Part shown: one piece after another, positions 1-64,000 of the stretch
Layout of the letters: each line of letters opens with the position of its first letter
Position numbering within the stretch: the stretch's first letter is position 1
Source of the DNA: Halorussus caseinilyticus
Lineage (GTDB): Archaea > Halobacteriota > Halobacteria > Halobacteriales > Haladaptataceae
Assembly: GCF_029338395.1 (NCBI RefSeq)
Contig: NZ_CP119809.1
Coordinates: 2,480,001-2,544,000 of the forward strand
Length of the DNA stretch: 64,000 nt
Direction of reading: 5' to 3'
Notes under the pieces: generated by a model
The model's database searches: none
What the model saw: the letters and a program-made list of their open reading frames with translations, nothing else
Told to the model about the DNA's origin: nothing
Program-made: the position numbers and the translations under genes

Positions 1-1
1 G

Positions 2-793
2 GCGTGTCTCGACCACGAACGCGAGCAAATCGAGGCGGGCGAGGCCGACGGGAAGTCCGGACTCATCAAAATCTACACCTCCGGGTCGTTCTTGGACGAG
101 CGAGAGGTCGGCGCGGAGACCCGCCGAGCAATCGCCGAGACGTTCGCCGACCGCGAGCGCATCGTAGTCGAGAGCCTGCCGGACTTCGTGGACCGCCCGA
201 AAATCGAGGACTTCACCGAGCAGGGACTCGAAACCGACGTGGCAATCGGTCTCGAAACCGCGACCGACCGGGTGCGCCACGACTGCGTGAACAAGTACTT
301 CGACTTCGAGGACTACGTGGCGGCGAGCGAACAGGCCGAGCAAGCGGGCGCGGGCATCAAGGCTTACCTGCTGATGAAGCCGCCGTTCCTCTCCGAGTCG
401 GAAGCCGTAGAGGACATGAAGTCGTCTGTCCGGCGGTGCGCCGAGTACGCCCACACCGTCTCGATGAACCCCACCAACGTCCAGCGCTACACCATGGTAG
501 ACCAACTCTACTTCCGGGACGGCTACCGCCCGCCGTGGCTCTGGTCGGTCGCCGAGGTACTGGAATCGACCGCCGACGCCGACGCCATCGTGGTCTCGGA
601 CCCGGTGGGACACGGGTCGGACCGCGGCCCGCACAACTGCGGCGAGTGCGACGACCGAGTACAGAAGGCCATCAAGGACTTCGACCTGCGCCAAGACCCC
701 TCCGTCTTCGGGGAAGTAACCTGTGAGTGCGAGGCGACGTGGGAAGCGGTCGTCGAGCGCGAGAAGAGTTTCAGTCTGCCGCTGGCCCGATAA
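2..793 (+). CDS. raSEA: Archaeosine biosynthesis radical SAM protein RaSEA, C-terminal part
   Basis: The frame is open from the window edge, so the N-terminus and the radical SAM cysteine cluster lie upstream. What is visible (a KIYTSGSFLDEREV stretch, then GLETATDRVRHDCVNK, LLMKPPFLSE, MNPTNVQRYT and a CGECDDRVQKAIKDF cysteine pair) matches the family once called COG1244. RaSEA is known as the radical SAM partner of ArcS that turns preQ0-lysine at tRNA position 15 into archaeosine. The C-terminal cysteines (CGEC and CEC) may bind metal; that is inference. It is followed by about 290 bp without a clear gene. Confidence 0.85.
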   Translation, partial: ACLDHEREQIEAGEADGKSGLIKIYTSGSFLDEREVGAETRRAIAETFADRERIVVESLPDFVDRPKIEDFTEQGLETDVAIGLETATDRVRHDCVNKYFDFEDYVAASEQAEQAGAGIKAYLLMKPPFLSESEAVEDMKSSVRRCAEYAHTVSMNPTNVQRYTMVDQLYFRDGYRPPWLWSVAEVLESTADADAIVVSDPVGHGSDRGPHNCGECDDRVQKAIKDFDLRQDPSVFGEVTCECEATWEAVVEREKSFSLPLAR

Positions 794-1086
794 CTCGGTC
801 GTCGCTCCCGTCTCGACTCGTTCTGTCCTCCGGTTCCGAACTGTCGAGTCTGTTTGCGGGGGTAACGCCGCGACTGTTTCGAGGTAAGTGGGTCGGTTTC
901 AACAGTAAGCAGTCCGAAACTCGGTTCAACGCGGCGTTCACGGGTCTAAGGCCCGCCTACGCCTCTGATACTCACCGGATAACAAAGTTCTCGGTCGGCG
1001 TCGGACTCTACCGGGGGGCACGCCGAGGGCGACGGTCGGCGACTGGGGGAGTTCGCCGGTCGTCGCCGACCCGGTGTGTCGGACAC

Positions 1087-1212
1087 ATGTCCGAGGGATG
1101 GGGCGACTACGAAACTATCTTCTGCTCGAACGGGTGGATAGAGATTCGCAACAGCGACGAGACCGACGACCAGTGGATAGCGAGCGACACGCCCGTCTCG
1201 ATAGACCGATGA
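1087..1212 (+). CDS. Small acidic protein of unknown function (41 aa)
   Basis: ATG-started 41-residue frame, acidic and Trp-rich (SEGWGDYETI, WIEIRN, QWIASDTPVSIDR). It looks like one of the tiny haloarchaeal soluble proteins of DUF7331 type, but I cannot assign a family. Its TGA stop overlaps the ATG of the next small gene (ATGA), which suggests translational coupling and supports both being real. No signal peptide or membrane segment is visible. Confidence 0.5.
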   Translation: MSEGWGDYETIFCSNGWIEIRNSDETDDQWIASDTPVSIDR

Positions 1213-1334
1213 CGGTTCCCGCAGGCCCGCTCTCTGCGTGGTCACTGCTGGCGGTAGTCGGCTGGCTGGTCGTCGTGGTACTCGTCTGGTTGCTGTTCGT
1301 CGCCTACGGTCGGGACCGGAAGTCCCGGTCCTGA
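1209..1334 (+). CDS. Single-pass membrane microprotein (41 aa)
   Basis: Overlaps the preceding gene by four bases. The protein is one hydrophobic helix (about residues 10-33, LLAVVGWLVVVVLVWLLFVAYG) followed by a basic RDRKSRS tail, as expected of a small inner-membrane protein with a cytoplasmic C-terminus. It ends one base before the convergent purQ stop codon. Function unknown; the coupling with the 41-residue soluble protein suggests the two act together. Confidence 0.5.
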   Translation: MTVPAGPLSAWSLLAVVGWLVVVVLVWLLFVAYGRDRKSRS

Positions 1335-1335
1335 C

Positions 1336-2013
1336 CTACGCCTCGAACCCGCGCAGGATGCCCTGCCCGTCGGTACCGCCGACATCCGGGAGCGAGATGC
1401 GCTCCGGGTGGGGCATCAGCACCGCGACGTTCTCGGACTCGCCGAGGACGCCCGCGACGTTTTCTTTCGAACCGTTGGGGTTCGCCTCGTCAGTGACGTT
1501 GCCGTCCTCGTCGCAGTACCGGAAGAGGACGCGGTTCTCGTCGTTCAGGTCCGCGAGGTGGTCGTCGGTCACTTCGAACCGGCCTTCGCCGTGTGCGATG
1601 GGCAACTCCACGACTTCGCCCTCGTCGTAGCGGGCGGTCCACGGCGTGTCGGCGTTCTCGACTCGGACGCGGACGTGTTCGCACTGGAAGCGCGCGGAGG
1701 CGTTAGTGGTGAACGCGCCGGGGGTGAGTCGGGACTCCGACCCGATTTGCGCGCCGTTGCAGACGCCGAGGACCGGCGTTCCGGACGCGGCGGCGTCCCG
1801 GATTTCGGCCATGATGGGGCTGTTGGCGGCGATGGCCCCCGCCCGGAGGTAGTCGCCGTAGGAGAACCCGCCGGGGAGCATGATGCCGGTGGCGTCCTCG
1901 GGGAGTCCGTCCTCGTGCCAGACGAGTTCGGCGTCGATGTCGAGGTGCGAGAGCGCGCGGCGGGCGTCCCGGTCGCAGTTGCTTCCGCCGAACTGGATGA
2001 TTGCGACCGTCAT
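1336..2013 (-). CDS. purQ: Phosphoribosylformylglycinamidine synthase subunit PurQ
   Basis: 225 aa class I glutamine amidotransferase subunit of FGAM synthase; it makes ammonia from glutamine for PurL in the fourth step of purine synthesis. Visible are the N-terminal VAIIQFGGSNCDRD, the PGGFSYGDYLRAGA oxyanion region, the nucleophile Cys85 in GVCNGAQ and the catalytic His/Glu pair in MPHPER near the C-terminus. The start is the ATG that overlaps the purS stop by four bases (ATGA), so the pair is surely co-translated. Confidence 0.96.
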   Translation of the reverse strand: MTVAIIQFGGSNCDRDARRALSHLDIDAELVWHEDGLPEDATGIMLPGGFSYGDYLRAGAIAANSPIMAEIRDAAASGTPVLGVCNGAQIGSESRLTPGAFTTNASARFQCEHVRVRVENADTPWTARYDEGEVVELPIAHGEGRFEVTDDHLADLNDENRVLFRYCDEDGNVTDEANPNGSKENVAGVLGESENVAVLMPHPERISLPDVGGTDGQGILRGFEA

Positions 2014-2261
2014 CGCTCTCGGACTTCGACCTCGTAGTCGTGGATGGTCGGGTTCGCCAGCAGACGCTCGGCCATCTCCTCGGCGCGTTCGGCGGCCGAA
2101 TCCGCGGTTTCGGCGTCGAGGTCGAGTTCGAACCGGTCGGCCGACCGGAGGTTCTCCAACTCGAAGCCGAGTCGCTCCAGCGCCTGCTTGGTCGTCTCGG
2201 CCTCGGGGTCCAAGACGCCCTGCTTCAGGCGGACCGTGACCGTGGCGGTGTAGGCAGTCAT
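2010..2261 (-). CDS. purS: Phosphoribosylformylglycinamidine synthase subunit PurS
   Basis: 83 aa, the usual PurS length. The protein starts TAYTATVTVRLKQGVLDPEAET and ends in a short beta-alpha-beta fold typical of the small structural subunit that bridges PurL and PurQ. It is the first gene of a purS-purQ operon and overlaps purQ by four bases. Divergent from purU, with 154 bp between the starts. Confidence 0.95.
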   Translation of the reverse strand: MTAYTATVTVRLKQGVLDPEAETTKQALERLGFELENLRSADRFELDLDAETADSAAERAEEMAERLLANPTIHDYEVEVRER

Positions 2262-2415
2262 CGGGTAAAGGTGGTCGTCCATGCTCAAAAGCCCTTTCGG
2301 AATCTCTGTTCGTTCCAAGAACGTGCATACAACCGGGAATCTTGCACCGAAGCGTTGCCTTTTACCTTCGAGCGCCCTCAACATCGTCAACTATGTCCTC
2401 CGAGCAGGTGAGACG

Positions 2416-3381
2416 ATGAGCCAGCGCGAACTGACCGAGATTACCGTCATCGGCGACGACGACACCGGACTCGTCGCACGGGTCACGAGCCTGCTGTTCG
2501 AGCGCGGAATCAACATCGAGGACTTGGACCAAGCGGTCCGCGACGACCTCTTCCGGATGACGATGCACGTCGATACCGCCGGGATGGAGACCACCGAGTC
2601 CGACCTCCGGACGGAGTTACAGAAACTCGGCGAGGACCTCGGCGTGGACGTGCGGGTCAGGTTCCCGGACGACCGGGAGACCCGCCGCATCGCGGTGCTG
2701 GTCACCAAGGAGTCCCACTGCCTCGAACGACTCTGCGAGGCCGCGGCCGAGGGCGAACTCGACGCCGAACTCTCCGTCGTCGTCGGCAACCATCCGGACC
2801 TCCAACCGATTGCGACCGAGTACGGCATCCCCTTCCACGACATCGGCGACGCCGAGGGCAACCCCGACGAGGACGAACTCCTCGACTTGCTCGCGGAGTA
2901 CGACACCGACCTCGTGGTGCTGGCGCGGTACATGCGCATCCTCGGGCCGAACGTGGTCTTCCGCTACGAGGGCCGCATCATCAACGTCCACCCGAGTCTG
3001 CTCCCGGCGTTCCCCGGCGCGAAGGCCTACCGGCAGGCCAAGGAAGCGGGCGTCCGCATCGCGGGCGTGACCGCCCACTACGTCACGACCGACCTCGACC
3101 AAGGTCCCATCGTGGCCCAGCGAGCGTTCAACGTCCCGGACGGCGCGCCGGTCGAGACGCTCAAAGAGCGGGGCCAACCCCTCGAAGCAGAGGTCCTGCT
3201 GGAGGCGGTGCGTCTCCACCTGACCGGCGACGTGACCATCCACCGCGGCCGGACCGAACTCCGCGAGAACGCCGACGAGAGCGAGACGTACCAACTCGGC
3301 ATGGGTCCGGCGCTGGACCGAGCGACCCCCGACGAACCGACCGACGGGTCCGTCGTCGCACCGCTCGACGCCGACGACTGA
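2416..3381 (+). CDS. purU: Formyltetrahydrofolate deformylase PurU
   Basis: 321 aa. An ACT regulatory domain (about residues 8-85, TEITVIGDDDTGLVARVTSLLFERGINIEDLDQ) is followed by a formyltransferase-fold hydrolase domain (about 95-290) with VVVGNHPDLQ, DLVVLARYMRILGP and the catalytic INVHPSLLPAFPGAKAY motif. It releases formate from 10-formyl-THF, which formate-dependent purine enzymes can reuse. It sits among purS, purQ and purC. The first good ATG after a C/T-rich leader was chosen; the longer frame upstream has no family similarity. Confidence 0.94.
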   Translation: MSQRELTEITVIGDDDTGLVARVTSLLFERGINIEDLDQAVRDDLFRMTMHVDTAGMETTESDLRTELQKLGEDLGVDVRVRFPDDRETRRIAVLVTKESHCLERLCEAAAEGELDAELSVVVGNHPDLQPIATEYGIPFHDIGDAEGNPDEDELLDLLAEYDTDLVVLARYMRILGPNVVFRYEGRIINVHPSLLPAFPGAKAYRQAKEAGVRIAGVTAHYVTTDLDQGPIVAQRAFNVPDGAPVETLKERGQPLEAEVLLEAVRLHLTGDVTIHRGRTELRENADESETYQLGMGPALDRATPDEPTDGSVVAPLDADD

Positions 3382-3553
3382 CGAGGGTCGAAAGAAACTT
3401 TTAGCCGTTCCTTAGCAATAATATCGTTTGTTTAGGAACTGTATCGGTTGCTTTCGGTCGGAGAACCTGCGAGACGGACCGACCGAGCAGTCGAAACGGA
3501 GAGTAGTTCAGCGGACGAAACTTTCATTGGAAACGAGGTGTGCGCTCGCCCGC

Positions 3554-3577
3554 GAGACGCCGACGAGTCGGCGTCTC
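3554..3577. terminator. Perfect 11-bp hairpin at the 3' end of purC
   Basis: GAGACGCCGAC at 3554-3564 is the exact reverse complement of 3567-3577, with a 2-nt spacer. It overlaps the purC stop codon. It could serve as a 3' end or stability hairpin for purC and possibly for the convergent purU. No clear T-run follows on the purC strand. Confidence 0.45.
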
Positions 3578-4610
3578 AGAGGTTCCGAACCGCGGCCACC
3601 GCGTCCTCCAGCGAGGGCGCGTCGAACAACTCGCGGGCGACGTAGGCGTTCGCGCCCGCGGTGTAGAGGTCCCGAGCGGCCTCGACGACGCCCGCGTCGA
3701 GCGGTTCGGGCGACCGCTCGCACAGCGACTTCCAGTCGGCGACGCCCTCCGCCTTGGCCTCGGCCTTCGCCGCTTCGACGGCCTCTATCCACTCGGGTTG
3801 GGTGTGCTTGTGGTACTGGCGGACGAACTCCTTGCTGACCTGCTGGCCGTGGAAGGTAAAGCGGTTCTCGTCGAAGGTTCCCACCACGTCGCCGACCCGA
3901 ATCTCGCCGTCGAAGTAGAGACACTCGATTTTGCCGTCCTCGTGAACCAACTCGGCTTCGGCGGCCCGTTCGGTCACGACGCGGTTGACCTCGCGGGCGA
4001 CCTCCTCCAGTTTCTCGATGTCGGCCAGTCCCGCGATGCGGTCGGCCTCCGCCCGCGAGAGGTAGCGGTCGCCCTCCTCGTACTTGGTCGAGAACTCCAC
4101 GATGGGTCGCTCCAGTTGGACGACGCCCTCGGGCCACTCCGTGAAGTCGAGTCCGTGGTCGGCGGGACTCGTGCGCCGCCGGAGACTCGACCCGACGGGG
4201 ACGCTGTTGCGGAAGACGACTTCGAGCGGAATCAGGTAGTTGTCGCCCGCCGCGGCGTGGTAGGCGTCGTAGTCGTAGTCGCGGCCCTCGTGGGGCAGGT
4301 CGGGCACTTGGGTCAACTCGATTGCCATCTCGGTCGGCGCGTCGTCGGTCTCCGCGAGCGAGACGACCTCGCCGCCGTCGGGGTCCACCACGCCCCGGTA
4401 GTGGGTCGGGACGCCCTCGTCTTCGAGCAACTCGAAGTTGCACGCGCCCATCGAGCAGAGACTCGCGCCCTTGTCGGGAATCTCGTCGGGCATCTTGCCC
4501 CAGTCGAACACCGAGTAGTCGTCGGTGAAGACGAACGTCCCGCGGCCGAGGGTGTTGGCGCTCGGTTCGCGTTCGACGCGGAACTCCTTGACGCTCGTCA
4601 ACGCAACCAC
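3576..4610 (-). CDS. purC: Phosphoribosylaminoimidazole-succinocarboxamide synthase PurC
   Basis: 344 aa SAICAR synthetase of the long haloarchaeal type. The N-terminal [44 protein letters not shown] is typical, with the substrate loop [14 protein letters not shown] and the C-terminal region [14 protein letters not shown]. It ligates aspartate to CAIR using ATP. The frame can begin at a GTG (4610); a TTG three codons later (TSVKEF) would fit homologues just as well. Convergent with purU. Confidence 0.95.
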
Positions 4611-4794
4611 CTCGCGCGCGCCGCACGACTCGCGTTCGCCCCGCTACCGCCGGTCCCGTCGGTGTCAGCCATGTGCGAGGGGTCGCCGCCGCCGGACTAA
4701 GGCGTTTCCATTCCCGTGCGTACTTTTCGACCACGGAACGCCGAAAGTATGCAACTTCGCGCATTGAACGCCCGGAGACCCGCCGCCAGCGAAC

Positions 4795-4974
4795 GCTCGG
4801 CCGACCAACCACAACCGCGAACGCTCGGTCCGCCAACTGCCGGGAGGGATAAAGGGGCCGCCCGCTCGCGTTTACGTGGTCGTCTCCGGTGGCCCTATTC
4901 GAGCGCCGAACGAAGTGAGGCGCGAGAATATCCACCGGAGCGACCGCGAGCGGGCGGGGGCTCTCTGAGCGTTC
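4795..4974 (+). repeat. R2 structured repeat, copy 1
   Basis: Begins with the R2 head GCTCGGCCGACCAACC (4795-4810), then GGATAAAGGGGCCG (from 4847), and closes with GGGGGCT. Nested helices: GCCCGCTCGCG 4860-4870 with 4945-4955; CTCCGGTGG 4884-4892 with 4932-4940; TATTC 4896-4900 with GAATA 4926-4930; GCGCC 4903-4907 with GGCGC 4919-4923. The loop holds GAACGAAGTGAG. The other three copies keep the same pairings with different bases. It lies between purC and the cofH satellite. Confidence 0.75.
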
Positions 4975-5002
4975 TTCTTACCGGTTCCTACGGTCGGCGT
5001 CA

Positions 5003-5068
5003 CGTCTCCGTCTCCGTCTCCGTCTCCGTCTCCGTCTCCGTCTCCGTCTCCGTCTCCGTCTCCGTCTC
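5003..5068. repeat. Hexanucleotide tandem repeat (CGTCTC)11
   Basis: Eleven exact copies of a 6-bp unit without any mismatch. The array is joined by two bases to a second, different hexamer array. Both arrays keep a strict strand asymmetry, the top strand being pyrimidine-rich here. It is noncoding in my reading: no frame through it has a recognisable protein on either side. Confidence 0.97.
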
Positions 5069-5069
5069 C

Positions 5070-5352
<283 letters not shown>

Positions 5353-5399
5353 AACACGAACGCCCCACGAGACCCCGACACCCTGCCGTAACCCGTCGA

Positions 5400-5406
5400 T
5401 TTTTAC
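5400..5406 (+). promoter_or_regulatory. TATA box of cofH
   Basis: TTTTTAC lies 25-31 bp upstream of the cofH ATG, the spacing expected for a leaderless haloarchaeal transcript. Confidence 0.5.
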
Positions 5407-5430
5407 CCCTCGCACCCGTCGTGGCGGGTG

Positions 5431-6819
5431 ATGGAAGACGCGGCCCGGACGAACGTCCCGCGCGGGCGATTCGACTTCAAGTACGTGCCCGAGACCGACC
5501 AGTCGTTCGAGAACGCATTGGCGAAAGCCGACGACGGCGAGCGACTCACCGTCGCCGACGGCATCGAACTGCTGACCACAGGCACCGACCGCGAGGGAAT
5601 CGACCTCGCCCGGAAAGAGCGCGTGCTGGAGGCCGCCGACCGCCGACGCGCCGAGGTAGTCGGGGACGCCGTGACCTTCACCGCCAACCTCAACAACAAC
5701 GTCACCACCGCGTGCAACACCGGATGTCTGTTCTGTAACTTCAAGGACACCGCCCAGAACTTCGAGGCGGAAAGCGAGGAGGGTCACGCTGGCTTCACCA
5801 AGACGCCCGCCGAGTCCCGCGAGACCGTCGAAGCGGCCCGCGAGATGGGCATCTACGAGGTCACGTCGGTCAGCGGTCTCCACCCGGCGCTGGCGCTGGA
5901 CGACGAACACCTCGAAATCCTCGAATCGAGCGACCGCGGCGACCTGAACTACAAGTCCCCCGACGCCTACGAGACCGACCCCGGCACCTACGTCGAGCAA
6001 ATCGAGGCGATGAACGTCGGCGGTCTCCACCTCCACTCGATGACGCCCGAGGAGGCCTACCACGCCCGCCGGGGTACCGACTGGTCCTACGAGGAGGTCT
6101 ACGGCCGCCTCGCCGACGCCGGACTCGACAGCGTGCCCGGCACCGCGGCCGAAATCCTCGTGGACGAGGTTCGGTCGGTCATCTGCCCCGGCAAAATCGG
6201 CTCCGACGAGTGGGTCGAAGCGATGGAGGCCGCCGCCGCGGTTGGTCTCGACACGACCGCGACAATCATGTACGGCCACGTCGAGAACGAGGCCCACCGC
6301 GTGATGCACTTGAAGCGCGTCCGGGACCTACAGGACCGCACCGACAACATCACCGAGTTCGTCCCCCTCTCGTTCGTCCACGCGAACACGCCGCTGGCCG
6401 ACCGCGGAATGATAGACGCGGGGGCGAGTACTCACGAGGACGAACTCATGATAGCGGTCTCGCGCCTGTTCCTCGACAACGTGGAGAACGTCCAGTCGTC
6501 GTGGGTCAAGTACGGCGACGAGCAGGGTCTCAAGATGCTGTCGTGCGGCGCGAACGACTTCATGGGCACCATCCTCAGCGAGGAAATCACCAAGCGCGCG
6601 GGCGGCGAGTTCGGCGAGTTCAGGTCCTTTTCGGAGTACGTCGAGATGATAACCGCCATCGGCCGGACGCCCGTCGAGCGCTCGACGGACTACCGCCAGA
6701 CCCGCGAGATAGACCCCGAGAACCCGCCGTTCGGTCCGGAACTCGGCCCCGCGGCGGACGGCACGCCGCTGGTGGCAGACGCCGCCTCGGACGCTCCGGA
6801 GACGGTCGCCGACGACTGA
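5431..6819 (+). CDS. cofH: FO synthase subunit CofH (5-amino-6-(D-ribitylamino)uracil--tyrosine 4-hydroxyphenyl transferase)
   Basis: About 462 aa. A radical SAM core starts after residue 80, with the cluster cysteines C95, C99 and C102 in CNTGCLFC, followed by SGLHPALALDDEHLE, MNVGGLHLHSMTPEEAYHARRGTDWSYEE, the DSVPGTAAEIL motif and a C-terminal barrel ending. CofH joins tyrosine to the ribitylaminouracil, and CofG closes the ring to give FO, the chromophore of F420. ATG 5431 is preferred to a GTG one codon earlier. CofG lies 4 kb away on the other strand. Confidence 0.95.
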   Translation: MEDAARTNVPRGRFDFKYVPETDQSFENALAKADDGERLTVADGIELLTTGTDREGIDLARKERVLEAADRRRAEVVGDAVTFTANLNNNVTTACNTGCLFCNFKDTAQNFEAESEEGHAGFTKTPAESRETVEAAREMGIYEVTSVSGLHPALALDDEHLEILESSDRGDLNYKSPDAYETDPGTYVEQIEAMNVGGLHLHSMTPEEAYHARRGTDWSYEEVYGRLADAGLDSVPGTAAEILVDEVRSVICPGKIGSDEWVEAMEAAAAVGLDTTATIMYGHVENEAHRVMHLKRVRDLQDRTDNITEFVPLSFVHANTPLADRGMIDAGASTHEDELMIAVSRLFLDNVENVQSSWVKYGDEQGLKMLSCGANDFMGTILSEEITKRAGGEFGEFRSFSEYVEMITAIGRTPVERSTDYRQTREIDPENPPFGPELGPAADGTPLVADAASDAPETVADD

Positions 6820-6846
6820 AGGGGAGAGCAACGGGGAACACCGCAC

Positions 6847-7401
6847 ATGATGAACACCACCCACGCCGCGATGGGGGTCGCGCTGGCGGCCCCGCTCGCG
6901 GTCGTCGCGCCCGAACTCGCGCCCGCGGCGGCGCTGGCCGGGTTCGCGGGCGGGACGTTCCCCGACTTCGACCTGTTCTCGGGCCAGCACCGCCGGACGC
7001 TCCACTTTCCGGTCTACTACTCGGCCGCCGCGCTCGTTGCGAGCGCGGCGGCCCTCGCTCCGACCACGGCGACGGTCGCAGGCGCGTTCTTCCTGTGGTC
7101 GGCCGCGCTCCACTGCGTTACCGACGCGGCGGGCGGCGGTCTGGAACTCCGGCCGTGGGAACCCACCGACGACCGAGGCGTCTACGTCCATCCTGCGGGG
7201 CGGTGGATTCGACCGCGGCGGTGGATTCGCTACGACGGCGCACCCGAGGACCTCGTGCTGGCGGGCGTCTTCTCGCTTCCGGGCCTGTTTCTGTTCGACG
7301 GGGCGGTTCGGACGCTGACGGTCGTTGGTCTCGCGGTGTCGGTCGTCTACGTCGCGGTCAGAAAGCGCCTGCCCGAAGTCGAGACCCGGTTTCTGCGGTG
7401 A
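6847..7401 (+). CDS. Membrane-bound metal-dependent hydrolase-like protein (DUF457/YdjM type)
   Basis: 184 aa with an N-terminal THAAMG motif, GFAGGTFPDFDLF and HRRTLHFPVYY, all characteristic of YdjM-like membrane proteins, and LHCVTDAAGGGLELRPWEPTDDRGVYVHPAGRWI further on. Four to five hydrophobic segments are visible. The conserved His/Asp residues suggest a metal site in the membrane; the substrate is unknown. It starts 27 bp after cofH and probably shares its transcript, although no link to F420 is known. Confidence 0.75.
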   Translation: MMNTTHAAMGVALAAPLAVVAPELAPAAALAGFAGGTFPDFDLFSGQHRRTLHFPVYYSAAALVASAAALAPTTATVAGAFFLWSAALHCVTDAAGGGLELRPWEPTDDRGVYVHPAGRWIRPRRWIRYDGAPEDLVLAGVFSLPGLFLFDGAVRTLTVVGLAVSVVYVAVRKRLPEVETRFLR

Positions 7402-7470
7402 CGACCGGACCGACGCCGATTTTCTCCTTGGACGTATCATAAAAACCAACTGACAACGTATTTCATCACA

Positions 7471-7477
7471 TTTATGA
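7471..7477 (+). promoter_or_regulatory. TATA box of the signalling operon
   Basis: TTTATGA in an AT-rich stretch, 26-32 bp before the ATG of the first kinase gene; it fits a leaderless start. Confidence 0.5.
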
Positions 7478-7502
7478 TAGCGGGTGGGAATGAACCACAC
7501 AC

Positions 7503-8954
7503 ATGGACACCTCGATTAAGGTGTTGGTCGTAGACGACAGCAATTTCTACGCACAACTCGTCGCCGACACGCTCGCAACCGACTACGACATGGAGACGTT
7601 TACCGGGAACGACGCCCGCGAGGGACTCTATAACCTCGAAACGTCGGAAGTGGACTGCGTTGTGACCGACTACCAGATGCCGGAGTTAGACGGCATCGAG
7701 TTCCTCGAAGCGGCCCGCGAACGCGGTTTCGAACAGCCGTTCATCCTGCTGACGGGGACCGGGAGCGAGGCGGTAGCCAGCGAAGCAGTCGCCGCCGGAG
7801 TCACCCACTACTTCCAGAAACAGGAGGGCGAACAGCAGTTCGAGAAACTGGCGAACCAAATCGACAACGCCGTCGAACAGCACCGAACCGAACGGAAGTA
7901 CGAACTGCTGGTAGACAACTCGCCCGACCTCATCGCACAAGTCAACGCCGAGGGCGAGTTCGTGATGACCAACGAGTCGATGGCCGACTCGTTCGGCGTG
8001 TCCACCGACATGCTGACGGGCAAGTCGCTTTTCGACGTGGTGCCCGACGACATCGCCGAACACCGACTCGAAGTCGGCCGGGAAGTCATCGAAACCGGCG
8101 AGACCAGACGCTTCGAGGACGGTTATCAGGGCGAGTACTTCCACAACGTCTTCGTGCCGGTGGACCTGCCGGGCGAGCGCGAGACGTTTCAAGTCATCGC
8201 CCGCGACATCACCGGACGGAAGGAGGCTGAGATAGAACTCAAAGAGACCGTCGAGAAACTCGAAGAGTCCAACGCCCAGTTGGAGCAGTTCGCCTACGTG
8301 ACCTCCCACGACTTGCAGGAACCGCTTCGGATGGTTTCGAGTTACATGCAACTACTCGAACGACAGTACAAGGACGACTTGGACGAGAACGCACAGGAGT
8401 TCATCGAGTACGCGGTGGACGGTGCGAACCGCATGAAGGAGATGATAAACGACCTGCTCCAGTACTCGCGGGTCGATAGCCGCGGCGGGGACTTCGAACC
8501 CACCGACTTCGAGAACGTTCTCGAACAGGCCCGCGACAACCTCCGGGTGGCTATCGCCGAGAGCGACGCCGAACTCACCCACGACCCGCTCCCGACAGTC
8601 GTCTGCGACGAGAGCCAGATGGTGATGCTCCTCCAGAACCTCGTGAGCAACGCCATCAAGTACTGCGACGAGGGACCGCCGCGGATTCACGTCGCCGCCG
8701 AGCGAGACGGCGACGAGGTGGTCTTCTCGGTCAGCGACAACGGCATCGGGATTCCCGAAGACGAACGCGACGAGGTGTTCCGCATCTTCAGCAGACTCCA
8801 CGGCAAAGACGAGTACTCGGGCACCGGCATCGGGCTGGCGATGTGTCAGAAGATTCTGGACCGCCACGACGGGAGTATCCGGGTCGAGTCGGAGGTCGGC
8901 GAGGGTTCGACGTTCTACTTCACCATCCCTACGGGAGGTGGCAACGATGAGTGA
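7503..8954 (+). CDS. Hybrid receiver-PAS-histidine kinase
   Basis: 483 aa, soluble. Receiver domain (1-120) with the acidic pair D11/D12, phospho-acceptor D56 (VVTDYQMP) and K106; PAS domain (about 135-240, ending DITGRKEAE); short coiled coil; phytochrome-type dimerisation box with H269 in SHDLQEPLR; HATPase domain (about 365-480) with N383 (SNAIKY), DNGIGIP and GTGIGLAM. It likely senses a cytoplasmic signal through PAS and exchanges phosphate with its own or the neighbouring receivers. First gene of a three-gene operon; its end overlaps the next ATG by eight bases. Confidence 0.92.
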
Positions 8955-9399
8955 CCGACTCGCGGGCGAACCAATCGAGATTCTGCTGGTCGAGGACAAC
9001 CCCGGCGACGTTCGCCTGACCGAGGAAGCCCTCGAACAGGGCGACGTGCTGAACAACCTCCACGTCGTCGGCGACGGCGTGGAGGCGATGAAGTTCCTCT
9101 ACTGCGAAGGCGAGTACGAGGACACCCCTCAACCCGACCTGATTCTGCTCGACCTCAACCTGCCTCGGAAGGACGGCAAAGAGGTGTTGAAGGAGATAGA
9201 CGAGGACCGCGAACTCCGGCGCATCCCGGTAGTCGTGCTGACGAGTTCGGAGGCCGAGGAGGACATCGCCAAGAGCTACGAGTTACACGCCAACGCCTAC
9301 ATCACGAAACCGGTGGACATCGACCAGTTCATCGACGTGGCACAGAATTTAGAGGAGTTTTGGCTGTCCATCGTCAAACTTCCGCCGAACGATGAGTGA
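8947..9399 (+). CDS. Single-domain response regulator (Rcp1-like)
   Basis: 150 aa, a lone receiver domain: LLVEDNPGD with the acidic pocket, D69 in [11 protein letters not shown], Thr in VLTSS and Lys in YITKPVD. There is no output domain, so it acts as a phosphate shuttle or by binding partners. This Rcp1-like subtype commonly partners phytochrome-type kinases, which suits the SHDLQEPLR kinase just upstream. ATG 8947 lies within the end of the kinase gene, and its own end overlaps the next gene in the same way. Confidence 0.92.
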
Positions 9400-10513
9400 G
9401 CGAGCGAACGAGGAGACGGGCGACCAAGCCCGCGAGGAGACGACGGTCCTGCTGGTCGAGGACAACGACGGGGACGCCAGACTCATCGAGGAGATGATTC
9501 AGATGAAGGGCAACCTGCTGGACGACAGCAACAGCATGCCCAACGTCTCGCTGGTCCACGAGGACTGCCTCGCCGACGGGTTGGACCTGCTCGAATCGCG
9601 GGACGTGGACATCATCCTGCTCGACCTGATGCTCCCCGACAGTAGCGGCGAGGCGACCCTCGACTCGGTTCTCGACCAGACCCGCGAGGTGCCCATCGTC
9701 TTGCTGACCGGTCTGAACGACCGGGAGTTCGGCGTCGAGGCGGTCCAGCGCGGCGCACAGGACTACCTCGTGAAGGGAGAAATCGACGGCGAACTCCTCG
9801 TCCGGACGATGCGCTACGCGATGGAACGCAAGAAGAACGAGCGCGAACTCGCCCGCCGGAACGAGCAACTCGCCATCCTGAACCAGATTCTCGAACACGA
9901 CATCCGCAACGACATGAACGTCGTCCGCGGGACGGCCGAACTCCTGCGCGAACGAGTCGGCGACGACCACGTGGAGTTCGTGGACCGAATGTTGGAGAAC
10001 AGCCAGCACGTCGTGGAACTCACCGAAACCGTCTCGACCCTGCTGGAGACGATTACCGGCGAGCAGGACCCGGACCTCGAACCGGTGGACGCAGGCCGGA
10101 TGCTCGAAGCCGAACTCCGGAAGGCCCGGACCTCCCACGACTGCGCGACGTTCGTCGTAGACGGCGGGATTCCCGAGGTCACGGTCCGGGCCAACAGCAT
10201 GCTGTCGTCGGTGTTCAGCAACCTGCTCAACAACGCGGTCCAACACAACGACACCGACGACCCGCACGTCGAAGTCGGCGTCGAAGTCGGCGACGGCGCG
10301 GCGACGATTCGCATCGCGGACGACGGGCCGGGGATTCCGAGCGAGCGCCGAGAGGCCGTGTTCGGACGTGGCGAGCAGGGCATCGACAGCGAGGGCACCG
10401 GCATCGGTCTCTACCTCGTGGACACGCTGGTCAGTCAGTACGGCGGGTCGGTCCGGGTCGAGGACAACGACCCCCGCGGCGCGGTGTTCGTGGTCGAACT
10501 GGTGGCGCTCTGA
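9392..10513 (+). CDS. Receiver-histidine kinase fusion
   Basis: 373 aa. Receiver domain (about 18-140) with D78 in [11 protein letters not shown] and K128; a coiled linker; then an unusual dimerisation box with H169 in [10 protein letters not shown], the haloarchaeal variant type; HATPase domain with [16 protein letters not shown] and [10 protein letters not shown]. There is no PAS or membrane part, so its input is probably phosphate from the upstream receivers or a protein contact. Ends 30 bp before the convergent cofG stop. Confidence 0.92.
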
Positions 10514-10543
10514 GGGACAGTCGTCGTGAAAACGGGAACCGAG

Positions 10544-11665
10544 TCAGGTCGAGAGAACCGACCGATACCGATTTCCGGCCGCGCCGTCGCTCCCGATGGC
10601 GTCCAGAATCGTCTCCGAGACCCACTGGTCGTCGCCGTCGCCGCCCACCTCTTCGGGAAGGTAGCGCCGATACACCGGCAGTCGCTCGCGCAGGGGGACG
10701 CCCGCCTCGTCCGCGATGTCCTCCAGTTCCCGGAGTGCAGGCCACTCGTACTCGGGGTTGATGTGGTCGTCGGTGACGGGCGAGACGCCGCCCAAGTCGT
10801 CCACGCCGCAGTCGAGCAACTCGCGGGTCGGCGAGAGGTTCGGCGGGACCTGCACCGAGACTTCTTCGGGCAGACACGCACGGGCCATCGCCACGACGCG
10901 GCGCATCGTCTCGACGGAGGGTCGGTCGTACGACGACCGCTCGTTCGGGACGACGTTCTGGACGATGACCTCTTGGACGTGGCCGTATCGCTCGTGCATC
11001 TCGCGGATGGCGAGCAGACTCTCGGCCCGGTCACGCCAGTCCTCGCCGATACCGACGAGGATGCCCGTAGTGAACGGAACCCCCAACTCGCCCGCCGTCC
11101 GGATGGTGGCGAGTCGCTGGCCGGGGTTCTTGACTCGCGGTCCGGCGTGAGCGTCCACGTCGGCGGTAGTTTCGAGCATCACGCCCATCGAGGCGTTCAC
11201 GTCCGCGACCACTTCCATCTGCTCGCGGGTCTGGTCGCCGGGGTTGCTGTGAGGGAGCAGGCCCTCGTCGAGCGCGATGTCGCACACCTCCCGGAGGTAG
11301 GTGTGGATGGAGTCGTGACCCCAATCGGCGAGTTGGTCGTGAATCCGAGCGTATCGGTCGTCGGGGTCGTCGCCGAAGGTGAACAGGGCTTCGGTGCATC
11401 CGGCGTCCGCGCCGGTCCGGAGGATGTCCCTGACCTCCTCGGGCGAGAGCAGGGACGCCTCGCCGGGCGCGTCGAAGTAGGTGCAGTAGGTGCAGGTGTA
11501 CCGGCAGGCGGTCGTCAGCGGGACGAAGACGTTCTTGGCGAAGGTGAGTTCGTCGGCGGAGTCCACGTCGGCGGGTTCGACCCCGAGGAGTCGCCGGACT
11601 TCGGTCTCGTCGATGGTGACGGTTACGTCGTACTCGTCGGCCCCCGGAATGTCGGTACCTGCCAT
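10544..11665 (-). CDS. cofG: 7,8-didemethyl-8-hydroxy-5-deazariboflavin synthase subunit CofG
   Basis: 373 aa radical SAM enzyme. The cluster cysteines are C54, C58 and C61 (CRYTCTYC), followed by TFGDDPDDRY, LLPHSNPGDQ, GVMLETTADVDAHAGPRVKNPGQRL and TGILVGIGEDWRDR, all typical of CofG. It converts the CofH product to FO. cofH is 4 kb away on the other strand, and the broken cofC is on the same strand upstream, so cofC-cofG may once have been neighbours before the ATPase cassette between them. Confidence 0.95.
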   Translation of the reverse strand: MAGTDIPGADEYDVTVTIDETEVRRLLGVEPADVDSADELTFAKNVFVPLTTACRYTCTYCTYFDAPGEASLLSPEEVRDILRTGADAGCTEALFTFGDDPDDRYARIHDQLADWGHDSIHTYLREVCDIALDEGLLPHSNPGDQTREQMEVVADVNASMGVMLETTADVDAHAGPRVKNPGQRLATIRTAGELGVPFTTGILVGIGEDWRDRAESLLAIREMHERYGHVQEVIVQNVVPNERSSYDRPSVETMRRVVAMARACLPEEVSVQVPPNLSPTRELLDCGVDDLGGVSPVTDDHINPEYEWPALRELEDIADEAGVPLRERLPVYRRYLPEEVGGDGDDQWVSETILDAIGSDGAAGNRYRSVLST

Positions 11666-11719
11666 CTTCAGGAAAGTGCGTGACGGCGACGAAAAGAGTT
11701 TGGAAGTTCAGTCGGTCGG

Positions 11720-12328
11720 TCAGAGGAGGGTTCGTTGGAGCAGTCTGTCGAACGACCCGCCGTCGAGTAACGACGCCAGTTTCTCCGCCTCGTCTTCGGG
11801 GTCGTCCTCGTCCTTGTCGATACCCGCGGCCACTTCCAGATTGTCGCGGAAGGCGAGAACCGTGAATCCGGTTCGGGGGTCGCTACCGCGGTCGTTTTCG
11901 AGCGCGACTTCCTTGGCGACCATCTCGCGGCATCGACAGACTTGCTCCGCGTCGCCGATTCGGAGTCCTGTACCCTGATGGCGCTGTCGAACGCGCTCTC
12001 GGATGTCGTCCACGAAGCCGTCGATTTCAGTAGTGTCGAGGTCCACGAGGACGTACTTCTCTACTGGCTTGTTTGCGAGGTGGCGGACGACGGACGAGAA
12101 TCCGGCCTTCAGATTCGGTTTCCCGTTTTCAGATTTGACCAGCAGGTTGTAGTCGTTCCACCCATCGAGGAAACGCCGAATCTTGTTCGACTCTCGATTG
12201 CGCATCTCGTCTTTCGAGACGTTTTCGATTACGAGCGGGTCGATTCGTGGATTATCGTGATACCTGTCGAAAAACTTTCTCACGAAGCGCACGTCGCGTT
12301 TCCCCTCGCTGAAGACTATCTTCGACAT
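11720..12328 (-). CDS. Toprim-like (DUF3226/DUF4435-type) nuclease candidate
   Basis: 202 aa. The N-terminal strand carries Glu8 in KIVFSEGKRDVRFV and a later strand carries D96 and D98 in KYVLVDLDTTE; Glu followed by a DxD on separate strands is the Toprim signature of OLD-type nucleases and primases. A Cys-rich CRCREM and a long acidic C-terminus follow. It starts five bases after the ATPase gene and is surely co-translated with it. In known systems (OLD, Gabija GajA, PARIS AriA/AriB) such a pair is a DNA- or tRNA-cleaving effector under ATPase control. Family membership is inferred from motifs only, and the protein is shorter than AriB. Confidence 0.6.
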   Translation of the reverse strand: MSKIVFSEGKRDVRFVRKFFDRYHDNPRIDPLVIENVSKDEMRNRESNKIRRFLDGWNDYNLLVKSENGKPNLKAGFSSVVRHLANKPVEKYVLVDLDTTEIDGFVDDIRERVRQRHQGTGLRIGDAEQVCRCREMVAKEVALENDRGSDPRTGFTVLAFRDNLEVAAGIDKDEDDPEDEAEKLASLLDGGSFDRLLQRTLL

Positions 12329-12333
12329 CGGAG

Positions 12334-13617
12334 CTAAATCCCTCGAAGGTCGAGATGCAAGTCCTTGAGGTCGTGTTCGGCAGTCTCGTAGTCCAGCACT
12401 TCCGCCCCGAAGTCGTCCATCTTGACGAGCGAGAACTCGTCTTCGAGGTAGTCGCGCTTCTCGTCGGGCATGTCGGCGAAGAAGTCTTTGATAAAGTCGT
12501 GGTCGTGCGTCGTGATGAAGAACTGGACGTTCTCGTCGCGCGCGAGGTCGATGAGGAAGTGGACGAGTTTGAGGACGTATCCGGGGTGCATGTGGTTCTC
12601 GGGTTCCTCGATGAGGACGATTTGGTTCTCTACGTCGTCGTCCATGAGTTCCCACAGGAGGCCGACTATTGCTTTGAAGCCGTCGCCCATGAAGTCGAAG
12701 GGTATGGGTTCTTTCTCACCGTCTTCGGTCTCGAAAATCAGGGTGTCCAAACTGAAGGATTTCAGGTTGTCCACGATGTCTCTCTCCTGAATGAAGTCAC
12801 CGATGTCGTCTATTTTGACTGATTCTTGATTGTCGTCGGTTCGTTTAATATCATCAGTTGTAGCGGTCGATTTGATGAATGTGGTCAAATTGGTGGGAGT
12901 TGGTCGTTCTACGAATGTATTTCGGGGTGGAAGTCCGAGTTCCACTCTTCTGGAAGAAAATTCGAAGTATCCCCTTGGACCTCGCTGATTATGGTAGAAA
13001 CCTAGATTGTCAATTTTCTCGCTTCCGCGGAACTCGTCTACCACGTCTTCTAAAATATCTCTTATAAGAGTGGTGCTTCTTTTTCCACTCAAAAAGCAGG
13101 GATACTCTCTATCCGCAGTAGAAAGTATCAAAATCTCGTCCCGAAGTCCTTCAGTTGGCTCCCTAACTAGTTTCTCTCTTATTGCATCCACCAACGAGTT
13201 CCGTATATTCTCGTATATTTGCCTCGGAGCATCTGCTTTTTCTTCAGAGGGGACTTCTGACTTCTCGTCAGTAGTGAACTGCGCAAGACTCATCTGAAAT
13301 CCTCCGGTGTTGGAAGCAATCTCAAAAAATAAATTCTCTGCTTCTGATAGCGACGGCTTTCTAATATTGGCTTCAAAACTCGCTGAATCACTTTCACCGG
13401 AAATTTCAGCAGAATCGAATTTCGTATTGATTACTGAATCGAGATTGTCGTCGAACTCTTGAAGATTCACCGGTTCGAAAAGCAAATCCACCGCTTCCAA
13501 AAGAGAAGTCTTCCCAGTATTGTTCCTGCCAGTAATCAAGTTAATGTCGGTAGGCTCGAACTCGACGTACTCCAACCCTTTGAACCCCTCAATCTCGACG
13601 TGTTCGAGTTCCGTCAT
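12334..13617 (-). CDS. OLD-like AAA ATPase (AAA_15/AAA_21 type)
   Basis: 427 aa. Starts MTELEHVEIEGFKGLEYVEF, then Walker A GRNNTGKT (30-37), a long insertion, an ABC-like signature region (FDFMGDGFKAIVGLLW), Walker B IVLIEEPEN (333-341) with HMHPG, and the switch His371 in TTHDHDF. This is the SMC/RecF-like ATPase architecture used in OLD, PARIS and related systems. The nuclease domain that OLD carries at its C-terminus is absent here and seems to be supplied by the next gene. The middle of the gene is visibly richer in A/T than its neighbours, which suggests later acquisition. Confidence 0.8.
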   Translation of the reverse strand: MTELEHVEIEGFKGLEYVEFEPTDINLITGRNNTGKTSLLEAVDLLFEPVNLQEFDDNLDSVINTKFDSAEISGESDSASFEANIRKPSLSEAENLFFEIASNTGGFQMSLAQFTTDEKSEVPSEEKADAPRQIYENIRNSLVDAIREKLVREPTEGLRDEILILSTADREYPCFLSGKRSTTLIRDILEDVVDEFRGSEKIDNLGFYHNQRGPRGYFEFSSRRVELGLPPRNTFVERPTPTNLTTFIKSTATTDDIKRTDDNQESVKIDDIGDFIQERDIVDNLKSFSLDTLIFETEDGEKEPIPFDFMGDGFKAIVGLLWELMDDDVENQIVLIEEPENHMHPGYVLKLVHFLIDLARDENVQFFITTHDHDFIKDFFADMPDEKRDYLEDEFSLVKMDDFGAEVLDYETAEHDLKDLHLDLRGI

Positions 13618-13679
13618 CGGTAGTCGCTCACCTCCAAGTTGCCCGTCATGACATAAAAACCGTCGCCTTCTCCCAATCC

Positions 13680-14382
13680 CTACTCCCGAACCACGCCCAC
13701 CCGACTCTCGTCGCTGGCCAACTCGAATCCGGCCGCGCGCAACCACTCGAACGACGCTCCCGTCGCTCGCGGTTCCACCGCTCGCGCGTCCGAGGCGCTT
13801 CGCGCCTCGCTCCCCCGTGAATCAGCACCTCCGCGAGGTCCGCGCGCTCGTCCACGTCGGTCGCCAGTCGGTGCGAATCCACCACTCGCACCTCGGCACC
13901 CACCTCGCGGGCGGCGGTCAGGTGGTCCAGAAACGACGTGCCGTGGTAGTCCACCCGAAACTCGGGGTGGCGCACGACGAGCGCGTTCGTCCCGCCGCCG
14001 CGTCCCGGCGCGATGGCGACTTCGCCGACGGCCGCCGACTCGTCGCTCCCTCGTCCGTCGTCCCGTTCGCCGCGCTCGAACAATCGTTCGAGCGCGGCGG
14101 GGTCGCCAGCGCGAGGTCGGCCATCACCACCGCGACCGGGCCGTCGGTCCCCGCGAGGACCGCGTTCACGGCCTCGGTCAGCGGTCGGTCGTCCACCGTC
14201 ACCGGCGCGTCGGTCTCAACCGGCGCAGTCGCCAGCACCTCGGGGTCCCGGCCGGTCGCCCGCACCGCGGCCAGCACGTCGGCCAGCATCGCCTCGGCGA
14301 ACGCCGCGCGTTCGTCGGGCGACAGCACGTCGGCTAACCGGGTCTTCGGTTCGGTCGCGGCGTACGGAACGACGACTCGCAT
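13680..14382 (-). pseudogene. cofC: cofC (2-phospho-L-lactate guanylyltransferase) with two frameshifts
   Basis: The first 97 or so residues read MRVVVPYAATEPKTRLADVLS through [16 protein letters not shown], as expected for CofC, the nucleotidyltransferase that activates phospholactate for F420. The frame then breaks at a C-run near 14100. Restoring one C gives [13 protein letters not shown] and on through [25 protein letters not shown] to EVLIHG. A second break at a G-run near 13818, again one base short, is needed to read the expected ending [22 protein letters not shown] and a stop at 13680. Either a real double mutation or two homopolymer sequencing errors. With both repaired the protein would be about 234 aa. 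Confidence 0.8.
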
Positions 14383-14719
14383 CTCTTCGGAAGTCGCTCG
14401 GCCTGCCTTAAGAGGCTACGGAATGACGGTGGTAACCACGGTACGGTCGCTGGTTCAACTTCGAGTCTCGGCCGCTCGCCACGCGACGGCACAGCAACCG
14501 CGGGAACCGGAAGAGAAAACACCGTCTTTCGCAACGAATTATATTGCTAAAGAAATTGTATCTCTTCTTGAGAGCAATACAAAAATGTCCACGCGCCGTG
14601 TTTCTCGGCGTCCGTATTCGTCGGCGGACGGACACAACGTGACCGTCCGCCGGGTTCGCCGCGCCCCGCGCGGCGGACTCCCGAAATCTCCCGAAATCGG
14701 TCCGGAACCGAGTCCGCGT
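14383..14719. other. Intergenic stretch, no gene seen
   Basis: Holds an AT-rich patch around 14530-14590 (with GCTAAAGAAATTG) and, at about 14645-14680, a GC-rich hairpin with GTCCGCCG/CGGCGGAC arms downstream of the surface-protein gene, which may be its terminator. I see no convincing reading frame. Confidence 0.4.
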
Positions 14720-15514
14720 CTAGCGGAGTTTGTCGTAGTCGTCCTGATTCTGCGAGCGATACCAGAGCGCGCCGCCGACGACGACGAGCAGTGCGAGCAG
14801 TCCAGCGCCGCCGTAGAGGAGCATCTGGGTCTGCTCGTTCGACTGCTGGGCCGAATCCGCGCTGTCGGCCGCTTTCCCGGCGAGGTCGCTCGCCAGTCCG
14901 AAGTTCTCGCCGTCGAACGCGGACACGGCGTCCGAGAGCGTACTCTCGGCGTCCGAGACGCCCGCACCGCTGTCTTTCGCGTCGGCGATGGTGTCTTCGG
15001 CGTCCTCGATAGCCGACCGTGCCTCGTCGCTCTCCTCGGTGTAGGGCCGGAACGTCCACGGGTCGGCGATGGTCTCGCTACTCCCGCCCTGCCGGACCTG
15101 ACTCAGTTCGGCGAGCAGGAGGCTCTGGGCCGGGTCGTAGGTGAAGTTCGTCACCTCGGGGACCGTCCCCTCGATTTTCACCTCGACCTCGTAGGCGTCG
15201 CTCTTGTCCAGCGCGTGGTCGAACGACTGACCGTCGTAGGACTTCTGGTCTATCTTGTCGCCGCCTTGGTCGTAGAGTTTGACCGTCCACGTCACGTCCG
15301 TCAGGTGGGTCGTCCCGTTGAGCGTCCACGAGTCGTACTCGCTGAACGGTTTCTCGATGGTGAACGTGGTCGTCACGTCCGACCCGACCTTCGCCTCGCT
15401 GGGCGCGCCGCTCGCCGACGCCGACATCGCCGCGGCGGGACCGACCGCCGAGACGACCAGCGTGGCCGCGAGCAACAGCGTCAGCAGTTTAGAACAACGG
15501 TTCGAGTTCATCAT
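14720..15514 (-). CDS. Secreted, C-terminally anchored surface protein
   Basis: 264 aa. A signal peptide covers about residues 1-29 (SKLLTLLLAATLVVSAVGPAAA), followed by a beta-rich ectodomain (VGSDVTTTFTIEKPFSEY, TVKLYDQGGDKI), a helical acidic stretch (EARSAIEDAEDTIADAKDSG, likely a stalk) and a transmembrane helix (about 235-253, LLYGGAGLLALLVVVGGALWY) with a short cytoplasmic tail. Its start lies inside the end of cetZ1 (26-base overlap), so the two are probably translated together. Function unknown; the context suggests a cell-shape or surface role. Confidence 0.75.
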   Translation of the reverse strand: MMNSNRCSKLLTLLLAATLVVSAVGPAAAMSASASGAPSEAKVGSDVTTTFTIEKPFSEYDSWTLNGTTHLTDVTWTVKLYDQGGDKIDQKSYDGQSFDHALDKSDAYEVEVKIEGTVPEVTNFTYDPAQSLLLAELSQVRQGGSSETIADPWTFRPYTEESDEARSAIEDAEDTIADAKDSGAGVSDAESTLSDAVSAFDGENFGLASDLAGKAADSADSAQQSNEQTQMLLYGGAGLLALLVVVGGALWYRSQNQDDYDKLR

Positions 15515-16667
15515 CGTCGTCCTCCACTAGTTCTTCCAAGTTCTCTTCGCTCTCCTGCTGAATCTCGTCGATGTTGTCCTGTGCCTCGATTGCGACTTCC
15601 TGTAGCTCCTTGATTCGCGGGACGTTGTTGACGCCCGACAGGAGGACGACGCTGGCGACGTACTGGGAATCGACCACCGGGTAGTCGCCACCGCGGACTT
15701 CCATCGAACCGGTCTGCTCTTCGAGCCACTTCCGACCGCGCTCTATTCCCTTCCGGTTGAGGTGCTGAGGCGGGCCGCTCAACACGAGGAGGGCGCGCTC
15801 GGTGCCCTCGATTTCGCAGGGCAGGGTGAGTCGCCCGAGTGCCGCCTTCCGGACGAGGCTGGTGATGCGGTTGGTCGTGTTGGCGCTGTCGGGTTGGTTC
15901 TCGTCGCTCCCGGTGAACCGCGAGAGCAGGCCGTTCGAGGAACTGCTGTTCTCGACTTCCTCGGCGGCGTAGCCGATGGTAGAGACGCCCCCGCCAGCGA
16001 GCGTGTTGATAATCTCGCTGGAGTCCACGACGCTCTCGGCCACTTCGTCGTCGCCGCCGACTTCGCCCGCGCCGAAGAGGATGCCGAACCGTCGGACGAT
16101 TTCCTCGTTGATTTCGGCGTAACCGCTCTCGATGGATTCGCCAGACTGTCGCCACGCGTCGTTGTCGAACACCATGAGGTTGTCAACCTCGCGGACGAAC
16201 GTCTGGAACGACCGCGCGGCGTTCAGCGTGTAGATACCCCCCTCGTCGCTACCGGGCAGGATACCGAGACCGTACACCGGTTCGGTGTAAATTCGTTTGA
16301 GGTGCTTTGCGAGAACCGGGGCACCGCCAGAACCGGTGCCACCACCCATCCCCGCGACGATGAGGAACGCATCGACTTCGTGGACAGGGATGTTGTCGAT
16401 AGCTCCCTGAATCTCGTCGATGTCCTCCTCGGCGATTTCCGCGCCGAGTTCGTTGTCCGCGCCGACTCCGTGTCCCTTTACTCGGGATTGACCGATGAGG
16501 ACTCGATTGTCCTGGGGAACCTCGTCGAGTCCCATCAGGTCGGCCTTCGCGGAGTTAACCGCGACTGCCGACCGGACGATGTCGCTTCCAGTTCGCTGGT
16601 CGTATTCCAGGAACTTGTCCACGATTTTCCCACCGGCCTGCCCGAAACCAATCATTGCGAGCTTCAT
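15489..16667 (-). CDS. cetZ1: Tubulin-like protein CetZ (CetZ1-like)
   Basis: 392 aa. GTP-binding motifs of the tubulin/FtsZ superfamily are present: MIGFGQAGGKIVDKF, the GGGTGSGGAPVLAKHLK signature (glycine-rich loop) and NNVPRIKELQEVAIEAQDNI at the C-terminal end, which then becomes acidic (EELVEDDDDELEPLF). CetZ1 controls cell shape and rod formation for swimming in Haloferax. The start is MKLAMIGFG, as in the family; an upstream extension is not conserved. A second, very similar paralogue is at 59621. Confidence 0.93.
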   Translation of the reverse strand: MKLAMIGFGQAGGKIVDKFLEYDQRTGSDIVRSAVAVNSAKADLMGLDEVPQDNRVLIGQSRVKGHGVGADNELGAEIAEEDIDEIQGAIDNIPVHEVDAFLIVAGMGGGTGSGGAPVLAKHLKRIYTEPVYGLGILPGSDEGGIYTLNAARSFQTFVREVDNLMVFDNDAWRQSGESIESGYAEINEEIVRRFGILFGAGEVGGDDEVAESVVDSSEIINTLAGGGVSTIGYAAEEVENSSSSNGLLSRFTGSDENQPDSANTTNRITSLVRKAALGRLTLPCEIEGTERALLVLSGPPQHLNRKGIERGRKWLEEQTGSMEVRGGDYPVVDSQYVASVVLLSGVNNVPRIKELQEVAIEAQDNIDEIQQESEENLEELVEDDDDELEPLF

Positions 16668-16935
16668 TTTCCGGACCGTACTCCGTTGGGAGAAATACAA
16701 CCACGAAGGGGTGATAATCCTTTTGGTCCGTCCCACGGAATCCGGAAACGGCGCGTTACACCGAATCGAACCACGATAATCGGACGTTTACCGGTCGCGC
16801 GAACCACCACCAGTTCCCGAACATGTCCTTTTAAGTTTATAGCCGCGCAGAGATGTCCACCTGCTGGTAGTCGAACGGCATCGGACACGCGTCCGACGGC
16901 CGTCAGACGAGGGTTTTGCCGACCGCCCGCCGAGA

Positions 16936-17823
16936 CTACCGGCTCGGGAGTTCGAGATACCCCGAGAGAGTGGTCAAATCGGTCTCTGCGACGCCGAACG
17001 CGTCGATGTCGTTGTGGGCGACCACGTTGTCCACTTCGAGCGACCGGTACTGGTCGTTGCCGAACGGGACGAACGGTACCGGGTCGGCCGCGGCCAGTCC
17101 GACTCGCGCGAGCGCCATCGGCAGGGGGAGGACCGTCACCGACTTGCCGTCCGCGCGGTAGGCGAGGCGGGCAACGTCGGCCAGCGTCAACACCTCCGGG
17201 CCGCCGATTTCGTACGTCTCGCCGTCGTGGTCCTCCTCGACGCCCTCGGCGAGCATCGGCGCGAGGTCCCCGACCCAAATCGGTTGGAAGCGCGAGCGTC
17301 CGCCGCCCGGCAGGGCCGTGACGTAGGGCGTCGTGAGCGTCTTCGTGAACGAGACGAACTCGCCGCCCTCGCCGAAGACGACCGAGGGCCGGAAGATGGT
17401 GTAGGCCAACTCCGAGTCTCGGACGACTTCCTCGGCCTGCCCCTTCGAGCGGAGATACTCGGTCGGGCCGTTCGAGTCGGCACCGAGCGCGCTCATCTGG
17501 ACGAGTTTCCGGACGCCGTGGTCCTCGGCGGCCTCGACCACGTTCTTCGTCCCGCCGAGGTGGACTTTGGTGTGGGACTTCCCGCCGGAGGGCTTGAACA
17601 GCGGCGAAAGCGCGACGAGGTTGATTGCCACGTCTTGGTCCTCGAACGCGCCTTCGATGGAGTCGTAGGCGGTCACGTCCCCTCGCGCGCGTTCGACGCC
17701 CGCGGGGAAGTCGGCCTCGTCGGGGTCGCGTGCCAACGCCGTCACGTCGTGCCCTCGCTCTACCAGTTCGGCGACGAGGTTCGTGCCGATGAAGCCGGTT
17801 CCTCCGACGACGAGAATGTTCAT
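16936..17823 (-). CDS. NAD(P)-dependent epimerase, complex I NDUFA9-like
   Basis: 295 aa atypical short-chain dehydrogenase. The Rossmann motif GGTGFIGTNLVAEL is at the N-terminus, followed by VALSPLFKPSGGKSHTKVHLGGTKNVVEAA, the conserved MSALGADSNGPTEYLRSKGQAEE (Tyr/Lys-like motif) and FRPSVVFGEGGEF. This subgroup resembles the NDUFA9 subunit and plant quinone-related reductases; the substrate is unknown. Divergent from tmk, with a long perfect palindrome between them. Confidence 0.85.
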   Translation of the reverse strand: MNILVVGGTGFIGTNLVAELVERGHDVTALARDPDEADFPAGVERARGDVTAYDSIEGAFEDQDVAINLVALSPLFKPSGGKSHTKVHLGGTKNVVEAAEDHGVRKLVQMSALGADSNGPTEYLRSKGQAEEVVRDSELAYTIFRPSVVFGEGGEFVSFTKTLTTPYVTALPGGGRSRFQPIWVGDLAPMLAEGVEEDHDGETYEIGGPEVLTLADVARLAYRADGKSVTVLPLPMALARVGLAAADPVPFVPFGNDQYRSLEVDNVVAHNDIDAFGVAETDLTTLSGYLELPSR

Positions 17824-17907
17824 GTTCGGAATACGTACCGACGAAAAGTAAAACTAACTGCCGCGTCGGGCGTTTCCGGAAGTGATTCGCCGCCCGACGG
17901 CCGGTGA

Positions 17908-17941
17908 GCGAGTCGTCGCGGACCGGTCCGCGACGACTCGC
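17908..17941. promoter_or_regulatory. 34-bp perfect palindrome in a divergent promoter region
   Basis: Seventeen bases are followed directly by their exact reverse complement (centre GGACC|GGTCC). It lies between the NDUFA9-like gene and tmk, ending two bases before the tmk TATA-like sequence. It could be an operator for a dimeric regulator, or a hairpin or cruciform of repeat origin. Confidence 0.6.
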
Positions 17942-17943
17942 CG

Positions 17944-17951
17944 GTCTTAAT
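17944..17951 (+). promoter_or_regulatory. TATA-like box of tmk
   Basis: GTCTTAAT, about 25-32 bp before the tmk ATG, directly after the palindrome. Confidence 0.4.
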
Positions 17952-17975
17952 ACCGCGCCGAGACCACCTCCGAGT

Positions 17976-18602
17976 ATGCTCATCACCTTGGAGGGTCTCG
18001 ACGGGAGCGGCAAGACGACCGTCTGGGAGGTCCTGCGCGAGGAGTTCCCCGAGTTCGTCTTCACCCGCGAACCCACCGAGACGTGGTACGGCGAGGCGGT
18101 GAATCGCTCTATGGAGGACGACGACACCGACCCGCTCGCCGAGTTGTTCCTCTTCACCGCCGACCACGCCGCCCACCTCTCGGGGACGGTCCGGCCTGCG
18201 CTCGCAGACGGAAAGGTCGTCGTCTCGGACCGCTACTCGGACTCGCGGTACGCGTATCAGGCGGTCAGCATCGAGGGGCGGGTCAAGCGACCGCTGGAGT
18301 ACATCCGCGGAGTCCACCAACCGTGGACTCGGCCGCCGGACGCGACGCTCTACTTCGACGTAGACCCGGAGACGGGCGCGGCCCGGAGCGGCGCGACCAA
18401 CAAGTTCGAGCAGGCGGCGTTCCTGAGTCAGGTCCAGTCGAACTACGAGCGACTCCTCAGCGCCGAACCCGAGCGGTTCGTCCGCATCGACGCCACCCGG
18501 TCGCCCGAGGCGGTCATCGACTCGGCGGTGGAAGCGGTCGAGCGACTGCTGGACGACCGGACCGAGCGTGACGGAGGCGAACGCGACGGGGCCGACGAGT
18601 AG
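17976..18602 (+). CDS. tmk: Thymidylate kinase
   Basis: 208 aa. P-loop GLDGSGKTT at the N-terminus, the [11 protein letters not shown] nucleotide/base motif, [18 protein letters not shown] (DR motif) and a lid region rich in Arg. It phosphorylates dTMP to dTDP. The acidic C-terminal tail ([14 protein letters not shown]) is typical of halophiles. The start is the ATG 24 bp after a TATA-like sequence; a longer frame upstream runs through the palindrome. Confidence 0.94.
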
Positions 18603-18633
18603 GTCTTTGGGTGACGGCCACGTACACCGACGC

Positions 18634-19194
18634 ATGACCGACGAGGACGCCGGTCGAGGCGAGGACGACGCCGGGCGGTCGGGGTCCCGCGAACGTGCCG
18701 CGCACGCGAGCGACGCGCGCGAGAGCGAGAGCGCAGGCGAGCACAGCGCGCCCGAGAGTGCGACGCGAGCGAGCGAACGCGAGCGTGCGAACGCTCGCGC
18801 CCTACGCGAGGACCGCGACGGCGGCGGTCTCGACCTCTCGCTCCCGCCGATTCTGCTCCCCGACGTGCGACTCCCCGAGCGGATTCGACTCGTCTTCCCG
18901 GTTCCGGACCCGCCCGAGAAGGTCTCCCGGCCGACCCGGATTCGGGTCTCGTGGGTCATCGTCGCCGTCGCCCTCGCGGACGCGCTGGACGCGCTCACAG
19001 TCGCGTTCGCCGGACCGAAGACGCTGGCGTGGGTCCGCGCCGTCGCCGGGGTCCTGCTCTCGGTGGTCCTCGTCGGCGGTCCCGGCCTGCTCTACGCGTG
19101 GGAGTTGCTCGCGATTCTCGGCGGGGTCGGGGTGCTGTCGGTGGCCCCGACGCTGACGCTACTGGTTCTCGCCCGGATTCTGGTCTCGGAGTAG
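18634..19194 (+). CDS. Membrane protein with a low-complexity N-terminal linker
   Basis: 186 aa. The first 65 residues are a charged, repetitive stretch (many Glu-Arg, Ser-Glu and Ala), followed by ILLPDVRLPERIRLVFPVPDPPEKV and three hydrophobic segments (about 105-126, 133-157 and 160-184). The membrane part looks like a conserved haloarchaeal protein; the N-terminal stretch is encoded by DNA with many GCGAGC-type hairpins, similar in style to the dispersed repeats. Function unknown. It starts 31 bp after tmk. Confidence 0.6.
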   Translation: MTDEDAGRGEDDAGRSGSRERAAHASDARESESAGEHSAPESATRASERERANARALREDRDGGGLDLSLPPILLPDVRLPERIRLVFPVPDPPEKVSRPTRIRVSWVIVAVALADALDALTVAFAGPKTLAWVRAVAGVLLSVVLVGGPGLLYAWELLAILGGVGVLSVAPTLTLLVLARILVSE

Positions 19195-19262
19195 CGTGGG
19201 GCGGGGAAGCGTAATCGGACGATACTCACCAGAAGAGTCCCGCGATACTGGAAAGGACCGCC

Positions 19263-19415
19263 CGGCGCGCGCTGGCGCGACCTCGTGTCGCGCCAGACCG
19301 CGCGAGGGACGACCGAACGACCGGAGGGAGTGAGGGAGTCGGTTGGGGAGGACGTGGCCCGCGGTAGCGGTGCAGTGCTGTGCGGTATGATTGGTTCAAG
19401 CCTGAAGCTAGCTTC
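19263..19415 (+). repeat. R1 structured repeat, copy A
   Basis: Starts GGCGCGCGCTGGCGC, with a hairpin TGGCGCGAC/GTCGCGCCA, then the variable arm (GACCGAACGACCGG...), then the conserved core GGTTGGGGAGG, GTGGCCCGCGG, GGTTCAAGCCTG and the terminal palindrome GAAGCTAGCTTC (19404-19415). It is followed by a 29-bp tandem repeat. Confidence 0.8.
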
Positions 19416-19422
19416 TTCTGTA

Positions 19423-19509
19423 CGTCCACCGACTCACTCACCTCCTCTCCACGTCCACCGATTTACTCACTTCCTCTCCACGTCTACCGACTCACTCACC
19501 TCCTCTCCA
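19423..19509. repeat. 29-bp tandem repeat, three copies
   Basis: Units at 19423, 19452 and 19481 (CGTCCACCGACTCACTCACC... ending CTCTCCA) differ by only a few transitions. They directly follow R1 copy A and are pyrimidine-rich on the same strand as the sequence downstream of other R1 copies. There are no spacers, so this is not a CRISPR. Confidence 0.85.
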
Positions 19510-19551
19510 CGTCCAGCGAGCCGCCGAGAACGCTACAGAGAAGACCGTTTA

Positions 19552-19690
19552 GAAAGCCCCCGCGCGCTCGGCTCCCGCGGCTCGGTGCGGTCCTCGGTCG
19601 TCACTGCGCTCCTCCCTGCGGTCCTTCCGTCGCCGGGGTTCGCCGAGCGCGCGGCCCCTTTATCCACCCGTGGCGGTTGGTCGGCCGAGC
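19552..19690 (-). repeat. R2 structured repeat, copy 4 (reverse)
   Basis: Read on the minus strand it has the head GCTCGGCCGACCAACC, then GTGGATAAAGGGGCCG, and closes GGGGGCTTTCTAA. The outer helix GCGCGCTCGGC/GCCGAGCGCGC (19562-19572 with 19642-19652) pairs perfectly but differs from copies 1-3 on both sides. Its inner part is divergent and resembles the variable arm of R1 copy D (GTCCTCGCTCCCTGCGGTC-like). Confidence 0.7.
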
Positions 19691-19851
19691 GTCCTCGTGG
19701 AGAGTTCCACCGAGCGCGTGCCGTGGCGGTGGAACGGGTAGAGCAAGACACACAATTCCTAAACATATATAGATAATGCTGAAAGAATCGTACAGAAACC
19801 TCCCGAACGCACACCGCTCGAAAGGCCACGGCGATACCGCGGATAATCGCC

Positions 19852-19858
19852 TTTTTAC
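19852..19858 (+). promoter_or_regulatory. TATA box of deoC
   Basis: TTTTTAC 25-31 bp before the ATG, the same arrangement as at cofH. Confidence 0.5.
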
Positions 19859-19882
19859 CGGCGCGACGTGTCACGTCCGAAC

Positions 19883-20524
19883 ATGAACGACAGCGAACTC
19901 GCCGCCGCAATCGACCACACCGTCCTCGGACCGGAGACGACCCTCGACGACGTGAAGCGCGTCCTCGACGAGGCCGACGAGTACGGCATGAACGCCTGCA
20001 TCCCGCCGTGCTACGTCGCCGAGGCCGCCGAACACGCCCCCGAAGTCACCCTCGCCACCGTCGTCGGGTTCCCCCACGGCCAGCACGCGACGGCGGCCAA
20101 GCGCGAGGAGGCCGTCGTCGCCTACGAGGACGGCGCGGACGAGTTGGACATGGTGATAAATATCGGCCGTCTGAAGGCCGGAGACGACGAGACCGTCCGC
20201 GCGGACATCGAAGAAGTCGTCGCCGCCGTCCCCGTCCCGGTGAAGGTCATCATCGAGACGGCCCTGCTCACCGACGACGAGAAGCGCCGGGCGTGCGAGG
20301 CCGCGGAGGAGGCCGACGCCGCGTTCGTCAAGACCTCCACCGGGTTCGCCGACGGCGGCGCGAAGGTCGAGGACGTGGAACTGATGAGCGAGTACCTGCC
20401 GGTCAAAGCCAGCGGCGGCGTCGGTAACTACGAGCAGGCGAAGGCGATGCTCGACGCCGGGGCCGAGCGCATCGGCGCGAGTTCGGGCGTCGAAATCGTC
20501 GAGGACTTCCGACGGAACTACTGA
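19883..20524 (+). CDS. deoC: Deoxyribose-phosphate aldolase
   Basis: 213 aa class I aldolase, the short archaeal form. Visible are [13 protein letters not shown] at the N-terminus, [17 protein letters not shown], the [15 protein letters not shown] motif, the Schiff-base lysine in AFVKTSTGF and the second lysine in VKASGGVGN. It splits 2-deoxyribose 5-phosphate to acetaldehyde and glyceraldehyde 3-phosphate in nucleoside breakdown. ATG 19883 fits the TATA spacing better than the upstream GTG. Confidence 0.95.
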
Positions 20525-20574
20525 GTCGTCGGTACGACCCGGAAGCGGGGACGGTCGGCGCGAGAGCGACGTTC

Positions 20575-21345
20575 TCAGTCGTCGTCGCCCGGCGACCCTT
20601 GGCTCTGTTCCTGCGACGACATGCTCGACGCGCTACTCCGGGCGGTGCCCGCCCAGCGGTTCATGTTGTTGGCGATGTAGTCTTTGCTCCCCCACCCGAA
20701 TCCGACGCCGATGGCAAGCGCGAGACCCGCCGCGAGACCCCACGCCAGCGCCTGCGCGAAGATGTACAGCAGTTCCACGTCGATACCCATCGTGTCGAGA
20801 CCGATGACGACCGCGGTGAAGTAGAGGAACATCCGGACGCCCGTGGCGAAGTACTGGGTGTACGCCGATTGGGCCGCCGCGCGGGTCCGGGTGATGGCGT
20901 CACCGATGAAGTCGGCGACGATGAACCCGCCGATGATGACCACCAGTCCGGCGATGAACGCCGGGAAATACGACACCGCCGTCGCTATCCACTCCGAGAG
21001 GATAGGGATAGCGAGCGTGTTCGCGGCCGCGAGGATTGCCAGCGCGTAGACGAACCACGCGGTCACCGACCCGAGGAAGTTCGACAGGGCGTCCCGTGAG
21101 TCGCCCATCATCCGACCGAGCGGGGTGTCGCGCGCGCTCCGGTCGAGTCCCGCTTTGTCGGCCACGCCGGAGACGACTCGCCCGAGGGCCTTGCCGACAA
21201 CCCACCCGATGAGCAGGATGATAATAGCGCCGACGAGTCGCGGAAGCGCGGCCACGATTTCCGAGAGGGCGTTACCGAGCCACTCCGGAAGGTTTCCGAA
21301 CAGTTCTCCGCCGTCCGCTTGCAGTAGTACGTATGGTGCGTTCAT
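20575..21345 (-). CDS. Small MscS-like mechanosensitive channel family protein
   Basis: 256 aa with about five transmembrane helices. The two repeated motifs (LPRLVGAIIILLIGWVVGKALGRVVSGVADKAGLD and YFPAFIAGLVVIIGGFIVADFIGDAI) are the conserved TM helix repeats of small MscS-related proteins. The C-terminal GFGWGSKDYIANNMNRW resembles the end of the MscS pore domain, and the large cytoplasmic cage is missing. Probably a membrane channel or a component of one. The tail is Ser- and Asp-rich. Confidence 0.75.
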   Translation of the reverse strand: MNAPYVLLQADGGELFGNLPEWLGNALSEIVAALPRLVGAIIILLIGWVVGKALGRVVSGVADKAGLDRSARDTPLGRMMGDSRDALSNFLGSVTAWFVYALAILAAANTLAIPILSEWIATAVSYFPAFIAGLVVIIGGFIVADFIGDAITRTRAAAQSAYTQYFATGVRMFLYFTAVVIGLDTMGIDVELLYIFAQALAWGLAAGLALAIGVGFGWGSKDYIANNMNRWAGTARSSASSMSSQEQSQGSPGDDD

Positions 21346-21785
21346 GGTTTCTCGCCGGGTAGACCGGCAGAAGATAGCAGGTGGTGGTCGTAGTTTGTTC
21401 TTGGCCGCATACCGGCCGGGGCGTCTCACCGCGTCGGCTCGGTTTTCAGAGCCCGAACATGCAAAATACGCGGCCGTGTAGGAATCTAGAACGGTCGCGC
21501 GAGCGGGGAGAAACAGGGGATGAAACGGGACGAAACGGACACGTAACTGATAGCTCAGCGGAAAAAACCCGACAGAGCGAGCGCGCCGTCCGCCGAACCG
21601 GTCAACGGGCCAGCGGCCGACCGAGCGCCATCGACTCGGACTCATTCCTCGGATTTCCGGAAGCTGTCGGGGTTACGTCGGCCAGCGTCGGCGACCCGAC
21701 GACTCGGCGGCGAACGTGTCCCGAGCGAAGGAGATGAAACGGGCGTTTTCTACTCGCCGCCGAGTCCGAAGAGAATCGGTCGGGA
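21346..21785. other. Intergenic stretch, no gene seen
   Basis: 440 bp between the channel gene start and the antiporter stop. Short open frames exist but none has codon use, composition or a start context that persuades me. I see no strong hairpin or repeat either. Confidence 0.35.
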
Positions 21786-22817
21786 CTACCCCACCAGACC
21801 GGTCACGCCCGCAGTCTCCAGCAGGAGCCACCCGACGAAAATCCCGTACGAGGCCAACAGCGCGTAGGCTTCCCCGCTCGTGAGTTCGAGGTCGGTCCGA
21901 GCCAGCGCGAAAAACAGCACCGTCGCCGCGACGAGAGCGGCCATCATCGGGACGGCCACCCCGAAGTTCACCGTGGTCGCGCCCGCGACCAACACGCCCG
22001 CGGGGAGCGCCACGAGCAGGTCGAAGACGTTGCTCCCGAGGACGTTGGCGAGACTCGTCACGCCCTCGCCCTTCTGCGAGGAGCGCACGCTGACGAACGT
22101 ATCGGGGAGGCTGGTGACGATTGCGACGACGGTCAGCCCCCAGAAGAAACTCGGGATGCCCAGTATCTCCTCGAAGTCGAGGACGGCCCCCACGAGTCCC
22201 TCGACGCCCACGACGATGACGACGAGGCTCACCGCCAGCGTCCCCCAGAGTCGCGCCGGGTTTGCGTCGGTGGTTCGCGCCTCGCGCAAGTCGCGCGTGT
22301 CGAGATACTGGATGAAGATGTAGAGTCCGTAGAGCGCGACCAGAAGCAGGGCGAGCGGCCGGGTCAGCGTCCCGGTCAGCGACCCGGCGGACGCGGGGAA
22401 GTAGATGACCGCGAACGAGAAGACGACCAGCGTGGCCGCTACCGCGACCATGTAAAACTGGGTCTCCTTGAACACGACCGCTCGGTCGGCTTCGAGGTTC
22501 TCGGTACCGGCCAGCGTCGAGACGGCCGGGATGACGAGGATGTTGAACACCGCCGACCCGACGATGGCCGCCGCTCCGAGTTCGAAGTCGCCGTGAACGA
22601 CGGTGGCGATAACGGTACTCGACAACTCCGGGAAACTGGACCCGACGGCGGCGACCACCGCCCCCTGCACGATGGCGGGCAGGCCGTAGTAGGCCGCCAA
22701 TTTCTCGGCGGCGTCTTCGAGCCAGATGCTCCCCTTCCAGATGATTGCAGTCGAGACGGCCGCGACGACGAGCGACAGCGCGAGCGACACAGCAAAGACC
22801 TGAACGCGGGGGGACAA
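21786..22817 (-). CDS. Ca2+/cation antiporter (CaCA family)
   Basis: About 343 aa with ten hydrophobic segments. The two alpha-repeats that form the ion site are clear: VGSSFPELSSTVIA...GSAVFNILVIP in the first half and VTSLPDTFVSVRSSQKGEGVTSLANVLGSNVFDLLVALPAG in the second. It exchanges Na+ or H+ for Ca2+. The longest frame opens with TTG; a GTG nine codons later (VSLALSLVVAAVS) is an equally good start. Divergent from the methylthiotransferase with only 65 bp between. Confidence 0.9.
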   Translation of the reverse strand: MSPRVQVFAVSLALSLVVAAVSTAIIWKGSIWLEDAAEKLAAYYGLPAIVQGAVVAAVGSSFPELSSTVIATVVHGDFELGAAAIVGSAVFNILVIPAVSTLAGTENLEADRAVVFKETQFYMVAVAATLVVFSFAVIYFPASAGSLTGTLTRPLALLLVALYGLYIFIQYLDTRDLREARTTDANPARLWGTLAVSLVVIVVGVEGLVGAVLDFEEILGIPSFFWGLTVVAIVTSLPDTFVSVRSSQKGEGVTSLANVLGSNVFDLLVALPAGVLVAGATTVNFGVAVPMMAALVAATVLFFALARTDLELTSGEAYALLASYGIFVGWLLLETAGVTGLVG

Positions 22818-22882
22818 GTCGGTTGGGGGTCGGGAAGATTCGTCGCGCTTTTGCCCGCGTAGCCGAAACGAACTGCCAGCGA

Positions 22883-24133
22883 ATGGCCCGGTATCACATC
22901 GAAACCTACGGTTGCACGTCGAACCGGGGCGAGAGCCGCCAGATAGAGCGGCGGCTACGGGACGCGGGCCACCACCGCGTCGAGGGACCCGACGAGGCGG
23001 ACGTGGCTATCCTCAACACCTGCACGGTGGTCGAGAAGACCGAACGCAACATGCTCCGGCGGGCCGAGGAACTCGAAGCCGAGACCGCAGACCTCATCGT
23101 GACTGGCTGTATGGCCCTCGCACAGGGCGAGCAGTTCCAACAGGCCGAGGTGGACGCCGACGTACTCCACTGGGAGGAGGTGCCCGAAGCGGTCACGAAC
23201 GGCGAGTGTCCGACGACGACGCCCGACGCCGACCCGGTGTTGGACGGCGTTATCGGCATCCTCCCCATCGCCCGCGGGTGCATGTCCGACTGTTCGTACT
23301 GCATCACCAAGCAGGCGACCGGCAAGATAGACTCGCCGCCCGTCGAAGAAAACGTCGAGAAGGCCCGCGCGCTGGTCCACGCGGGCGCGAAGGAGATACG
23401 GATTACCGGCCAAGACACCGGCGTCTACGGGTGGGACGACGGCGAGCGCAAACTCCACGAACTGCTCGACCGCATCTGCGACATCGAGGGCGACTTCCGG
23501 GTTCGGGTCGGGATGGCGAACCCGAAGGGCGTCCACGGCATCCGCGAGGAGTTGGCCGAGGTGTTCGCCGAGAACGAGAAGTTGTACAACTTCATCCACG
23601 CGCCGGTCCAGTCGGGGTCCGACGACGTGTTGGGCGACATGCGCCGCCAGCATCAGGTCTCCGAGTACGTCGAAATCGTGGAGACGTTCGACGAGTATCT
23701 GGACTACTGGACGCTCTCGACCGACTTCATCGTCGGTTTCCCGACCGAGACCGAGGAGGACCACGCCCGGAGCATGGCGCTGTTGGGCGAGACTCGCCCG
23801 GAGAAAATCAACGTCACCCGGTTCTCGAAACGACCCGGCACCGACGCCGCCGACATGAAGGGACTCGGCGGACAGGTCAAGAAGGACCGCTCGAAGGCGA
23901 TGACCGACCTGAAGATGGACGTGGTGGCCGACGCCTACGACTCGATGGTGGGCGAGACTCACGAAGTCCTCGTCGTCGAGGAGGGCACCGGCGACTCCGT
24001 GAAGTGCTACGACGAGGCCTACCGACAGGTGATTGTCCAGAACGCGCCCGACCGTGGCGTCGAAGTCGGCGACTTCGTGGACGTAGAGATTACCGGCCAC
24101 AGCACGGTGTACGCCTTCGGGGAACCAGTCTGA
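22883..24133 (+). CDS. tRNA t6A37 methylthiotransferase (MiaB-like, archaeal e-MtaB type)
   Basis: 416 aa. An N-terminal UPF0004 domain carries cluster cysteines C11, C47 and C76; the radical SAM cluster is C133, C137 and C140 (CMSDCSYC); GIREELAEVF, HAPVQSGSDDVLGDMRR and DFIVGFPTETEEDH follow, then a TRAM domain at the C-terminus (about 355-416). It adds a methylthio group to N6-threonylcarbamoyl-A37 in tRNA, giving ms2t6A. The start is the MARYHIETYGC ATG, not the longer frame upstream. Confidence 0.93.
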   Translation: MARYHIETYGCTSNRGESRQIERRLRDAGHHRVEGPDEADVAILNTCTVVEKTERNMLRRAEELEAETADLIVTGCMALAQGEQFQQAEVDADVLHWEEVPEAVTNGECPTTTPDADPVLDGVIGILPIARGCMSDCSYCITKQATGKIDSPPVEENVEKARALVHAGAKEIRITGQDTGVYGWDDGERKLHELLDRICDIEGDFRVRVGMANPKGVHGIREELAEVFAENEKLYNFIHAPVQSGSDDVLGDMRRQHQVSEYVEIVETFDEYLDYWTLSTDFIVGFPTETEEDHARSMALLGETRPEKINVTRFSKRPGTDAADMKGLGGQVKKDRSKAMTDLKMDVVADAYDSMVGETHEVLVVEEGTGDSVKCYDEAYRQVIVQNAPDRGVEVGDFVDVEITGHSTVYAFGEPV

Positions 24134-24187
24134 GAACGTAGTCGGGCAGGCCGACTGCGAGTGCGCGAAAAAGGGGAAGCGTCGAAG

Positions 24188-24322
24188 TTAGGGACCGCTG
24201 GTCGCGCCGCCCGAAGCGAGCGCCGGGGCGACCGTCGTCCAGAGCAGAATCAGCGACCACAGGGCGGTGACGGCTCGCGGGCGATTCGAAATCCACTGCC
24301 GAAGGGCTGATTTTTCGGACAT
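24188..24322 (-). CDS. DUF7503-like membrane microprotein (44 aa)
   Basis: MSEKSALRQWISNRPRAVTA, then one hydrophobic segment (about 20-36) ending ALASGGATSGP. This matches my memory of the small haloarchaeal family DUF7503 (a short charged head, one helix and a Gly/Ser/Pro tail). The last part looks like a signal-peptide cleavage region, so it may be exported or lie in the membrane. It has its own promoter, with GATATAA about 30 bp before the ATG. Confidence 0.6.
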   Translation of the reverse strand: MSEKSALRQWISNRPRAVTALWSLILLWTTVAPALASGGATSGP

Positions 24323-24350
24323 TACGTCAGAAATTCACCGGTCTAGTTTG

Positions 24351-24357
24351 TTATATC
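24351..24357 (-). promoter_or_regulatory. TATA box of the DUF7503-like gene
   Basis: GATATAA on the minus strand, 29-35 bp before its ATG, in a 50-bp AT-rich island. Confidence 0.45.
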
Positions 24358-24400
24358 TTTCTAAAATTTAGATAAGTAACCGTGGGGCGGGGTCGGACGG

Positions 24401-25327
24401 TCACTTCCGGGCCGGTTCCTCGTCCACCAGTTCGTCTATCGTCTCGTCGTCTTTCCACTCGCCGAGTTCCTTCGGGTCCACGTGGACGAACACGTCGTCT
24501 ACCTCGTCCAACTCGCGGATGGACTGCACGATGTCGGTCTCGATGTCGTGGGCCTCGAAGAGAGTGCGGTCGCCCTCGACTTCGATGTGGAGGCTCACGT
24601 CGATTTCCGGCCCGACGTAGTGGGCGATTACGTCGTGGGCACCCTCAACGTCGGGGTGGGTCAGCGCCCGCCGGACGATTTCGGCACGGAGGACCTCGGG
24701 CGGTGCGCTCCCGACGAGGTAGTCCACGTTATCTTGGACGATTTCGTACCCGGTGTAGAGGATACCGACCGAGACGACGCCCGCCGCGAGAGGGTCTAAC
24801 ACCGGCAGTCCGAGACCGGACCCGAGGACGCCGACCAGCGCCGCCCCCGCGGTCAAGATGTCGTTGCGGTTGTCCAGCGCCGTCGCCGTCAGCGCCGGGG
24901 AACTCGTCTGCTCGGCGGCGCGCAGACAGTACCGATACAGGCCGAACTTGACGGCGGCGGTTCCGACAAGCACGCCCACCGCGGCGAGAGAAGTTCCCCC
25001 GGCCCCGAACTCGCCCGAGAGGACGGAAGTGGTCGCTCGCCAGAGGACCGCCCCGCCCGCCGCGAACACGCCCACGGCGATGAACAGCGAGACGAACGGT
25101 TCGATGCGTTCGTGGCCGTGGGGGTGGCTGAAGTCCGGCGGACGGGTCGTCAGGTAGAGACCCGCGAGGATGACCACGCTGTAGGCGGAGTCGGCGAGGC
25201 TGTTGACCGCTTCTGACCCGACCGCGAGACTGCCGGTCGCCCACCAGACGCCGCCCTTGGCGACGACCAACAGCACGTTGGCCGCCAAGATGACGGCACC
25301 CACGCGACGGACGGTCCGTTGGCTCAT
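24401..25327 (-). CDS. Cation diffusion facilitator transporter
   Basis: 308 aa, six transmembrane helices then a cytoplasmic ferredoxin-like domain (about 205-300). The metal site residues appear in helix 2 (NSLADSAYS) and helix 5 (DNRNDILTA); FSHPHGHERIEPF between helices 2 and 3 is the family's His loop. The helix 2 site has Asn where zinc transporters have His, so the metal may be other than zinc (Mn or Fe are possible). It exports divalent metal from the cytoplasm. Confidence 0.9.
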   Translation of the reverse strand: MSQRTVRRVGAVILAANVLLVVAKGGVWWATGSLAVGSEAVNSLADSAYSVVILAGLYLTTRPPDFSHPHGHERIEPFVSLFIAVGVFAAGGAVLWRATTSVLSGEFGAGGTSLAAVGVLVGTAAVKFGLYRYCLRAAEQTSSPALTATALDNRNDILTAGAALVGVLGSGLGLPVLDPLAAGVVSVGILYTGYEIVQDNVDYLVGSAPPEVLRAEIVRRALTHPDVEGAHDVIAHYVGPEIDVSLHIEVEGDRTLFEAHDIETDIVQSIRELDEVDDVFVHVDPKELGEWKDDETIDELVDEEPARK

Positions 25328-25368
25328 CGGTCGCCTTTCGTACTCCCGAAGCAAGGTAGTGTCGTTCT

Positions 25369-25905
25369 CTACTCGATGCGAACCGCCCCGTCGCCCGACC
25401 CGTCAGTGCCCTCCTGTTCGGCGAAGGCCTCGCGCACCCGGTCGTAGGTCTCGTCTATCGCCTCCACGACGACCTTCGTGTCGGAGACGACCGGCATGAA
25501 GTTGGTGTCGCCCTCCCACCGCGGGACGACGTGGGTGTGGAGGTGGTCGTCTATCGACCCGCCAGCGCCCTGTCCGAGGTTGAGACCGGCGTTGAAGCCG
25601 TCGGGCGAGAGCGCGGTTTCGAGGGCGTCGAAGGTCCGCTGTTTGAGGCGGGCGTGGTCGAGGAGGGTCCCCTCCGAGAGGTCCCGGTAGTCGCCGGTGT
25701 GTTCGCGGGGGATGACCATCGCGTGGCCGGGGTTGTAGGGGTAGTTGTTGAACAGCACGAACGCGTGGTCGCTCCGGGCCACCACGAGGTTCTCCCGGTC
25801 GTCGTCCCGGTCGGGGAGTTCGCAGAAGACGCACCCCTCTATTTCGTCTTCGTCGCCGTCTCGTTCGACCCACTCGATGCGCCACGGTGCGAAGATTTGC
25901 TCCAT
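25369..25905 (-). CDS. HIT family hydrolase
   Basis: 178 aa. The CVFCELPDRDD zinc-type CxxC near the N-terminus, LFNNYPYNPGHAMVIPREH, NLGQGAGGSIDDHLHTHVVPRW with the HxHxH catalytic triad, and an acidic tail. Nucleoside phosphate hydrolase or transferase of the Fhit/APA-phosphorylase-like branch. ATG 25905 (MEQIFAPWRIEWVE) fits the family; the longer frame does not. Confidence 0.92.
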   Translation of the reverse strand: MEQIFAPWRIEWVERDGDEDEIEGCVFCELPDRDDDRENLVVARSDHAFVLFNNYPYNPGHAMVIPREHTGDYRDLSEGTLLDHARLKQRTFDALETALSPDGFNAGLNLGQGAGGSIDDHLHTHVVPRWEGDTNFMPVVSDTKVVVEAIDETYDRVREAFAEQEGTDGSGDGAVRIE

Positions 25906-26091
25906 GCCCTCTGGTTGGGGAGAGAGGGTTTTGCGTTCCCCGGTTCGTCTCGGTCGGTGGGCGAATCGCCCGCCGACCTCGGTACGCCGGGAACGTCCGG
26001 CCGAGAGGTCTCGGAGACCGATTTCTCCGCGCGAGACGACGCGAAGAGACAGACATCTTTTCAAGCGTTCGCCCTTTCAGGAGTTACACGA

Positions 26092-26772
26092 ATGTATCTC
26101 GTCATCGTCGGTGCGGGCGATATTGGCTCGCAACTCATCGAAATCGCGACCCAGAACGAGAACGACGTGGTGGTCGTGGAGAAAGACCCCGCGAGGGCCG
26201 AAGCCGCCGCCTCGAAGTTCGACGCGCTGGTGTTGAACGACGACGCGACGATTCTCGACACCTTGGAAGAGGCCGGTGGTGACAGAGCAGACGCCCTCAT
26301 CGCCACGACCCAACACGACGCGACGAACGTCATGGTGAGTCTGCTCGGGAAGGAACTGGAGATTCCCTCCATCGTCTCGGTCGTCCACAACCCCGAACAC
26401 ATGAACCTCTTCCGCCAAATCGGGGTCAACGTCATGGAGAACCCCCAGCGACTCATCGCCGACTACCTCTACCGGGCGGTCAAACGCCCCTCCATCAAAG
26501 ACTACATGCGAGTGGGCGACCGGGCCGAAGTGTTCGAGATAACCGTCACCGAGGGCGCTTCGGTGGCCGGGAAGACCCTCTCGCAGGCGGCCGAGGAGGG
26601 ACTGTTTCGGGGCGGCGTCCTCGTGGTCGCCATCGAACGCGGCGAGGACATCATCACGCCGCGGGGCGACACCGAACTCCGGGTGGGCGACCTCGTGACG
26701 GTGTTCTCGGAGTCGGGCGCGACACCCGACGTAACGGACATCTTCGGCCACCGCGAGGACCACGAGGCATGA
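26092..26772 (+). CDS. trkA: TrkA family potassium uptake regulator
   Basis: 226 aa: RCK_N Rossmann domain (1-130) with VGAGDIGSQLIEIA and the ribose-binding acidic residue in VVVEKD, then RCK_C (about 145-220, VTEGASVAGKTLSQAAEEGL...GDTELRVGDLVTVFSE). It binds NAD(H) or nucleotides and gates the membrane subunit TrkH encoded next, whose ATG overlaps its stop (ATGA). Confidence 0.95.
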   Translation: MYLVIVGAGDIGSQLIEIATQNENDVVVVEKDPARAEAAASKFDALVLNDDATILDTLEEAGGDRADALIATTQHDATNVMVSLLGKELEIPSIVSVVHNPEHMNLFRQIGVNVMENPQRLIADYLYRAVKRPSIKDYMRVGDRAEVFEITVTEGASVAGKTLSQAAEEGLFRGGVLVVAIERGEDIITPRGDTELRVGDLVTVFSESGATPDVTDIFGHREDHEA

Positions 26773-28370
26773 CGCGACGGCGTACCGTCCGCGGCGTCCC
26801 GGCGGACCTCGCCACTATCCTCCGAGACGTGGGTGCGCTGGTGTTGATGCAGGCCGGACTGATGGCGCTCAGCGTCGCGGTCGCGGGGGTGTTCCGCGAG
26901 TTGTACGTCGCGCTGGCGTTCCTGCTCGCGGGCGGCGTGACCGCGCTGGTCGGCGCGGTCACGCGGAAACTGTTCGCCGAGGCACCGAACCCCCAGATGA
27001 AACACGGGATGGTCATCGCCGCAGGCGGGTGGTTTGCGACGGCGGCGTTCGGGTCACTCCCGTTCGTCTTCGCGGCCTACCTCGTCCCGCCGGACGTGAT
27101 GGCGACGTTCGTCCCGGCGGGAGCGGAGTACGGCCAGTCGAGTCTCCGGTACTTCCGGAACCCGCTCCACGCCTTCTTCGAGAGCATGTCGGGGTGGACC
27201 GGGAGCGGTCTCACGATGGCGGTCCACGAACCCTCGCTTCCCCACGCGATTCAGTGGTGGCGCTCGCTCATCCAGTGGGTCGGCGGCGTCGGCGTCATCG
27301 TCCTCACGACGGCCATCCTCGCTCGGCCCGGAAGCGGGAGTTACACCCTCTATCAGGCCGAGACCCGAGAGGAGCGCATCCACCCGAGCATCGTCCACAC
27401 GGTCCAGACCGTCTGGAAGATATTCGTCGGCTACACCGCCTTCGCGGTGGCGGCGCTGTTCGTCGCCATCTACCTGAGCGAACCGCTCTCGCCGGGGACG
27501 GCGTTCTGGCACGCGCTCAACCACGCGATGACGGGTCTCTCGACCGGCGGGTTCAGCGTCACCGACAACTCCATCACCTCCTACGACTCGACGCTGGTCG
27601 AGACGGTCCTGCTCCCAATCATGACGCTCGGAGCAATCGCGTTCCCCATCCACTACCTGATGCTGACCGAGAGAGACCCCCGTGCGCTCTTCGAGGACGT
27701 GCAGACGAAGTGGCTGTTCGTCCTCTTCGGTCTCGGTGCCGTCGCCCTCACGGCCCAGAATTTGGTGACGCCGCAGTTCGGTGACGCCTTCCTCGGGCGG
27801 GGTGACGCCTTCCGGGACTCGACGTTCCAGTTCGTCAGCGCGCTCACCTGCACGGGATTCCAGTCCGCGCCCATCGGTCGGTGGAGCGCGGGCGGGAAAC
27901 TCATCGTCAGTTTCGCCATGACGCTCGGCGGGGCGGCGGGTTCGACCGTCGGGGGCATCAAGATAATCCGGGGCTACACCATCGGGAAGGGCATCACGTG
28001 GCAGTTCTCGCGGGTTTTCCTCCCCTCGTCGGCCGTCGTGAACGTCGAAATCGGCGACCGACTCCTCGACCGCGAGGGAATGGAACGGGAGTTCAGCGAG
28101 GCGGCCATCGTCAGCATGCTCTGGCTAATCATCCTCTTCGTGAGCAGTCTCGTCCTCGTGAACGTCGCGGGACCGTCGTTCACCTACGCCGACGCCCTCT
28201 TCGAGGTGGCGAGCGCGCAGGGCAACGTCGGTCTGTCGTCGGGCATCACCGGACCCGAGATGCCGGTGGTCGCCGAGTCGATGTTTCTGCTGAACATGTG
28301 GATAGGCCGACTCGAAATCATCCCGATTCTGGTCTTCCTCCGGTCGGCCCTCTACGGTCTCGACCCCTGA
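26769..28370 (+). CDS. trkH: Trk potassium uptake transporter TrkH
   Basis: 533 aa, around ten to twelve membrane segments with four pore repeats (SMSGWTGSGLT, HAMTGLSTGGFSV, SALTCTGFQSAP and SAQGNVGLSSGI), each with the selectivity glycine. K+ (or Na+/K+) uptake, essential for the salt-in strategy of haloarchaea. Coupled to trkA by a four-base overlap. It ends with a short AT-rich stretch and T5 (28404). Confidence 0.95.
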   Translation: MTRRRTVRGVPADLATILRDVGALVLMQAGLMALSVAVAGVFRELYVALAFLLAGGVTALVGAVTRKLFAEAPNPQMKHGMVIAAGGWFATAAFGSLPFVFAAYLVPPDVMATFVPAGAEYGQSSLRYFRNPLHAFFESMSGWTGSGLTMAVHEPSLPHAIQWWRSLIQWVGGVGVIVLTTAILARPGSGSYTLYQAETREERIHPSIVHTVQTVWKIFVGYTAFAVAALFVAIYLSEPLSPGTAFWHALNHAMTGLSTGGFSVTDNSITSYDSTLVETVLLPIMTLGAIAFPIHYLMLTERDPRALFEDVQTKWLFVLFGLGAVALTAQNLVTPQFGDAFLGRGDAFRDSTFQFVSALTCTGFQSAPIGRWSAGGKLIVSFAMTLGGAAGSTVGGIKIIRGYTIGKGITWQFSRVFLPSSAVVNVEIGDRLLDREGMEREFSEAAIVSMLWLIILFVSSLVLVNVAGPSFTYADALFEVASAQGNVGLSSGITGPEMPVVAESMFLLNMWIGRLEIIPILVFLRSALYGLDP

Positions 28371-28513
28371 AACAAGTATATAAAAGCTCCGGCCGTTGCA
28401 CCCAGTTTTTGTTTCATTACTCCCGCTAACGAGTCTATAAACTGTTTCATCCATTCTCGTCCCACGTAGCGGGTGAATCGCAATACGGCGTCGGAATGAA
28501 CGGTTCGAACGCC

Positions 28514-28534
28514 CCCCAACGGATTGGGGTTTTT
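28514..28534 (+). promoter_or_regulatory. Hairpin plus T-run before the zinc-ribbon gene
   Basis: CCCCAA/TTGGGG with a 4-nt loop (28514-28529), directly followed by TTTTT. It may terminate the trkH transcript or act as an attenuator for the next gene; the T-rich stretch TTTTTATG also resembles a TATA box 40 bp before the ATG. Confidence 0.45.
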
Positions 28535-28576
28535 ATGCTCCTATCAGCGCAAGGAGAGAGTGAGAGGAAGGTCACG

Positions 28577-28777
28577 ATGGCAACACAAAACCAAAGCTTC
28601 CAAGCGATAACCGAATCGTGCGACGAATGCCAGCGCGAGACGCCACACGATGTCTCCGTCCAGATTCGGACCGAAAGCCAAAAGCGAGAGAACGCGGAGT
28701 TCTCACGGGAACCGTACCGCGTCACGGAATGTCAAATCTGTGGCGAGGAATCTAGCCAGCGGATGAACAACGCGTAA
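28577..28777 (+). CDS. DUF7835-like zinc beta-ribbon protein (66 aa)
   Basis: Two CxxC pairs, CDEC near residue 15 and CQIC near residue 54, form one zinc site. ETPHDVSVQIRTES, REPYRVTECQICGEESSQRMNNA and the length fit the haloarchaeal DUF7835 family as I remember it. Small soluble protein, function unknown. A hairpin (28783-28809) follows the stop. Confidence 0.75.
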   Translation: MATQNQSFQAITESCDECQRETPHDVSVQIRTESQKRENAEFSREPYRVTECQICGEESSQRMNNA

Positions 28778-28782
28778 CGCCG

Positions 28783-28809
28783 CCACCTCCCCGCGTAGCG
28801 GGGTGGAGG
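28783..28809 (+). terminator. Hairpin after the zinc-ribbon gene
   Basis: CCACCTCCCCGC, a GTA loop, then GCGGGGTGGAGG: ten pairs and two mismatches (A/A, T/T), followed by TTTCC. It sits six bases after the stop codon and fits a transcription end. A second hairpin (CCGGAC/GTCCGG) is at about 28858-28874. Confidence 0.55.
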
Positions 28810-28971
28810 TTTCCGACGGATGCGTCACCGTCGTTCGCTCTACATCTGGGGAAAGGGCCGGACGCGGAGTCCGGCGCGAAGCGACTTTTCGTTTTTCCGG
28901 ACGTTTCCGACCGACTGGAGTCCACCGTAACTGAAAATTGTTTCTTCGGGACCCGTCTCGCGCCGTCTAAA

Positions 28972-29868
28972 CTACTCCGTCGTCACTTCACACCCGTCCT
29001 CGGTCACGATGAGGGTGTGTTCTTTCTGACTGACGAGGTTGCCGTCGTCTTCCTTCAGAACCGGGTAGCCGTGGACGACGTTGTTCATCTTCAGGCGGCG
29101 CAGGGCCATCCCCGCGCGACCCACGTCCAACCACCGAGTGGCGAACGGGAGCGTCTTGAACTCCTCGGTAATCTGTTCGAGGGCTTTCCGGGCCTGCCGG
29201 TCGCGGACCGACCCCTCGCGTTCGAGCGCGAAAATCTCCTCGTCGTTGCCCTCGTGGACCTTCCCGGTGCCGTCGGTGGCGAACGGTTCGATAGCCACCA
29301 CGTCGCCGACTTCGAGTTCGACGCCTTGGGAGACGGCGCGGTTCGGAATGTTCGGCGAGACGTGTTGCTGGTACTGGTCGAGTCCGTGGCCGGTGAGGTT
29401 GACCACGGGGTTGTAGCCGTAGCCGTCGATGACCGACTCGATTTCCGCGCCGATTTCGCCCGTCTCGACGCCGGGTTCCACCACGTCGAGCGCCGCCTCC
29501 AGCGCCTCCGCGCTGGCTTCCTGTAGTTCCGGGTTGCCCGATAGGTCCACCGTAATCGCGGTGTCGGCAATCCAGCCATCGACGTGGACGCCGATGTCGA
29601 GGTTGACCATCTCCTCGCCGAACTCGGTGTCGTCGTCGGCGCTCGGAGTCGCGTGGGCCGCTTCCTCGTCCACGCTGATGTTGACGGGGAAGGCGGGTTC
29701 GCCGCCGAGTTCGCGGATGCGCTCCTCGGCGTACTCGGCGACTTCCAACTGGGGCGTCCCGACTTCGACGCGGTCTGCGGCCTCCTCGCGGACCTGCGAG
29801 AGAATCTCACCGGCCTCTCGATGCTTCTCGAACTTCTCGGCTTCGAGGTCCACCTCGGTTTCGCTCAT
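28972..29868 (-). CDS. map: Methionine aminopeptidase, type II
   Basis: 298 aa. The metal-binding residues of the pita-bread fold are visible: NLDIGVHVDGWIADTAITVDLS (two Asp), NLTGHGLDQYQQH (His), AIEPFATDGTG (Glu) and HTLIVTEDG at the end. The winged insertion (about 180-250) marks type II. It removes N-terminal Met from new proteins. Start at MSETEVDLEAEKF. Confidence 0.96.
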   Translation of the reverse strand: MSETEVDLEAEKFEKHREAGEILSQVREEAADRVEVGTPQLEVAEYAEERIRELGGEPAFPVNISVDEEAAHATPSADDDTEFGEEMVNLDIGVHVDGWIADTAITVDLSGNPELQEASAEALEAALDVVEPGVETGEIGAEIESVIDGYGYNPVVNLTGHGLDQYQQHVSPNIPNRAVSQGVELEVGDVVAIEPFATDGTGKVHEGNDEEIFALEREGSVRDRQARKALEQITEEFKTLPFATRWLDVGRAGMALRRLKMNNVVHGYPVLKEDDGNLVSQKEHTLIVTEDGCEVTTE

Positions 29869-30065
29869 GCCCCTACGTTGGCCTGAGCGCCGGAAAGAGT
29901 TTGCGTCTCGGGGGAAGTCACCGGTTGGTCGCTGGTAACTCGCCACACTTTTCTGACCGACTACATATCACCGAGCGGTTAGGGCGGTCGTACCCGAGAG
30001 ATAATTCGGCGGTAACGGCAGTAATAGCCCGTCAAAACCCCAAACGGTACGAAACGGTTAGTCCC

Positions 30066-30072
30066 GTTTATT
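30066..30072 (+). promoter_or_regulatory. TATA-like box of the ETTT surface protein gene
   Basis: CCGTTTATTG region, about 30 bp before ATG 30102, in line with a leaderless start. Confidence 0.4.
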
Positions 30073-30101
30073 GGCGATTCCGACGATATGATTGCCTGCA
30101 T

Positions 30102-31625
30102 ATGCAACGAGAAACCGGCGCAGTGCTGATGGTGACAGCCCTCGTTCTCGCCAGCGTTCCGCTGGCGACCCTCGGAGGGTCGTCGCCATCGGCATCCGGC
30201 GAAGCGAACGGAGTAACATTACAGAACGTCACGGTCGAACAGTTGGAGTTGGCCAACGTCACAGTCGAAGACGCGACGATTCAGACGATGCACGCGAGTT
30301 CGGTGAACGTGCAGAGTCAGAATCGGACGCTCGAAAACGCGACGTTGCAAAATCTCAGACTTCAGCGTCTCTCGATGGAGAGCGTCTCGGTGTCGGACCT
30401 CCAGACCGACGACCAGACGCTCTCGCAGGCACTGAGCGGCAACACCTCAGTCCAGTCGGCCACCGTGCGGGACCTGACCATCCAGCGGATGAACGTCTCG
30501 CAGTTGACGGTCGGGAACTTCCGAGTGGTCTCCGAGGCGGGCCAGCAGGCCGGTGGAGAGACGACCACCGAAGAGGCGGCGCTTCAGGAGGAGACCACCA
30601 CCGAGATGGACCAAGAAACGACCACCGAGATGGACCAAGAAACGACCACCGAGATGGGTGAAGAGACCACGACGATGGAGGCCCAAGAGACCACGACTGC
30701 GGCAGGCCAAGAGACCACGACTGCCGCCGCGGGTCAGACCCAGATGGATTCGGTCACTATCGACAGCGCGACCATCCAGACCGTGGACGTGCAGGAGATG
30801 TCCATCGGGACGCTCGTCCTGATGAACGTGGACACCAGCGCGGTCACGACGCAGGCCGAAGAGACCACGACGGCCGCCGAGGAGACGACGACTGCGGCCG
30901 AAGAGACCACGACCGAGATGGCAGAGGAAACCACTACCGCGATGGGCGAGACGACCACCGAGATGGGCGAAACCACGACCGAAGAGGCCGCACTTCAGGA
31001 GGAGACCACCACCGCGATGGGCCAAGAGACCACGACCGAGATGGGCGAACAGGAGACTACGACCGAAGAGATGGACGAAGAGACGACCACCGCGGCAGAC
31101 GAAGGTGCGGGGGCACAAGACGGCGAAACGACCATCAGTAGCGTCTCCGTCGGGAGTGCGAGCGTCGGTACGGCGACCATCGGGTCCGCCTCGCCGAGTT
31201 CGGTCCAGATAGGGAGCGGCGGACTCGCAATCGTCGCGGTCCAGAGCCTCGACGCGCCCTCGGAAGTCCAGCAGGGCGAACAGTACACCGTGCGGGCCAC
31301 GCTCGTCAACGTCGGCAACGAGCGAGTCACCAAGCGGGCGTCCTACCGCATCGGCGGTAACGTCGTCGAGTCGAGTCTCGTCCAGATTCCCGCTGGCGGT
31401 GCCGGAACCGTCACGCTCGAAGTCAACGTCGGGCAGTTCCCCGAAGGGACCTACACCCACGGCGTCTACACCGACGGCGCGCGTGCGACCGCCGAACTGT
31501 CGATAACGGCGGGCAACCAGACCGACACGGGCGAGATGAACGAAAGCGGCCAAGAGACCACGACCGAAGGCGGTCAAGAGACCACGACTGCCGCGGGCGG
31601 CGAGACGACCACCGCGGAAGCCTAG
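30102..31625 (+). CDS. Surface protein with ETTT repeat blocks
   Basis: 507 aa. Signal peptide (about 1-27, VLMVTALVLASVPLATLGGSSPS), then a region of pseudo-repeats (NVTVEQLELANVTVEDATIQ, SVSVSDLQ, SATVRDLTIQRMNVSQLTV) that looks like a beta-solenoid with N-glycosylation sites. Two blocks of ETTT repeats (about 152-210 and 245-345) flank a solenoid fragment, then a CARDB-like beta domain (APSEVQQGEQYTVRATLVNVGNERVTKRASY) and a third ETTT tail. Thr blocks are likely O-glycosylated linkers. No transmembrane helix at the C-terminus is seen, so it may be secreted or bound to the S-layer. Function unknown. Confidence 0.75.
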   Translation: MQRETGAVLMVTALVLASVPLATLGGSSPSASGEANGVTLQNVTVEQLELANVTVEDATIQTMHASSVNVQSQNRTLENATLQNLRLQRLSMESVSVSDLQTDDQTLSQALSGNTSVQSATVRDLTIQRMNVSQLTVGNFRVVSEAGQQAGGETTTEEAALQEETTTEMDQETTTEMDQETTTEMGEETTTMEAQETTTAAGQETTTAAAGQTQMDSVTIDSATIQTVDVQEMSIGTLVLMNVDTSAVTTQAEETTTAAEETTTAAEETTTEMAEETTTAMGETTTEMGETTTEEAALQEETTTAMGQETTTEMGEQETTTEEMDEETTTAADEGAGAQDGETTISSVSVGSASVGTATIGSASPSSVQIGSGGLAIVAVQSLDAPSEVQQGEQYTVRATLVNVGNERVTKRASYRIGGNVVESSLVQIPAGGAGTVTLEVNVGQFPEGTYTHGVYTDGARATAELSITAGNQTDTGEMNESGQETTTEGGQETTTAAGGETTTAEA

Positions 31626-31655
31626 CGGACCACGGAACTCGACTCTTCTTTCGGG

Positions 31656-32570
31656 TCACTCGTCGGCGTAGCGACTGCTCACGGCGGTCTGCATCGCGTC
31701 GGAGTTGAACGCGCTTCCGGCGTTGCCGTCGCCGTCCAAGACGATGACGCCCGCCGACGACCCGGTGAGTTCGGCGAACTCCTCGATTGCCCGGTCGGCC
31801 GCGGATTGGGCGTCGTGGCCCGATTCGAGGTGCCGGACCGCCCGGCGAGTGAGGGTGGTCTTGGCGATGTCCTCGCCCGCGCCCGTGGCGCTGGCCGCGC
31901 CCGCGGGAGCGGCGTAGAACCCGCTCCCGATTTGGGGCACGTCGCCGACCCGCCCGGCCAAGGCTAACCACCGGCCGCCGGTGGAAGTCGCGGCGGCGAA
32001 CTCGTCGCGGTCGGGGTCGAACGCGACCGCGCCCACGGTGTCGTGGTCCTTCGGATTGTCCCCGTCGGCCGCGCTCTCGGGACTCCCGCCGAACTTCTCG
32101 CGCAACCAGTCGAGGTGTTCGCTCGGGGTGCCTTCGGGGACCGAATCGAGGTCCTCCCACTTCTCGCGGGTGTCGTCGGACCAGAGGTCCACGCCGGTCT
32201 CGACGACGCCGTAATCCGCGGCGAGGTCCACGGCGTGGTCGCCCGAGACGAGGACGTGGGGCGTCTCCTCCATCACGACGCGGGCGGCGCTGACGGCGTG
32301 TTCGACGCCGGGCATCGAGCAGGCCGCGCCCGCCTCCCGGTCGCTGGTCATCACGCCCGCGTCGGTCCGAATCGCGCCGTCGCTCTGGACCGCGCCGCCG
32401 ACCCCGGCGTTGAACCGCGGCGACGATTCGAGGACGCGAACCGCCGCCTCCACCGCGTCGAGGACCGACGACTCGCCCGCGCCGGTCTCGGCCGCCTCGT
32501 CCAACACTGCCTGTCTGGGTTCGGGTTCGTCGGGGTCGCTTCCGGCCCCGCCGTGAACGATGACCTGCAT
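31656..32570 (-). CDS. Isoaspartyl peptidase/L-asparaginase (Ntn hydrolase)
   Basis: 304 aa. MQVIVHGGAGSDPDEPEPRQ at the N-terminus, PRFNAGVGGAVQSDGAIRTDAGVM, the nucleophile Thr in KDHDTVGAVAFD where the chain self-cleaves, and the substrate loop VGDVPQIGSGFYA with TGAGEDIAKTTL. It hydrolyses isoaspartyl dipeptides and L-asparagine. The linker before the Thr is acidic (SPESAADGDNP). Confidence 0.94.
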   Translation of the reverse strand: MQVIVHGGAGSDPDEPEPRQAVLDEAAETGAGESSVLDAVEAAVRVLESSPRFNAGVGGAVQSDGAIRTDAGVMTSDREAGAACSMPGVEHAVSAARVVMEETPHVLVSGDHAVDLAADYGVVETGVDLWSDDTREKWEDLDSVPEGTPSEHLDWLREKFGGSPESAADGDNPKDHDTVGAVAFDPDRDEFAAATSTGGRWLALAGRVGDVPQIGSGFYAAPAGAASATGAGEDIAKTTLTRRAVRHLESGHDAQSAADRAIEEFAELTGSSAGVIVLDGDGNAGSAFNSDAMQTAVSSRYADE

Positions 32571-32805
32571 GCGAGGGCGTGGTTCGCGCGGGTTCTTAAG
32601 TCCGGCCAATCGGCGAGCGAGCGACGAGACGACGCGAGGGTCGAAGGCGAGGCGAAGGCAATGCCGGAAATCTATAGGTAGGGAAAACTGTTAGAAATAC
32701 TGCCGTAGGCACGTTTTCGATTGCTTAAACAATTGTTTGAATTGCTTTCGAGCAGAACGGACCGGTGTTCGACATCCGCGCGCTCCCGGCATCTCTGTTC
32801 ACGCT

Positions 32806-32964
32806 GGCGCGCGCTGGCGCGGCCCGCAAGTGGCCGCGCCACCGTCGCGCGAGGGATGACCGAACGAGCGGAGCGAGTGAGGGAATCGGTTGGGGAGGGC
32901 GTGGCCCGCGGTAGCGGTGCGGGGCGGTCGCGGTTCTCATCGGTTCAAGCCTGAAGCTAGCTTC
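32806..32964 (+). repeat. R1 structured repeat, copy B
   Basis: GGCGCGCGCTGGCGC start; hairpin TGGCGCGGCC/GGCCGCGCCA, which differs from copy A on both sides; variable arm with CGAACGAGCGGAGCGAGTGAG; core GGTTGGGGAGG, GTGGCCCGCGGTAGCGG; end GAAGCTAGCTTC (32953-32964). It lies in a 536-bp divergent region; upstream of it is the AT-rich palindrome AAACAATTGTTT (about 32727). Confidence 0.8.
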
Positions 32965-33106
32965 ACGGGTCCTTTCCGTCTGTCGTCCACAGGTCGTCGT
33001 CCTGTTCGCTCTCTCCGGAACAACTCCACCACCGCGACCACCCTACCACCACCACACAACCATCACCACAGCACCTACCTGTTCGGCGACCAATCAGTAA
33101 ACGACC

Positions 33107-33814
33107 ATGCCTACCTACGTCAGAGACGCCGCCGCCGACTTCGAGGAAATCGACCGCTGGCGCGACGGCCGCGGGTGGATGGCCCACCCCGAGGAAGACG
33201 CCCGCCGCGCCGGTCACGCGATTCGGGGCGACGACGGGGGCGTCTGGCTGTTCGACCCCCTCGACGCGCCCGGTGTGGACGAACTCGCCACCGAACTCGG
33301 CGACGTGGCGGGCGTGGTCGTCCTCTCGAACTACCACGCCCGGGACGCCGGGCGAATCGCGCGCCGTCACGACGTTCCCGTCTACCTCCCGGCGTCGATG
33401 ACCCGCGTCGGCGAGCGCGTCGCCGCGCCGGTCGAACGGTGCGCCGCGACCCTCGGCGACTCCGGCTTTCGAGTGCGTACTCGAACGCCGCTTCCCGGGT
33501 GGCGCGAGGCGGTGGCCTACCGGCCCGCCGACGGCACGCTCTACGTCCCCGACCTGCTCGGGACCGCACCGGTCTACCGGGTCGGCGACGAACGACTCGG
33601 CGTCTACCTGTTGCGCCGACCGGTACCGCCGCGGGACCTGCTCGGCGGACTCGAACCCGAGCGACTGCTGTTCGGCCACGGGAGAGGCGTGTTCGAGGAC
33701 GCCGCAGACGCGCTCTCGGGGGCTCTCGACCGCGCACGCACCGGTTTTCCGCGGGCGCTTTTGACCAGCGGGCCGACCCAGATTCGGGCGCTAGTCGGCG
33801 CGATTCGGGAGTGA
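33107..33814 (+). CDS. Metallo-beta-lactamase-fold-like protein, catalytic motif degenerate
   Basis: 235 aa. The layout (DDGGVWLFDPLDAPGVDELATEL, GVVVLSNYHARDAGRIARRHDVPVYLP, TLYVPDLLGTAP, RLLFGHGRGV) follows the MBL fold, but HxHxDH is replaced by NYHARDAG, so it probably does not bind two metals in the usual way. Haloarchaeal homologues are annotated only as hypothetical or MBL-fold in my memory. Function unknown. Confidence 0.6.
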   Translation: MPTYVRDAAADFEEIDRWRDGRGWMAHPEEDARRAGHAIRGDDGGVWLFDPLDAPGVDELATELGDVAGVVVLSNYHARDAGRIARRHDVPVYLPASMTRVGERVAAPVERCAATLGDSGFRVRTRTPLPGWREAVAYRPADGTLYVPDLLGTAPVYRVGDERLGVYLLRRPVPPRDLLGGLEPERLLFGHGRGVFEDAADALSGALDRARTGFPRALLTSGPTQIRALVGAIRE

Positions 33815-33877
33815 GTATCGTCCACAAACTAGGAATTTAAGGGAATTTATGGCACTCACGCGGCTAAACGGCAGGCC

Positions 33878-33883
33878 TTTTAT
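33878..33883 (+). promoter_or_regulatory. TATA box of icd
   Basis: TTTTAT, 27-32 bp upstream of the icd ATG. Confidence 0.5.
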
Positions 33884-33909
33884 CCCTCTCCCACGCAGGT
33901 TCGGATGTT

Positions 33910-35187
<1,278 letters not shown>

Positions 35188-35313
35188 TCGCCGACTCCGG
35201 AGAATATCTTTTCTCGACCCGACCGCTATTTTTCCGACCGCTACGCGGGACAGTCGCGACGACCGAGCGATTAATAAATCTCACCGCTTTCATTTAAATA
35301 CATTACTAGATAA

Positions 35314-35320
35314 TTATAAA
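35314..35320 (+). promoter_or_regulatory. TATA box of the Tat-exported protein gene
   Basis: TTATAAA in an AT-rich island, 24-30 bp before the ATG. Confidence 0.5.
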
Positions 35321-35343
35321 ATAAATGGGCGCGATGACGCAGT

Positions 35344-36741
35344 ATGGTAGAACCACCCGACCAGTCTGACCGCATCGACAGCGAACGCCGGACGCTTCTG
35401 CAGAGTGTTGCAGGTCTCGGGGCCGCCGGTCTGCTCGGGGGCGCGAGCGTCGGGTCCGCAGGGGCCGTCACGACCGGCGGATGGGACTGGTTCGGCGGAC
35501 TCGAACACACCGCACTCGGGAGCGCCGAACCGACGCTGGAAAACGGGTCGCTCGTCGTTCCGGGTCTCGACGACACCGGCGAGTCCGGCGTCGGCGTCGG
35601 ACTCGGCGAAGCGGGCGGCATCACCGTGAACACGACGCTAGACCCGTCGGTCCCGGTAGACTCCTACCGGGAGTTCCGAAATCGCGGCGTCGTCAACGGC
35701 GAATCGGGCGTCGGAATCGGTCGGTTCCGGACCGTCCGAACCGACTCGCCGAACGGGTTCGCGGTCGAACCGAACTTCGAGAACCTCGGTTCGGGGTCGT
35801 ACACGTTCGAGGTGTACGACCGCGGCGACCGCGTCGGGAGAGTCGAAGAGGCGACCGACCCGTCGTACATCCCCGACCGTGACGTGGAGTTCGAAATCAA
35901 AATCGTCGTCATCTGGACCGACGCCGGGCCTATCATCAAAATCGTCATCGTGGGCATCGAAGACCCGATAATCGGTCCGCGGATGGACGAGTACGTCGGC
36001 GACGAAATCCGAATCCGACCCGAGAACCTCGATGCGGTGCCCGATGCCGCGACCGGTCTCGACGTGGTCGGTGTGGGCCGAGAACAGTTCACCATCGACG
36101 ACGAAGCGGTCCACGCTGTCGGTCGTCCCCACCGCCGACTCGGGAACGCGCGCTTCGACCCGGTAAACCTCGGGTCGTCGCTCGGCGTCGGAAACGTCGG
36201 GTCGTCCGGCGAGGACGGATTCGGCATCGACCTCGACGGCGTGCAGTCGTTCGAATTCGAGTACCGCGACCTCGACCTGACCGTCGAAGGCGCGGTTCTC
36301 GAAGGCTACTACTTCGGGCCGTACGGCGGGTGGCCCATCGGCCCGCCGCCGGTCGCGTCACTGACGAACGTCGGCGGCGAACTCGAAATCCGGGCCGACT
36401 TCACGGAAGTCGGGAGCGAGGCCGTTCACGCCCGCGTATTCGAGGGCAACGACATCGTCGGCGAGACCACCCTCGAAGCGGGCGTCGTCGGCACCATGCC
36501 CGCCGAGTTCGTGGACGGATGGTGCGGGTCCGACGGCGACCCGCCGGGCATCGAGTTCCGACCCGGAGACGGCGGCGACCCGGTTCCGCTTCCGTTCGCA
36601 TTCGCCGACGGCACCGAACTCGAAGGCGACCGACTCCGCCTGAGTCCCGTGAACCCGACCGAGGACCTCTCGGGACTGTCGGAGTTCGGCGCGAGAGTGG
36701 CGAACGTCGAACCGTTCGGTATCGTGAACGAGACGCTCTGA
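35344..36741 (+). CDS. Tat-exported protein of unknown function
   Basis: 465 aa. Twin-arginine signal SERRTLLQSVAGLGAAGLLGGASVGSAGAV. The mature part is beta-rich and starts GWDWFGGLEHTALGSAEPTLENG. It contains an unusual hydrophobic stretch IKIVVIWTDAGPIIKIVIVGIEDPIIG, and GVGREQFTIDDEAVHAVGRPHRRLG resembles a laminin/pectin-like beta sandwich. No anchor or lipobox is seen. I do not recognise the family. Confidence 0.6.
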   Translation: MVEPPDQSDRIDSERRTLLQSVAGLGAAGLLGGASVGSAGAVTTGGWDWFGGLEHTALGSAEPTLENGSLVVPGLDDTGESGVGVGLGEAGGITVNTTLDPSVPVDSYREFRNRGVVNGESGVGIGRFRTVRTDSPNGFAVEPNFENLGSGSYTFEVYDRGDRVGRVEEATDPSYIPDRDVEFEIKIVVIWTDAGPIIKIVIVGIEDPIIGPRMDEYVGDEIRIRPENLDAVPDAATGLDVVGVGREQFTIDDEAVHAVGRPHRRLGNARFDPVNLGSSLGVGNVGSSGEDGFGIDLDGVQSFEFEYRDLDLTVEGAVLEGYYFGPYGGWPIGPPPVASLTNVGGELEIRADFTEVGSEAVHARVFEGNDIVGETTLEAGVVGTMPAEFVDGWCGSDGDPPGIEFRPGDGGDPVPLPFAFADGTELEGDRLRLSPVNPTEDLSGLSEFGARVANVEPFGIVNETL

Positions 36742-36744
36742 ACC

Positions 36745-36771
36745 CGGAACGAACCGGGGTCGGACTTTTTT
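36745..36771 (+). terminator. Terminator of the Tat-exported protein gene
   Basis: A short hairpin CCCGG/CCGGG followed by TTTTTT (36766-36771), right after the stop codon. Confidence 0.5.
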
Positions 36772-36804
36772 GTCGTCGGTAGGTTAAATTCTCCTATGGA
36801 GAGA

Positions 36805-36812
36805 TTTATAAA
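36805..36812 (+). promoter_or_regulatory. TATA box of the TPR-like gene
   Basis: TTTATAAA, a textbook archaeal TATA element, 23-30 bp before the ATG. Confidence 0.6.
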
Positions 36813-36834
36813 ACTTCGCGTGAGTGATTAACAC

Positions 36835-37740
36835 ATGAGTACGAAGGAGGCACCGGGGAGCGGCAGTCGCCTCGACGAGTGGCTTGGAGAGAACTTCGAC
36901 CAGCTCCTGCCGTGGAAACGACGTGCAGAAGCGTTCTACTACGAGAAGCGCGCACAGAGCGCCGAGAACAGCGGCGACTACGAGACGGCGGTAGAGTACT
37001 ACGACCGGGCGGTCAGCGTCCGGGGTCGCCTCGGCGAACGGGAGAAGTCCGTGGACCTCGGACTGCGACTGGCGAGGGCGGCCCGCCAGAGCGGGGACCT
37101 CGGGACCGCCCGCAAGCACTACGAGCGCGTGGTCGAACTCCACGCCCGTCAAGAGGACGCGAACGGGGCGCTCGACGCTTTGGAGCCACTGCTCGACATC
37201 CTCCAAGAGGACGGTAACGACGCCGAAATCGCCCAGTGGTGGGGCCACGCCCTCATGATTCTCGGAAAGGCCGAACCGGGCGAAGTTTCGGAAAAGCGCC
37301 GGAACGACCTCATCCAGCGCTACGCCGACGAGATTCACAGCGAGGACAGCGCGGGCCGCCTCTACGGGTTCGCGCTCAACCGGTTGTTGGCCGACGAAGA
37401 CGAGTCGGGCGCGGAACTGCTCGACGCGACGTGGGAGCGCCGGGATGTCGTCCGCGAACAGGTCGGTCAGTTCCGGGTCGTCCTCGCGGCGGGCGTCGGA
37501 AGGGTCGCCCACGCCGAAATCGCCGGTCGGGACGTGGACCGCGAGGAGACGCTGGCGTTCGTCGCCGACCACCGACAGCGACTCTCGGACGCCGCGACTG
37601 CGCTGTTCGAGTACCTCTACGACGGCGAGACCGACACCGACCCCGACGACCTGCGGTCCGGCATCGGACCGCAGAACGAGGCGGAACTCCGCGACGTGGA
37701 AGCCGAGGTGTTCGGCCGATTCCTCGCGGAACTGGACTGA
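36835..37740 (+). CDS. TPR-like cytoplasmic protein of unknown function
   Basis: 301 aa, all helical. The segment YYEKRAQSAENSGDYETAVEYYDRAVSVRGRLGEREKSVDLGLRLARAARQSGDLGTARKHYERVVELHA has the spacing of two to three tetratricopeptide repeats (residues about 25-110). The second half (170-300) is an acidic helical domain without known motifs. It may be a protein-binding scaffold. Flanked by its own TATA box and a T8 terminator, so probably transcribed alone. Confidence 0.6.
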   Translation: MSTKEAPGSGSRLDEWLGENFDQLLPWKRRAEAFYYEKRAQSAENSGDYETAVEYYDRAVSVRGRLGEREKSVDLGLRLARAARQSGDLGTARKHYERVVELHARQEDANGALDALEPLLDILQEDGNDAEIAQWWGHALMILGKAEPGEVSEKRRNDLIQRYADEIHSEDSAGRLYGFALNRLLADEDESGAELLDATWERRDVVREQVGQFRVVLAAGVGRVAHAEIAGRDVDREETLAFVADHRQRLSDAATALFEYLYDGETDTDPDDLRSGIGPQNEAELRDVEAEVFGRFLAELD

Positions 37741-37756
37741 CTGTCGAGACGGGTCC

Positions 37757-37764
37757 TTTTTTTT
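37757..37764 (+). terminator. T8 run after the TPR-like gene
   Basis: Eight consecutive T, 17 bp after the stop; a typical archaeal transcription end. Confidence 0.55.
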
Positions 37765-37884
37765 CGACTCCCACGCTCCCCGAGCAATCGCGCCCGAACG
37801 CCGCCGACGCCTCGAAATTTCGACCGGAAGGACGCCTACGCCGAGTCGAACCTTTAGGTACTCCACCGTCATCGGTACGCACGC

Positions 37885-38223
37885 ATGGAAGTCGTACCAA
37901 AAGACGCGGAAGAATCGACCGAGGCAGTGGCGGGCGTCCACCTCTCGCTACTCGCCGGTGCAGACGAGATGAACGTCCAGCACTTCCTGATAGAACCCGG
38001 CGCGGAGGTGCCCGAACACGACCACGAGAACGAGCAGACCGGCTACATCACCAACGGGACGCTGACGTTCGTCGTGGACGGCGAGGAAATCGACGTGAGC
38101 GCGGGCGACTCCTACGCCATCCCCGCCGACGAACCCCACGCCGCCGAGAACCGCGGCGACGTGCCGGTAGAGGGCGTGGACGTGTTCAGTCCGCCGCGGG
38201 AGAACCCCGACTGGAAGGACTGA
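37885..38223 (+). CDS. Cupin domain protein
   Basis: 112 aa, one cupin barrel. Motif 1 is EHDHENEQTGYITNGTLTFVVDG (His, His, Glu as metal ligands) and motif 2 is GDSYAIPADEPHAAENRG with the fourth ligand His. Ends FSPPRENPDWKD. The metal and substrate are unknown; single-domain cupins of this type are often quercetinase-like or sugar-binding. Confidence 0.85.
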   Translation: MEVVPKDAEESTEAVAGVHLSLLAGADEMNVQHFLIEPGAEVPEHDHENEQTGYITNGTLTFVVDGEEIDVSAGDSYAIPADEPHAAENRGDVPVEGVDVFSPPRENPDWKD

Positions 38224-38459
38224 CGGCCCGAGAGACGGCGCGGAGACGGGCGACTCGTCGTGACGGTCGCGTCGGGACCGAGCGGTACGACGGAAGCGGA
38301 CGCGCGGGTGGCGAACGAGCGGGGCTACTTCTGGGAGGCTTAGAGAAAGCTACGTAATCGTAAAAGAAATCTATAGAAGTGGAAAAGAAAGAATTTCAGT
38401 GTCTCGGCGACCCGCCAGTCGCGCGAGTCCGAACATTCACGTACGAAAAAGCCCGACCG

Positions 38460-38996
38460 ATGAGTATGTACGCCGTCGTGGGGTGTAGCGACTGTCAGGC
38501 GCTCAAAATCGTGGAGGGTCGTCCCGAGACCACCCAGTGTCCCCGGTGTGGCAAGCGCCGGAAGTTCGAGAAGTTGCGGACGTTCGTGGAGACCGACGAC
38601 GAGGACCACGCCCGCGAGGTCCGGTCGTCGATGCTCGCCAACCGGCAGGACGAGGGCGAGGCGTTCGCGGAACTCGACTCGTTCGCCGAGATGGAGTCAC
38701 AGGTCGAGGACGTGGGCGTCTCCGACGAGGAGTATCTGGAGGCGTCGGGCATCGACGCCGAGGAAGTCGCCGCGGCCGCCAACCGCGTGGAGAACCGGTC
38801 GGCCAGCACGCGGGGCACCTCCCGGAAGGACACCGTGCTGGCGGCCCTGCGGGAACTCGACCGGCCGACCGAGGACGAGGTGATTTCGTTCGCGGACGAG
38901 CGCGGCGTCCCGGCCGAGTACGTCCGCGAGGCGCTGGAAAAACTGGCGCGGCGCGGCGAGGTCAGCGAGAGTCGCGGCCGGTATCGGTTGCTCTGA
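38460..38996 (+). CDS. DUF5817-like zinc-ribbon and winged-helix protein
   Basis: 178 aa. N-terminal zinc ribbon (CSDC and CPRC, with VEGRPETTQCPRCGKRRKFEKL), a linker with DEDHAREVRSSMLANRQ, and a C-terminal winged helix (about 120-178, KDTVLAALRELDRPTEDEVISFADERGVPAEYVREALEKLARRGEVSES). It probably binds nucleic acid. I recall the name DUF5817 for this haloarchaeal family. Function unknown. Confidence 0.75.
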   Translation: MSMYAVVGCSDCQALKIVEGRPETTQCPRCGKRRKFEKLRTFVETDDEDHAREVRSSMLANRQDEGEAFAELDSFAEMESQVEDVGVSDEEYLEASGIDAEEVAAAANRVENRSASTRGTSRKDTVLAALRELDRPTEDEVISFADERGVPAEYVREALEKLARRGEVSESRGRYRLL

Positions 38997-39016
38997 GCGT
39001 CCGAAAAGACGACTCG

Positions 39017-39151
39017 TCACGCCAGTCCCGTCGCTTTCCACAGCGAAACCGCGAGCGTCAGGACCGTCAGCACGAGTTTCAGCAGTCGCAGGAACTGTGC
39101 GAACCGCGAGTCGGTGAGGGAGTCGTCCCTCTCGGAAGTGGTCGCGGTCAT
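39017..39151 (-). CDS. Single-pass membrane microprotein (44 aa)
   Basis: MTATTSERDDSLTDSRFAQFLRLLKLVLTVLTLAVSLWKATGLA (quoted in parts: an acidic head of 15 residues, then an amphipathic to hydrophobic helix from FAQFLRLL to the end). Starts with a clear ATG; the longer frame upstream is not convincing. Convergent with the DUF5817-like gene. Function unknown. Confidence 0.5.
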   Translation of the reverse strand: MTATTSERDDSLTDSRFAQFLRLLKLVLTVLTLAVSLWKATGLA

Positions 39152-39454
39152 GGCAAATGGTCCCTCGGTGGCGGCGCGCGACGTTCGCAGGTAGGGGTGA
39201 CAGCGGGGTCGGGTGGAGACCGAATCGAACTGCTGGAGTCCGCGCCTCACGGAGGCGGCAACGCTGGGTGCAGGAACTCACCGCCGCCTCCGTCGGCCAC
39301 TCGGGGACCACTTTCGGCTACGAGCGAGAGAGGGATAAACCTCAGCCACGTGCGCAGTGAAAGTAAAAGTGGTCGCGCGGCCGGAGGTTCGGACGACGGA
39401 GCACGGCCACCCGGAATGGGAACTGTTAGGGGTCGCGCCCGCCATCGCCCGGAC

Positions 39455-40684
39455 ATGACCGACGATTCCGGCGCTTCCGACCCGGACGCACTCGCCGAGA
39501 AGGTGCGCGAGGGAGAACTGCGACTCCACGAACTGGACGAGTACGCCGATCACGAGACGGCCGCGGCCGCACGCAGACGACTGCTGGAGGCCGAGACGGA
39601 CGCCGACGTGGACGCCATCGGCGACTACGCGTTCGACGCCGAGCAAGCCGACGCCAACATCGAGAACATGGTCGGCGCGGCCCAGATTCCGATGGGTGTC
39701 GCCGGACCCGTGGAAGTCGCGGGCGGCGCGGCCAGCGGCGAGTTCTACCTGCCCCTCGCTACGACCGAGGGCGCACTGCTGGCGAGCGTCAACCGCGGTT
39801 GCTCGGTCATCGCGTCGTCGGGGGGCGCGGACGCCCGCGTCACCAAGTCGGGGATGACCCGCGCACCGGTCTTCCGGGTGTCGGGCGTCGCGGAGGCCGA
39901 GGAGGTCGTCTCGTGGGTCGGCGAGAACGCCGACCGACTCCGCGAGGCCGCCGAATCGACCACCAGCCACGGCGAACTGCTGGACATGGACACCTACGTC
40001 GTCGGCGACTCCGTGTACCTCCGGTTCGTCTACGACACCAAGGACGCGATGGGGATGAACATGGCGACCATCGCCACGCGGGAGGCCGCCGAACTCGTGG
40101 AAGAGGAGACGCCCGCCTCGCTCGTGGCGCTCTCGGGCAACCTCTGCACCGACAAGAAACCCGCCGCCATCAACGCCGTCGAGGGCCGGGGCCGGAGCGT
40201 CACCGCGGACGTGAAGATTCCCCGCGAGACGGTCCGGGACCGACTCCACACCACGCCGGAGGCCATAGAGGAGGCCAACACCCGGAAGAATCTGGTCGGG
40301 TCCGCCAAAGCCGGGAGCCTCGGGTTCAACGCCCACGCCGCGAACGTGGTCGCCGCGGCGTTCCTCGCCACCGGGCAGGACGCCGCGCAGGTCGTAGAAG
40401 GGAGCAACGCCATCACGACCGTCGAAGCCCGCGACGACGACCTCTACGCCAGCGTCAGCCTCGCCAGTCTGGAGGTCGGTACGGTCGGCGGCGGGACCAA
40501 ACTCCCTACCCAGTCGGAGGCCCTCGACGTGTTGGGTCTGCGCGGCGGCGGTAATCCCGCCGGAAGCAACGCCGACGCCCTCGCCGAAATCATCGCGGTG
40601 GGCGCGCTCGCCGGGGAACTCTCGCTTCTGGCCGCCCTCGCGTCCCGCCACCTGTCGAGCGCCCACGAAGACCTCGGGCGGTAG
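39455..40684 (+). CDS. hmgA: 3-hydroxy-3-methylglutaryl-CoA reductase
   Basis: 409 aa class I reductase. Landmarks: ENMVGAAQIPMGVAGPVEV, the catalytic Glu in PLATTEGALLASVNRG, SGNLCTDKKPAAINAVEGRG (catalytic Lys), DAMGMNM (NADP-binding), HAANVVAAAFLATGQDAAQ and GTVGGGTKLPTQ; the late His-type residue region ELSLLAALASRHLSSAH follows. It makes mevalonate for the isoprenoid lipids of archaea. The ATG at MTDDSGASDP was chosen; the long frame upstream overlaps other genes. Confidence 0.96.
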   Translation: MTDDSGASDPDALAEKVREGELRLHELDEYADHETAAAARRRLLEAETDADVDAIGDYAFDAEQADANIENMVGAAQIPMGVAGPVEVAGGAASGEFYLPLATTEGALLASVNRGCSVIASSGGADARVTKSGMTRAPVFRVSGVAEAEEVVSWVGENADRLREAAESTTSHGELLDMDTYVVGDSVYLRFVYDTKDAMGMNMATIATREAAELVEEETPASLVALSGNLCTDKKPAAINAVEGRGRSVTADVKIPRETVRDRLHTTPEAIEEANTRKNLVGSAKAGSLGFNAHAANVVAAAFLATGQDAAQVVEGSNAITTVEARDDDLYASVSLASLEVGTVGGGTKLPTQSEALDVLGLRGGGNPAGSNADALAEIIAVGALAGELSLLAALASRHLSSAHEDLGR

Positions 40685-40735
40685 GCGGGCGAGTCGGACC
40701 GCCTCGGCGCGCGCAGGCGCGACTTCTCCACTCCC

Positions 40736-40914
40736 GGCGCGCGCTGGCGCGGCGCACGAGCGCGCCGCGCCCATTCGCGCGAGGTCATCGGGAGCGAAGC
40801 GACCGATGGCTCGGCAGACGCGGGTTGTCTGCCGGGGGACGACTGAGCGAGTACCCGAAGGGTACGAGTGAAGGAGTCGGTTGGGGAGGGTGTGGCCCGC
40901 GGTCGCGGTGCGTT
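40736..40914 (+). repeat. R1 structured repeat, copy C, truncated at the 3' end
   Basis: GGCGCGCGCTGGCGC start (a partial extra copy of the head lies at about 40706); hairpin GGCGCGGCGC/GCGCCGCGCC; the variable arm has two extra perfect hairpins (GGCAGAC/GTCTGCC and GTACCC/GGGTAC); core GGTTGGGGAGG, GTGGCCCGCGG. It lacks GGTTCAAG and the terminal palindrome and passes straight into R2 copy 3. Confidence 0.75.
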
Positions 40915-40923
40915 TGGGTGGAC

Positions 40924-41040
40924 TGAAAGGGGCCGCGCGCTCGCGCTTGCGTGGTCGTCTCAGCGCGGCCACTATTTCGCGCGCGTAGTTCTACGCGCGC
41001 GAAATATCCCGCTGAGCGACCGCGAGCGCGCGGGGGCTTT
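40924..41040 (+). repeat. R2 structured repeat, copy 3
   Basis: AAAGGGGCCG start without the usual GGAT and without the GCTCGGCCGACCAACC head. Helices: GCGCGCTCGCG 40935-40945 with 41021-41031; CTCAGCG 40959-40965 with 41010-41016; and a perfect 16-bp apical stem 40973-40988 with 40991-41006. Closes GGGGGCTTTCGA. It is the cleanest single hairpin of the family. Confidence 0.75.
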
Positions 41041-41177
41041 CGAGAACGAAGTTACCGAAGCTCCGTTCTCGGTCGTTACTCCATCTCCGACTCCCGCCGC
41101 TATCTCCCATCCGTCGAAAAAGCGCCATCGCGCATCCGGTAGCCACAAGAACGCCGAGTCCCAAGACCCACGTAGCA

Positions 41178-41501
41178 ATGGTCTCGGCCGCGACAGTCTT
41201 CGGGTTCCTGCTCATCATGGTCGTCAACACCGTCTTGGCGGCGGTCGCCATCCGATTCTTCCGCCTCCGCCTCACGACGACGTGGGGTGCGGTGGTGTAC
41301 ACCGCGGTCCTCGTCCCACTGCTTTACTTCGGGACCACCATTCTGCTCTCGGGATTCATCGGATTCGGCGGGAGCGGCGTTCAAGACCGGGGAACGGCGC
41401 TCATCTTGGTGTGGGTCGTCCCGTTCACGCTGGCGGTATCGCTGGACATCTTCTGGTTGCCCTCGCCCGACGAGGTGGAACTGCCCGACAGCGCGCGGTG
41501 A
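41178..41501 (+). CDS. Small membrane protein of unknown function
   Basis: 107 aa with three transmembrane segments (about 5-25, 35-58 and 70-92) and a short acidic tail (SPDEVELPDSAR). I do not recognise the family; it looks like one of the conserved hypothetical membrane proteins of haloarchaea. It starts 44 bp before the next gene and may share its transcript. Confidence 0.6.
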   Translation: MVSAATVFGFLLIMVVNTVLAAVAIRFFRLRLTTTWGAVVYTAVLVPLLYFGTTILLSGFIGFGGSGVQDRGTALILVWVVPFTLAVSLDIFWLPSPDEVELPDSAR

Positions 41502-41545
41502 CGCCACCCCTTCGCTTTTGCCGTCTCAGTCCGTACTCCCCGGCC

Positions 41546-42526
41546 ATGAGTCACTCCGACGCCGAGGTCCACCCGACCGTCGAGGAAGTCGCGGCCGACA
41601 TCGCCAGCATGGAAATCCGCGGGGCGGCGACCATCGCCGACGCCGCGGCCGAGGCGCTGGCCGACCAAGCCGAACACAGCGACGCCGAGACCCCCGAGGC
41701 CTTCCGAGCGGAGATGCGCGCGGCGGGTCGCCACCTCCGGGGGACCAGACCCACCGCGGTCAGCCTCCCCAACGCACTGCGGTACGTCCTCCGCGGGATG
41801 CAGGGGAGTACGGTCGAGCAGTTGCGCGGGACGGTGGTCGAGAGCGCCCGCGAGTTCCAGCGCGAACTCGACCAAGCGCAGGACAACCTCGGGGAAATCG
41901 GCGCGAACCGCCTCCGGGACGGCGACACCGTGATGACCCACTGTCACTCGACCGACGCGCTCTCGTGCGTCGAGAAGGCCCTCGAACAGGGCAAGGAGAT
42001 TAGCGCCATCGTCAAGGAGACCCGCCCGCGCAAGCAGGGCCACATCACCGCCCGGCAACTCCGGGAGTGGGGCGTGCCCGTTACGCTGGTCGTTGACAAC
42101 GCGGCCCGACGGTATCTGGACGAGACCGACCACGTGCTGGTCGGCGCGGACTCCATCGCGGCCGACGGGTCGGTCATCAACAAAATCGGCACCTCCGGAC
42201 TCGCGGTCAACGCCCGCGAGCGCGGCGTCCCCATCATGGTCGCGGCACAGACGCTCAAACTCCATCCCGACACGATGACTGGTCACACGGTCGAAATCGA
42301 GATGCGCGACGAGCGCGAAGTCCTCGCCGCAGACGAAGAAGCCGAAATCGACGGCGACATCGGCGGCGACGGCCTGACCGTCGAGAACCCCGCGTTCGAC
42401 GTGACGCCGCCGCGCTACGTGGACGCCATCGTGACCGAGCGCGGCCAGTTCCCGCCAGAGAGCATCGTGACGCTGATGCGGGAGTTGTTCGGCGACCAGC
42501 AGGGCGGCGAACCGTGGGAAGAGTAG
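41546..42526 (+). CDS. Ribose 1,5-bisphosphate isomerase
   Basis: 326 aa of the eIF2B/MtnA-like fold. Cys133 in VMTHCHSTDAL and Asp202 in VGADSIAADG fall at the positions I recall as catalytic in the Thermococcus R15P isomerase. KPDTMTGH-like LKLHPDTMTGHTVEIEMR and the C-terminal PPRYVDAIVTERG fit. It converts ribose 1,5-bisphosphate to ribulose 1,5-bisphosphate in the archaeal nucleoside/pentose-bisphosphate pathway, which feeds RuBisCO. The other pathway genes are not in this window. Confidence 0.9.
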   Translation: MSHSDAEVHPTVEEVAADIASMEIRGAATIADAAAEALADQAEHSDAETPEAFRAEMRAAGRHLRGTRPTAVSLPNALRYVLRGMQGSTVEQLRGTVVESAREFQRELDQAQDNLGEIGANRLRDGDTVMTHCHSTDALSCVEKALEQGKEISAIVKETRPRKQGHITARQLREWGVPVTLVVDNAARRYLDETDHVLVGADSIAADGSVINKIGTSGLAVNARERGVPIMVAAQTLKLHPDTMTGHTVEIEMRDEREVLAADEEAEIDGDIGGDGLTVENPAFDVTPPRYVDAIVTERGQFPPESIVTLMRELFGDQQGGEPWEE

Positions 42527-42628
42527 TCGAAACAGCCGGTTGACCGACTGCCGACGCCGGGAAACGCCGATTTCCCCGACGAACCGCCCGGATAACTTTC
42601 CGTCGGAGCGTCGTCGGTCCGGCGAGTC

Positions 42629-43138
42629 ATGAACGAGACAGAGCGACGCCGGTTTCTCCGGGCCGCGCTCGCGGGCGCGAGTCTCACGCTCGCGGGGACG
42701 GCGGCCGGGCAGGACGACAGCGACGGCGAGGACGACAACGAGGGGAACGACAGCGATGGTCTCGTCACCGTCCAGAGCAACGAGAGCGTCGGCGCGACTG
42801 TCGAGCGCATCGAGGAGGACATCGAGGACAACGACGACCTGATACTCGTGACGACCGTGGACCACGCACGGAACGCCCAGTCCGCGGGTCTCGACCTCCG
42901 GCCGACGACGCTGATACTCTTCGGGAACCCGAACCTCGGGACGAAGCTGATGCAAGCGAGTCAGACCGCGGGCATCGACCTGCCTCAGAAACTGCTCGTC
43001 TGGCAGGCCGAGGACGGCACCGTCAACGTCACCTACAACGACCCGGCGTGGCTAGCCGACCGCCACGAGGTCGAGGGCCGAGAAGACGTGCCGAACACGA
43101 TTTCGAACGCGCTCCGGTCGCTGGCGACCGGACAGTGA
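42629..43138 (+). CDS. Tat-exported DUF302 domain protein
   Basis: 169 aa. Twin-arginine signal ERRRFLRAALAGASLTLAGTAAG, an acidic linker, then a DUF302 domain (about 45-160: NESVGATVERIEEDIEDNDDLILVTTVDHARNAQSAGLDLRPTTLILFGNPNLGTKLMQASQTAGIDLPQKLLVW). The function of DUF302 is not settled. Followed directly by a very strong hairpin. Confidence 0.88.
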   Translation: MNETERRRFLRAALAGASLTLAGTAAGQDDSDGEDDNEGNDSDGLVTVQSNESVGATVERIEEDIEDNDDLILVTTVDHARNAQSAGLDLRPTTLILFGNPNLGTKLMQASQTAGIDLPQKLLVWQAEDGTVNVTYNDPAWLADRHEVEGREDVPNTISNALRSLATGQ

Positions 43139-43141
43139 GCG

Positions 43142-43191
43142 AGTCGGCGGTGCGGGTGCGTCCGCCAGCGGACGCACCCGCACCGCCGACT
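43142..43191 (+). terminator. Perfect 24-bp hairpin after the DUF302 gene
   Basis: 43142-43165 is the exact reverse complement of 43168-43191, with a 2-nt loop; it begins three bases after the stop codon and is followed by TTTCC. It is far stronger than a termination hairpin needs to be. Confidence 0.75.
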
Positions 43192-43423
43192 TTCCGCGCC
43201 CGTCGCGGAGACAACGATAGTTGTTCGCCAAAGCAATGTTAGTATGTGCTTCGGAAATGAAAGCATTTCTTAAACGACGATACGGGTTTCCGTCGGCCGT
43301 TCGTGAAAACACCCGAAACGTCCGCGAAAGCAGTGCTTACCCGGCCGCGGAGCGCGGAAATCCGGGATTTCCCTCGAAACGGTGGCGCGGGTTCATGACG
43401 GTGCCGGAGAGTGCGCGCAAGTG

Positions 43424-44215
43424 ATGGCACTCAGCAGACGCGAACTGCTCGGCTACGCAGTTGCTGGCGCGACTGGCACGGGAATCACGGCGGCACAGGA
43501 GCGTTCCGAACCCGGCGTCGGACAGCGGTGGCAGTTGGGCGGCGTCTACGCCCGTCCCGCCCGAATCGGCGACACCGCCGTCACCTTCCGGGCCTCCGCG
43601 GAGTCGAAGTACGACACCGACTACGAGGTGGAAGTCGCCCTCTTCTACCGACCGAAAGCGGCGGGCGGCGCGAACGCCACCACCGGCGGCAAGTGGCGAA
43701 ACGCCGGGTCGAAGACCGGCGCACTGTCCGAGAGCGTCTATCTCGAAGCTACCGTGTCGGACCTCGAACCCGGCCGAACCTACGAGTACCGGGCCGAGGC
43801 GTACCTCACGAACTACGACGGCCACTCGCGGCGGGTCAGCGAGACGTTCGCGGTCACGGCGGGCCGACCCTGCTCGGGTCCCTCGACCAACTGCCTGCGC
43901 GTGGCGACCCGCTCGCCGGAAGTCAGCGACGACGGGAGCGAAGTGACCCTCCGGGCGACTGCGAAGGGTCTCGCCGCCTACGACGAGGTGGCGGGCCACT
44001 TCTTCTACCGGCGCGAGGGAAGCGACGAGAAGCACTGGACCGACTACGTGGCCGTCTCGGGCGAGTCGAACGGCGGCGACTCGGGCAAGTTCTCGGCGAC
44101 CCTCTCGGAGTTGCCCGCGGGGTCCTACACCTACTACGCGGAGGCCCGCGGCGAGGGCGGCGGGATGAAGAACATGTACGGCGAGGGGCGAGAGCGGGCG
44201 TTTCGGGTGGAGTGA
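43424..44215 (+). CDS. Tat-exported fibronectin-like beta-sandwich protein
   Basis: 263 aa. Tat-like signal SRRELLGYAVAGATGTGITAA. Two similar Ig/FnIII-like domains: about 40-145 (VTFRASAESKYDTDYEVEVALFYRPKA... ATVSDLEPGRTYEYRAEAYLTNYDG) and about 155-263 (VTLRATAKGLAAYDEVAGHFFYRREGSDEKHW... ATLSELPAGSYTYYAEARGEGGG), an internal duplication. Likely binds something at the cell surface; function unknown. Confidence 0.75.
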   Translation: MALSRRELLGYAVAGATGTGITAAQERSEPGVGQRWQLGGVYARPARIGDTAVTFRASAESKYDTDYEVEVALFYRPKAAGGANATTGGKWRNAGSKTGALSESVYLEATVSDLEPGRTYEYRAEAYLTNYDGHSRRVSETFAVTAGRPCSGPSTNCLRVATRSPEVSDDGSEVTLRATAKGLAAYDEVAGHFFYRREGSDEKHWTDYVAVSGESNGGDSGKFSATLSELPAGSYTYYAEARGEGGGMKNMYGEGRERAFRVE

Positions 44216-44266
44216 GGTGTTCGCGGGGGAAGAAGCGTAGAAGCGTTCGCGGAGAGGAGTTTCGGG

Positions 44267-44425
44267 GAAGCTAGCTACTTCCGACACCGATGAGAACCGC
44301 CCCGCACCGCCACCGCAGGCCACGTCCTCCCCAACCGACTGCGGTCCTCGCTCCCTGCGGTCGCTGTGGTCCTCGTCCCTCGCGCGACGATGGCGCGGCC
44401 ACTCCGGGCCGCGCCAGCGCGCGCC
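44267..44425 (-). repeat. R1 structured repeat, copy D (reverse)
   Basis: Minus strand: GGCGCGCGCTGGCGC head, hairpin GGCGCGGCC/GGCCGCGCC, variable arm GACCGCAGGGAGCGAGGAC, core GGTTGGGGAGGACGTGGCC, then a diverged tail in which GGTTCAAGCC is lost but the end GTAGCTAGCTTCC remains. It lies between two convergent genes. Confidence 0.7.
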
Positions 44426-44457
44426 GACGTGGAACCGTCGATAGCGCGTCCCGCCAC

Positions 44458-45240
44458 TCAGTCCGTCAACCCGTACCCGCGCTTGAACAGCACCACGTCG
44501 AGCGCGAGGATGGCCGCGGTCAGGGCCGAGAGGACCGCCAGCGACCAGTTGGGGTCAACCTCCGAGACGCCCAGAAAGCCGTACCGGACGCCGTTTACCA
44601 TGTACACCATCGGGTTCAGCATCGAGAGTTCCTGATACGGCGACGGAAGCTCTCGGACCGCGTAGAACACCCCGCCGAAGAACACCAGCGGTCGGACGAT
44701 GAACTGGTTCATCATCGTCAGGTTGTCCCAGTCGTCGGCCCAGAGACCGCCCACGACGCCGAAACTGGAGAACAGGAGCGTGATGACCAGCGCGAACGCC
44801 ACGAGGTAGAGCGGTCGCTCGACACCGACCGGCGTGAAGAACGCGCCGATGACCGCGATGAGCGACCCGACGAGCAGGCCCCGAGTCGCGCCCGCGACGA
44901 TGTAGGCGACCACCATCCGCGAGTAGGACATCGGCGAGGTCAGGGTCTCCTCGATGTAGTCGTTCCACCGCCCGTGGAAGATGGAAAAGGAGGCGTTCTC
45001 GAAGGCGTTCGAGATGGCCCCTAGCACCACGAGACCCGGTAGGATGAACAGGATGTACGGAATCGGGTCGCCGCCGAGACGTATCCCGCCCACCCGGTCG
45101 CCGAGGATGACCCCGAACACCGAGAAGTAGAGGACGTTGGTCACGAACGGCGGGACGAAGGTGTTGCGCGGCCGCCGGATAAATCGCAGAATCTCGCGGC
45201 GCGCGAGCGTCTTGAAACCGGTGAGACCCGAGAGAGTCAC
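44458..45240 (-). CDS. ABC-2 type transporter permease
   Basis: 260 aa, six hydrophobic segments after the amphipathic start LARREILRFIRRPRNTFVPP. NPMVYMVNGVRYGFLGVSE near the end is the ABC-2 signature. Its ATG overlaps the ATPase stop, so they form one exporter. Substrate unknown (drugs, lipids or polysaccharide are usual). Confidence 0.92.
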   Translation of the reverse strand: MTLSGLTGFKTLARREILRFIRRPRNTFVPPFVTNVLYFSVFGVILGDRVGGIRLGGDPIPYILFILPGLVVLGAISNAFENASFSIFHGRWNDYIEETLTSPMSYSRMVVAYIVAGATRGLLVGSLIAVIGAFFTPVGVERPLYLVAFALVITLLFSSFGVVGGLWADDWDNLTMMNQFIVRPLVFFGGVFYAVRELPSPYQELSMLNPMVYMVNGVRYGFLGVSEVDPNWSLAVLSALTAAILALDVVLFKRGYGLTD

Positions 45241-46247
45241 GGCGAGTCACCTCCCGGACTCCCGCCCAGACCCCCGTCGGCGGCGACTGCTTCGACCTCT
45301 TGGTCGCTCCCGCCCTCGCGGGTCATGTCCACGAACACCTCTTCGAGCGAGGTCCGGGAGATGTCGAAGTCCACGATTTCGTGGCCGCCGCGGTCCAGCG
45401 CGCGCACGAGGTCCGGCGCGACGAGTCCGCCCTGCGTCGCGGTCACGACCAACTGGTCGCCGTCCATCTCGACGCTCTCGACCCGGCCCTCTCGCTCGCC
45501 CGCCGAGAGCGTCGGCAGGTCGGGCGCGCTGGCGGGTGCGTCCCGGAGCGTGACCCGAATCCTGTCCGGCCCGCGGTCCATCAGTTCCGCGGGCGTCGCC
45601 ACGGTCAGCAGGTTGCCCGAGTCCAGAATCGCCACCTCGTCACAGAGGCGTTCGGCCTCCTCGATGTAGTGGGTCGTGAGCAGAATCGTCGTCCCCGACT
45701 CGTTGAGTTCGGTGATGAGGTCCCAGAGGTCGTGGCGCAACTGCACGTCCACCCCCGCGGTGGGTTCGTCCAGAATCAGCAGGTCCGGGTCGGTGATGAG
45801 CGCTCGCGCCAGCATGAACCGGCGCTTCATCCCGCCCGACAGCCAGTTGAATCGGGTGTCGCGCTTCTCGTAGATGCCCACGCGCTTCAGCACGTCGTCG
45901 GCGCGTTCGCGGGCCTCGACCGACGGAATCCCGTGGTAGCCAGCCTTGTGTTCCAGCACTTCGCGGATGGGAAAAAACCGGTCCACGTTGAACTCTTGGG
46001 GCGCGAGACCGATTGCGTCCCGCGCTTCCCGGTAGTCGTCTTCCACGTCGTGGCCGAACACCTCGGCCCGGCCGCCCGACCGACGGACGAGTCCCACGAG
46101 GATGTTGATGAACGTGGTCTTGCCCGCCCCGTTCGGTCCTAGCAGACCGAAGAAACTCCCCTTCGGAACCGAAAGCGACACGCCGTCGAGCGCCTGCACG
46201 CCCTCGTACTGCTTTCGGAGGTCCTCGACTTCGATGGCGGCAGTCAT
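45237..46247 (-). CDS. ABC transporter ATP-binding protein
   Basis: 336 aa. Walker A GPNGAGKTT, Q-loop LAPQEFNVDRFF, signature LSGGMKRRFMLARAL, Walker B LLILDEPTAGVD, switch TTHYIEEAERL; the C-terminal 100 residues are the DUF4162-type domain of DrrA-like exporters. It overlaps the permease gene by four bases and powers that exporter. Confidence 0.95.
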   Translation of the reverse strand: MTAAIEVEDLRKQYEGVQALDGVSLSVPKGSFFGLLGPNGAGKTTFINILVGLVRRSGGRAEVFGHDVEDDYREARDAIGLAPQEFNVDRFFPIREVLEHKAGYHGIPSVEARERADDVLKRVGIYEKRDTRFNWLSGGMKRRFMLARALITDPDLLILDEPTAGVDVQLRHDLWDLITELNESGTTILLTTHYIEEAERLCDEVAILDSGNLLTVATPAELMDRGPDRIRVTLRDAPASAPDLPTLSAGEREGRVESVEMDGDQLVVTATQGGLVAPDLVRALDRGGHEIVDFDISRTSLEEVFVDMTREGGSDQEVEAVAADGGLGGSPGGDSP

Positions 46248-46314
46248 TGGCGAGGCGTAGACGCGTCGCGGCGAAAAGGGCGTTGGTACGCGGCCCGGAC
46301 CGATACCCGCAAAA

Positions 46315-47139
46315 CTACAGGTACCCCATCTGCTCCAGATGCTCGCGGGCCTGTTCGTCCACCGCCGCGGTCTGCTTCTCGCCGTACGCGCCCACCGAGG
46401 GTTCGGCGACGAGGTTCTTTCTGGCTCCGTTGTGGGCTACGAACCACGGGACTTCGACCATCTCGTCGGTGTAGACTCGCTCGGGGTGGCCGTAACCCCG
46501 AATCGGGACGGGGAACTCGCGTTCGCCCAACAGCATCCCGTGGTCGGCGGTGACGGCCGTCTTTCCGGGGAGGTCCGGCAGGAGTCCTTCGACTTCCGAG
46601 AGAACGAGTTCGAGGTTCTCGCGGTAGACCGTCCGAAGGAGTCGCTCGGGCGCGTCGATTCGCCCGAGGAACTTGTCGGCGAGTGGGTTGGAACGGTAGT
46701 CCGGGAACGCCGCCCTGCCTCGCTCGCCGAGGTACGGGGCGTGAGGCTGGACGAAGTGGACCAGCAGGCGCTTGTCGGGGTACTCGACCGCCGCGTCGCG
46801 GGCGGCCTCGGCGAGGGGTTCGGGCGGCACGCCGTCGTCGCCGTAGTCGATGGCGTCGCCCCACACGTCCACCACCTCGTGGAACTCCGCGGTGGCCGAC
46901 CCACGGGACTCACGCGAGTCGAGGGTGCCGTCTAGGTCGAACTCCCGGCCCACGTCGGCGAAGGTGTCGTACCGACACCCGTCGAGAATCAGGCAGTTGT
47001 CCCAGTCCTCCTCGAAGAGCGCGGTGCCGCCGGTGTTGTAGTCGCGCCCGCCGAGGCGGGTCCAGTAGAGGCGGTTGAGTTCCCGAAGCGCGGCGCGAGG
47101 GTTCTCGACGCCCTGCCGTAACTGTTCGAGTGAGTACAT
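46315..47139 (-). CDS. Sulfatase/alkaline phosphatase-superfamily protein
   Basis: 274 aa. DNCLILDGCRYDTFADVG (metal-binding Asp), LLVHFVQPHAPYLGERG and TAVTADHGMLLGERE (Asp-His pair) are AlkP-superfamily motifs, as found in the sulfatase-like proteins encoded near glycosylation clusters. No membrane helix or signal is seen, so it is probably cytoplasmic; the catalytic Thr/Ser/Cys position is not clear. Substrate unknown. Confidence 0.75.
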   Translation of the reverse strand: MYSLEQLRQGVENPRAALRELNRLYWTRLGGRDYNTGGTALFEEDWDNCLILDGCRYDTFADVGREFDLDGTLDSRESRGSATAEFHEVVDVWGDAIDYGDDGVPPEPLAEAARDAAVEYPDKRLLVHFVQPHAPYLGERGRAAFPDYRSNPLADKFLGRIDAPERLLRTVYRENLELVLSEVEGLLPDLPGKTAVTADHGMLLGEREFPVPIRGYGHPERVYTDEMVEVPWFVAHNGARKNLVAEPSVGAYGEKQTAAVDEQAREHLEQMGYL

Positions 47140-47221
47140 CGACCCCGGCTTTCATCCGGTCGGCCTTTGTTACGCTCCCGTTGGGGGGCGAAAGCGGCGT
47201 CCCGAAGCCAGCGACGGCGGC

Positions 47222-47941
47222 TCATCGATACCGCCGCAGGTTCTCGGTCCGGAGTTCGTCGCGGGCGTGCCACGTCCGGGGGCGTAGCGCGACGACGGCC
47301 GCCGCGAGGTAGGCGAGGAACACGACCCCGGTCACGGCGAGACCCGGAATCCGACCGATGGCGGCGCTCGCGGGCCACGGGCGCAGGGCGAACGCGACCA
47401 CGCGGATGACCCACGCCGCGAGCAGGACGGTGAAAAGCGGCAGGTACACCCGGCGCAGGCGGTGGGCGACGGCTTCCTCGGCGGTGATTTTGAGGGTCGG
47501 CGTCCGGTAGTCGTCGGCGAGGCGCGCGCGCCAGTTCTCGTCCACGAGTCCCTTCGAGGGGTCGAGACCGTAGGCGAACACGTTCTCCTGTAGCGTGCGG
47601 ACTCGGGAGCGCCACACGTCGTACGCTCGGTACCGATGGGCCTCCACGAAGAGGAACAGCGAGACGACCGCCGCGCCGACCAGCACGACGTAGTGGGGGT
47701 TGCCCGCGCTGGAGAACGCCCACGTCAGGATGGCCGCGATGACGATGACCGCCCAGTTGGTCGTCTGGTCCAATCGCTCGCGCCACAGCGTCATCCGGTG
47801 AATCTCGCCGCGGTAGAGGTGGGCCATCGAGGAACTCGGTCCCATCTCGGCGTCGAGCAGGCCCTTGCCGACGGTCGAGTCGGGCGGGGGCGCGTCGTCT
47901 TCGTCGGTCTCACCGCGGGTCTCGTCCTCGGGGTCGCTCAT
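47222..47941 (-). CDS. DUF2270 membrane protein
   Basis: 239 aa. An acidic head (DEDDAPPPDSTVGKGLLDAEMGPSSSMAHLYRGEIHRMTLWRERLDQTTNWAVIV) followed by four transmembrane helices in two pairs, HRYRAYDVWRSRVRTLQENVF between them. This is the pattern of the DUF2270 family. Function unknown. Confidence 0.88.
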   Translation of the reverse strand: MSDPEDETRGETDEDDAPPPDSTVGKGLLDAEMGPSSSMAHLYRGEIHRMTLWRERLDQTTNWAVIVIAAILTWAFSSAGNPHYVVLVGAAVVSLFLFVEAHRYRAYDVWRSRVRTLQENVFAYGLDPSKGLVDENWRARLADDYRTPTLKITAEEAVAHRLRRVYLPLFTVLLAAWVIRVVAFALRPWPASAAIGRIPGLAVTGVVFLAYLAAAVVALRPRTWHARDELRTENLRRYR

Positions 47942-48080
47942 GTCGCCGCCTCACCCCGGTCGAATCGGTCTTGCATAGTTAGTTCCACGCTGTACAAAAT
48001 AGCCGCTCGACGGCTATTTGATTTCCGCTATAGAGTCGAAGCCGTCGTTCGGGGCCGTCGCAGACTGACCGACAAGATGC

Positions 48081-48312
48081 GCTCGGCCGACCAACCGGCA
48101 GGGTGCGCCCGGCCAATCAGCCGACAGGGTGCGCCCGGCCAATCAGCCGACAGGGTGCGCCCGGACGACCAACCGACAGGGGTGGATAAAGGGGCCGCCC
48201 GCTCGCGGGCCGCAGGCCCGTGGTCGTCTCTGTGGGCCACTATTCGAGTGAACGAACGCAGTGAGTGAGCGAGAATATCCCGCAGAGCGACCGCGAGCGG
48301 GCGGGGGCTTTC
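48081..48312 (+). repeat. R2 structured repeat, copy 2, with a 26-bp tandem repeat inside
   Basis: Head GCTCGGCCGACCAACC (48081-48096); a 26-bp unit (CCAATCAGCCGACAGGGT...) at 48087, 48113 and 48139 plus a partial fourth; then GTGGATAAAGGGGCCG and the hairpin. Helices: GCCCGCTCGCG 48197-48207 with 48292-48302; CTCTGTGGG 48228-48236 with CCCGCAGAG 48279-48287 (one G-T pair); TATTC with GAATA. An extra hairpin GGGCC-GCA-GGCCC bulges from the 5' side. Closes GGGGGCTTTCGA. Confidence 0.78.
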
Positions 48313-48386
48313 GAGGCCTTCACCACTACGATTCTGGCGGTTACGATAGCAGTACGTAGCGAGCGGTCGAAACCTCCTCCTGAAAT

Positions 48387-49139
48387 TCAAAAGTCCGTCA
48401 GCTTCGCTTCCATCGCTCCCTTCGCGTCGGTGTCGAACTCCGAGAGCGCCACGAACTCCAGTCCGTTGTCCCGGAGCGCGCGCCGGACGCGCTCGGAGGC
48501 GTCGGGCGCGACGAGCATCCCTCGAACCTCGTCGTTTTCCTCTCGGTAGAGCGAGACGTACCGCTGGAGTTGGTCGAAGTGGTTCAGCGTGGCCTGAATT
48601 CGCTTGACCTCCACGACGACCGGGGTACCGTTCCCGTCTCGGGCGAAGAAGTCGATGAAGCCGTACTTCGACTCGCGCTCGTGTTCCACGACGCGCAGGC
48701 CCTCCTCCAGCGCGTCGGGGTTGGCTTCGATGTACTCGTGCATCTCGGCCTCGGTGCCCGACTCCTCGTAAGTCGCGCCGTCGGTGGCGTCGAAGCGCGT
48801 CAGACCGTAGGCGTCGAGAATCCGGGCTTCCACGCGCTCGCTCGGGTTCGTGCGCCGCGCGAGCAGAACCGCGTCCCCGTCGCTCGTGCGCGCGGAGACG
48901 CTTCCGCCGCCGGGCATCCAGTTGACCGGCTTGTGGCCGGTGGGCTGGTGGACCAGAAACGTGCCGTCGGGCTTGGCGACCAGAATCCGGTCGCCCGGTC
49001 CGAGGTGGCCGGAGGTCCGGCCCTCGTACGCTACTTCACAGCGGGCCTGCACGGTCAGCATCGCGCCGTCCCGGAACGCCGCCTTCGCCTCGGCGACGAG
49101 AGTTTCGGGATTCGGCGCGTCGAGTTGCTCGGCGACCAT
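48387..49139 (-). CDS. nucS: Endonuclease NucS
   Basis: 250 aa. N-terminal DNA-binding beta domain (about 15-110) and a C-terminal nuclease domain of the RecB-like fold with ESKYGFIDFFARD (Asp) and GTPVVVEVKR (ExK), the catalytic core. NucS cleaves branched and mismatched DNA in archaea and actinobacteria and is a non-MutS mismatch repair enzyme. ATG 49139 was taken (MVAEQLDAP); the upstream part of the frame is not family-like. Confidence 0.94.
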   Translation of the reverse strand: MVAEQLDAPNPETLVAEAKAAFRDGAMLTVQARCEVAYEGRTSGHLGPGDRILVAKPDGTFLVHQPTGHKPVNWMPGGGSVSARTSDGDAVLLARRTNPSERVEARILDAYGLTRFDATDGATYEESGTEAEMHEYIEANPDALEEGLRVVEHERESKYGFIDFFARDGNGTPVVVEVKRIQATLNHFDQLQRYVSLYREENDEVRGMLVAPDASERVRRALRDNGLEFVALSEFDTDAKGAMEAKLTDF

Positions 49140-49270
49140 TCGTCTTTGCTCGGTGGTCGGGAGCGGGGCAAAAAGGTAGGGGATTCGGATGTGGGCGACG
49201 GGGGACACGAGGGGAAAGAGAAGAGTCAGACGTGACGGGAGAGTGCCGACGCGAACGGACAAGGAGAGGA

Positions 49271-49421
49271 GAAGCTAGCTTCAGGCTTGAACCAATCAAG
49301 ACCGCACCGCCCCGCACCGCCACCGCACCTCACGCCTCCCCAACCTCGGCGGCCGCGTCCGCGGCCGCCGTCCCTCGCGCGGACGGGCGCGACACGCTCC
49401 GCGGTCGCGCCCGCACGCGCC
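49271..49421 (-). repeat. R1 structured repeat, copy E (reverse)
   Basis: Minus strand: GGCGCGTGCGGGCGC head; hairpin GGGCGCGAC/GTCGCGCCC; variable arm reduced to one perfect hairpin GGCGGCCGCG/CGCGGCCGCC; core GGTTGGGGAGG; end GGTTCAAGCCTG and GAAGCTAGCTTC (49271-49282 on the plus strand). Shortest copy, lying between nucS and the kinase. Confidence 0.8.
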
Positions 49422-49518
49422 GAATTTGTACGCCGAGACGTGCGTAGCAATCTCTAAGGAATATCCACTCGTGCAAAAGAAAGAAAAATATTGCCGAAAC
49501 CATCGTTTTTCTGTCTCA

Positions 49519-49546
49519 GGTGCGCGCGTCGGAAGACGCGCGCACC
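49519..49546 (-). terminator. Perfect 12-bp hairpin after the P-loop kinase gene
   Basis: GGTGCGCGCGTC (49519-49530) pairs with 49535-49546 around a 4-nt loop GGAA, eleven bases past the kinase stop codon on its strand. Confidence 0.55.
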
Positions 49547-49556
49547 CCGCGGCGAC

Positions 49557-50093
49557 TCAGAACTCCTCGTCCACTTGGCGGGTCGTCTCGGCGATGCCCT
49601 CGGAGTTGTCCACCGTCAGGTGGTCCATCGAGATGGGGTCGAACTGCTCGCGGTACATCGCGTGAATCTCGAAGTCGGCGTCGCTCTCGTCGTCCTCCCG
49701 ACTCTCGATTCGGTCGCGGACCTCCTCCTCGGCGCATTCGACTTTCACCAGTCGGAAGTCGGCCTCCAGCGACTCGGAGACCACCGTCGCGCGGTTCCGG
49801 TAGCGGGTGTCTTTGAACGTGCCGTCCAAGACGACGTTCCCGCCGTCTTCGACTTCCTCGCGTGCGCGGTCGAACATCTCTCGGTAGACCATCCGGGCCT
49901 CCTCCTCGGTGTAGTCGGGGTCCGAGAGAATCTCCTTGCGAATCACGTCGGTCCGGAGGAGTCGCGCGTCGAGGCGTTCGGCGATGTCCTCGGCGACGGT
50001 GGTCTTGCCGACTCCCGGCAGGCCGCAGACGACGACCAACTGCGGGGTCTCCTGCCGTCTGTCGAGCGTCTTCGTCTCAGACACGACAACCAC
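49557..50093 (-). CDS. P-loop kinase of the adenylylsulfate/zeta-toxin-like type
   Basis: 178 aa. Walker A VVVCGLPGVGKTTVAEDIAERL, RTDVIRKEI (Asp of the phosphate acceptor site), NVVLDGTFKDTRYRNRA (a second Asp), and a Arg-rich lid ECAEEEVRDRIESRED. This layout resembles small AAA_33 kinases that phosphorylate small molecules or nucleic acids. Substrate unknown. The starting MVVVSETK could also be read from a later site. Confidence 0.8.
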   Translation of the reverse strand: MVVVSETKTLDRRQETPQLVVVCGLPGVGKTTVAEDIAERLDARLLRTDVIRKEILSDPDYTEEEARMVYREMFDRAREEVEDGGNVVLDGTFKDTRYRNRATVVSESLEADFRLVKVECAEEEVRDRIESREDDESDADFEIHAMYREQFDPISMDHLTVDNSEGIAETTRQVDEEF

Positions 50094-50318
50094 CGACCGC
50101 CCCTGATTGCGTTCTCGCGCAGGTCCGGGTCATTTCAATTACTGTAACCCACGAACCCAACCCCTAATGAAGGTGTGGAAAACCGAACGCGAGTGGGACC
50201 GACCCCCGAGCGCGGTCCCCGTCGGTCGGCAACGCGCCCGACGGGACCGGCGCGCACTCCCGGAAACGGCGACCCGCGAGGCGACATCTATTAATGGAAC
50301 GTGTTGACACAGTACGTC

Positions 50319-51494
50319 ATGGCAGACCACGACCGGCGGTTCGAGACCAGAGAGGTCCACTCGGGCGGGGACTCCGGCGAACACGGCGCGGTGACGCCGC
50401 CCATTCACGCCACCGCGACCTACGAGTACGAGACGCCGACCGACACCCGCGGCGACTACCGCTACTCCCGGATGGCCGAACCCACCCGCGACCGACTCGA
50501 AGCGGCGTTCGCCGAGATGGAGGGCGGGACCCACGCCTCGGCGTTCGCCAGCGGCATGGCCGCAATCGACGCGGTGTTCTCGCTTCCCTCGAGCGGCGAC
50601 CACGTGGTCGCGGGCGCGAACCTCTACGCCGAGAGCCACGAACTCCTGACCAACGTCTACTCGGAGTACGGCGTCGAAGTCACCCACGTCGAAATCACCG
50701 ACGCCGAAGCGGTCGCCGACGCGATTCGGCCCGAGACCGAACTGGTCTACTTCGAGACGCCAACCAACCCGATGCTCCGCATCGGCGACGTGGCGGCCAT
50801 CGCGGAGGCCGCCCACGACCACGGGGCGCTCTGTGCGGTGGACAACACCTTCGCCTCGCCGTACCTCCAGCGACCGCTCGAACTCGGCGCGGACATCGCG
50901 GTCGAGTCGCTGACGAAGTACGTCGGCGGCCACTCCGACCTCATCGCGGGCGCAGTCGCCACCGACGACGAGGCAGTCGCCGAGCGCATCGAGTACGTCC
51001 AGTACGCCCGCGGCGCGATTCCGAGCGCCTTCGACTGCTTTCTGGCGCTCCGGGGCGTCAAGACCCTCTCGGCCCGGATGGACCGTCACTGCCGGAACGC
51101 CCGGCGGGTCGCCGAGCGGTTGGACGACCACCCCCGAGTCGAGAGTGTCCACTACCCCGGACTGGCGTCCCACGAGAACCACGACATCGCGGCCCGCCAG
51201 ATGGCCGACTTCGGCGGGATGGTGAGCTTCGAGTTGGCGGGCGGCGTCGAAGAGTCCGCGCGGTTCGCCGCGAACCTCGACGTGTTCACCCTCGCCGAGA
51301 GTCTCGGCGGCGTCGAGAGCCTCGCGGAGGTCCCCGCCGTGATGACTCATCAGGACTTCTCGGAAGAGGAGTTGGCCGAGGCGGGCATCGGCGAGACGCT
51401 GGTCCGCCTGAGCGTGGGCACCGAACACCCCGACGACCTGCTGGCGGACTTAGACGGGGCCATCGAAGCGACCTTCGAGGCGGCCACCGACTAG
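50319..51494 (+). CDS. Cystathionine gamma-synthase/-lyase family PLP enzyme
   Basis: 391 aa. The PLP lysine lies in AVESLTKYVGGHSDLIAG; also FASGMAAIDAVFSLPSSGDHVVAG, ELVYFETPTNPMLRI, CAVDNTFASPYLQRPLELGAD and LAESLGGVESLAEVPAVMTH. It acts in transsulfuration (Cys/Met metabolism); gamma-synthase or -lyase cannot be told from sequence here. It is followed by an M20 deacylase after a 6-bp gap, probably one operon. Confidence 0.93.
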   Translation: MADHDRRFETREVHSGGDSGEHGAVTPPIHATATYEYETPTDTRGDYRYSRMAEPTRDRLEAAFAEMEGGTHASAFASGMAAIDAVFSLPSSGDHVVAGANLYAESHELLTNVYSEYGVEVTHVEITDAEAVADAIRPETELVYFETPTNPMLRIGDVAAIAEAAHDHGALCAVDNTFASPYLQRPLELGADIAVESLTKYVGGHSDLIAGAVATDDEAVAERIEYVQYARGAIPSAFDCFLALRGVKTLSARMDRHCRNARRVAERLDDHPRVESVHYPGLASHENHDIAARQMADFGGMVSFELAGGVEESARFAANLDVFTLAESLGGVESLAEVPAVMTHQDFSEEELAEAGIGETLVRLSVGTEHPDDLLADLDGAIEATFEAATD

Positions 51495-51500
51495 CGACCC

Positions 51501-52688
51501 ATGAGTCACGACAGCGCGGACCGCGACGACACCGACGAACTCGCCGACCTCGCGGCCGAACTCGTCGCCATCCCGACCGAGAACCCGCCGGGCGACGAGC
51601 GACCCTGCGCCGAGTTCGTCGTGGACTGGTTCGCCGAGCGCGACATCGACGCCAGTCTCGTAGAGAAACCGAGCGCCGAGCGAGCGCAAGCAGTCGCGCA
51701 AGTCGGCGACCCCGACGCGGGTCCCACGCTCGTCCTCAACGGCCACCTCGACGTGGTGCCCGCGGGCGACCCCGACCAGTGGAGCCACGACCCCTTCGCG
51801 GGGACCGTCGAGGACGGGCGACTCTACGGCCGGGGGAGCGCCGACATGAAGACCAACGTCGCCGTCGCCATGCTCGCGGTCCGGGACCTCGCAGAAGAAA
51901 TCGAGGAGGGCAATCTCGACGGGTCGCTGGTCTTCCACGGCGCGATGGGCGAGGAGACCGGCGACCCCGGCACCCGGACGCTCATCGAGGAAGGCTACGG
52001 CGGCGATTTGGCGGTCGTGCTGGAACCCACCGACTTCCGGGTCGGCACGAGCGCGAAGGGGGTCGCCACCTTCCGGGTCGGCGTCTCGGGGTCTGCCTCC
52101 CACGCGAGTCGCCCCGACCAAGGCGTCAACGCCATCGACGCCGCTCGGCCCGTCCTCGCGGCGGTAGAGGAGTACGACCGTCGCGTGCGCGAGCGCACGG
52201 ACCCGCTCGTCGGGCGGGCGTACGCGACCGTCACCGAGTTCGAGGCCGGGACCGACTCGAACATGGCGGTGCTGGCCGACCGCGCGGAGTTCCTGCTGGA
52301 CCGGCGCGTCCTGCCCGACGAGACCTTCGCGGAAGTCGAGGACGAAATCGAGACACTGCTCGCGGGCGTAGCGCGCGAGTCGGGCGTCGAGACCGACCTG
52401 ACGCTGGTCCAGCACTACGCTTCCGCCGGAATTTCGCCGGACCATTCCCTCGCCGAGCGATTCCGGGGACTCTCGGCGGAGTTGGCCGACGCGCCCGCCG
52501 ACCCGTGGGGGTTGGAGGCCGCGACCGACGCCCGGGAGTTCGTCGCGCGCGGGACGCCAGCGATTATCTGGGGACCGGGCGAACTCGCGCAGGCCCACAC
52601 CGCCGACGAACACGTCGAGTTGGACGACGCCGCGCTCGGCCTGCAAATTCTGACGGAGGCCGCGAGGGGAGTGCTGTCGGAGGGTTAG
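51501..52688 (+). CDS. M20 family ArgE/DapE-type deacylase
   Basis: 395 aa. Metal ligands in VLNGHLDVVPAGDPDQW (His, Asp), GRGSADMKT (Asp), HGAMGEETGDPGT (Glu-Glu) and the dimerisation domain SASHASRPDQGVNAIDAA; TADEHVELDDA provides the last His. It hydrolyses an N-acyl or succinyl amino acid, perhaps in Lys/Arg synthesis. Its stop overlaps the stop of the convergent gene by four bases. Confidence 0.93.
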   Translation: MSHDSADRDDTDELADLAAELVAIPTENPPGDERPCAEFVVDWFAERDIDASLVEKPSAERAQAVAQVGDPDAGPTLVLNGHLDVVPAGDPDQWSHDPFAGTVEDGRLYGRGSADMKTNVAVAMLAVRDLAEEIEEGNLDGSLVFHGAMGEETGDPGTRTLIEEGYGGDLAVVLEPTDFRVGTSAKGVATFRVGVSGSASHASRPDQGVNAIDAARPVLAAVEEYDRRVRERTDPLVGRAYATVTEFEAGTDSNMAVLADRAEFLLDRRVLPDETFAEVEDEIETLLAGVARESGVETDLTLVQHYASAGISPDHSLAERFRGLSAELADAPADPWGLEAATDAREFVARGTPAIIWGPGELAQAHTADEHVELDDAALGLQILTEAARGVLSEG

Positions 52689-53404
52689 AGCGACACGCCG
52701 TCGAGACTCGCGTCGAGGTCGGCCACGTAGTCGTTGAACGACTCCACGAACGCGGGCACGTCCTCGGCGAGGTTGCGCACGTCGGGGGCCGACGGCGGTT
52801 GATACTGCGAGAGGAGGTAGATGCCGCCCTCGCCGCCGACCCGGAGGTAGGACGCGCCGCCGTCCTCCCACTTGAGTTCCCAGCGGTTGCCCGCGACTCG
52901 GGCCGAAAAGGACCCGTAGTCGCCGCCCTCGTAGCGGGCGAGTTGGTGGGCCATCCGGTCGGCAACGTCGCGGACGCGCCCGAGGATTCGGTCGCGCTCG
53001 GCCACGACGGACTCGGTGGACGCCACGTCGGGGAAGTCGGCGGGAACGCCGTCCAGCACGCCGTCCAGCGACCGGACGTAGCGGTTGAACGCCGCGACGA
53101 AGGCGTCGTAGTCGGTCATCGCGTCGGCGAGGTCCTCGGGGTCGGGTGGCTGGTGGGTCGAGACGACGTAGGTCTCGGCCTTGCGGCCCTCGAACAGGAG
53201 AAACTGGAGGTCGCCCGCCTCGTACTTGACGGTCCACTCGCCGCCGTCGGTCTCGAAGGTCCGCTTGCCGTAGTCGCCGCCCTGAAGCAGGGCGAGTTCG
53301 CGGGCAATTTTTCCGGCGTGGTCGCGGACCCGCGAGACCACTTCGTCCCGGCGCTCGGCCGGGTCTTCGGCGGATTCGACGGCGAGGTCGAACTGCTCTG
53401 TCAT
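52685..53404 (-). CDS. Internally duplicated protein of unknown function
   Basis: 239 aa made of two copies of a 105-residue unit: residues about 19-124 (DEVVSRVRDHAGKIARELALLQGGDYGKRTFE...STHQPPDPEDLADAM...) and 134-239 (DRILGRVRDVADRMAHQLARYEGGDYGSFSAR...LSQYQPPSAPDVRNLAED...). The shared GGDYG, Y/H-QPP and helical ends are clear. The unit looks like an alpha/beta domain; the second copy has a W-rich sheet. Acidic and soluble, function unknown. Confidence 0.75.
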   Translation of the reverse strand: MTEQFDLAVESAEDPAERRDEVVSRVRDHAGKIARELALLQGGDYGKRTFETDGGEWTVKYEAGDLQFLLFEGRKAETYVVSTHQPPDPEDLADAMTDYDAFVAAFNRYVRSLDGVLDGVPADFPDVASTESVVAERDRILGRVRDVADRMAHQLARYEGGDYGSFSARVAGNRWELKWEDGGASYLRVGGEGGIYLLSQYQPPSAPDVRNLAEDVPAFVESFNDYVADLDASLDGVSL

Positions 53405-53507
53405 CGGTGACTCTCGGGACGCGACCGACAAAAGGTGCGTGACCTGCGCGTCGGGGGTCGTCGTGGGTTACTCTCCCTCGGCGCGCGGACTCAACCTTCT
53501 CCACCCC

Positions 53508-53692
53508 GGCGCGTGCGGGCGCGACCCGCGAGTGGTCGCGCCCATCCGCGCGAGGGACGAGTATCGCAGGGAGAAGCGACCGGAGGGAGCGACGACCGAG
53601 AAACGCAGTCGGTTGGGGAGGCATGTGGTCCGCGGGAGCGGTGCGGGGCGGTGCTGTGCGGTTCTGATTGGTTCAAGCCTGAAGCTAGCTTT
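53508..53692 (+). repeat. R1 structured repeat, copy F
   Basis: GGCGCGTGCGGGCGC head; hairpin GGGCGCGACC/GGTCGCGCCC; variable arm GAGTATCGCAGGGAGAAGC; core GGTTGGGGAGGCATGTGG; end GGTTCAAGCCTG, GAAGCTAGCTTT (53681-53692). Pyrimidine-rich DNA with CACCAAACAC repeats follows. Confidence 0.8.
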
Positions 53693-53825
53693 TCTCTATC
53701 TCTCCCGTTCCCACGCCCGAAGCTACCTCACCAAACACCTCTCACCAAACACGTCCTCCACCCGAAACACCACCTCCAAAGAAGCGAACGACACCCTCAC
53801 GGTCCATCAAGCATCACCTACGCCC

Positions 53826-54278
53826 ATGCGAGTCAGCGTCATCGGCGGAAGCACAGTCACCGACGAGCAGGCCGCGAGCGCCGAGGAAGTCGGCCGACTC
53901 CTCGCCGACCGGGGTCACACCCTCGTCTGCGGCGGGTTGGGCGGCGTGATGGAGGCCGCCTGCCGCGGCGCGAGCGAGGCGGGCGGACGGACCGTCGGCA
54001 TCCTCCCCGGCGAGGACCGCGCCGCGGCCAACCCCTACGTGGACACCGCCGTCGCCACCGGACTCGGCCACGCCCGGAACGCGCTGGTGGTGCTGAACGG
54101 CGACGCCGTGATTGCGGTGGACGGCGGCGTCGGCACCCTCTCGGAACTCGGCTTCGCGGGCGTCTACGACCGGCCCGTCGCCGGACTCGGAACCCACGAC
54201 GCGCCGGGCGTCGAAGCCGTCGCCTCGCCCGCCGACGCGGTGACGTTCGTGGAGTCGGCCACCGACGAAGACGTTTGA
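53826..54278 (+). CDS. TIGR00725-like (LOG/lysine decarboxylase-type) protein
   Basis: 150 aa. VIGGSTVTDEQAASAEEVGRLLADRGHTLVCGGLGGVMEAACRGASEAGGRTVGILPGEDR and VDTAVATGLGHARNALVVLNGDAVIAVDGGVGTLSELGFA show the Rossmann-like nucleotide-monophosphate-binding fold of the LOG relatives. The GGxGT motif is VDGGVGTLSE. It may be a nucleotide-processing or cytokinin-type phosphoribohydrolase; function unproven. Confidence 0.85.
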   Translation: MRVSVIGGSTVTDEQAASAEEVGRLLADRGHTLVCGGLGGVMEAACRGASEAGGRTVGILPGEDRAAANPYVDTAVATGLGHARNALVVLNGDAVIAVDGGVGTLSELGFAGVYDRPVAGLGTHDAPGVEAVASPADAVTFVESATDEDV

Positions 54279-54345
54279 GCAATAGAAATAAGCCTTATAG
54301 GTATCTTTAGATGGCTAAAGAAACGGATTTCAATCGTTAGGACGA

Positions 54346-54376
54346 GTCCGACCGACGCGGTGCGCGTCGGTCGGAC
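54346..54376 (+). terminator. Perfect 14-bp hairpin after the LOG-like gene
   Basis: 54346-54359 pairs exactly with 54363-54376 around a GTG loop. It stands about 70 bp after the stop and 90 bp before the tRNA, so it may end the previous transcript. Confidence 0.5.
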
Positions 54377-54438
54377 GGCGCGACGACGGCGGGGTTCGAG
54401 CGTCGCGAACCGGGGCCGGTCAGCCAAATCCGGAAGGA

Positions 54439-54446
54439 TTAAACTT
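54439..54446 (+). promoter_or_regulatory. TATA-like box of tRNA-Pro
   Basis: TTAAACTT, 24-31 bp upstream of the tRNA. Confidence 0.45.
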
Positions 54447-54469
54447 CGGACGCGCTTTGGTTTACTTGC

Positions 54470-54542
54470 GGGCCGGTGGGGTAGCTTGGTATCCTTCGGC
54501 CTTCGGGTGGCCGTAACCGCGATTCGAATTCGCGCCGGCCCA
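54470..54542 (+). tRNA. tRNA-Pro (anticodon CGG)
   Basis: Full cloverleaf by eye: acceptor GGGCCGG/CCGGCCC with discriminator A; D arm GGGT/ATCC; anticodon stem CGGCC/GGCCG around the loop TTCGGGT, anticodon CGG reading CCG; variable loop TAAC; T stem CGCGA/TCGCG with loop TTCGAAT. CCA is not encoded, as usual for haloarchaea. No intron. Confidence 0.95.
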
Positions 54543-54762
54543 CTACCAACCCGCAACTTCTGACGGAGACGACGAACGGCGTACGGATTGGCGTATCGAG
54601 TCCGGTCGCCGTGGATGTGCTGCGCATAGTTGACAGTTACTTGTCACTCCCGAGCAGTCGGTCGCGGCTTCGTTCACCGCCGCGTCAGCGCATCAGGACG
54701 GGTATTTTTCCCTTATATATGGCAGTAAATTCAAGTATTTGCAACCGAAACCTCCGCGGAGA

Positions 54763-56073
54763 ATGACGGCGAAGACGCCCTCCGGACCCCGGAAACTGCC
54801 CATCATTGGGAACACCCACCAATGGGTGAAAGGCCCGTGCGAGTTCAAAGAGCGCGCGGCCGAGTACGGTCGCGTGGTGAACTACAAAGTCATCGGCATG
54901 GACTCGTACATGCTCACGGAACCCGAAGACATCGAACGAGTCCTGATGAACACCGGAGACGAGTTTCACAAACACGAGCAAATCAAAGAGCAACTCCGAG
55001 ACGCAATCGGTACGGGTCTGTTTACCAGCGAGGGCGAACTGTGGGAGCGCCAGCGAGAAGCCATGAAGCCCGCGTTCTATCTCGAACACACCAAAAACTA
55101 CGCACAGAGTATGGTCGGGCGGGCGTCCGACGCCGCCGACTGCTGGCACGACGGCGAGACCATCGGTCTCCGACGCGAGATGCAACAGGTGACGCTGGAA
55201 ATCCTCCTCGAAGCGATGCTCGGTGCCGACATCGACATCGCCGACCGAGGGATGTACGATGCGGTCGACGACCTGCTCGCGGTCCTCGAACCCAGTAAAC
55301 AACCGATTACGATGCTCGCGCCGGATTGGGCACCGATTCCCTTCCTGCGTCGCCGCAAGGAGGCAATCGAACACCTCGAATCGCAGGTCTACGACATCCT
55401 CGAGTCGCGCAGGACCAGCGACGAGGACCGGAGCGACCTCATGTCGATGTTGCTGGCGTCCGACGAGGAGATGGACGACGAGCAAATCCGCGACGAGATG
55501 ATGACGTTCCTGCTGGCGGGCCACGAGACGAGCGCGCTCACGTTGACCTACTCCCTTCACCTCCTGTCGCAGAATCCGGACGTGGCGCGGCGACTCCGCG
55601 AGGAACTCGACGAGGTGATAGACGGGAAACCCGAGTTCGAGGACGCGCTGTCGCTCTCGTACACCGAGTCGGTCGTGAAAGAGGCGATGCGGTTGTACCC
55701 ACCGGCCCACGAACTGCGGCGCGCGCCGAAGACCGACGTGACCTTCGGCGACTATCTCGTTCCCGAAGGCTCGCTCGTCATCCTGCCGACGTGGGTCCTC
55801 CACCGCGACGAGCGCTTCTGGGACGACCCCGAGACGTTCCGACCGGAGCGCTGGGAGGAACAGGGGGACCGCCCCGAGTTCGCCTACTTCCCGTTCGGCG
55901 GCGGGCCGCGTCGGTGCATCGGCCAGCAGTTAGCCACCCTCGAAGCGAAGTTGGTCCTCGCGACGCTCCTGAAAGACTGGGAGTTCGAGCGCGAGTACGA
56001 CGAAATAGAGCTGTCGGCCGGGCAGACGCTCCAGCCGAAAGGTGACGTGGAGATGACCGTCCACCGCCGCTGA
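54763..56073 (+). CDS. Cytochrome P450
   Basis: 436 aa, soluble. I-helix AGHETSALT, ExxR in VVKEAMR, PERF-type FRPERW, heme loop FPFGGGPRRCIGQQLA with the thiolate Cys. The start PRKLPIIGNTHQWVKGPCEF resembles the haloarchaeal CYP174 group and CYP102-like P450s. Substrate unknown (fatty acids or carotenoids are usual). No redox partner gene is near. Immediately followed by a broken P450 fragment. Confidence 0.94.
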   Translation: MTAKTPSGPRKLPIIGNTHQWVKGPCEFKERAAEYGRVVNYKVIGMDSYMLTEPEDIERVLMNTGDEFHKHEQIKEQLRDAIGTGLFTSEGELWERQREAMKPAFYLEHTKNYAQSMVGRASDAADCWHDGETIGLRREMQQVTLEILLEAMLGADIDIADRGMYDAVDDLLAVLEPSKQPITMLAPDWAPIPFLRRRKEAIEHLESQVYDILESRRTSDEDRSDLMSMLLASDEEMDDEQIRDEMMTFLLAGHETSALTLTYSLHLLSQNPDVARRLREELDEVIDGKPEFEDALSLSYTESVVKEAMRLYPPAHELRRAPKTDVTFGDYLVPEGSLVILPTWVLHRDERFWDDPETFRPERWEEQGDRPEFAYFPFGGGPRRCIGQQLATLEAKLVLATLLKDWEFEREYDEIELSAGQTLQPKGDVEMTVHRR

Positions 56074-56088
56074 CGACTCCGAACACCC

Positions 56089-56635
56089 GCGGAGACGGCG
56101 CTCACCTACGCGTGGTACGAACTGGGCCGTCGCCCCGAAGTCCGGAAGTCGCTGGCCGAAGAAATCCGCGAAGTCGTCGGCGACGGCTCGCCCGTCGCCG
56201 ACGACTTCGAGGCGCTGGGGCAGGTCCAAAACGTCGTGGACGAGACGCTTCGACTCTACCCTCCGGCGTGGGCGGTCAACCGCGAGGCGACCGAACGGGT
56301 GACCCTCGGCGGGTGCGAGATTCCGGAGGGCGCGCAGTTGATGATTCCCCAGTGGGTCCTCCACCGCGACGGGCGATTCTAGGACGACCCCGAGACGTTC
56401 GACCCCGACCGCTGGACCCGCGAGGGCGACCGGCCGGAGTACGCCTACCCCGTTCAGCGGCGGCCCGCGCCACTGCATCGGGATGCGGTTCGCCCGCCTC
56501 GAACTGGTGATGGCGCTGGCGACGATGGTCGGTCGGGTGGACCTCAACGTGACCACCGACGGACCGCTGGCGTTTCGGCCGTCGCTGACGCTCCGGCCGA
56601 CCGTCGATATTGAGGCGACCGTCCGTCGTCGGTAA
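56089..56635 (+). pseudogene. Remnant of a second cytochrome P450 (3' half)
   Basis: Starts 16 bp after the intact P450 inside the I-helix (ETALTYAWYELGRRPEVRKSL), keeps ExxR (VVDETLRLYPPAW) and PQWVLHRDGRF, then has an in-frame TAG where Trp is expected (56380), and a two-base deletion at about 56450 before the heme loop (repaired reading FSGGPRHCIGMRFARLELVMAL). The end LRPTVDIEATVRRR and stop are in another frame. The N-terminal half is absent. The intact and remnant genes are diverged, so this is an old decaying paralogue rather than a fresh duplicate. Confidence 0.88.
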
Positions 56636-56816
56636 CGCACTCGAACTGTACCGGTAGCGCGTCCGAATATTTCCGGCAGTCGCGGCGAACAACGTTTTAT
56701 GTTTTCGGTGGGACCGACGAACGACGACACATGGCGACTGCCACAGGCGTAGCAATCGACCGCCGCCGGACGACGCGCACGATTCCGAGGGACACCCACA
56801 GCACCGCCGCCGAACC

Positions 56817-57584
56817 ATGATGCGCGGCGACGGACGCGACGAGAAACGGGCCGACCCCGAAGACGGATTCGAACCCGCCGAACCAATCGACGCCGACCGT
56901 GAGCGCAGGGCCTCAACGGACACCACCGAACCGACCGCCGACGCCGAAAAGTCCGCACCCGAAGGCGACGACGGCCGACTCTCGATTCCGCTCGAAACCA
57001 TCGCGGTCCTGAACTGGCTCGGCGAAGTCGGCGTCGATGGCGTCGAGTCCCGACTCCGGAAGGTCGCGGGCGACGACCTGAGCGTCGAGACCGAACAGGT
57101 CAAAATCGGCTACGCGGGACCGGAGACGATTCTCGACCAGTTCGGCGTCGAGGACCGCGCCGGTGCGCGCGTCCGGATGCGCAAGCCAGTCGCCGGAACC
57201 GTCTTGGTGCTGTTCCCGGTCAAGAGCGCGAACCGCGCGGCGTCGCTGATGCTCCAACGCGCAGTCGCGGACGCGGCGTCGGTCGTCGCCACGGAGATGG
57301 GCCGGGACGCCCTGACCGAACTCTGTAACGTGATGGCGAACGGCTTCGTGGACGAGTGGGCCGAGACGTTCGATACCTCCATCGACACCGGCGCGCCCGT
57401 GGCGGTCCAGAACCCCGAGATGACGCTCGTCCACCACGTCTTCTCGGTCTCGGACGTTGGTCTCTACCTCACCTCGCGGTTCCGAGTCGCCGAGGACATC
57501 GACGCGACCATCTTCGTTTTCCCCGGCGAAGCGGAGTTCGTCTCCGAGATTTCGCGGGTGAGTCCCGAGGTCATCGACCGCTGA
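56817..57584 (+). CDS. cheC: CheC-like chemotaxis phosphatase
   Basis: 255 aa. An acidic N-terminal extension of about 55 residues, then a CheC/CheX-fold domain. The phosphatase motif ELCNVMANGFVDEWAE (ExxN) at about 164-180 is the one clear active site; the second motif expected of CheC is not evident. It would dephosphorylate CheY-P during adaptation. No other chemotaxis genes are in the window. Confidence 0.82.
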   Translation: MMRGDGRDEKRADPEDGFEPAEPIDADRERRASTDTTEPTADAEKSAPEGDDGRLSIPLETIAVLNWLGEVGVDGVESRLRKVAGDDLSVETEQVKIGYAGPETILDQFGVEDRAGARVRMRKPVAGTVLVLFPVKSANRAASLMLQRAVADAASVVATEMGRDALTELCNVMANGFVDEWAETFDTSIDTGAPVAVQNPEMTLVHHVFSVSDVGLYLTSRFRVAEDIDATIFVFPGEAEFVSEISRVSPEVIDR

Positions 57585-57594
57585 GGGACATCGC

Positions 57595-57680
57595 GGTGGA
57601 CTGGTTCGGGGGAGTGGATTTGTGACCGGTGGATGAGTTCGGGGGAGTGGATTTGTGACCGGTAGATGAGTTCGGGGGAG
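57595..57680. repeat. 33-bp tandem repeat, two and a half copies
   Basis: Units at 57595 and 57628 and a partial third from 57661. The partial unit stops exactly where the terminal palindrome of R1 copy G begins, so the array abuts the element end, as the 29-bp array does at copy A. Confidence 0.85.
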
Positions 57681-57861
57681 CTAGCTTCAGGCTTGAACCA
57701 ATCAAAACCGCCCCGCACAGCACCGAACCGCCACCGCGAACCACACGCCTCCCCAACCGACTGCGTTTCTCGGTCGTCGCTCCCTCCGGTCGCTTCTCCC
57801 TGCGATACTCATCCCTCGCGCGGATGGGCGCGACCACTCGCGGGTCGCGCCCGCACGCGCC
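57677..57861 (-). repeat. R1 structured repeat, copy G (reverse)
   Basis: Minus strand: GGCGCGTGCGGGCGC head; hairpin GGGCGCGACC/GGTCGCGCCC; variable arm nearly identical to copy F; core GGTTGGGGAGG; GGTTCAAGCCTG and GAAGCTAGCTCC. Situated between two convergent genes. Confidence 0.8.
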
Positions 57862-57902
57862 GAGGTGGAAAGTTACACAAATACCGACACCCCGAGTCGG
57901 CG

Positions 57903-58499
57903 TCAGTAGCGCGTGAACCCCTCGGTGTCGAGGTAGTTGTGCGCGACGGTGATGGCGTGGTCGGCGTGGAGCAGTTCCGGGCCGAGGCGCACCCGCGCGT
58001 CCGCGGCGTCCGCGAGCAGGGATTCCTCGTCGTCGCCGAAGTCGTGGTGGTCCGAGACGACGAACACCGGGTCCGCGGGCGGTTCCACGTCCGCAACCGG
58101 GTCGCCGTCCTCGTGGAGTTGGACGACCGTCCCGTCGCGCGCGGCCTCCTCCAGCACCGCCTCGAACCCCCGCTTGGAGATGTGGACGCCCGGCGAACTC
58201 TCGGCCTCCATGTGGCCGATGGCCTCGGCTTTCTCCTCCAGCGCACCCCGAATCAGGGCCGCCGTGCTTCGCTCGTCGGGGTTGAGTCGCCGGAGTTCGG
58301 ACCCATCGAAGCGAACCGTCACCTCGTCGCGTAACACGAGGTGGACTTCCACGTCCTCCCGAATCGCGTGCGAGAGGAAGAACGCGGAGTTGACGCACCG
58401 ACACAGCACGTCGAGGCGGCCCGCGCCGCCCGCGAGGTCGTCTAACGAGAAGTCGGGCGTCGTGGGCGCGTCGTGACCGAGGACGATGAACTGGCGCAT
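57903..58499 (-). CDS. trmY: tRNA (pseudouridine54-N1)-methyltransferase TrmY
   Basis: 198 aa SPOUT methyltransferase. [56 protein letters not shown], then the knot [15 protein letters not shown] and [19 protein letters not shown]. It methylates pseudouridine 54 of archaeal tRNA to m1Psi. Confidence 0.95.
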
Positions 58500-58549
58500 A
58501 CAGGCGGTTGTCGGCCGGGGATAATACGCGCGTCGGAAGTCGAGCGAAC

Positions 58550-58951
58550 TTACCTCTCGTCGGCCTCTCGACGGCTCTCGGTCGCCACCGTTTCGGGGTC
58601 GAGCTGCACACGTTCGATGCCGATACCATCGAACGCTTTGTCGCTGGAGAGGATTGTGTCCCCGGCGAGTGCCGCGTGGAAAGCGTCGAAGACGTTCAGG
58701 CCGTCGTCGATGTACTCCGACGCTTGGAAGACGACCGCTTCCTCGATGTCGGCGTCGGTCATCTCCAAGATGCTGATAGCGGCTTTCTCTCGGTCGAACG
58801 AGAACTGCTCTTCGATGAGGAACAGTTCCACGAACGTGGTCAGCGATACGTCGAGGTCGTCGCCGTGTTCGGCGTAGAGTTCTTCGGCGCGTTCCGTGAG
58901 CCAGTCGTCACCTTTCAACAGCGCGACCCAGAAATCGGTGTCAGCGTACAT
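58550..58951 (-). CDS. PIN-domain (VapC-like) toxin
   Basis: 133 aa. The acidic residues of the RNase active site lie in [12 protein letters not shown] (Asp), [13 protein letters not shown] (Glu), [12 protein letters not shown] (Asp) and [10 protein letters not shown] (Asp). Its start overlaps the upstream AbrB gene by 11 bases, the usual arrangement of VapBC pairs. Expected to cut tRNA or rRNA when its antitoxin is lost. Confidence 0.9.
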
Positions 58952-59186
58952 GCTCCTCGGCTTCCTCGCGGCCGCGTTCGAGTCCGGCCTCGCGTAGTTC
59001 CTCGGTCGAAGCCGACTTGAACTCCTCGCTCGCCGCCGAGCGGAGGGCTTCGAGGGGGTCCTCCGGAATCGGGACGAGTTTGATACCGCTACGGAGTTCT
59101 ACGAGTCGATACTCGTCACCGTACCGCTCGCGCGCCTCTCTCGGAATCGTAATTCGTCCCCGGTCGTCGGTCGCTACCTTGGTCAT
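58941..59186 (-). CDS. AbrB/MazE-type antitoxin (VapB-like)
   Basis: 81 aa. The N-terminal swapped-hairpin DNA-binding domain MTKVATDDRGRITIPREARERYGDEYRLVELRSG is followed by an acidic helical tail which would wrap the toxin. The pair likely represses its own promoter. The ATG was chosen; a GTG two codons earlier is possible. Confidence 0.9.
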   Translation of the reverse strand: MTKVATDDRGRITIPREARERYGDEYRLVELRSGIKLVPIPEDPLEALRSAASEEFKSASTEELREAGLERGREEAEEHVR

Positions 59187-59620
59187 TTCCACGCCGTAGT
59201 AGGTGTGGGCGTCAGATACTTCTTTCCCACTTTCGAGTGAGAGATGGGAATGATGGCCGAAAAATAGGTCCGCGAGTAGCCGTTTCGTTCGAGCGCCGTG
59301 TCCCGGTCGAGACCAGCGGTTTCAGGCGGTGCTTACGTCGTCTCTCTCGAACGGAATCCCGATACAGTGGCCGACCGCGCCTCGAAGGTGAGTTCACCGT
59401 CGAACCCGCATACGTCACCGTCGAAAAGAGCCTCTGACCGACAGAGCCGCCGCTCGTTTATCGCAGTAACGCTCGTGTGCCACCGCCTGAAACCCCGTGT
59501 GCCGCCGTATAACTATGGATAAGACTCCCGACCTGTCGAAGTACAGCCGATAAGCCCGGCGCGACTCGCGGTCAGTCGCCGGGTAACTCGCGAACATCGG
59601 CGTTAGGGAGGCACCAAAGT
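59187..59620. other. Intergenic stretch, no gene seen
   Basis: 434 bp between the antitoxin start and the second cetZ. No frame of clear coding character and no strong hairpin; it carries the promoters of both genes, but no unambiguous TATA box can be singled out. Confidence 0.35.
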
Positions 59621-60784
59621 ATGAAGCTCGCAATGATTGGCTTCGGGCAGGCAGGAGGTAAAATCGTGGACAAGTTCGTGGAGTACGACCGGGAGACGGG
59701 AAGCAACGTCGTCCGGTCGGCAATCGCGGTCAACACCGCGAAGGCGGACCTCGCGGGACTCGAACACGTCCCCGAGCGAAACCGCGTCCTCATCGGACAG
59801 GCCCGCGTGAAGGGCCACGGCGTCGGTGCGGACAACGAACTCGGCGCGGAAATCGCCGAGGAGGACATCGACGAGATTCAGGGGGCCATCGACCACGTTC
59901 CGGTCCACGAAGTCGACGCGTTCCTCGTCGTCGCGGGGATGGGCGGGGGCACCGGGTCGGGCGGCGCGCCCGTCCTCGCGGGCCACCTCAAGCGCATCTA
60001 CACCGAACCGGTCTACGGACTGGGCGTCCTGCCCGCCGAGGACGAGGGCGGCATCTACACGCTCAACGCCGCGCGGTCGTTCAAGACGTTCGTGGACGAG
60101 GTGGACAACCTGCTCGTGTTCGACAACGACGCGTGGCGCGAGACCGGCGAGTCGGTCCGCGGAGGCTACGACCGAATCAACGAGGAAATCGTCCGGCGGT
60201 TCGGCATCCTCTTCTCGGCGGGCGAGGTCCAAGAAGGTCAAGAAGTCGCCGAGAGCGTCGTAGACTCCAGCGAAATCATCAACACGCTCTCCTGTGGCGG
60301 CGTCTCGACCGTCGGGTACGCCACGGAAGAAGTCGAGACGGCGGGCGGCGGTCTGCTCGGCCGGTTCTCCGAGACGGACCTCGACGCCACCGAGACTACC
60401 AACCGCATCACGAGTCTCGTCCGGAAGGCGGCGCTCGGGCGTCTCACGCTCCCCTGCGAGGTCCGAAGCACCGACCGCTCGCTGGTGGTCATGAGCGGGC
60501 CGAACGACCACCTCAACCGGAAGGGAATCGAGCGCGGCCGGAAGTGGTTGGAGAACGAGACCGCGAGCATGGAGGTCCGGGGCGGCGACTATCCGATGTC
60601 CGGCACCGACCGGGTCGCCGCGGTGACGCTGTTGTCCGGGGTCACGGACGTGCCGCGCATCAAGGACCTCCAGAGCGTCGCAGTCGAGACCAAGGACAAT
60701 CTGGAGGACATCGAGGAAGAGAGCGAGGAGAATCTGGAGAGTCTGGTCCGAGACGAGAGCGACGAACTGGAAGCCCTGTTCTGA
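59621..60784 (+). CDS. Second CetZ tubulin-like protein
   Basis: 387 aa, close to the CetZ at 15489 over its whole length (same MKLAMIGFGQAGGKIVDKF start, GMGGGTGSGGAPVLAGHLKRIYTEPVYGLGVLP, and the acidic end DESDELEALF). It differs in the loop around ETAGGGLLGRFSETDLDA. It has no surface-protein gene behind it. The paralogue may have a specialised shape function. A SAM methyltransferase follows after 78 bp. Confidence 0.92.
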   Translation: MKLAMIGFGQAGGKIVDKFVEYDRETGSNVVRSAIAVNTAKADLAGLEHVPERNRVLIGQARVKGHGVGADNELGAEIAEEDIDEIQGAIDHVPVHEVDAFLVVAGMGGGTGSGGAPVLAGHLKRIYTEPVYGLGVLPAEDEGGIYTLNAARSFKTFVDEVDNLLVFDNDAWRETGESVRGGYDRINEEIVRRFGILFSAGEVQEGQEVAESVVDSSEIINTLSCGGVSTVGYATEEVETAGGGLLGRFSETDLDATETTNRITSLVRKAALGRLTLPCEVRSTDRSLVVMSGPNDHLNRKGIERGRKWLENETASMEVRGGDYPMSGTDRVAAVTLLSGVTDVPRIKDLQSVAVETKDNLEDIEEESEENLESLVRDESDELEALF

Positions 60785-60808
60785 GAAGTCGCGCTGGAGA
60801 CGCTAGCC

Positions 60809-60816
60809 TTTTTAGG
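60809..60816 (+). promoter_or_regulatory. TATA-like box of the methyltransferase gene
   Basis: TTTTTAGG, about 47-54 bp before ATG 60863, so a short leader is possible here. Confidence 0.35.
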
Positions 60817-60862
60817 TGAGTCTACCTGCGCCAACACATGGCTAGGTTCGGAGGGCGCGACC

Positions 60863-61672
60863 ATGAGTAATCGGTTCGAGTTCGGAGAGAACTGGGAGTC
60901 GTATCTCGACCAGTTAACCGACGAACAGGTAGCGCAAGCCGAACGAGAGCTGAGAGACGTGTTCGACCGCGACTCGCTCGACGGCCAGTCAGTAGTGGAC
61001 ATCGGGTGTGGAAGCGGCCTGTTTTCGCTCGCGGCCCACCGCTTGGGCGCGAGTGAGATTGTGAGCTTCGACTACGACGAGGACTCTGTGACGTGCTGTC
61101 GCCGGTTGAGAGACGAGACCGACGCCGACGATTGGACGGTCGAACGGGGAGACATCCTCGATAGCGAATTCGTGGCCGGTCTCGGCGAATTCGACGCGGT
61201 GTACTGCTGGGGCGTCGTCCACCACACCGGCGAGATGTGGCGGGCGATAGACCACACGACGCGATTGCTGGCCGACGACGGCCGTCTGTGTCTGGGCATC
61301 TACAACAAAGTCGAACGCGGCGAGTCGCTCTACAACTCCTTCGTAGCCCGCCGAATCAAGCGCGCGTTCAACCGGATGCCTCGGCCGGTACAGAAACTGC
61401 TGGTCTTCGGGTACGGCGGAGCGCACCTCACCGCTCGGACCCTCCTGAAACGCGAAAGCCCGCTCGCGTATCTCGACTCCTATCGCCAGAACCGCGGTAT
61501 GGACTACTGGCACGACGTTCGAGACTGGCTCGGGGGCTATCCGTTCGAGTTCGCAACCCCGAGCGAAGTCCAAGAGTACGTGGCGACGCATCATCCGAGC
61601 CTCGAACACGTACGCACGGACGCGCCGAAGAACTATCCGGAGACGGTGAACACCTACGTATTCCAGCACTAG
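60863..61672 (+). CDS. Class I SAM-dependent methyltransferase
   Basis: 269 aa. SAM motif I VVDIGCGSGLFSLAAHRLGA, acidic post-I FDYDEDSV, motif IV FDAVYCWGVVHHTGEMWRAI and GRLCLGIYNKVERG. The C-terminal half (160-269) is specific, with AYLDSYRQNRGMDYWHDVRDWLGGYPFEFATPSEVQEY, of the kind seen in enzymes that act on lipids or glycans. Substrate unknown; a dolichol-type glycosyltransferase gene is close. Confidence 0.8.
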   Translation: MSNRFEFGENWESYLDQLTDEQVAQAERELRDVFDRDSLDGQSVVDIGCGSGLFSLAAHRLGASEIVSFDYDEDSVTCCRRLRDETDADDWTVERGDILDSEFVAGLGEFDAVYCWGVVHHTGEMWRAIDHTTRLLADDGRLCLGIYNKVERGESLYNSFVARRIKRAFNRMPRPVQKLLVFGYGGAHLTARTLLKRESPLAYLDSYRQNRGMDYWHDVRDWLGGYPFEFATPSEVQEYVATHHPSLEHVRTDAPKNYPETVNTYVFQH

Positions 61673-61755
61673 CACGTCCGGACGAGTGACTCTCGGTACG
61701 CCGACGTGTTCAGGGATTAGGGGAGACGACTCACCAGAAAGTAGAGCGTGACTGA

Positions 61756-61920
61756 CTACCAGACGCGGGCCGCGGGCGTCCCGCACTCCTCGCAGACCAC
61801 CGCGGCGTCACCCTTGAACTCCTCGCGCGCCAAGGTCCCCGCCGCGCACCAACTGCAATCGTCACCGACGAGCGCGGCGAGAACTGGTTCCGACGTATTC
61901 TCTGAGGCTACTTGTTGCAT
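61756..61920 (-). CDS. HVO_A0556-like zinc-finger microprotein (54 aa)
   Basis: Two zinc knuckles: CSWC at about residues 26-29 and CEEC at about 43-46, with AAGTLAREEFKGDAAVVCEECGTPAARVW. I recall the same pattern in the HVO_A0556 family of Haloferax. Such microproteins can affect biofilm and motility. Its promoter is clear, a TTTAATTA-type TATA (61945-61952) 25-32 bp before the ATG. Confidence 0.8.
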   Translation of the reverse strand: MQQVASENTSEPVLAALVGDDCSWCAAGTLAREEFKGDAAVVCEECGTPAARVW

Positions 61921-61944
61921 CGTTCCGAACAGAACGACACCGGA

Positions 61945-61952
61945 TAATTAAA
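61945..61952 (-). promoter_or_regulatory. TATA box of the zinc-finger microprotein
   Basis: TTTAATTA on the minus strand, 25-32 bp upstream of its start. Confidence 0.5.
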
Positions 61953-62029
61953 GTACCGGAAATGTATCGGCGGTTGACACCCCCTCGTCGGAGGGTCGAG
62001 TCGCGTTCTCCCGCCGAACGTTCGCAGAG

Positions 62030-62036
62030 TTTATAC
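62030..62036 (+). promoter_or_regulatory. TATA box of the STT3-like gene
   Basis: TTTATAC, 24-30 bp before ATG 62060, fitting a leaderless start. Confidence 0.5.
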
Positions 62037-62059
62037 GCTACTCACGACATTCGCCCACC

Positions 62060-64000
62060 ATGAATAGCGTACGCGAGGCGACCGACGACCTTCTCGCGGA
62101 CCGGCCCGGACTCGAATCGGACCTCCGCGAACTCCTCGCGGTAGACGCCGACGCCGACGGGTGGGCCTTCGACGACGTGCCCCTCGACTCGGGGACCTTC
62201 GGCGAGTTGGTCTCCCGCGACATCGTTGCCAAGGACGGCGACGAGTACGAAGTCGCCGACCCCGAGGCAGTCCGAGCGAGTCTCGACGGCGAGACCCCGC
62301 CCGGCACCGAGTCGGCGGACGAGAGCGACGACTCGTCGTCGCTCTCGTCCGCGTCGGGGGTCTCGCTGTCGCTCCCGTCGCGGACGGAGACGGGCGCGCT
62401 CGGGGTCGCGCTGGCGTTCGTCTTCCTGATGCGGACCTACGTCTTCCCGAGCGTCTTCCGGGGCGAGTACGTCGTCCTCCCCTCGAACGACCCCTACTAC
62501 TACCGGTACTGGGTCGAACGACTCTCCGCGGAAGCGACCGGCGCGTTCGACTTCAGCGTCCTCTCGGGACTTCCCATCGAAGTGGCGAAGGGCGAACCGC
62601 TGATGGTCGGGGCGCTGTGGTGGCTGACCAACCTGCTCGGCGGTGCCGACGCCGCCGGGTTCGTGCTGGCGTGGTACCCCGTCGTCTCGGCGCTCGTCGT
62701 CGCCGCCCTCGTCTACGCGCTGGCGGTCCGCGTGACCGACGACCGGCGGGTCGCGCTGGCGTCGGTCGGCGTCCTCGCGGTGATTCCGGCGTTCGCCTAC
62801 CGGACCGGTCTCGGCTTCGCCGACCACCACGCCTTCGACTACCCGTGGCTGGCGCTGACTGCGCTCTCGCTGGCGTGGGTGGCCGACGTGGACCGCGAGC
62901 GCCTCTCGGCAGTTCGGCCGTGGGTCGCGGCGGGCGTGCTGGGGGTCGCAGTGGCCGGACAGGTGATGGCGTGGGAGGCCGGACCGCTCCTTATCGGTGC
63001 GCTCGGTGCCTACGTCGCGGTCCGGGCCGCCGCGGACGTGCGGGCCGACCGGTCGCCCCTCGTAGCCAGCGCGCCGATACTCGTGGGACTGGCGGTGGCG
63101 TCGGTGCTGTCGCACCTCGCTCACGCCGGGTTCGGGTGGCACACCGGCGTCGTGGCCTACTCGCCCGCGCTGTTGCTGGTCGGCGTGCTGGGCGTCTCGC
63201 TGGCGGGCGAGGCGGTCCGGCGGGCCGAGATGCCCGCGTTCGTTCTCGGCGGCGCGGAAGTCGCAGGCGGCCTGAGCGGACTCGTCCTGTTGCAGGTGTT
63301 TCTCCCCTCGTACGCCGCGCGACTCGGCGAGCGAGTCGGGTCGCTCCTCTTTTTCTCCGGGGCGGCCGAAACCCAGTCGCTGTTCGCTGGCGGTGCGCTC
63401 GGACTCCTCCTCGGGCCGATATTCGAACTCGGGTTGGCGTGGTTCTTCGCGTTGCCGGTACTCGCGGGGGTCGGCGCGCGCGCCTACCGGCGTAGCCACG
63501 CGCCGTGGCTGGTCGTCTGCACCTACGGCGGGTACTTCCTCGTGCTGGCGACGCTCCAGCGGCGGTTCGTCGGCGAGTTCGCGGCGTTCGCGGCGATACT
63601 GGCGGGCTACGGCTTCGTCGCCGCCGCCGCGAAACTCGACGTGATTTCCCCGCCCGCGTTCGGCGACGACGGGTCGCGCGACGGGACGCCGCTTCCGTCG
63701 CTCGAACTCCCCGACAGAGGGACGCTCACGGCGGTCCTCGTCCTGTTCGTGCTGGTCGCCAGCGTGGGCACGCTCCAGACCGCGGTCCGCCACCAGCAGG
63801 TGCAGATAGCCGACGACAAGTTCGAGGCCGCGGCGTGGATGGACGGCCACGCCGACGAGCAGGGGTGGGAGTACCCCCGGAACTACGTGCTGAGCAAGTG
63901 GGGTCGGAATCGGATGTACAACCATTTCGTGAGCGGCGAGGCGAAAGGCTACCACTTCGCCGAACAGCACTACGAACCGTTCCTCGCGTCGAAAGACCCC
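62060..64000 (+). CDS. STT3/AglB-like oligosaccharyltransferase family protein (C-terminus beyond the window)
   Basis: 647 residues visible; the frame is still open at the end. A soluble N-terminal region (1-75, ATDDLLADRPGLESDLRELLAVD... ELVSRDIVAKDGDEYEVAD) resembles a winged helix, then about 12 membrane helices. STT3 landmarks: the first Asp motif SNDPYYYRYWV, GFADHHAFDYPW (DxH-type), and a second luminal region after the last helix (WMDGHADEQGWEYPRNYVLSKWGRNRMYNHF). The family moves a glycan from dolichol phosphate to Asn of secreted proteins. The N-terminal extension is unusual and may mark a paralogue of AglB. The C-terminal domain cannot be judged here. Confidence 0.8.
   Translation, partial: MNSVREATDDLLADRPGLESDLRELLAVDADADGWAFDDVPLDSGTFGELVSRDIVAKDGDEYEVADPEAVRASLDGETPPGTESADESDDSSSLSSASGVSLSLPSRTETGALGVALAFVFLMRTYVFPSVFRGEYVVLPSNDPYYYRYWVERLSAEATGAFDFSVLSGLPIEVAKGEPLMVGALWWLTNLLGGADAAGFVLAWYPVVSALVVAALVYALAVRVTDDRRVALASVGVLAVIPAFAYRTGLGFADHHAFDYPWLALTALSLAWVADVDRERLSAVRPWVAAGVLGVAVAGQVMAWEAGPLLIGALGAYVAVRAAADVRADRSPLVASAPILVGLAVASVLSHLAHAGFGWHTGVVAYSPALLLVGVLGVSLAGEAVRRAEMPAFVLGGAEVAGGLSGLVLLQVFLPSYAARLGERVGSLLFFSGAAETQSLFAGGALGLLLGPIFELGLAWFFALPVLAGVGARAYRRSHAPWLVVCTYGGYFLVLATLQRRFVGEFAAFAAILAGYGFVAAAAKLDVISPPAFGDDGSRDGTPLPSLELPDRGTLTAVLVLFVLVASVGTLQTAVRHQQVQIADDKFEAAAWMDGHADEQGWEYPRNYVLSKWGRNRMYNHFVSGEAKGYHFAEQHYEPFLASKDP

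What the first reader, a model, noticed from the sequence alone, without database searches (positions are those of the whole stretch)
13680..14382. cofC carries two single-base losses in homopolymers
The CofC protein reads correctly in three pieces. One C is missing at about 14100 and one G at about 13818. If real, F420 synthesis would need another guanylyltransferase, although cofG and cofH are intact. If not real, the assembly has homopolymer errors and other frames should be checked.
Basis: seen in the sequence. Interest (0 to 1): 0.6.

Follow-up and report, generated by a model that had tools for sequence, protein, structure and literature searches.

The report
Broken cofC: probably sequencing errors
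A cofactor-making gene of a salt-loving archaeon looks broken by two missing letters, but the same small faults break other vital genes in this assembly while the gene shows no decay, so the breaks are most likely sequencing errors; the gene also carries a short repeated in-frame insert that many haloarchaea share.

Summary
cofC (window 14382-13680, minus strand) reads in three frames because one base is missing in each of two short G/C runs: a C in the run at 14099-14102 and one base in GGGGGA at 13811-13816. It is the only cofC in the genome (genus Halorussus); the best copy in each of 17 congeners is intact.

The mended protein shows no decay: pN/pS lies inside the genus range, and no residue invariant in the others is changed. 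In about 525 kb of coding sequence compared, at least five other conserved genes carry single-base faults at G/C runs. One is argW, whose essential C-terminal EDWGE is lost; others are a tRNA methyltransferase and TatCt. A sister genome screened the same way showed no convincing case. cofD, cofE, cofG and cofH are intact.

It has 12-53 matches in each of 18 Halorussus genomes and occurs in 24 of 37 genera sampled. In 64 of 94 copies examined it lies inside genes, always in the same one of six frames, coding a SEARRASxSRAxEPRD-like peptide. This resembles Rickettsia palindromic elements.

The parts
14101..14382 (-). cofC piece 1 (MRVVVPYAATEPKTRL...MADLALAT), frame 1
   Evidence: TIGR03552 positions 1-117 matched by ORF 13918-14382; 94 codons aligned with orthologues
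14099..14102 (-). lesion 1: C run one base shorter than in relatives; frame changes here
   Evidence: nucleotide alignment; pairwise with G006
14068..14099 (-). perfect inverted repeat, 14-bp arms, 4-nt loop, abutting lesion 1
   Evidence: arises from ordinary codons ALERLFERG, not part of the dispersed repeat
13817..14098 (-). cofC piece 2 ([10 protein letters not shown]...DLAEVLIHG), frame 3
   Evidence: TIGR03552 positions 118-193 matched by ORF 13646-14083
13811..13816 (-). lesion 2: GGGGGA, one base fewer than in relatives that carry the same insert; frame changes here
   Evidence: G014, G003 read GGGGGAA
13763..13811 (-). copy of the dispersed two-hairpin repeat, in frame with the C-terminal piece ([16 protein letters not shown])
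   Evidence: E 2.7e-12; same place in cofC of four congeners
13680..13811 (-). cofC piece 3 (insert plus [24 protein letters not shown] and stop), frame 2
12334..13617 (-). AAA_15/AAA_21 ATPase inserted between cofC and cofG
   Evidence: absent between cofC and cofG in H. salinisoli
10544..11665 (-). cofG, intact
   Evidence: TIGR03550 444 bits, whole profile
5428..6819 (+). cofH, open frame
15489..16736 (-). CetZ/FtsZ-like gene, the usual haloarchaeal neighbour of cofC
   Evidence: FtsZ profile 91.6 bits; neighbourhood described in PMC9856176

Best explanation
The cell very probably has an intact cofC making one CofC (2-phospho-L-lactate guanylyltransferase). The two missing bases are residual indel errors of the assembly in G/C runs, at places that are hard to read or polish: one beside a perfect 14-bp hairpin, one at the edge of a repeat with many copies in the genome. 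Shown: the two losses, the single gene copy, the absence of decay, and similar faults in other conserved genes. Inferred: that these faults are technical rather than mutations.
For: Mended cofC: mean pN/pS 0.28 against 0.265-0.41 for 17 orthologues; the only apparent private change at 96 columns invariant in the others comes from the codon left out at the first gap. Survey of 1.02 Mb of the chromosome, 525,607 bp of coding sequence covered: further single-base frame breaks with well-kept flanks near C1:2690574 (aldehyde ferredoxin oxidoreductase-like), 2740627 (TrmG10-like tRNA methyltransferase), 2832938 (TatCt linker) and 2900897 (MFS transporter); the methyltransferase and TatCt have no intact second copy. 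argW at C1:2914769 reads G7 where the sister genome reads G6 and so loses EDWGE; that C-terminal Glu is needed for arginine synthesis in Natrinema gari (PMC10433800). All faults are one base at G/C runs. Sister genome G006: 530 kb covered, 7 candidates, none convincing among the four inspected, the other three at gene starts. Detection of planted deletions 108/150. Genome completeness 99.74. cofD, two cofE, cofG, cofH and several luciferase-like genes are open. Long-read assembly errors are mainly homopolymer indels (PMC12007338).
Against: Two faults in one 0.7-kb gene is unexpected if about seven errors fall at random over 525 kb (my estimate: about 3% for any such pair). No reads, no platform information and no second strain could be examined. 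The rate of other faults is low, so a few could be real mutations; some affected genes (MFS transporter, C-terminus of the oxidoreductase) could be true pseudogenes.
Confidence: 0.76

Rival explanations
1. Real and recent loss of CofC. The strain has lost F420 by two frameshifts but keeps cofG and cofH to make FO, which photolyase may use as an antenna.
For: Two lesions in one gene is what a dead gene would show; no second cofC; the importance of F420 in haloarchaea is unsettled and its precursor may serve a photolyase (PMC8305020); another haloarchaeal genome of the family, G023, also has its only cofC split.
Against: No decay of the rest of the gene; intact cofD, cofE and F420-type enzymes; similar one-base faults in unrelated conserved genes of the same assembly; intact best copy in 17/17 congeners.
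Confidence: 0.19
2. The lesions are real but bypassed: ribosomal or transcriptional slippage at the short runs, perhaps helped by the adjacent hairpin, restores some full-length CofC.
For: A perfect 14-bp hairpin abuts lesion 1 and conserved coding sequence continues beyond both lesions.
Against: No slippery heptamer in frame at lesion 1 (sequence); runs of 4-5 are short for slippage; two events would be needed; no relative shares the arrangement.
Confidence: 0.03
3. Lesion 2 reflects real turnover at the edge of the dispersed palindromic insert, while lesion 1 is an error.
For: Lesion 2 lies at the insert's 5' edge and species differ in insert length and presence there.
Against: The insert and the C-terminus stay in their usual common frame, so only the junction base is off; 64 of 64 intragenic copies elsewhere keep the frame on both sides.
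Confidence: 0.05

Closest known systems
False pseudogenes from homopolymer indels in long-read assemblies (e.g. Kastor, PMC12007338)
   Same: Single-base, mostly deletion, faults at short homopolymers that fragment conserved genes without decay.
   Different: Sequencing platform of this genome unknown; the rate here is low (about seven faults found in 525 kb of coding sequence) and all are at G/C runs.
CofC, 2-phospho-L-lactate guanylyltransferase (TIGR03552 / PF01983)
   Same: The pieces match; one copy; near cofG and a CetZ-like gene as in other haloarchaea.
   Different: As assembled, split in three frames; carries an in-frame insert of about 16 residues near the C-terminus.
Rickettsia palindromic elements (RPE; reviewed in PMC10969869)
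   Same: For the repeat at 13763-13811: short palindromic DNA inserted in frame within genes of unrelated function, coding a conserved peptide.
   Different: About 48 bp instead of about 150 bp, GC-rich, two hairpins, in haloarchaea; one reading frame only in the 64 intragenic copies examined. Homology to RPEs not tested.

Membership tests
CofC (TIGR03552/PF01983) | full-length profile match above the cut-off | tested here: not met
   two fragments of 74.5 and 79.4 bits against a cut-off of 105; PF01983 positions 1-100 and 116-189 as separate hits
CofC (TIGR03552/PF01983) | residues conserved in the genus kept across all pieces | tested here: met
   no private change at columns invariant in 17 orthologues other than the codon removed at the first gap
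CofC (TIGR03552/PF01983) | guanylyltransferase activity | not testable with these tools
   needs an assay
True pseudogene | relaxed selection or further lesions | tested here: not met
   pN/pS within the genus range, no further lesion
True pseudogene | lesions confirmed by independent reads | not testable with these tools
   no reads and no second strain
Assembly indel error | similar faults in unrelated conserved genes of the same assembly | tested here: met
   five further genes against none convincing in the sister genome
RPE-like in-frame palindromic element (repeat at 13763-13811) | dispersed copies with conserved hairpin pairing | tested here: met
   12-53 matches in each of 18 genomes; hairpin 1: 407/416 cells Watson-Crick in 52 distinct sequences, A-T 37 / C-G 13 at one pair
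RPE-like in-frame palindromic element (repeat at 13763-13811) | in-frame insertion in genes, with empty sites in orthologues | tested here: met
   64/94 intragenic, all in one frame; empty sites in CarB, PurC, CofH and a helicase
RPE-like in-frame palindromic element (repeat at 13763-13811) | mobility | tested here: inconclusive
   presence/absence among species, but no insertion caught between strains and no mobilising enzyme known

The most novel reading that the evidence does not exclude
What is new in this interval is not the lesions but the insert at 13763-13811: a copy of a short two-hairpin repeat, found in most haloarchaeal genomes sampled, that sits inside conserved genes (cofC, cofH, purC, carB and others) always in one of six reading frames, adding a 16-17 residue SEARRAS-like peptide. 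It would be an archaeal counterpart of Rickettsia palindromic elements; lesion 2 lies on its edge. I found no description of it in the papers I could search.
Probability: 0.55. Interest if true: 0.65.

Novelty: not a real feature. Interest (0 to 1): 0.28.

Why it matters
If the losses were taken at face value, this Halorussus would be reported as unable to make F420. The check shows instead that this assembly carries one-base faults in a scatter of conserved genes, including argW and TatCt, so gene-loss claims from it need read support. The by-product is a family of in-frame palindromic inserts in haloarchaeal proteins, which could explain many odd short insertions in alignments and offers a tractable case of how repetitive DNA is tolerated inside essential genes.

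Tried and rejected
Rejected frameshift candidates in G000: window about 2010 (purS/purQ gene boundary), 2395 and 17967 (gene start, antisense ORF), 15250 and 16535 (faults of the reference G014); C1:2118942, 2756875, 2975517 (gene starts or intergenic). A split profile match in cofH suggested an insert, but the frame is open and the extra residues are no copy of the repeat. Hairpins as the general cause of the faults: only some of the six sites examined have strong stems. Searches for the genome's own paper and sequencing method gave nothing useful. Rfam: no match above gathering in 13600-14500. A programmed frameshift was considered and set aside for lack of a slippery heptamer.

Full report
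WHAT WAS CHECKED. The window is C1:2480001-2544000 of a 4.39-Mb, 5-contig genome. Its congeners include H. salinisoli (G006), H. aquaticus (G003) and other Halorussus species. A nucleotide alignment with 18 Halorussus homologues places the first loss in the C run at 14099-14102 and the second in GGGGGA at 13811-13816. Two homologues with the same downstream insert read GGGGGAA and others differ, so the second missing base may be A or G. The CofC profile finds only this one locus in the genome, as two fragments. The best copy in each of 17 congeners is intact.

IS THE GENE DECAYING? The mended gene was compared with 17 orthologues over 199 codons. Mean pN/pS is 0.28 (others 0.265-0.41). The single apparent private change at 96 otherwise invariant columns comes from the incomplete codon removed at the first gap. 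So the lesions are either very recent or not real.

IS THE ASSEMBLY SOUND? I took 1.02 Mb of the chromosome around the window and 1.0 Mb of H. salinisoli contig 1, plus smaller pieces of four other congeners, and searched for collinear tblastn pieces in different frames. About 525 kb of coding sequence was covered. A trial with 150 planted deletions detected 108. Besides cofC, four genes have one-base losses with well-conserved flanks: an aldehyde ferredoxin oxidoreductase-like gene, a TrmG10-like tRNA methyltransferase, TatCt (in the linker between the two TatC domains) and an MFS transporter. The oxidoreductase and transporter names are my reading of the sister proteins; the methyltransferase and TatC were confirmed by profile. 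The reverse comparison exposed a fifth: argW has G7 where H. salinisoli has G6, which replaces the C-terminal EDWGE. In Natrinema gari the last Glu of that motif is required for arginine synthesis (PMC10433800). The sister genome, with 530 kb covered, gave seven candidates. Of the four I inspected, three are gene starts or intergenic and one is the argW fault of G000; the other three break within the first 40 or so residues of the query and were not inspected. The reference G014 also carries faults, for example in its CetZ-like gene.

VERDICT ON THE LESIONS. Most likely residual homopolymer indels (0.76). The point against is their clustering in one gene. It could be explained by local difficulty: the first site abuts a perfect 14-bp hairpin (0.7% of random 90-bp stretches hold a stem of 14 bp or more) and the second abuts a repeat with 18 matches in this genome. 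Real loss remains possible (0.19). It would fit a strain that keeps FO but not F420, since the importance of F420 in haloarchaea is unsettled (PMC8305020). cofD, two cofE genes, cofG, cofH and several luciferase-like genes remain, which suggests that the pathway is in use.

WHAT ELSE IS IN THE INTERVAL. Positions 13763-13811 are one copy of a dispersed repeat. A covariance model built from eight copies finds 12-53 matches in each of 18 Halorussus genomes and matches in 56 of 79 genomes, 24 of 37 genera, sampled from the order. I read the context of 94 top-ranked copies with a codon-usage score on both flanks. 64 lie inside genes, and all 64 are in the same one of six frames (AGC GAG GCG ...; peptides such as SEARRASESRAAEPRD or SEAQSASDASGETAS). 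The other 30 are intergenic, at gene ends or unclear, and include the broken cofC itself. Orthologues without the insert show clean empty sites, for example in CarB, PurC, CofH and a helicase (gene names are my reading of the conserved motifs). The first hairpin is kept through compensatory changes. In cofC the insert is present in five of the genus sequences, counting the window, and absent in several others. This works like Rickettsia palindromic elements (PMC10969869); mobility and homology to them were not shown. Literature searches found no description in haloarchaea, but the library is partial.

LIMITS. No reads, no strain name and no sequencing method were available. The 94 copies were among the best-ranked matches to a model built from intragenic copies, so weaker and intergenic copies may be under-represented.

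Noticed in passing
window 13763-13811 and loci L262-L356: Dispersed two-hairpin repeat of haloarchaea, inserted inside conserved genes in one fixed reading frame (64 of 94 copies examined), coding a SEARRAS-like peptide, with clean empty sites in orthologues; resembles Rickettsia palindromic elements.
   Followed up: yes
G000 C1:2914769 (in locus L252): argW reads G7 where H. salinisoli reads G6, running into another frame and losing the essential EDWGE C-terminus: probable assembly error.
   Followed up: yes
G000 C1:2690574, 2740627, 2832938, 2900897: Other single-base frame breaks at G/C runs, in an oxidoreductase, a tRNA methyltransferase, TatCt and an MFS transporter.
   Followed up: partly
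window 11720-13617: AAA_15/AAA_21 ATPase plus a 206-aa partner of unknown family between cofC and cofG; similar DNA follows cofC in three congeners but not in H. salinisoli. Possible OLD-like defence pair.
   Followed up: no
L039 (G023): The only cofC of another haloarchaeal genome of the same family is also split by a frame change, in the loop after LATPDALERLF.
   Followed up: partly
L040 (G026): A second cofC-like gene is interrupted by about 380 bp whose ends look like an IS605-type palindrome-associated element.
   Followed up: no
L129/L130 (G014): The draft genome G014 has several one-base frame breaks of its own, including in its CetZ-like gene.
   Followed up: partly

What the first reader, a model, noticed from the sequence alone, without database searches (positions are those of the whole stretch)
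19263..57861. R1: seven copies of a covarying structured repeat ending in GAAGCTAGCTTC
Copies lie at 19263, 32806, 40736, 44267, 49271, 53508 and 57677. Every copy has a GGCGCG(C/T)GC head, a first hairpin, a variable arm, the core GGTTGGGGAGG, then GGTTCAAGCCTG and a 12-bp palindrome (copy C lost this end). The hairpin sequences differ: TGGCGCGAC/GTCGCGCCA, TGGCGCGGCC/GGCCGCGCCA, GGGCGCGACC/GGTCGCGCCC, GGCGCGGCGC/GCGCCGCGCC. Each stays fully paired, so the fold is selected. Copies sit in divergent, convergent and tandem gaps in both orientations, which argues against a simple terminator. I know no named family like it. It could be a nonautonomous element or a small RNA.
Basis: seen in the sequence. 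Interest (0 to 1): 0.85.

Follow-up and report, generated by a model that had tools for sequence, protein, structure and literature searches.

The report
Archaeal folded repeat, many scattered copies
A salt-loving archaeon carries at least about 150 scattered copies of a short element whose folded shape has been kept while its letters changed; it looks like a mobile element that borrows an unknown enzyme to spread, and relatives of it occur in many related microbes.

Summary
The repeat is real and is the local sample of a large family. All 7 copies exist. The host genome, a Halorussus species, gives 156 covariance-model matches, a lower bound. Matches occur in 46 of 117 genomes of the order, host included.

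The fold is well supported. With a register set by flanking anchors, pairs (2,2), (6,7) and (8,9) of arm 2 exceed all 1000 shuffles. Hairpin 1 of other genomes pairs in 81% with itself, 25% with permuted partners. Covarying pairs alternate with conserved G.A-type mismatches.

Copies lie between genes, orientation neutral, without a recurrent neighbour gene. Counts run from 0 to 113 (capped) in 15 congeners. Locus-specific minisatellites adjoin the 3' end in 25 of 93 copies against 1 of 78 element-free windows.

Best reading: a non-autonomous mobile element acting as a folded single strand. Y1 transposase is absent from the host, RVT_1 from all 33 genomes tested, so the helper is unknown. It resembles REPs and PATEs but fails defining tests. 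Mobility is inferred; no clean empty site was found. Transcription was not testable.

The parts
19264..19412 (+). R1 copy 1 (head to AGCTAGC), tandem gap
   Evidence: 154.8 bits
19422..19519 (.). locus-specific 29-bp tandem repeat, 3.4 units, just beyond the 3' end of copy 1
32806..32961 (+). R1 copy 2, divergent gap
   Evidence: 144.3 bits
40736..40915 (+). R1 copy 3: 5' module with extra hairpins, no AGCTAGC tail; tandem gap
   Evidence: two partial hits, 41.3 and 37.7 bits
40916..40975 (+). second repeat module (R2) GGGTGGACTGAAAGGGGCCG...CACTAT fused to copy 3; end assigned by eye
44270..44425 (-). R1 copy 4, variant tail; convergent gap; element also in this gap in G006
   Evidence: (122.8 bits)
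49274..49421 (-). R1 copy 5; arm 2 replaced by a perfect GC hairpin; tandem gap; element in the same gap and orientation in G004, G007 and G023
   Evidence: (108.2 bits)
53508..53689 (+). R1 copy 6, divergent gap; left boundary of a 3.8-kb segment inverted relative to relatives
   Evidence: (181 bits)
57594..57680 (.). locus-specific 33-bp tandem repeat, 2.6 units, abutting the 3' end of copy 7
57680..57861 (-). R1 copy 7, 94% identical and inverted to copy 6; right boundary of the inverted segment; convergent gap
   Evidence: (175.7 bits)

Best explanation
R1 is a family of short (about 150-230 bp in the host) non-autonomous mobile elements of haloarchaea. Anatomy (shown): helix P1 (GGCGCGyG / CGyGCG) around hairpin 1, whose sequence is free but kept paired; then arm P2, where covarying Watson-Crick pairs alternate with G.A, A.G and A.A mismatches; then an almost invariant core GGyTGGGGAGGnnGwGG; then a changeable 3' module (a GCGGT-rich stretch ending in AGCTAGC in Halorussus, or a GGGACTGAAAGGGGCCG module in several other genera). 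Mechanism (inferred): one strand, folded as single-stranded DNA or as RNA, is recognised through the 5' module by a protein encoded elsewhere, and its 3' end is joined to a pyrimidine-rich stretch between genes; different tail types have spread in different lineages. The 3' junction is a hot spot for tandem duplication of the adjoining 20-50 bp, either through the insertion reaction or through replication slippage beside the fold. Inverted copies also serve as recombination sites. The helper is not identified; a Y1 transposase (IS200/605 or REP type) and reverse transcription are made unlikely.
For: 156 matches in the host, on a 3.48-Mb and a 427-kb contig; 136 of the 150 listed are at least 120 nt. 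Sharp ends: before GGCGCG, position -2 is C/T in 100% and -1 is C in 92% of 83 heads; after CTAG the first six positions are 84-97% pyrimidine in 69 tails aligned on that motif. 92 of 93 copies overlap no called gene by more than 50 nt. Counts of 0, 7, 30-35, 67 and 91-113 in 15 of the 17 congeners held (110 candidates scored per genome). The same gap is filled in some relatives, decayed in G006 (by eye), empty in G003, G009 and G022. Tail types differ by lineage: GGyTCrAGCCTG in 61 of 93 host copies and 0 of 19 copies of G010 and G005; GGTACCGGGA 0 of 93 against 9 of 19. Covariation. Strand asymmetry, P1 counted without letter anchors inside the helix: 23 G.T against 2 A.C of 360 cells in 60 host copies, 26 against 0 of 228 cells in 38 copies of other genomes; hairpin 1: 27 G.T against 11 A.C of 1035 cells (p = 0.014). 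3' minisatellites: 25 of 93 against 1 of 78 background windows, p = 7e-7. The segment between copies 6 and 7 has the opposite orientation in 9 of 9 relatives holding both markers.
Against: No clean empty site was found, so insertion ends and target duplication are not shown directly; where the element is missing from the gap of copy 5, the whole gap is short (printed stretches of 28, 44 and 144 bp), which fits deletion as well as a site never occupied. No helper was identified and no gene recurs beside copies. The closest host pair is 94% identical and may owe that to the inversion, so recent transposition is not shown. Elements in the same gap and orientation in several relatives also fit old, retained elements. 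The host's main tail type occurs in G003, G004, G007, G009, G024 and G025 too, so tails are lineage-restricted, not species-specific, and could spread by gene conversion. One copy folds no better than shuffled sequence (z 0.22 as RNA, -0.33 as DNA). The 100 nt before the head also show some repeats (10 of 93, p = 0.012 against background).
Confidence: 0.58

Rival explanations
1. A host-useful structured RNA family (small RNAs or UTR elements) kept by selection on the transcript.
For: Covariation with G.T tolerated much more than A.C on one strand; core kept across genera; same gap and orientation in some relatives.
Against: No orientation preference in tandem gaps (24 against 19); no promoter-like bias in 40 nt before the head; no match in the congener G008; 0 to 113 matches within one genus.
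Confidence: 0.16
2. A PATE or REP relative: left over from, or moved by, an IS200/605-type Y1 transposase that acts on folded single-stranded DNA.
For: No terminal inverted repeats seen, hairpins near the ends, strand-specific fold, high copy, 3 tail-to-tail and no head-to-head pairs among 7 close pairs, CTAG at the 3' end recalling the GTAG tag of REPs (passages of PMC3733652).
Against: PF01797 has no match in the host nor in 9 other element-rich genomes (G002, G009, G010, G017, G020, G047, G050, G101, G113); it does occur in 7 element-bearing ones (G004, G005, G012, G014, G019, G021, G025) and in 10 without R1 matches. The TnpB elements of the host whose 3' end I could recognise (4 of 8 loci, two of them near-identical) end in ...GGAGGATGTCAA, unlike R1.
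Confidence: 0.13
3. A chromosomal binding site for an architectural, replication or segregation protein.
For: Spread over the chromosome (3-10 of the 80 examined copies per 250 kb) and intergenic.
Against: Also on the 427-kb contig; 0 to 113 matches between congeners that share gene order around the window; structure is strand-specific.
Confidence: 0.08
4. Paired arms are kept by a mutational process (template switching that perfects palindromes), not by selection on a fold.
For: Hairpin 1 of the host is nearly pure Watson-Crick (569 of 585 cells).
Against: P2 keeps G.A, A.G and A.A mismatches that such a process would remove, while the pairs between them covary.
Confidence: 0.05

Closest known systems
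PATEs and SMRs of Haloquadratum walsbyi (passages of PMC3119063)
   Same: haloarchaeal, short, high copy, no transposase gene; PATEs have no terminal inverted repeats, palindromes near the ends and no target duplication
   Different: PATE ends are related to IS605-type transposons; R1 showed no such match to the TnpB loci of its genome, the host has no PF01797 match, and R1 has a multi-helix 5' module kept across genera
REP / BIME sequences and TnpA-REP (RAYT) (passages of PMC3733652; abstract of PMC8266576; abstracts in the listing)
   Same: over 100 copies per genome, outside genes, folded single strand, a tetranucleotide tag at one end, inverted pairs
   Different: REPs are 20-40 bp palindromes tagged GTAG; R1 is about 150-230 bp with several helices, ends in CTAG, and the host has no PF01797 match
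Non-autonomous Helentrons / HINE, DINE-1 (passages of PMC4067079)
   Same: palindromes near the 3' end, insertion preference for sequence of biased composition (T-rich there), tandem repeats in some copies; canonical Helitrons make no target duplication and end in CTRR
   Different: eukaryotic, with subterminal inverted repeats; their Rep-helicase partner (recalled) was not searched for here
MITEs
   Same: short, no coding capacity
   Different: no terminal inverted repeats seen here; target duplication could not be judged

Membership tests
PATE (IS605-derived) | no terminal inverted repeats; palindromes near the ends | tested here: met
   by inspection, GGCGCGyGC and AGCTAGCT ends are not complementary; 5' hairpin 1 and 3' GCTAGC palindrome
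PATE (IS605-derived) | ends similar to IS605-type transposons | tested here: not met
   8 TnpB loci of the host searched with the model and blastn: the one strong match (L205) is a separate antisense copy; the true ends of 4 of the 8 were not recognised
PATE / REP | Y1 (PF01797) transposase available in the genome | tested here: not met
   0 matches in the host and 9 other element-rich genomes; matches in 7 other element-bearing genomes
REP (GTAG-tagged) | 20-40 bp palindrome with terminal GTAG | tested here: not met
   length 148-233 bp in the copies; ends in CTAG
MITE | terminal inverted repeats | tested here: not met
   none seen at 83 heads and 69 tails, by inspection
MITE | target duplication | tested here: inconclusive
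   no empty site with both flanks
SINE-like retroelement | reverse transcriptase in the genome | tested here: not met
   PF00078 in 0 of 33 genomes; rings in 3 of 14 controls
Helitron-like rolling-circle element | TC...CTRR ends, insertion between A and T | tested here: not met
   3' CTAG fits CTRR, but the flanking bases are C on the left (92%) and C on the right (89%), not A and T
Helitron-like rolling-circle element | Rep-helicase helper | not tested
   no search made
Rfam RNA family | score above the gathering threshold | tested here: not met
   0 matches in the window; in 7 other loci 4 matches, all below gathering
transcribed small RNA | stable transcript with precise ends | not testable with these tools
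   no RNA-seq available

The most novel reading that the evidence does not exclude
An archaeal counterpart of SINEs or HINEs that spreads as a folded single strand: a 5' recognition fold with G.A pairs kept across the order, joined to exchangeable 3' tails, moved by a class of enzyme that is neither a Y1 transposase nor a reverse transcriptase, and leaving a newly made minisatellite at its 3' junction.
Probability: 0.24. Interest if true: 0.87.

Novelty: new variant of a known kind. Interest (0 to 1): 0.63.

Why it matters
The family occupies many intergenic gaps of many haloarchaea and no gene is listed under the annotated plasmid matches shown (that table lists no RNA or repeat features). 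It is a case where fold rather than sequence persists. It makes a concrete question testable: which enzyme moves a folded element in genomes without PF01797 or RVT_1? Halorussus offers natural contrasts (no match in G008, 7 in G022, 91 or more in 8 of 15 congeners). Copies mark an inversion breakpoint and adjoin minisatellites, so they shape genome structure.

Tried and rejected
IS200/605 helper: PF01797, absent from the host. Reverse transcriptase: PF00078, 0 of 33. TnpB omega-RNA: recognised TnpB 3' ends share by eye only GGGGAGGATGT with some R1 cores; treated as coincidence. A linked gene: all-against-all comparison of 323 neighbouring proteins gave 9 clusters, none over 4 loci, several of them contig-end duplicates; none looked like a transposase by eye, and they were not annotated. 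Terminator or UTR: orientation neutral. Replication-strand bias: strands random along C1, inconclusive because origins are unknown. Phage origin: no match of one copy in phage records. Rfam. Literature: core and module strings as text gave 6 papers, unrelated by title; keyword searches listed no title or abstract that I recognised as this family; the library holds open-licence PMC papers only. Of the Haloferax volcanii genome paper I saw five passages, none on such repeats. RNAalifold structures on MAFFT alignments misplaced arm 2; I used anchor-based counts instead.

Results to weigh: a first P1 count (26 G.T, 0 A.C) was biased because its search patterns fixed letters inside the helix; one search replaces it. 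Blastn with one copy gave matches in 18 of 21 genomes, including 24 in G016 and one each in G015 and G018, where the covariance model gave none; I did not examine these, and arm-2-like repeats are possible. Rows dropped: anchors kept 76 of 93 host copies and 57 other copies, 77 distinct arms of 133 for P2, 60 of 93 host and 38 of 41 other copies for P1. The y-r table uses the 46 of 76 and 42 of 57 arms that begin GAy and end in RTC. The P2 anchor requires C or T at 5' position 2. The shuffles do not correct for shared descent. The type table sorts arms by pairing at some of its own positions and so leans towards the structure. Copies from other genomes are the better-scoring ones, not a random sample. 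Gene calls come from my own simple caller, checked with Pfam on 17 window translations. Without three contig-end duplicates the minisatellite count is 24 of 90.

On review the confidence went from 0.60 to 0.58 and the novel case from 0.25 to 0.24, because tails proved lineage-restricted rather than species-specific.
Full report
OBSERVATION. The seven copies are present. Their core is identical in 7 of 7; GGTTCAAGCCTG is exact in 5 of 7 and GAAGCTAGCTTC in 3 of 7. The 5' half is the constant part and the tail the changeable part. The copy at 40736 continues into a different repeat module. The window lies on a 3.48-Mb contig of a 4.39-Mb genome. Plasmid and genome records with names place the family's closest matches in Halorussus.

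FAMILY SIZE. Blastn finds 46 matches in the same genome. A covariance model from 23 copies finds 156 at E up to 0.01, with 150 of 7244 first-look candidates scored; 136 of the 150 listed are at least 120 nt. Across the order 46 of 117 genomes and 16 of 48 genera match at E up to 1e-4, the host and its congeners included. In 15 of the 17 congeners held, counts at E up to 1e-6 are 0 (G008), 7 (G022), 30, 33, 35, 67, 67, 91, 93, 95, 96, 99, 108, 110 and 113, with 110 candidates scored per genome. Six genomes of other families, included because one search had found nothing in them, again have none.

STRUCTURE. P1 pairs GGCGCGyG with CGyGCG around hairpin 1. Hairpin 1 differs widely between genera. 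With the partner slid over 0-6 nt, at least 7 of the first 8 positions pair in 98% of 65 host hairpins (73% with permuted partners) and in 81% of 53 hairpins from other genomes (25% permuted). P2 follows. With the register fixed by the flanking GAy and the core, pairs (2,2), (6,7) and (8,9) form standard pairs in 97%, 81% and 79% of 77 distinct arms, against shuffled means of 80%, 51% and 32%, and 0 of 1000 shuffles reach the observed values; pair (5,6) also exceeds all shuffles (70% against 56%). The other eight positions are invariant, mismatched or do not exceed every shuffle. The y-r pair gives C-G 30, T-A 12, T-G 4, C-A 0 in host copies (Fisher p = 5e-8) and 6, 23, 13, 0 elsewhere (p = 0.005). 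P2 has two forms: one with a bulged A and A.G, A.A and G.A mismatches (49, 44 and 48 of 54 distinct arms), one with G.A/A.G recurring every four pairs (25 of 25 at the first two sites, 21 of 25 at the third). Unconstrained RNA folding of one copy gives P1, hairpin 1, and P2 as short steps separated by internal loops, and pairs GGTTGG with the AGCTAGC tail, but its energy is no lower than that of shuffled sequence (z 0.22); the other strand and DNA parameters are likewise unremarkable (z -0.16 and -0.33).

WHICH STRAND. Counted without letter anchors inside the helix, P1 has 23 G.T and 2 A.C among 360 cells in 60 host copies (33 copies without the outer anchor left out), and 26 against 0 among 228 cells in 38 copies from other genomes. 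Hairpin 1 has 27 G.T against 11 A.C among 1035 cells. This points to the element's + strand acting as a single strand. It does not distinguish RNA from DNA, and shared descent inflates the counts.

PLACES. Of 93 copies with gene calls, 92 overlap no called gene by more than 50 nt; the exception is at a contig-end duplicate. In element orientation the neighbours are convergent 30, co-directional 24, divergent 19, anti-directional 19, one undetermined. Against intergenic length in the window, a small reference, convergent gaps are somewhat enriched (p about 0.005); orientation in tandem gaps is neutral (24 against 19, p = 0.54); strands along the chromosome are random (43 runs, 39.8 expected).

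ENDS AND MINISATELLITES. Heads follow YC; tails end CTAG followed by a pyrimidine tract. An exact 12-mer repeated at a distance of 12-69 occurs in the first 100 nt beyond the 3' end in 25 of 93 copies, in the last 100 nt before the head in 10 of 93, and in 1 of 78 element-free intergenic windows. Periods centre near 30 bp and units differ between loci. Arrays of the same kind are visible by eye behind some copies of G010 and G005. Any mechanism has to explain this.

CHANGE BETWEEN SPECIES. Four gaps of the window were compared with stretches from 13 relatives. The gap of copy 5 holds an element in the same orientation in G004, G007 and G023; in G024 an element lies beside the left neighbour, but the right neighbour has moved. 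G006 has a decayed remnant (by eye), and G003, G009 and G022 have nothing recognisable there. The gap of copy 4 holds an element in G006 but not in G003 or G025. The segment between copies 6 and 7 has the opposite orientation in 9 of 9 relatives that carry both the 53.8-kb and the 57.9-kb marker; the two copies are inverted and 94% identical, so recombination between them is the simplest cause. Tail types are lineage-restricted: GGyTCrAGCCTG is the host's main type (61 of 93) and occurs in loci of six congeners, but in none of the loci held of G010 and G005, where a GTACCGGGA type is common. The exact host 24-mer was found once outside the host in genome contigs, in Halorussus aquaticus.

MECHANISM. 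High and volatile copy number, sharp ends, lineage-restricted tails, neutral orientation and a strand-specific fold together suggest a non-autonomous mobile element recognised as a folded single strand. Shown: family, fold, ends, copy-number differences, minisatellites. Inferred: mobility, a helper acting in trans, preference for pyrimidine-rich targets. PF01797 and PF00078 were searched and are lacking in the host. A Y1 helper could have been lost or be too divergent, and other helpers (rolling-circle Rep, serine or DDE enzymes) were not searched.

COMPARISON. The family works like REPs and PATEs and, in its tandem repeats and composition preference, recalls non-autonomous Helentrons, but a defining feature of each was tested and not met (membership table). 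I found no name for it in Rfam or in the literature searches listed, which cover open-licence texts only.

Noticed in passing
40916-40975 (+); L170, L179, L187, L184 behind R1 cores; L093, L045, L153 alone: A second dispersed module, GGGTGGGACTGAAAGGGGCCG...CACTAT/CCCTATC, occurs alone (10 distinct places) and behind the R1 core (14) in the loci held; the 17-mer GGRACTGAAAGGGGCCG is in 17 of 59 genomes of the order, with 59 matches in G020, 38 in G010 and 2 in the host.
   Followed up: partly
53.8-57.6 kb: A 3.8-kb segment inverted in the host relative to 9 of 9 relatives with both markers, bounded by inverted R1 copies 6 and 7.
   Followed up: partly
L013, L015, L031 and the copy at 40736: Optional extra hairpins, such as GGAGCGAAGCGACGG and CGGCAGACGCGGGTTGTCTGCCG, sit between P1 and the core in some copies (by eye).
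   Followed up: no
48068-48181: An intergenic 26-bp tandem repeat of 4.4 units with no R1 match beside it.
   Followed up: no
5003-5352: Long hexamer arrays: CGTCTC 11 units and ACGACA 47 units, both 100% matched.
   Followed up: no
host C2:174997/175203, C2:257986/258224, C1:2479235/2479386: Tail-to-tail inverted pairs of R1 (3 of 7 close pairs; 4 same-direction, none head-to-head within 300 bp).
   Followed up: partly
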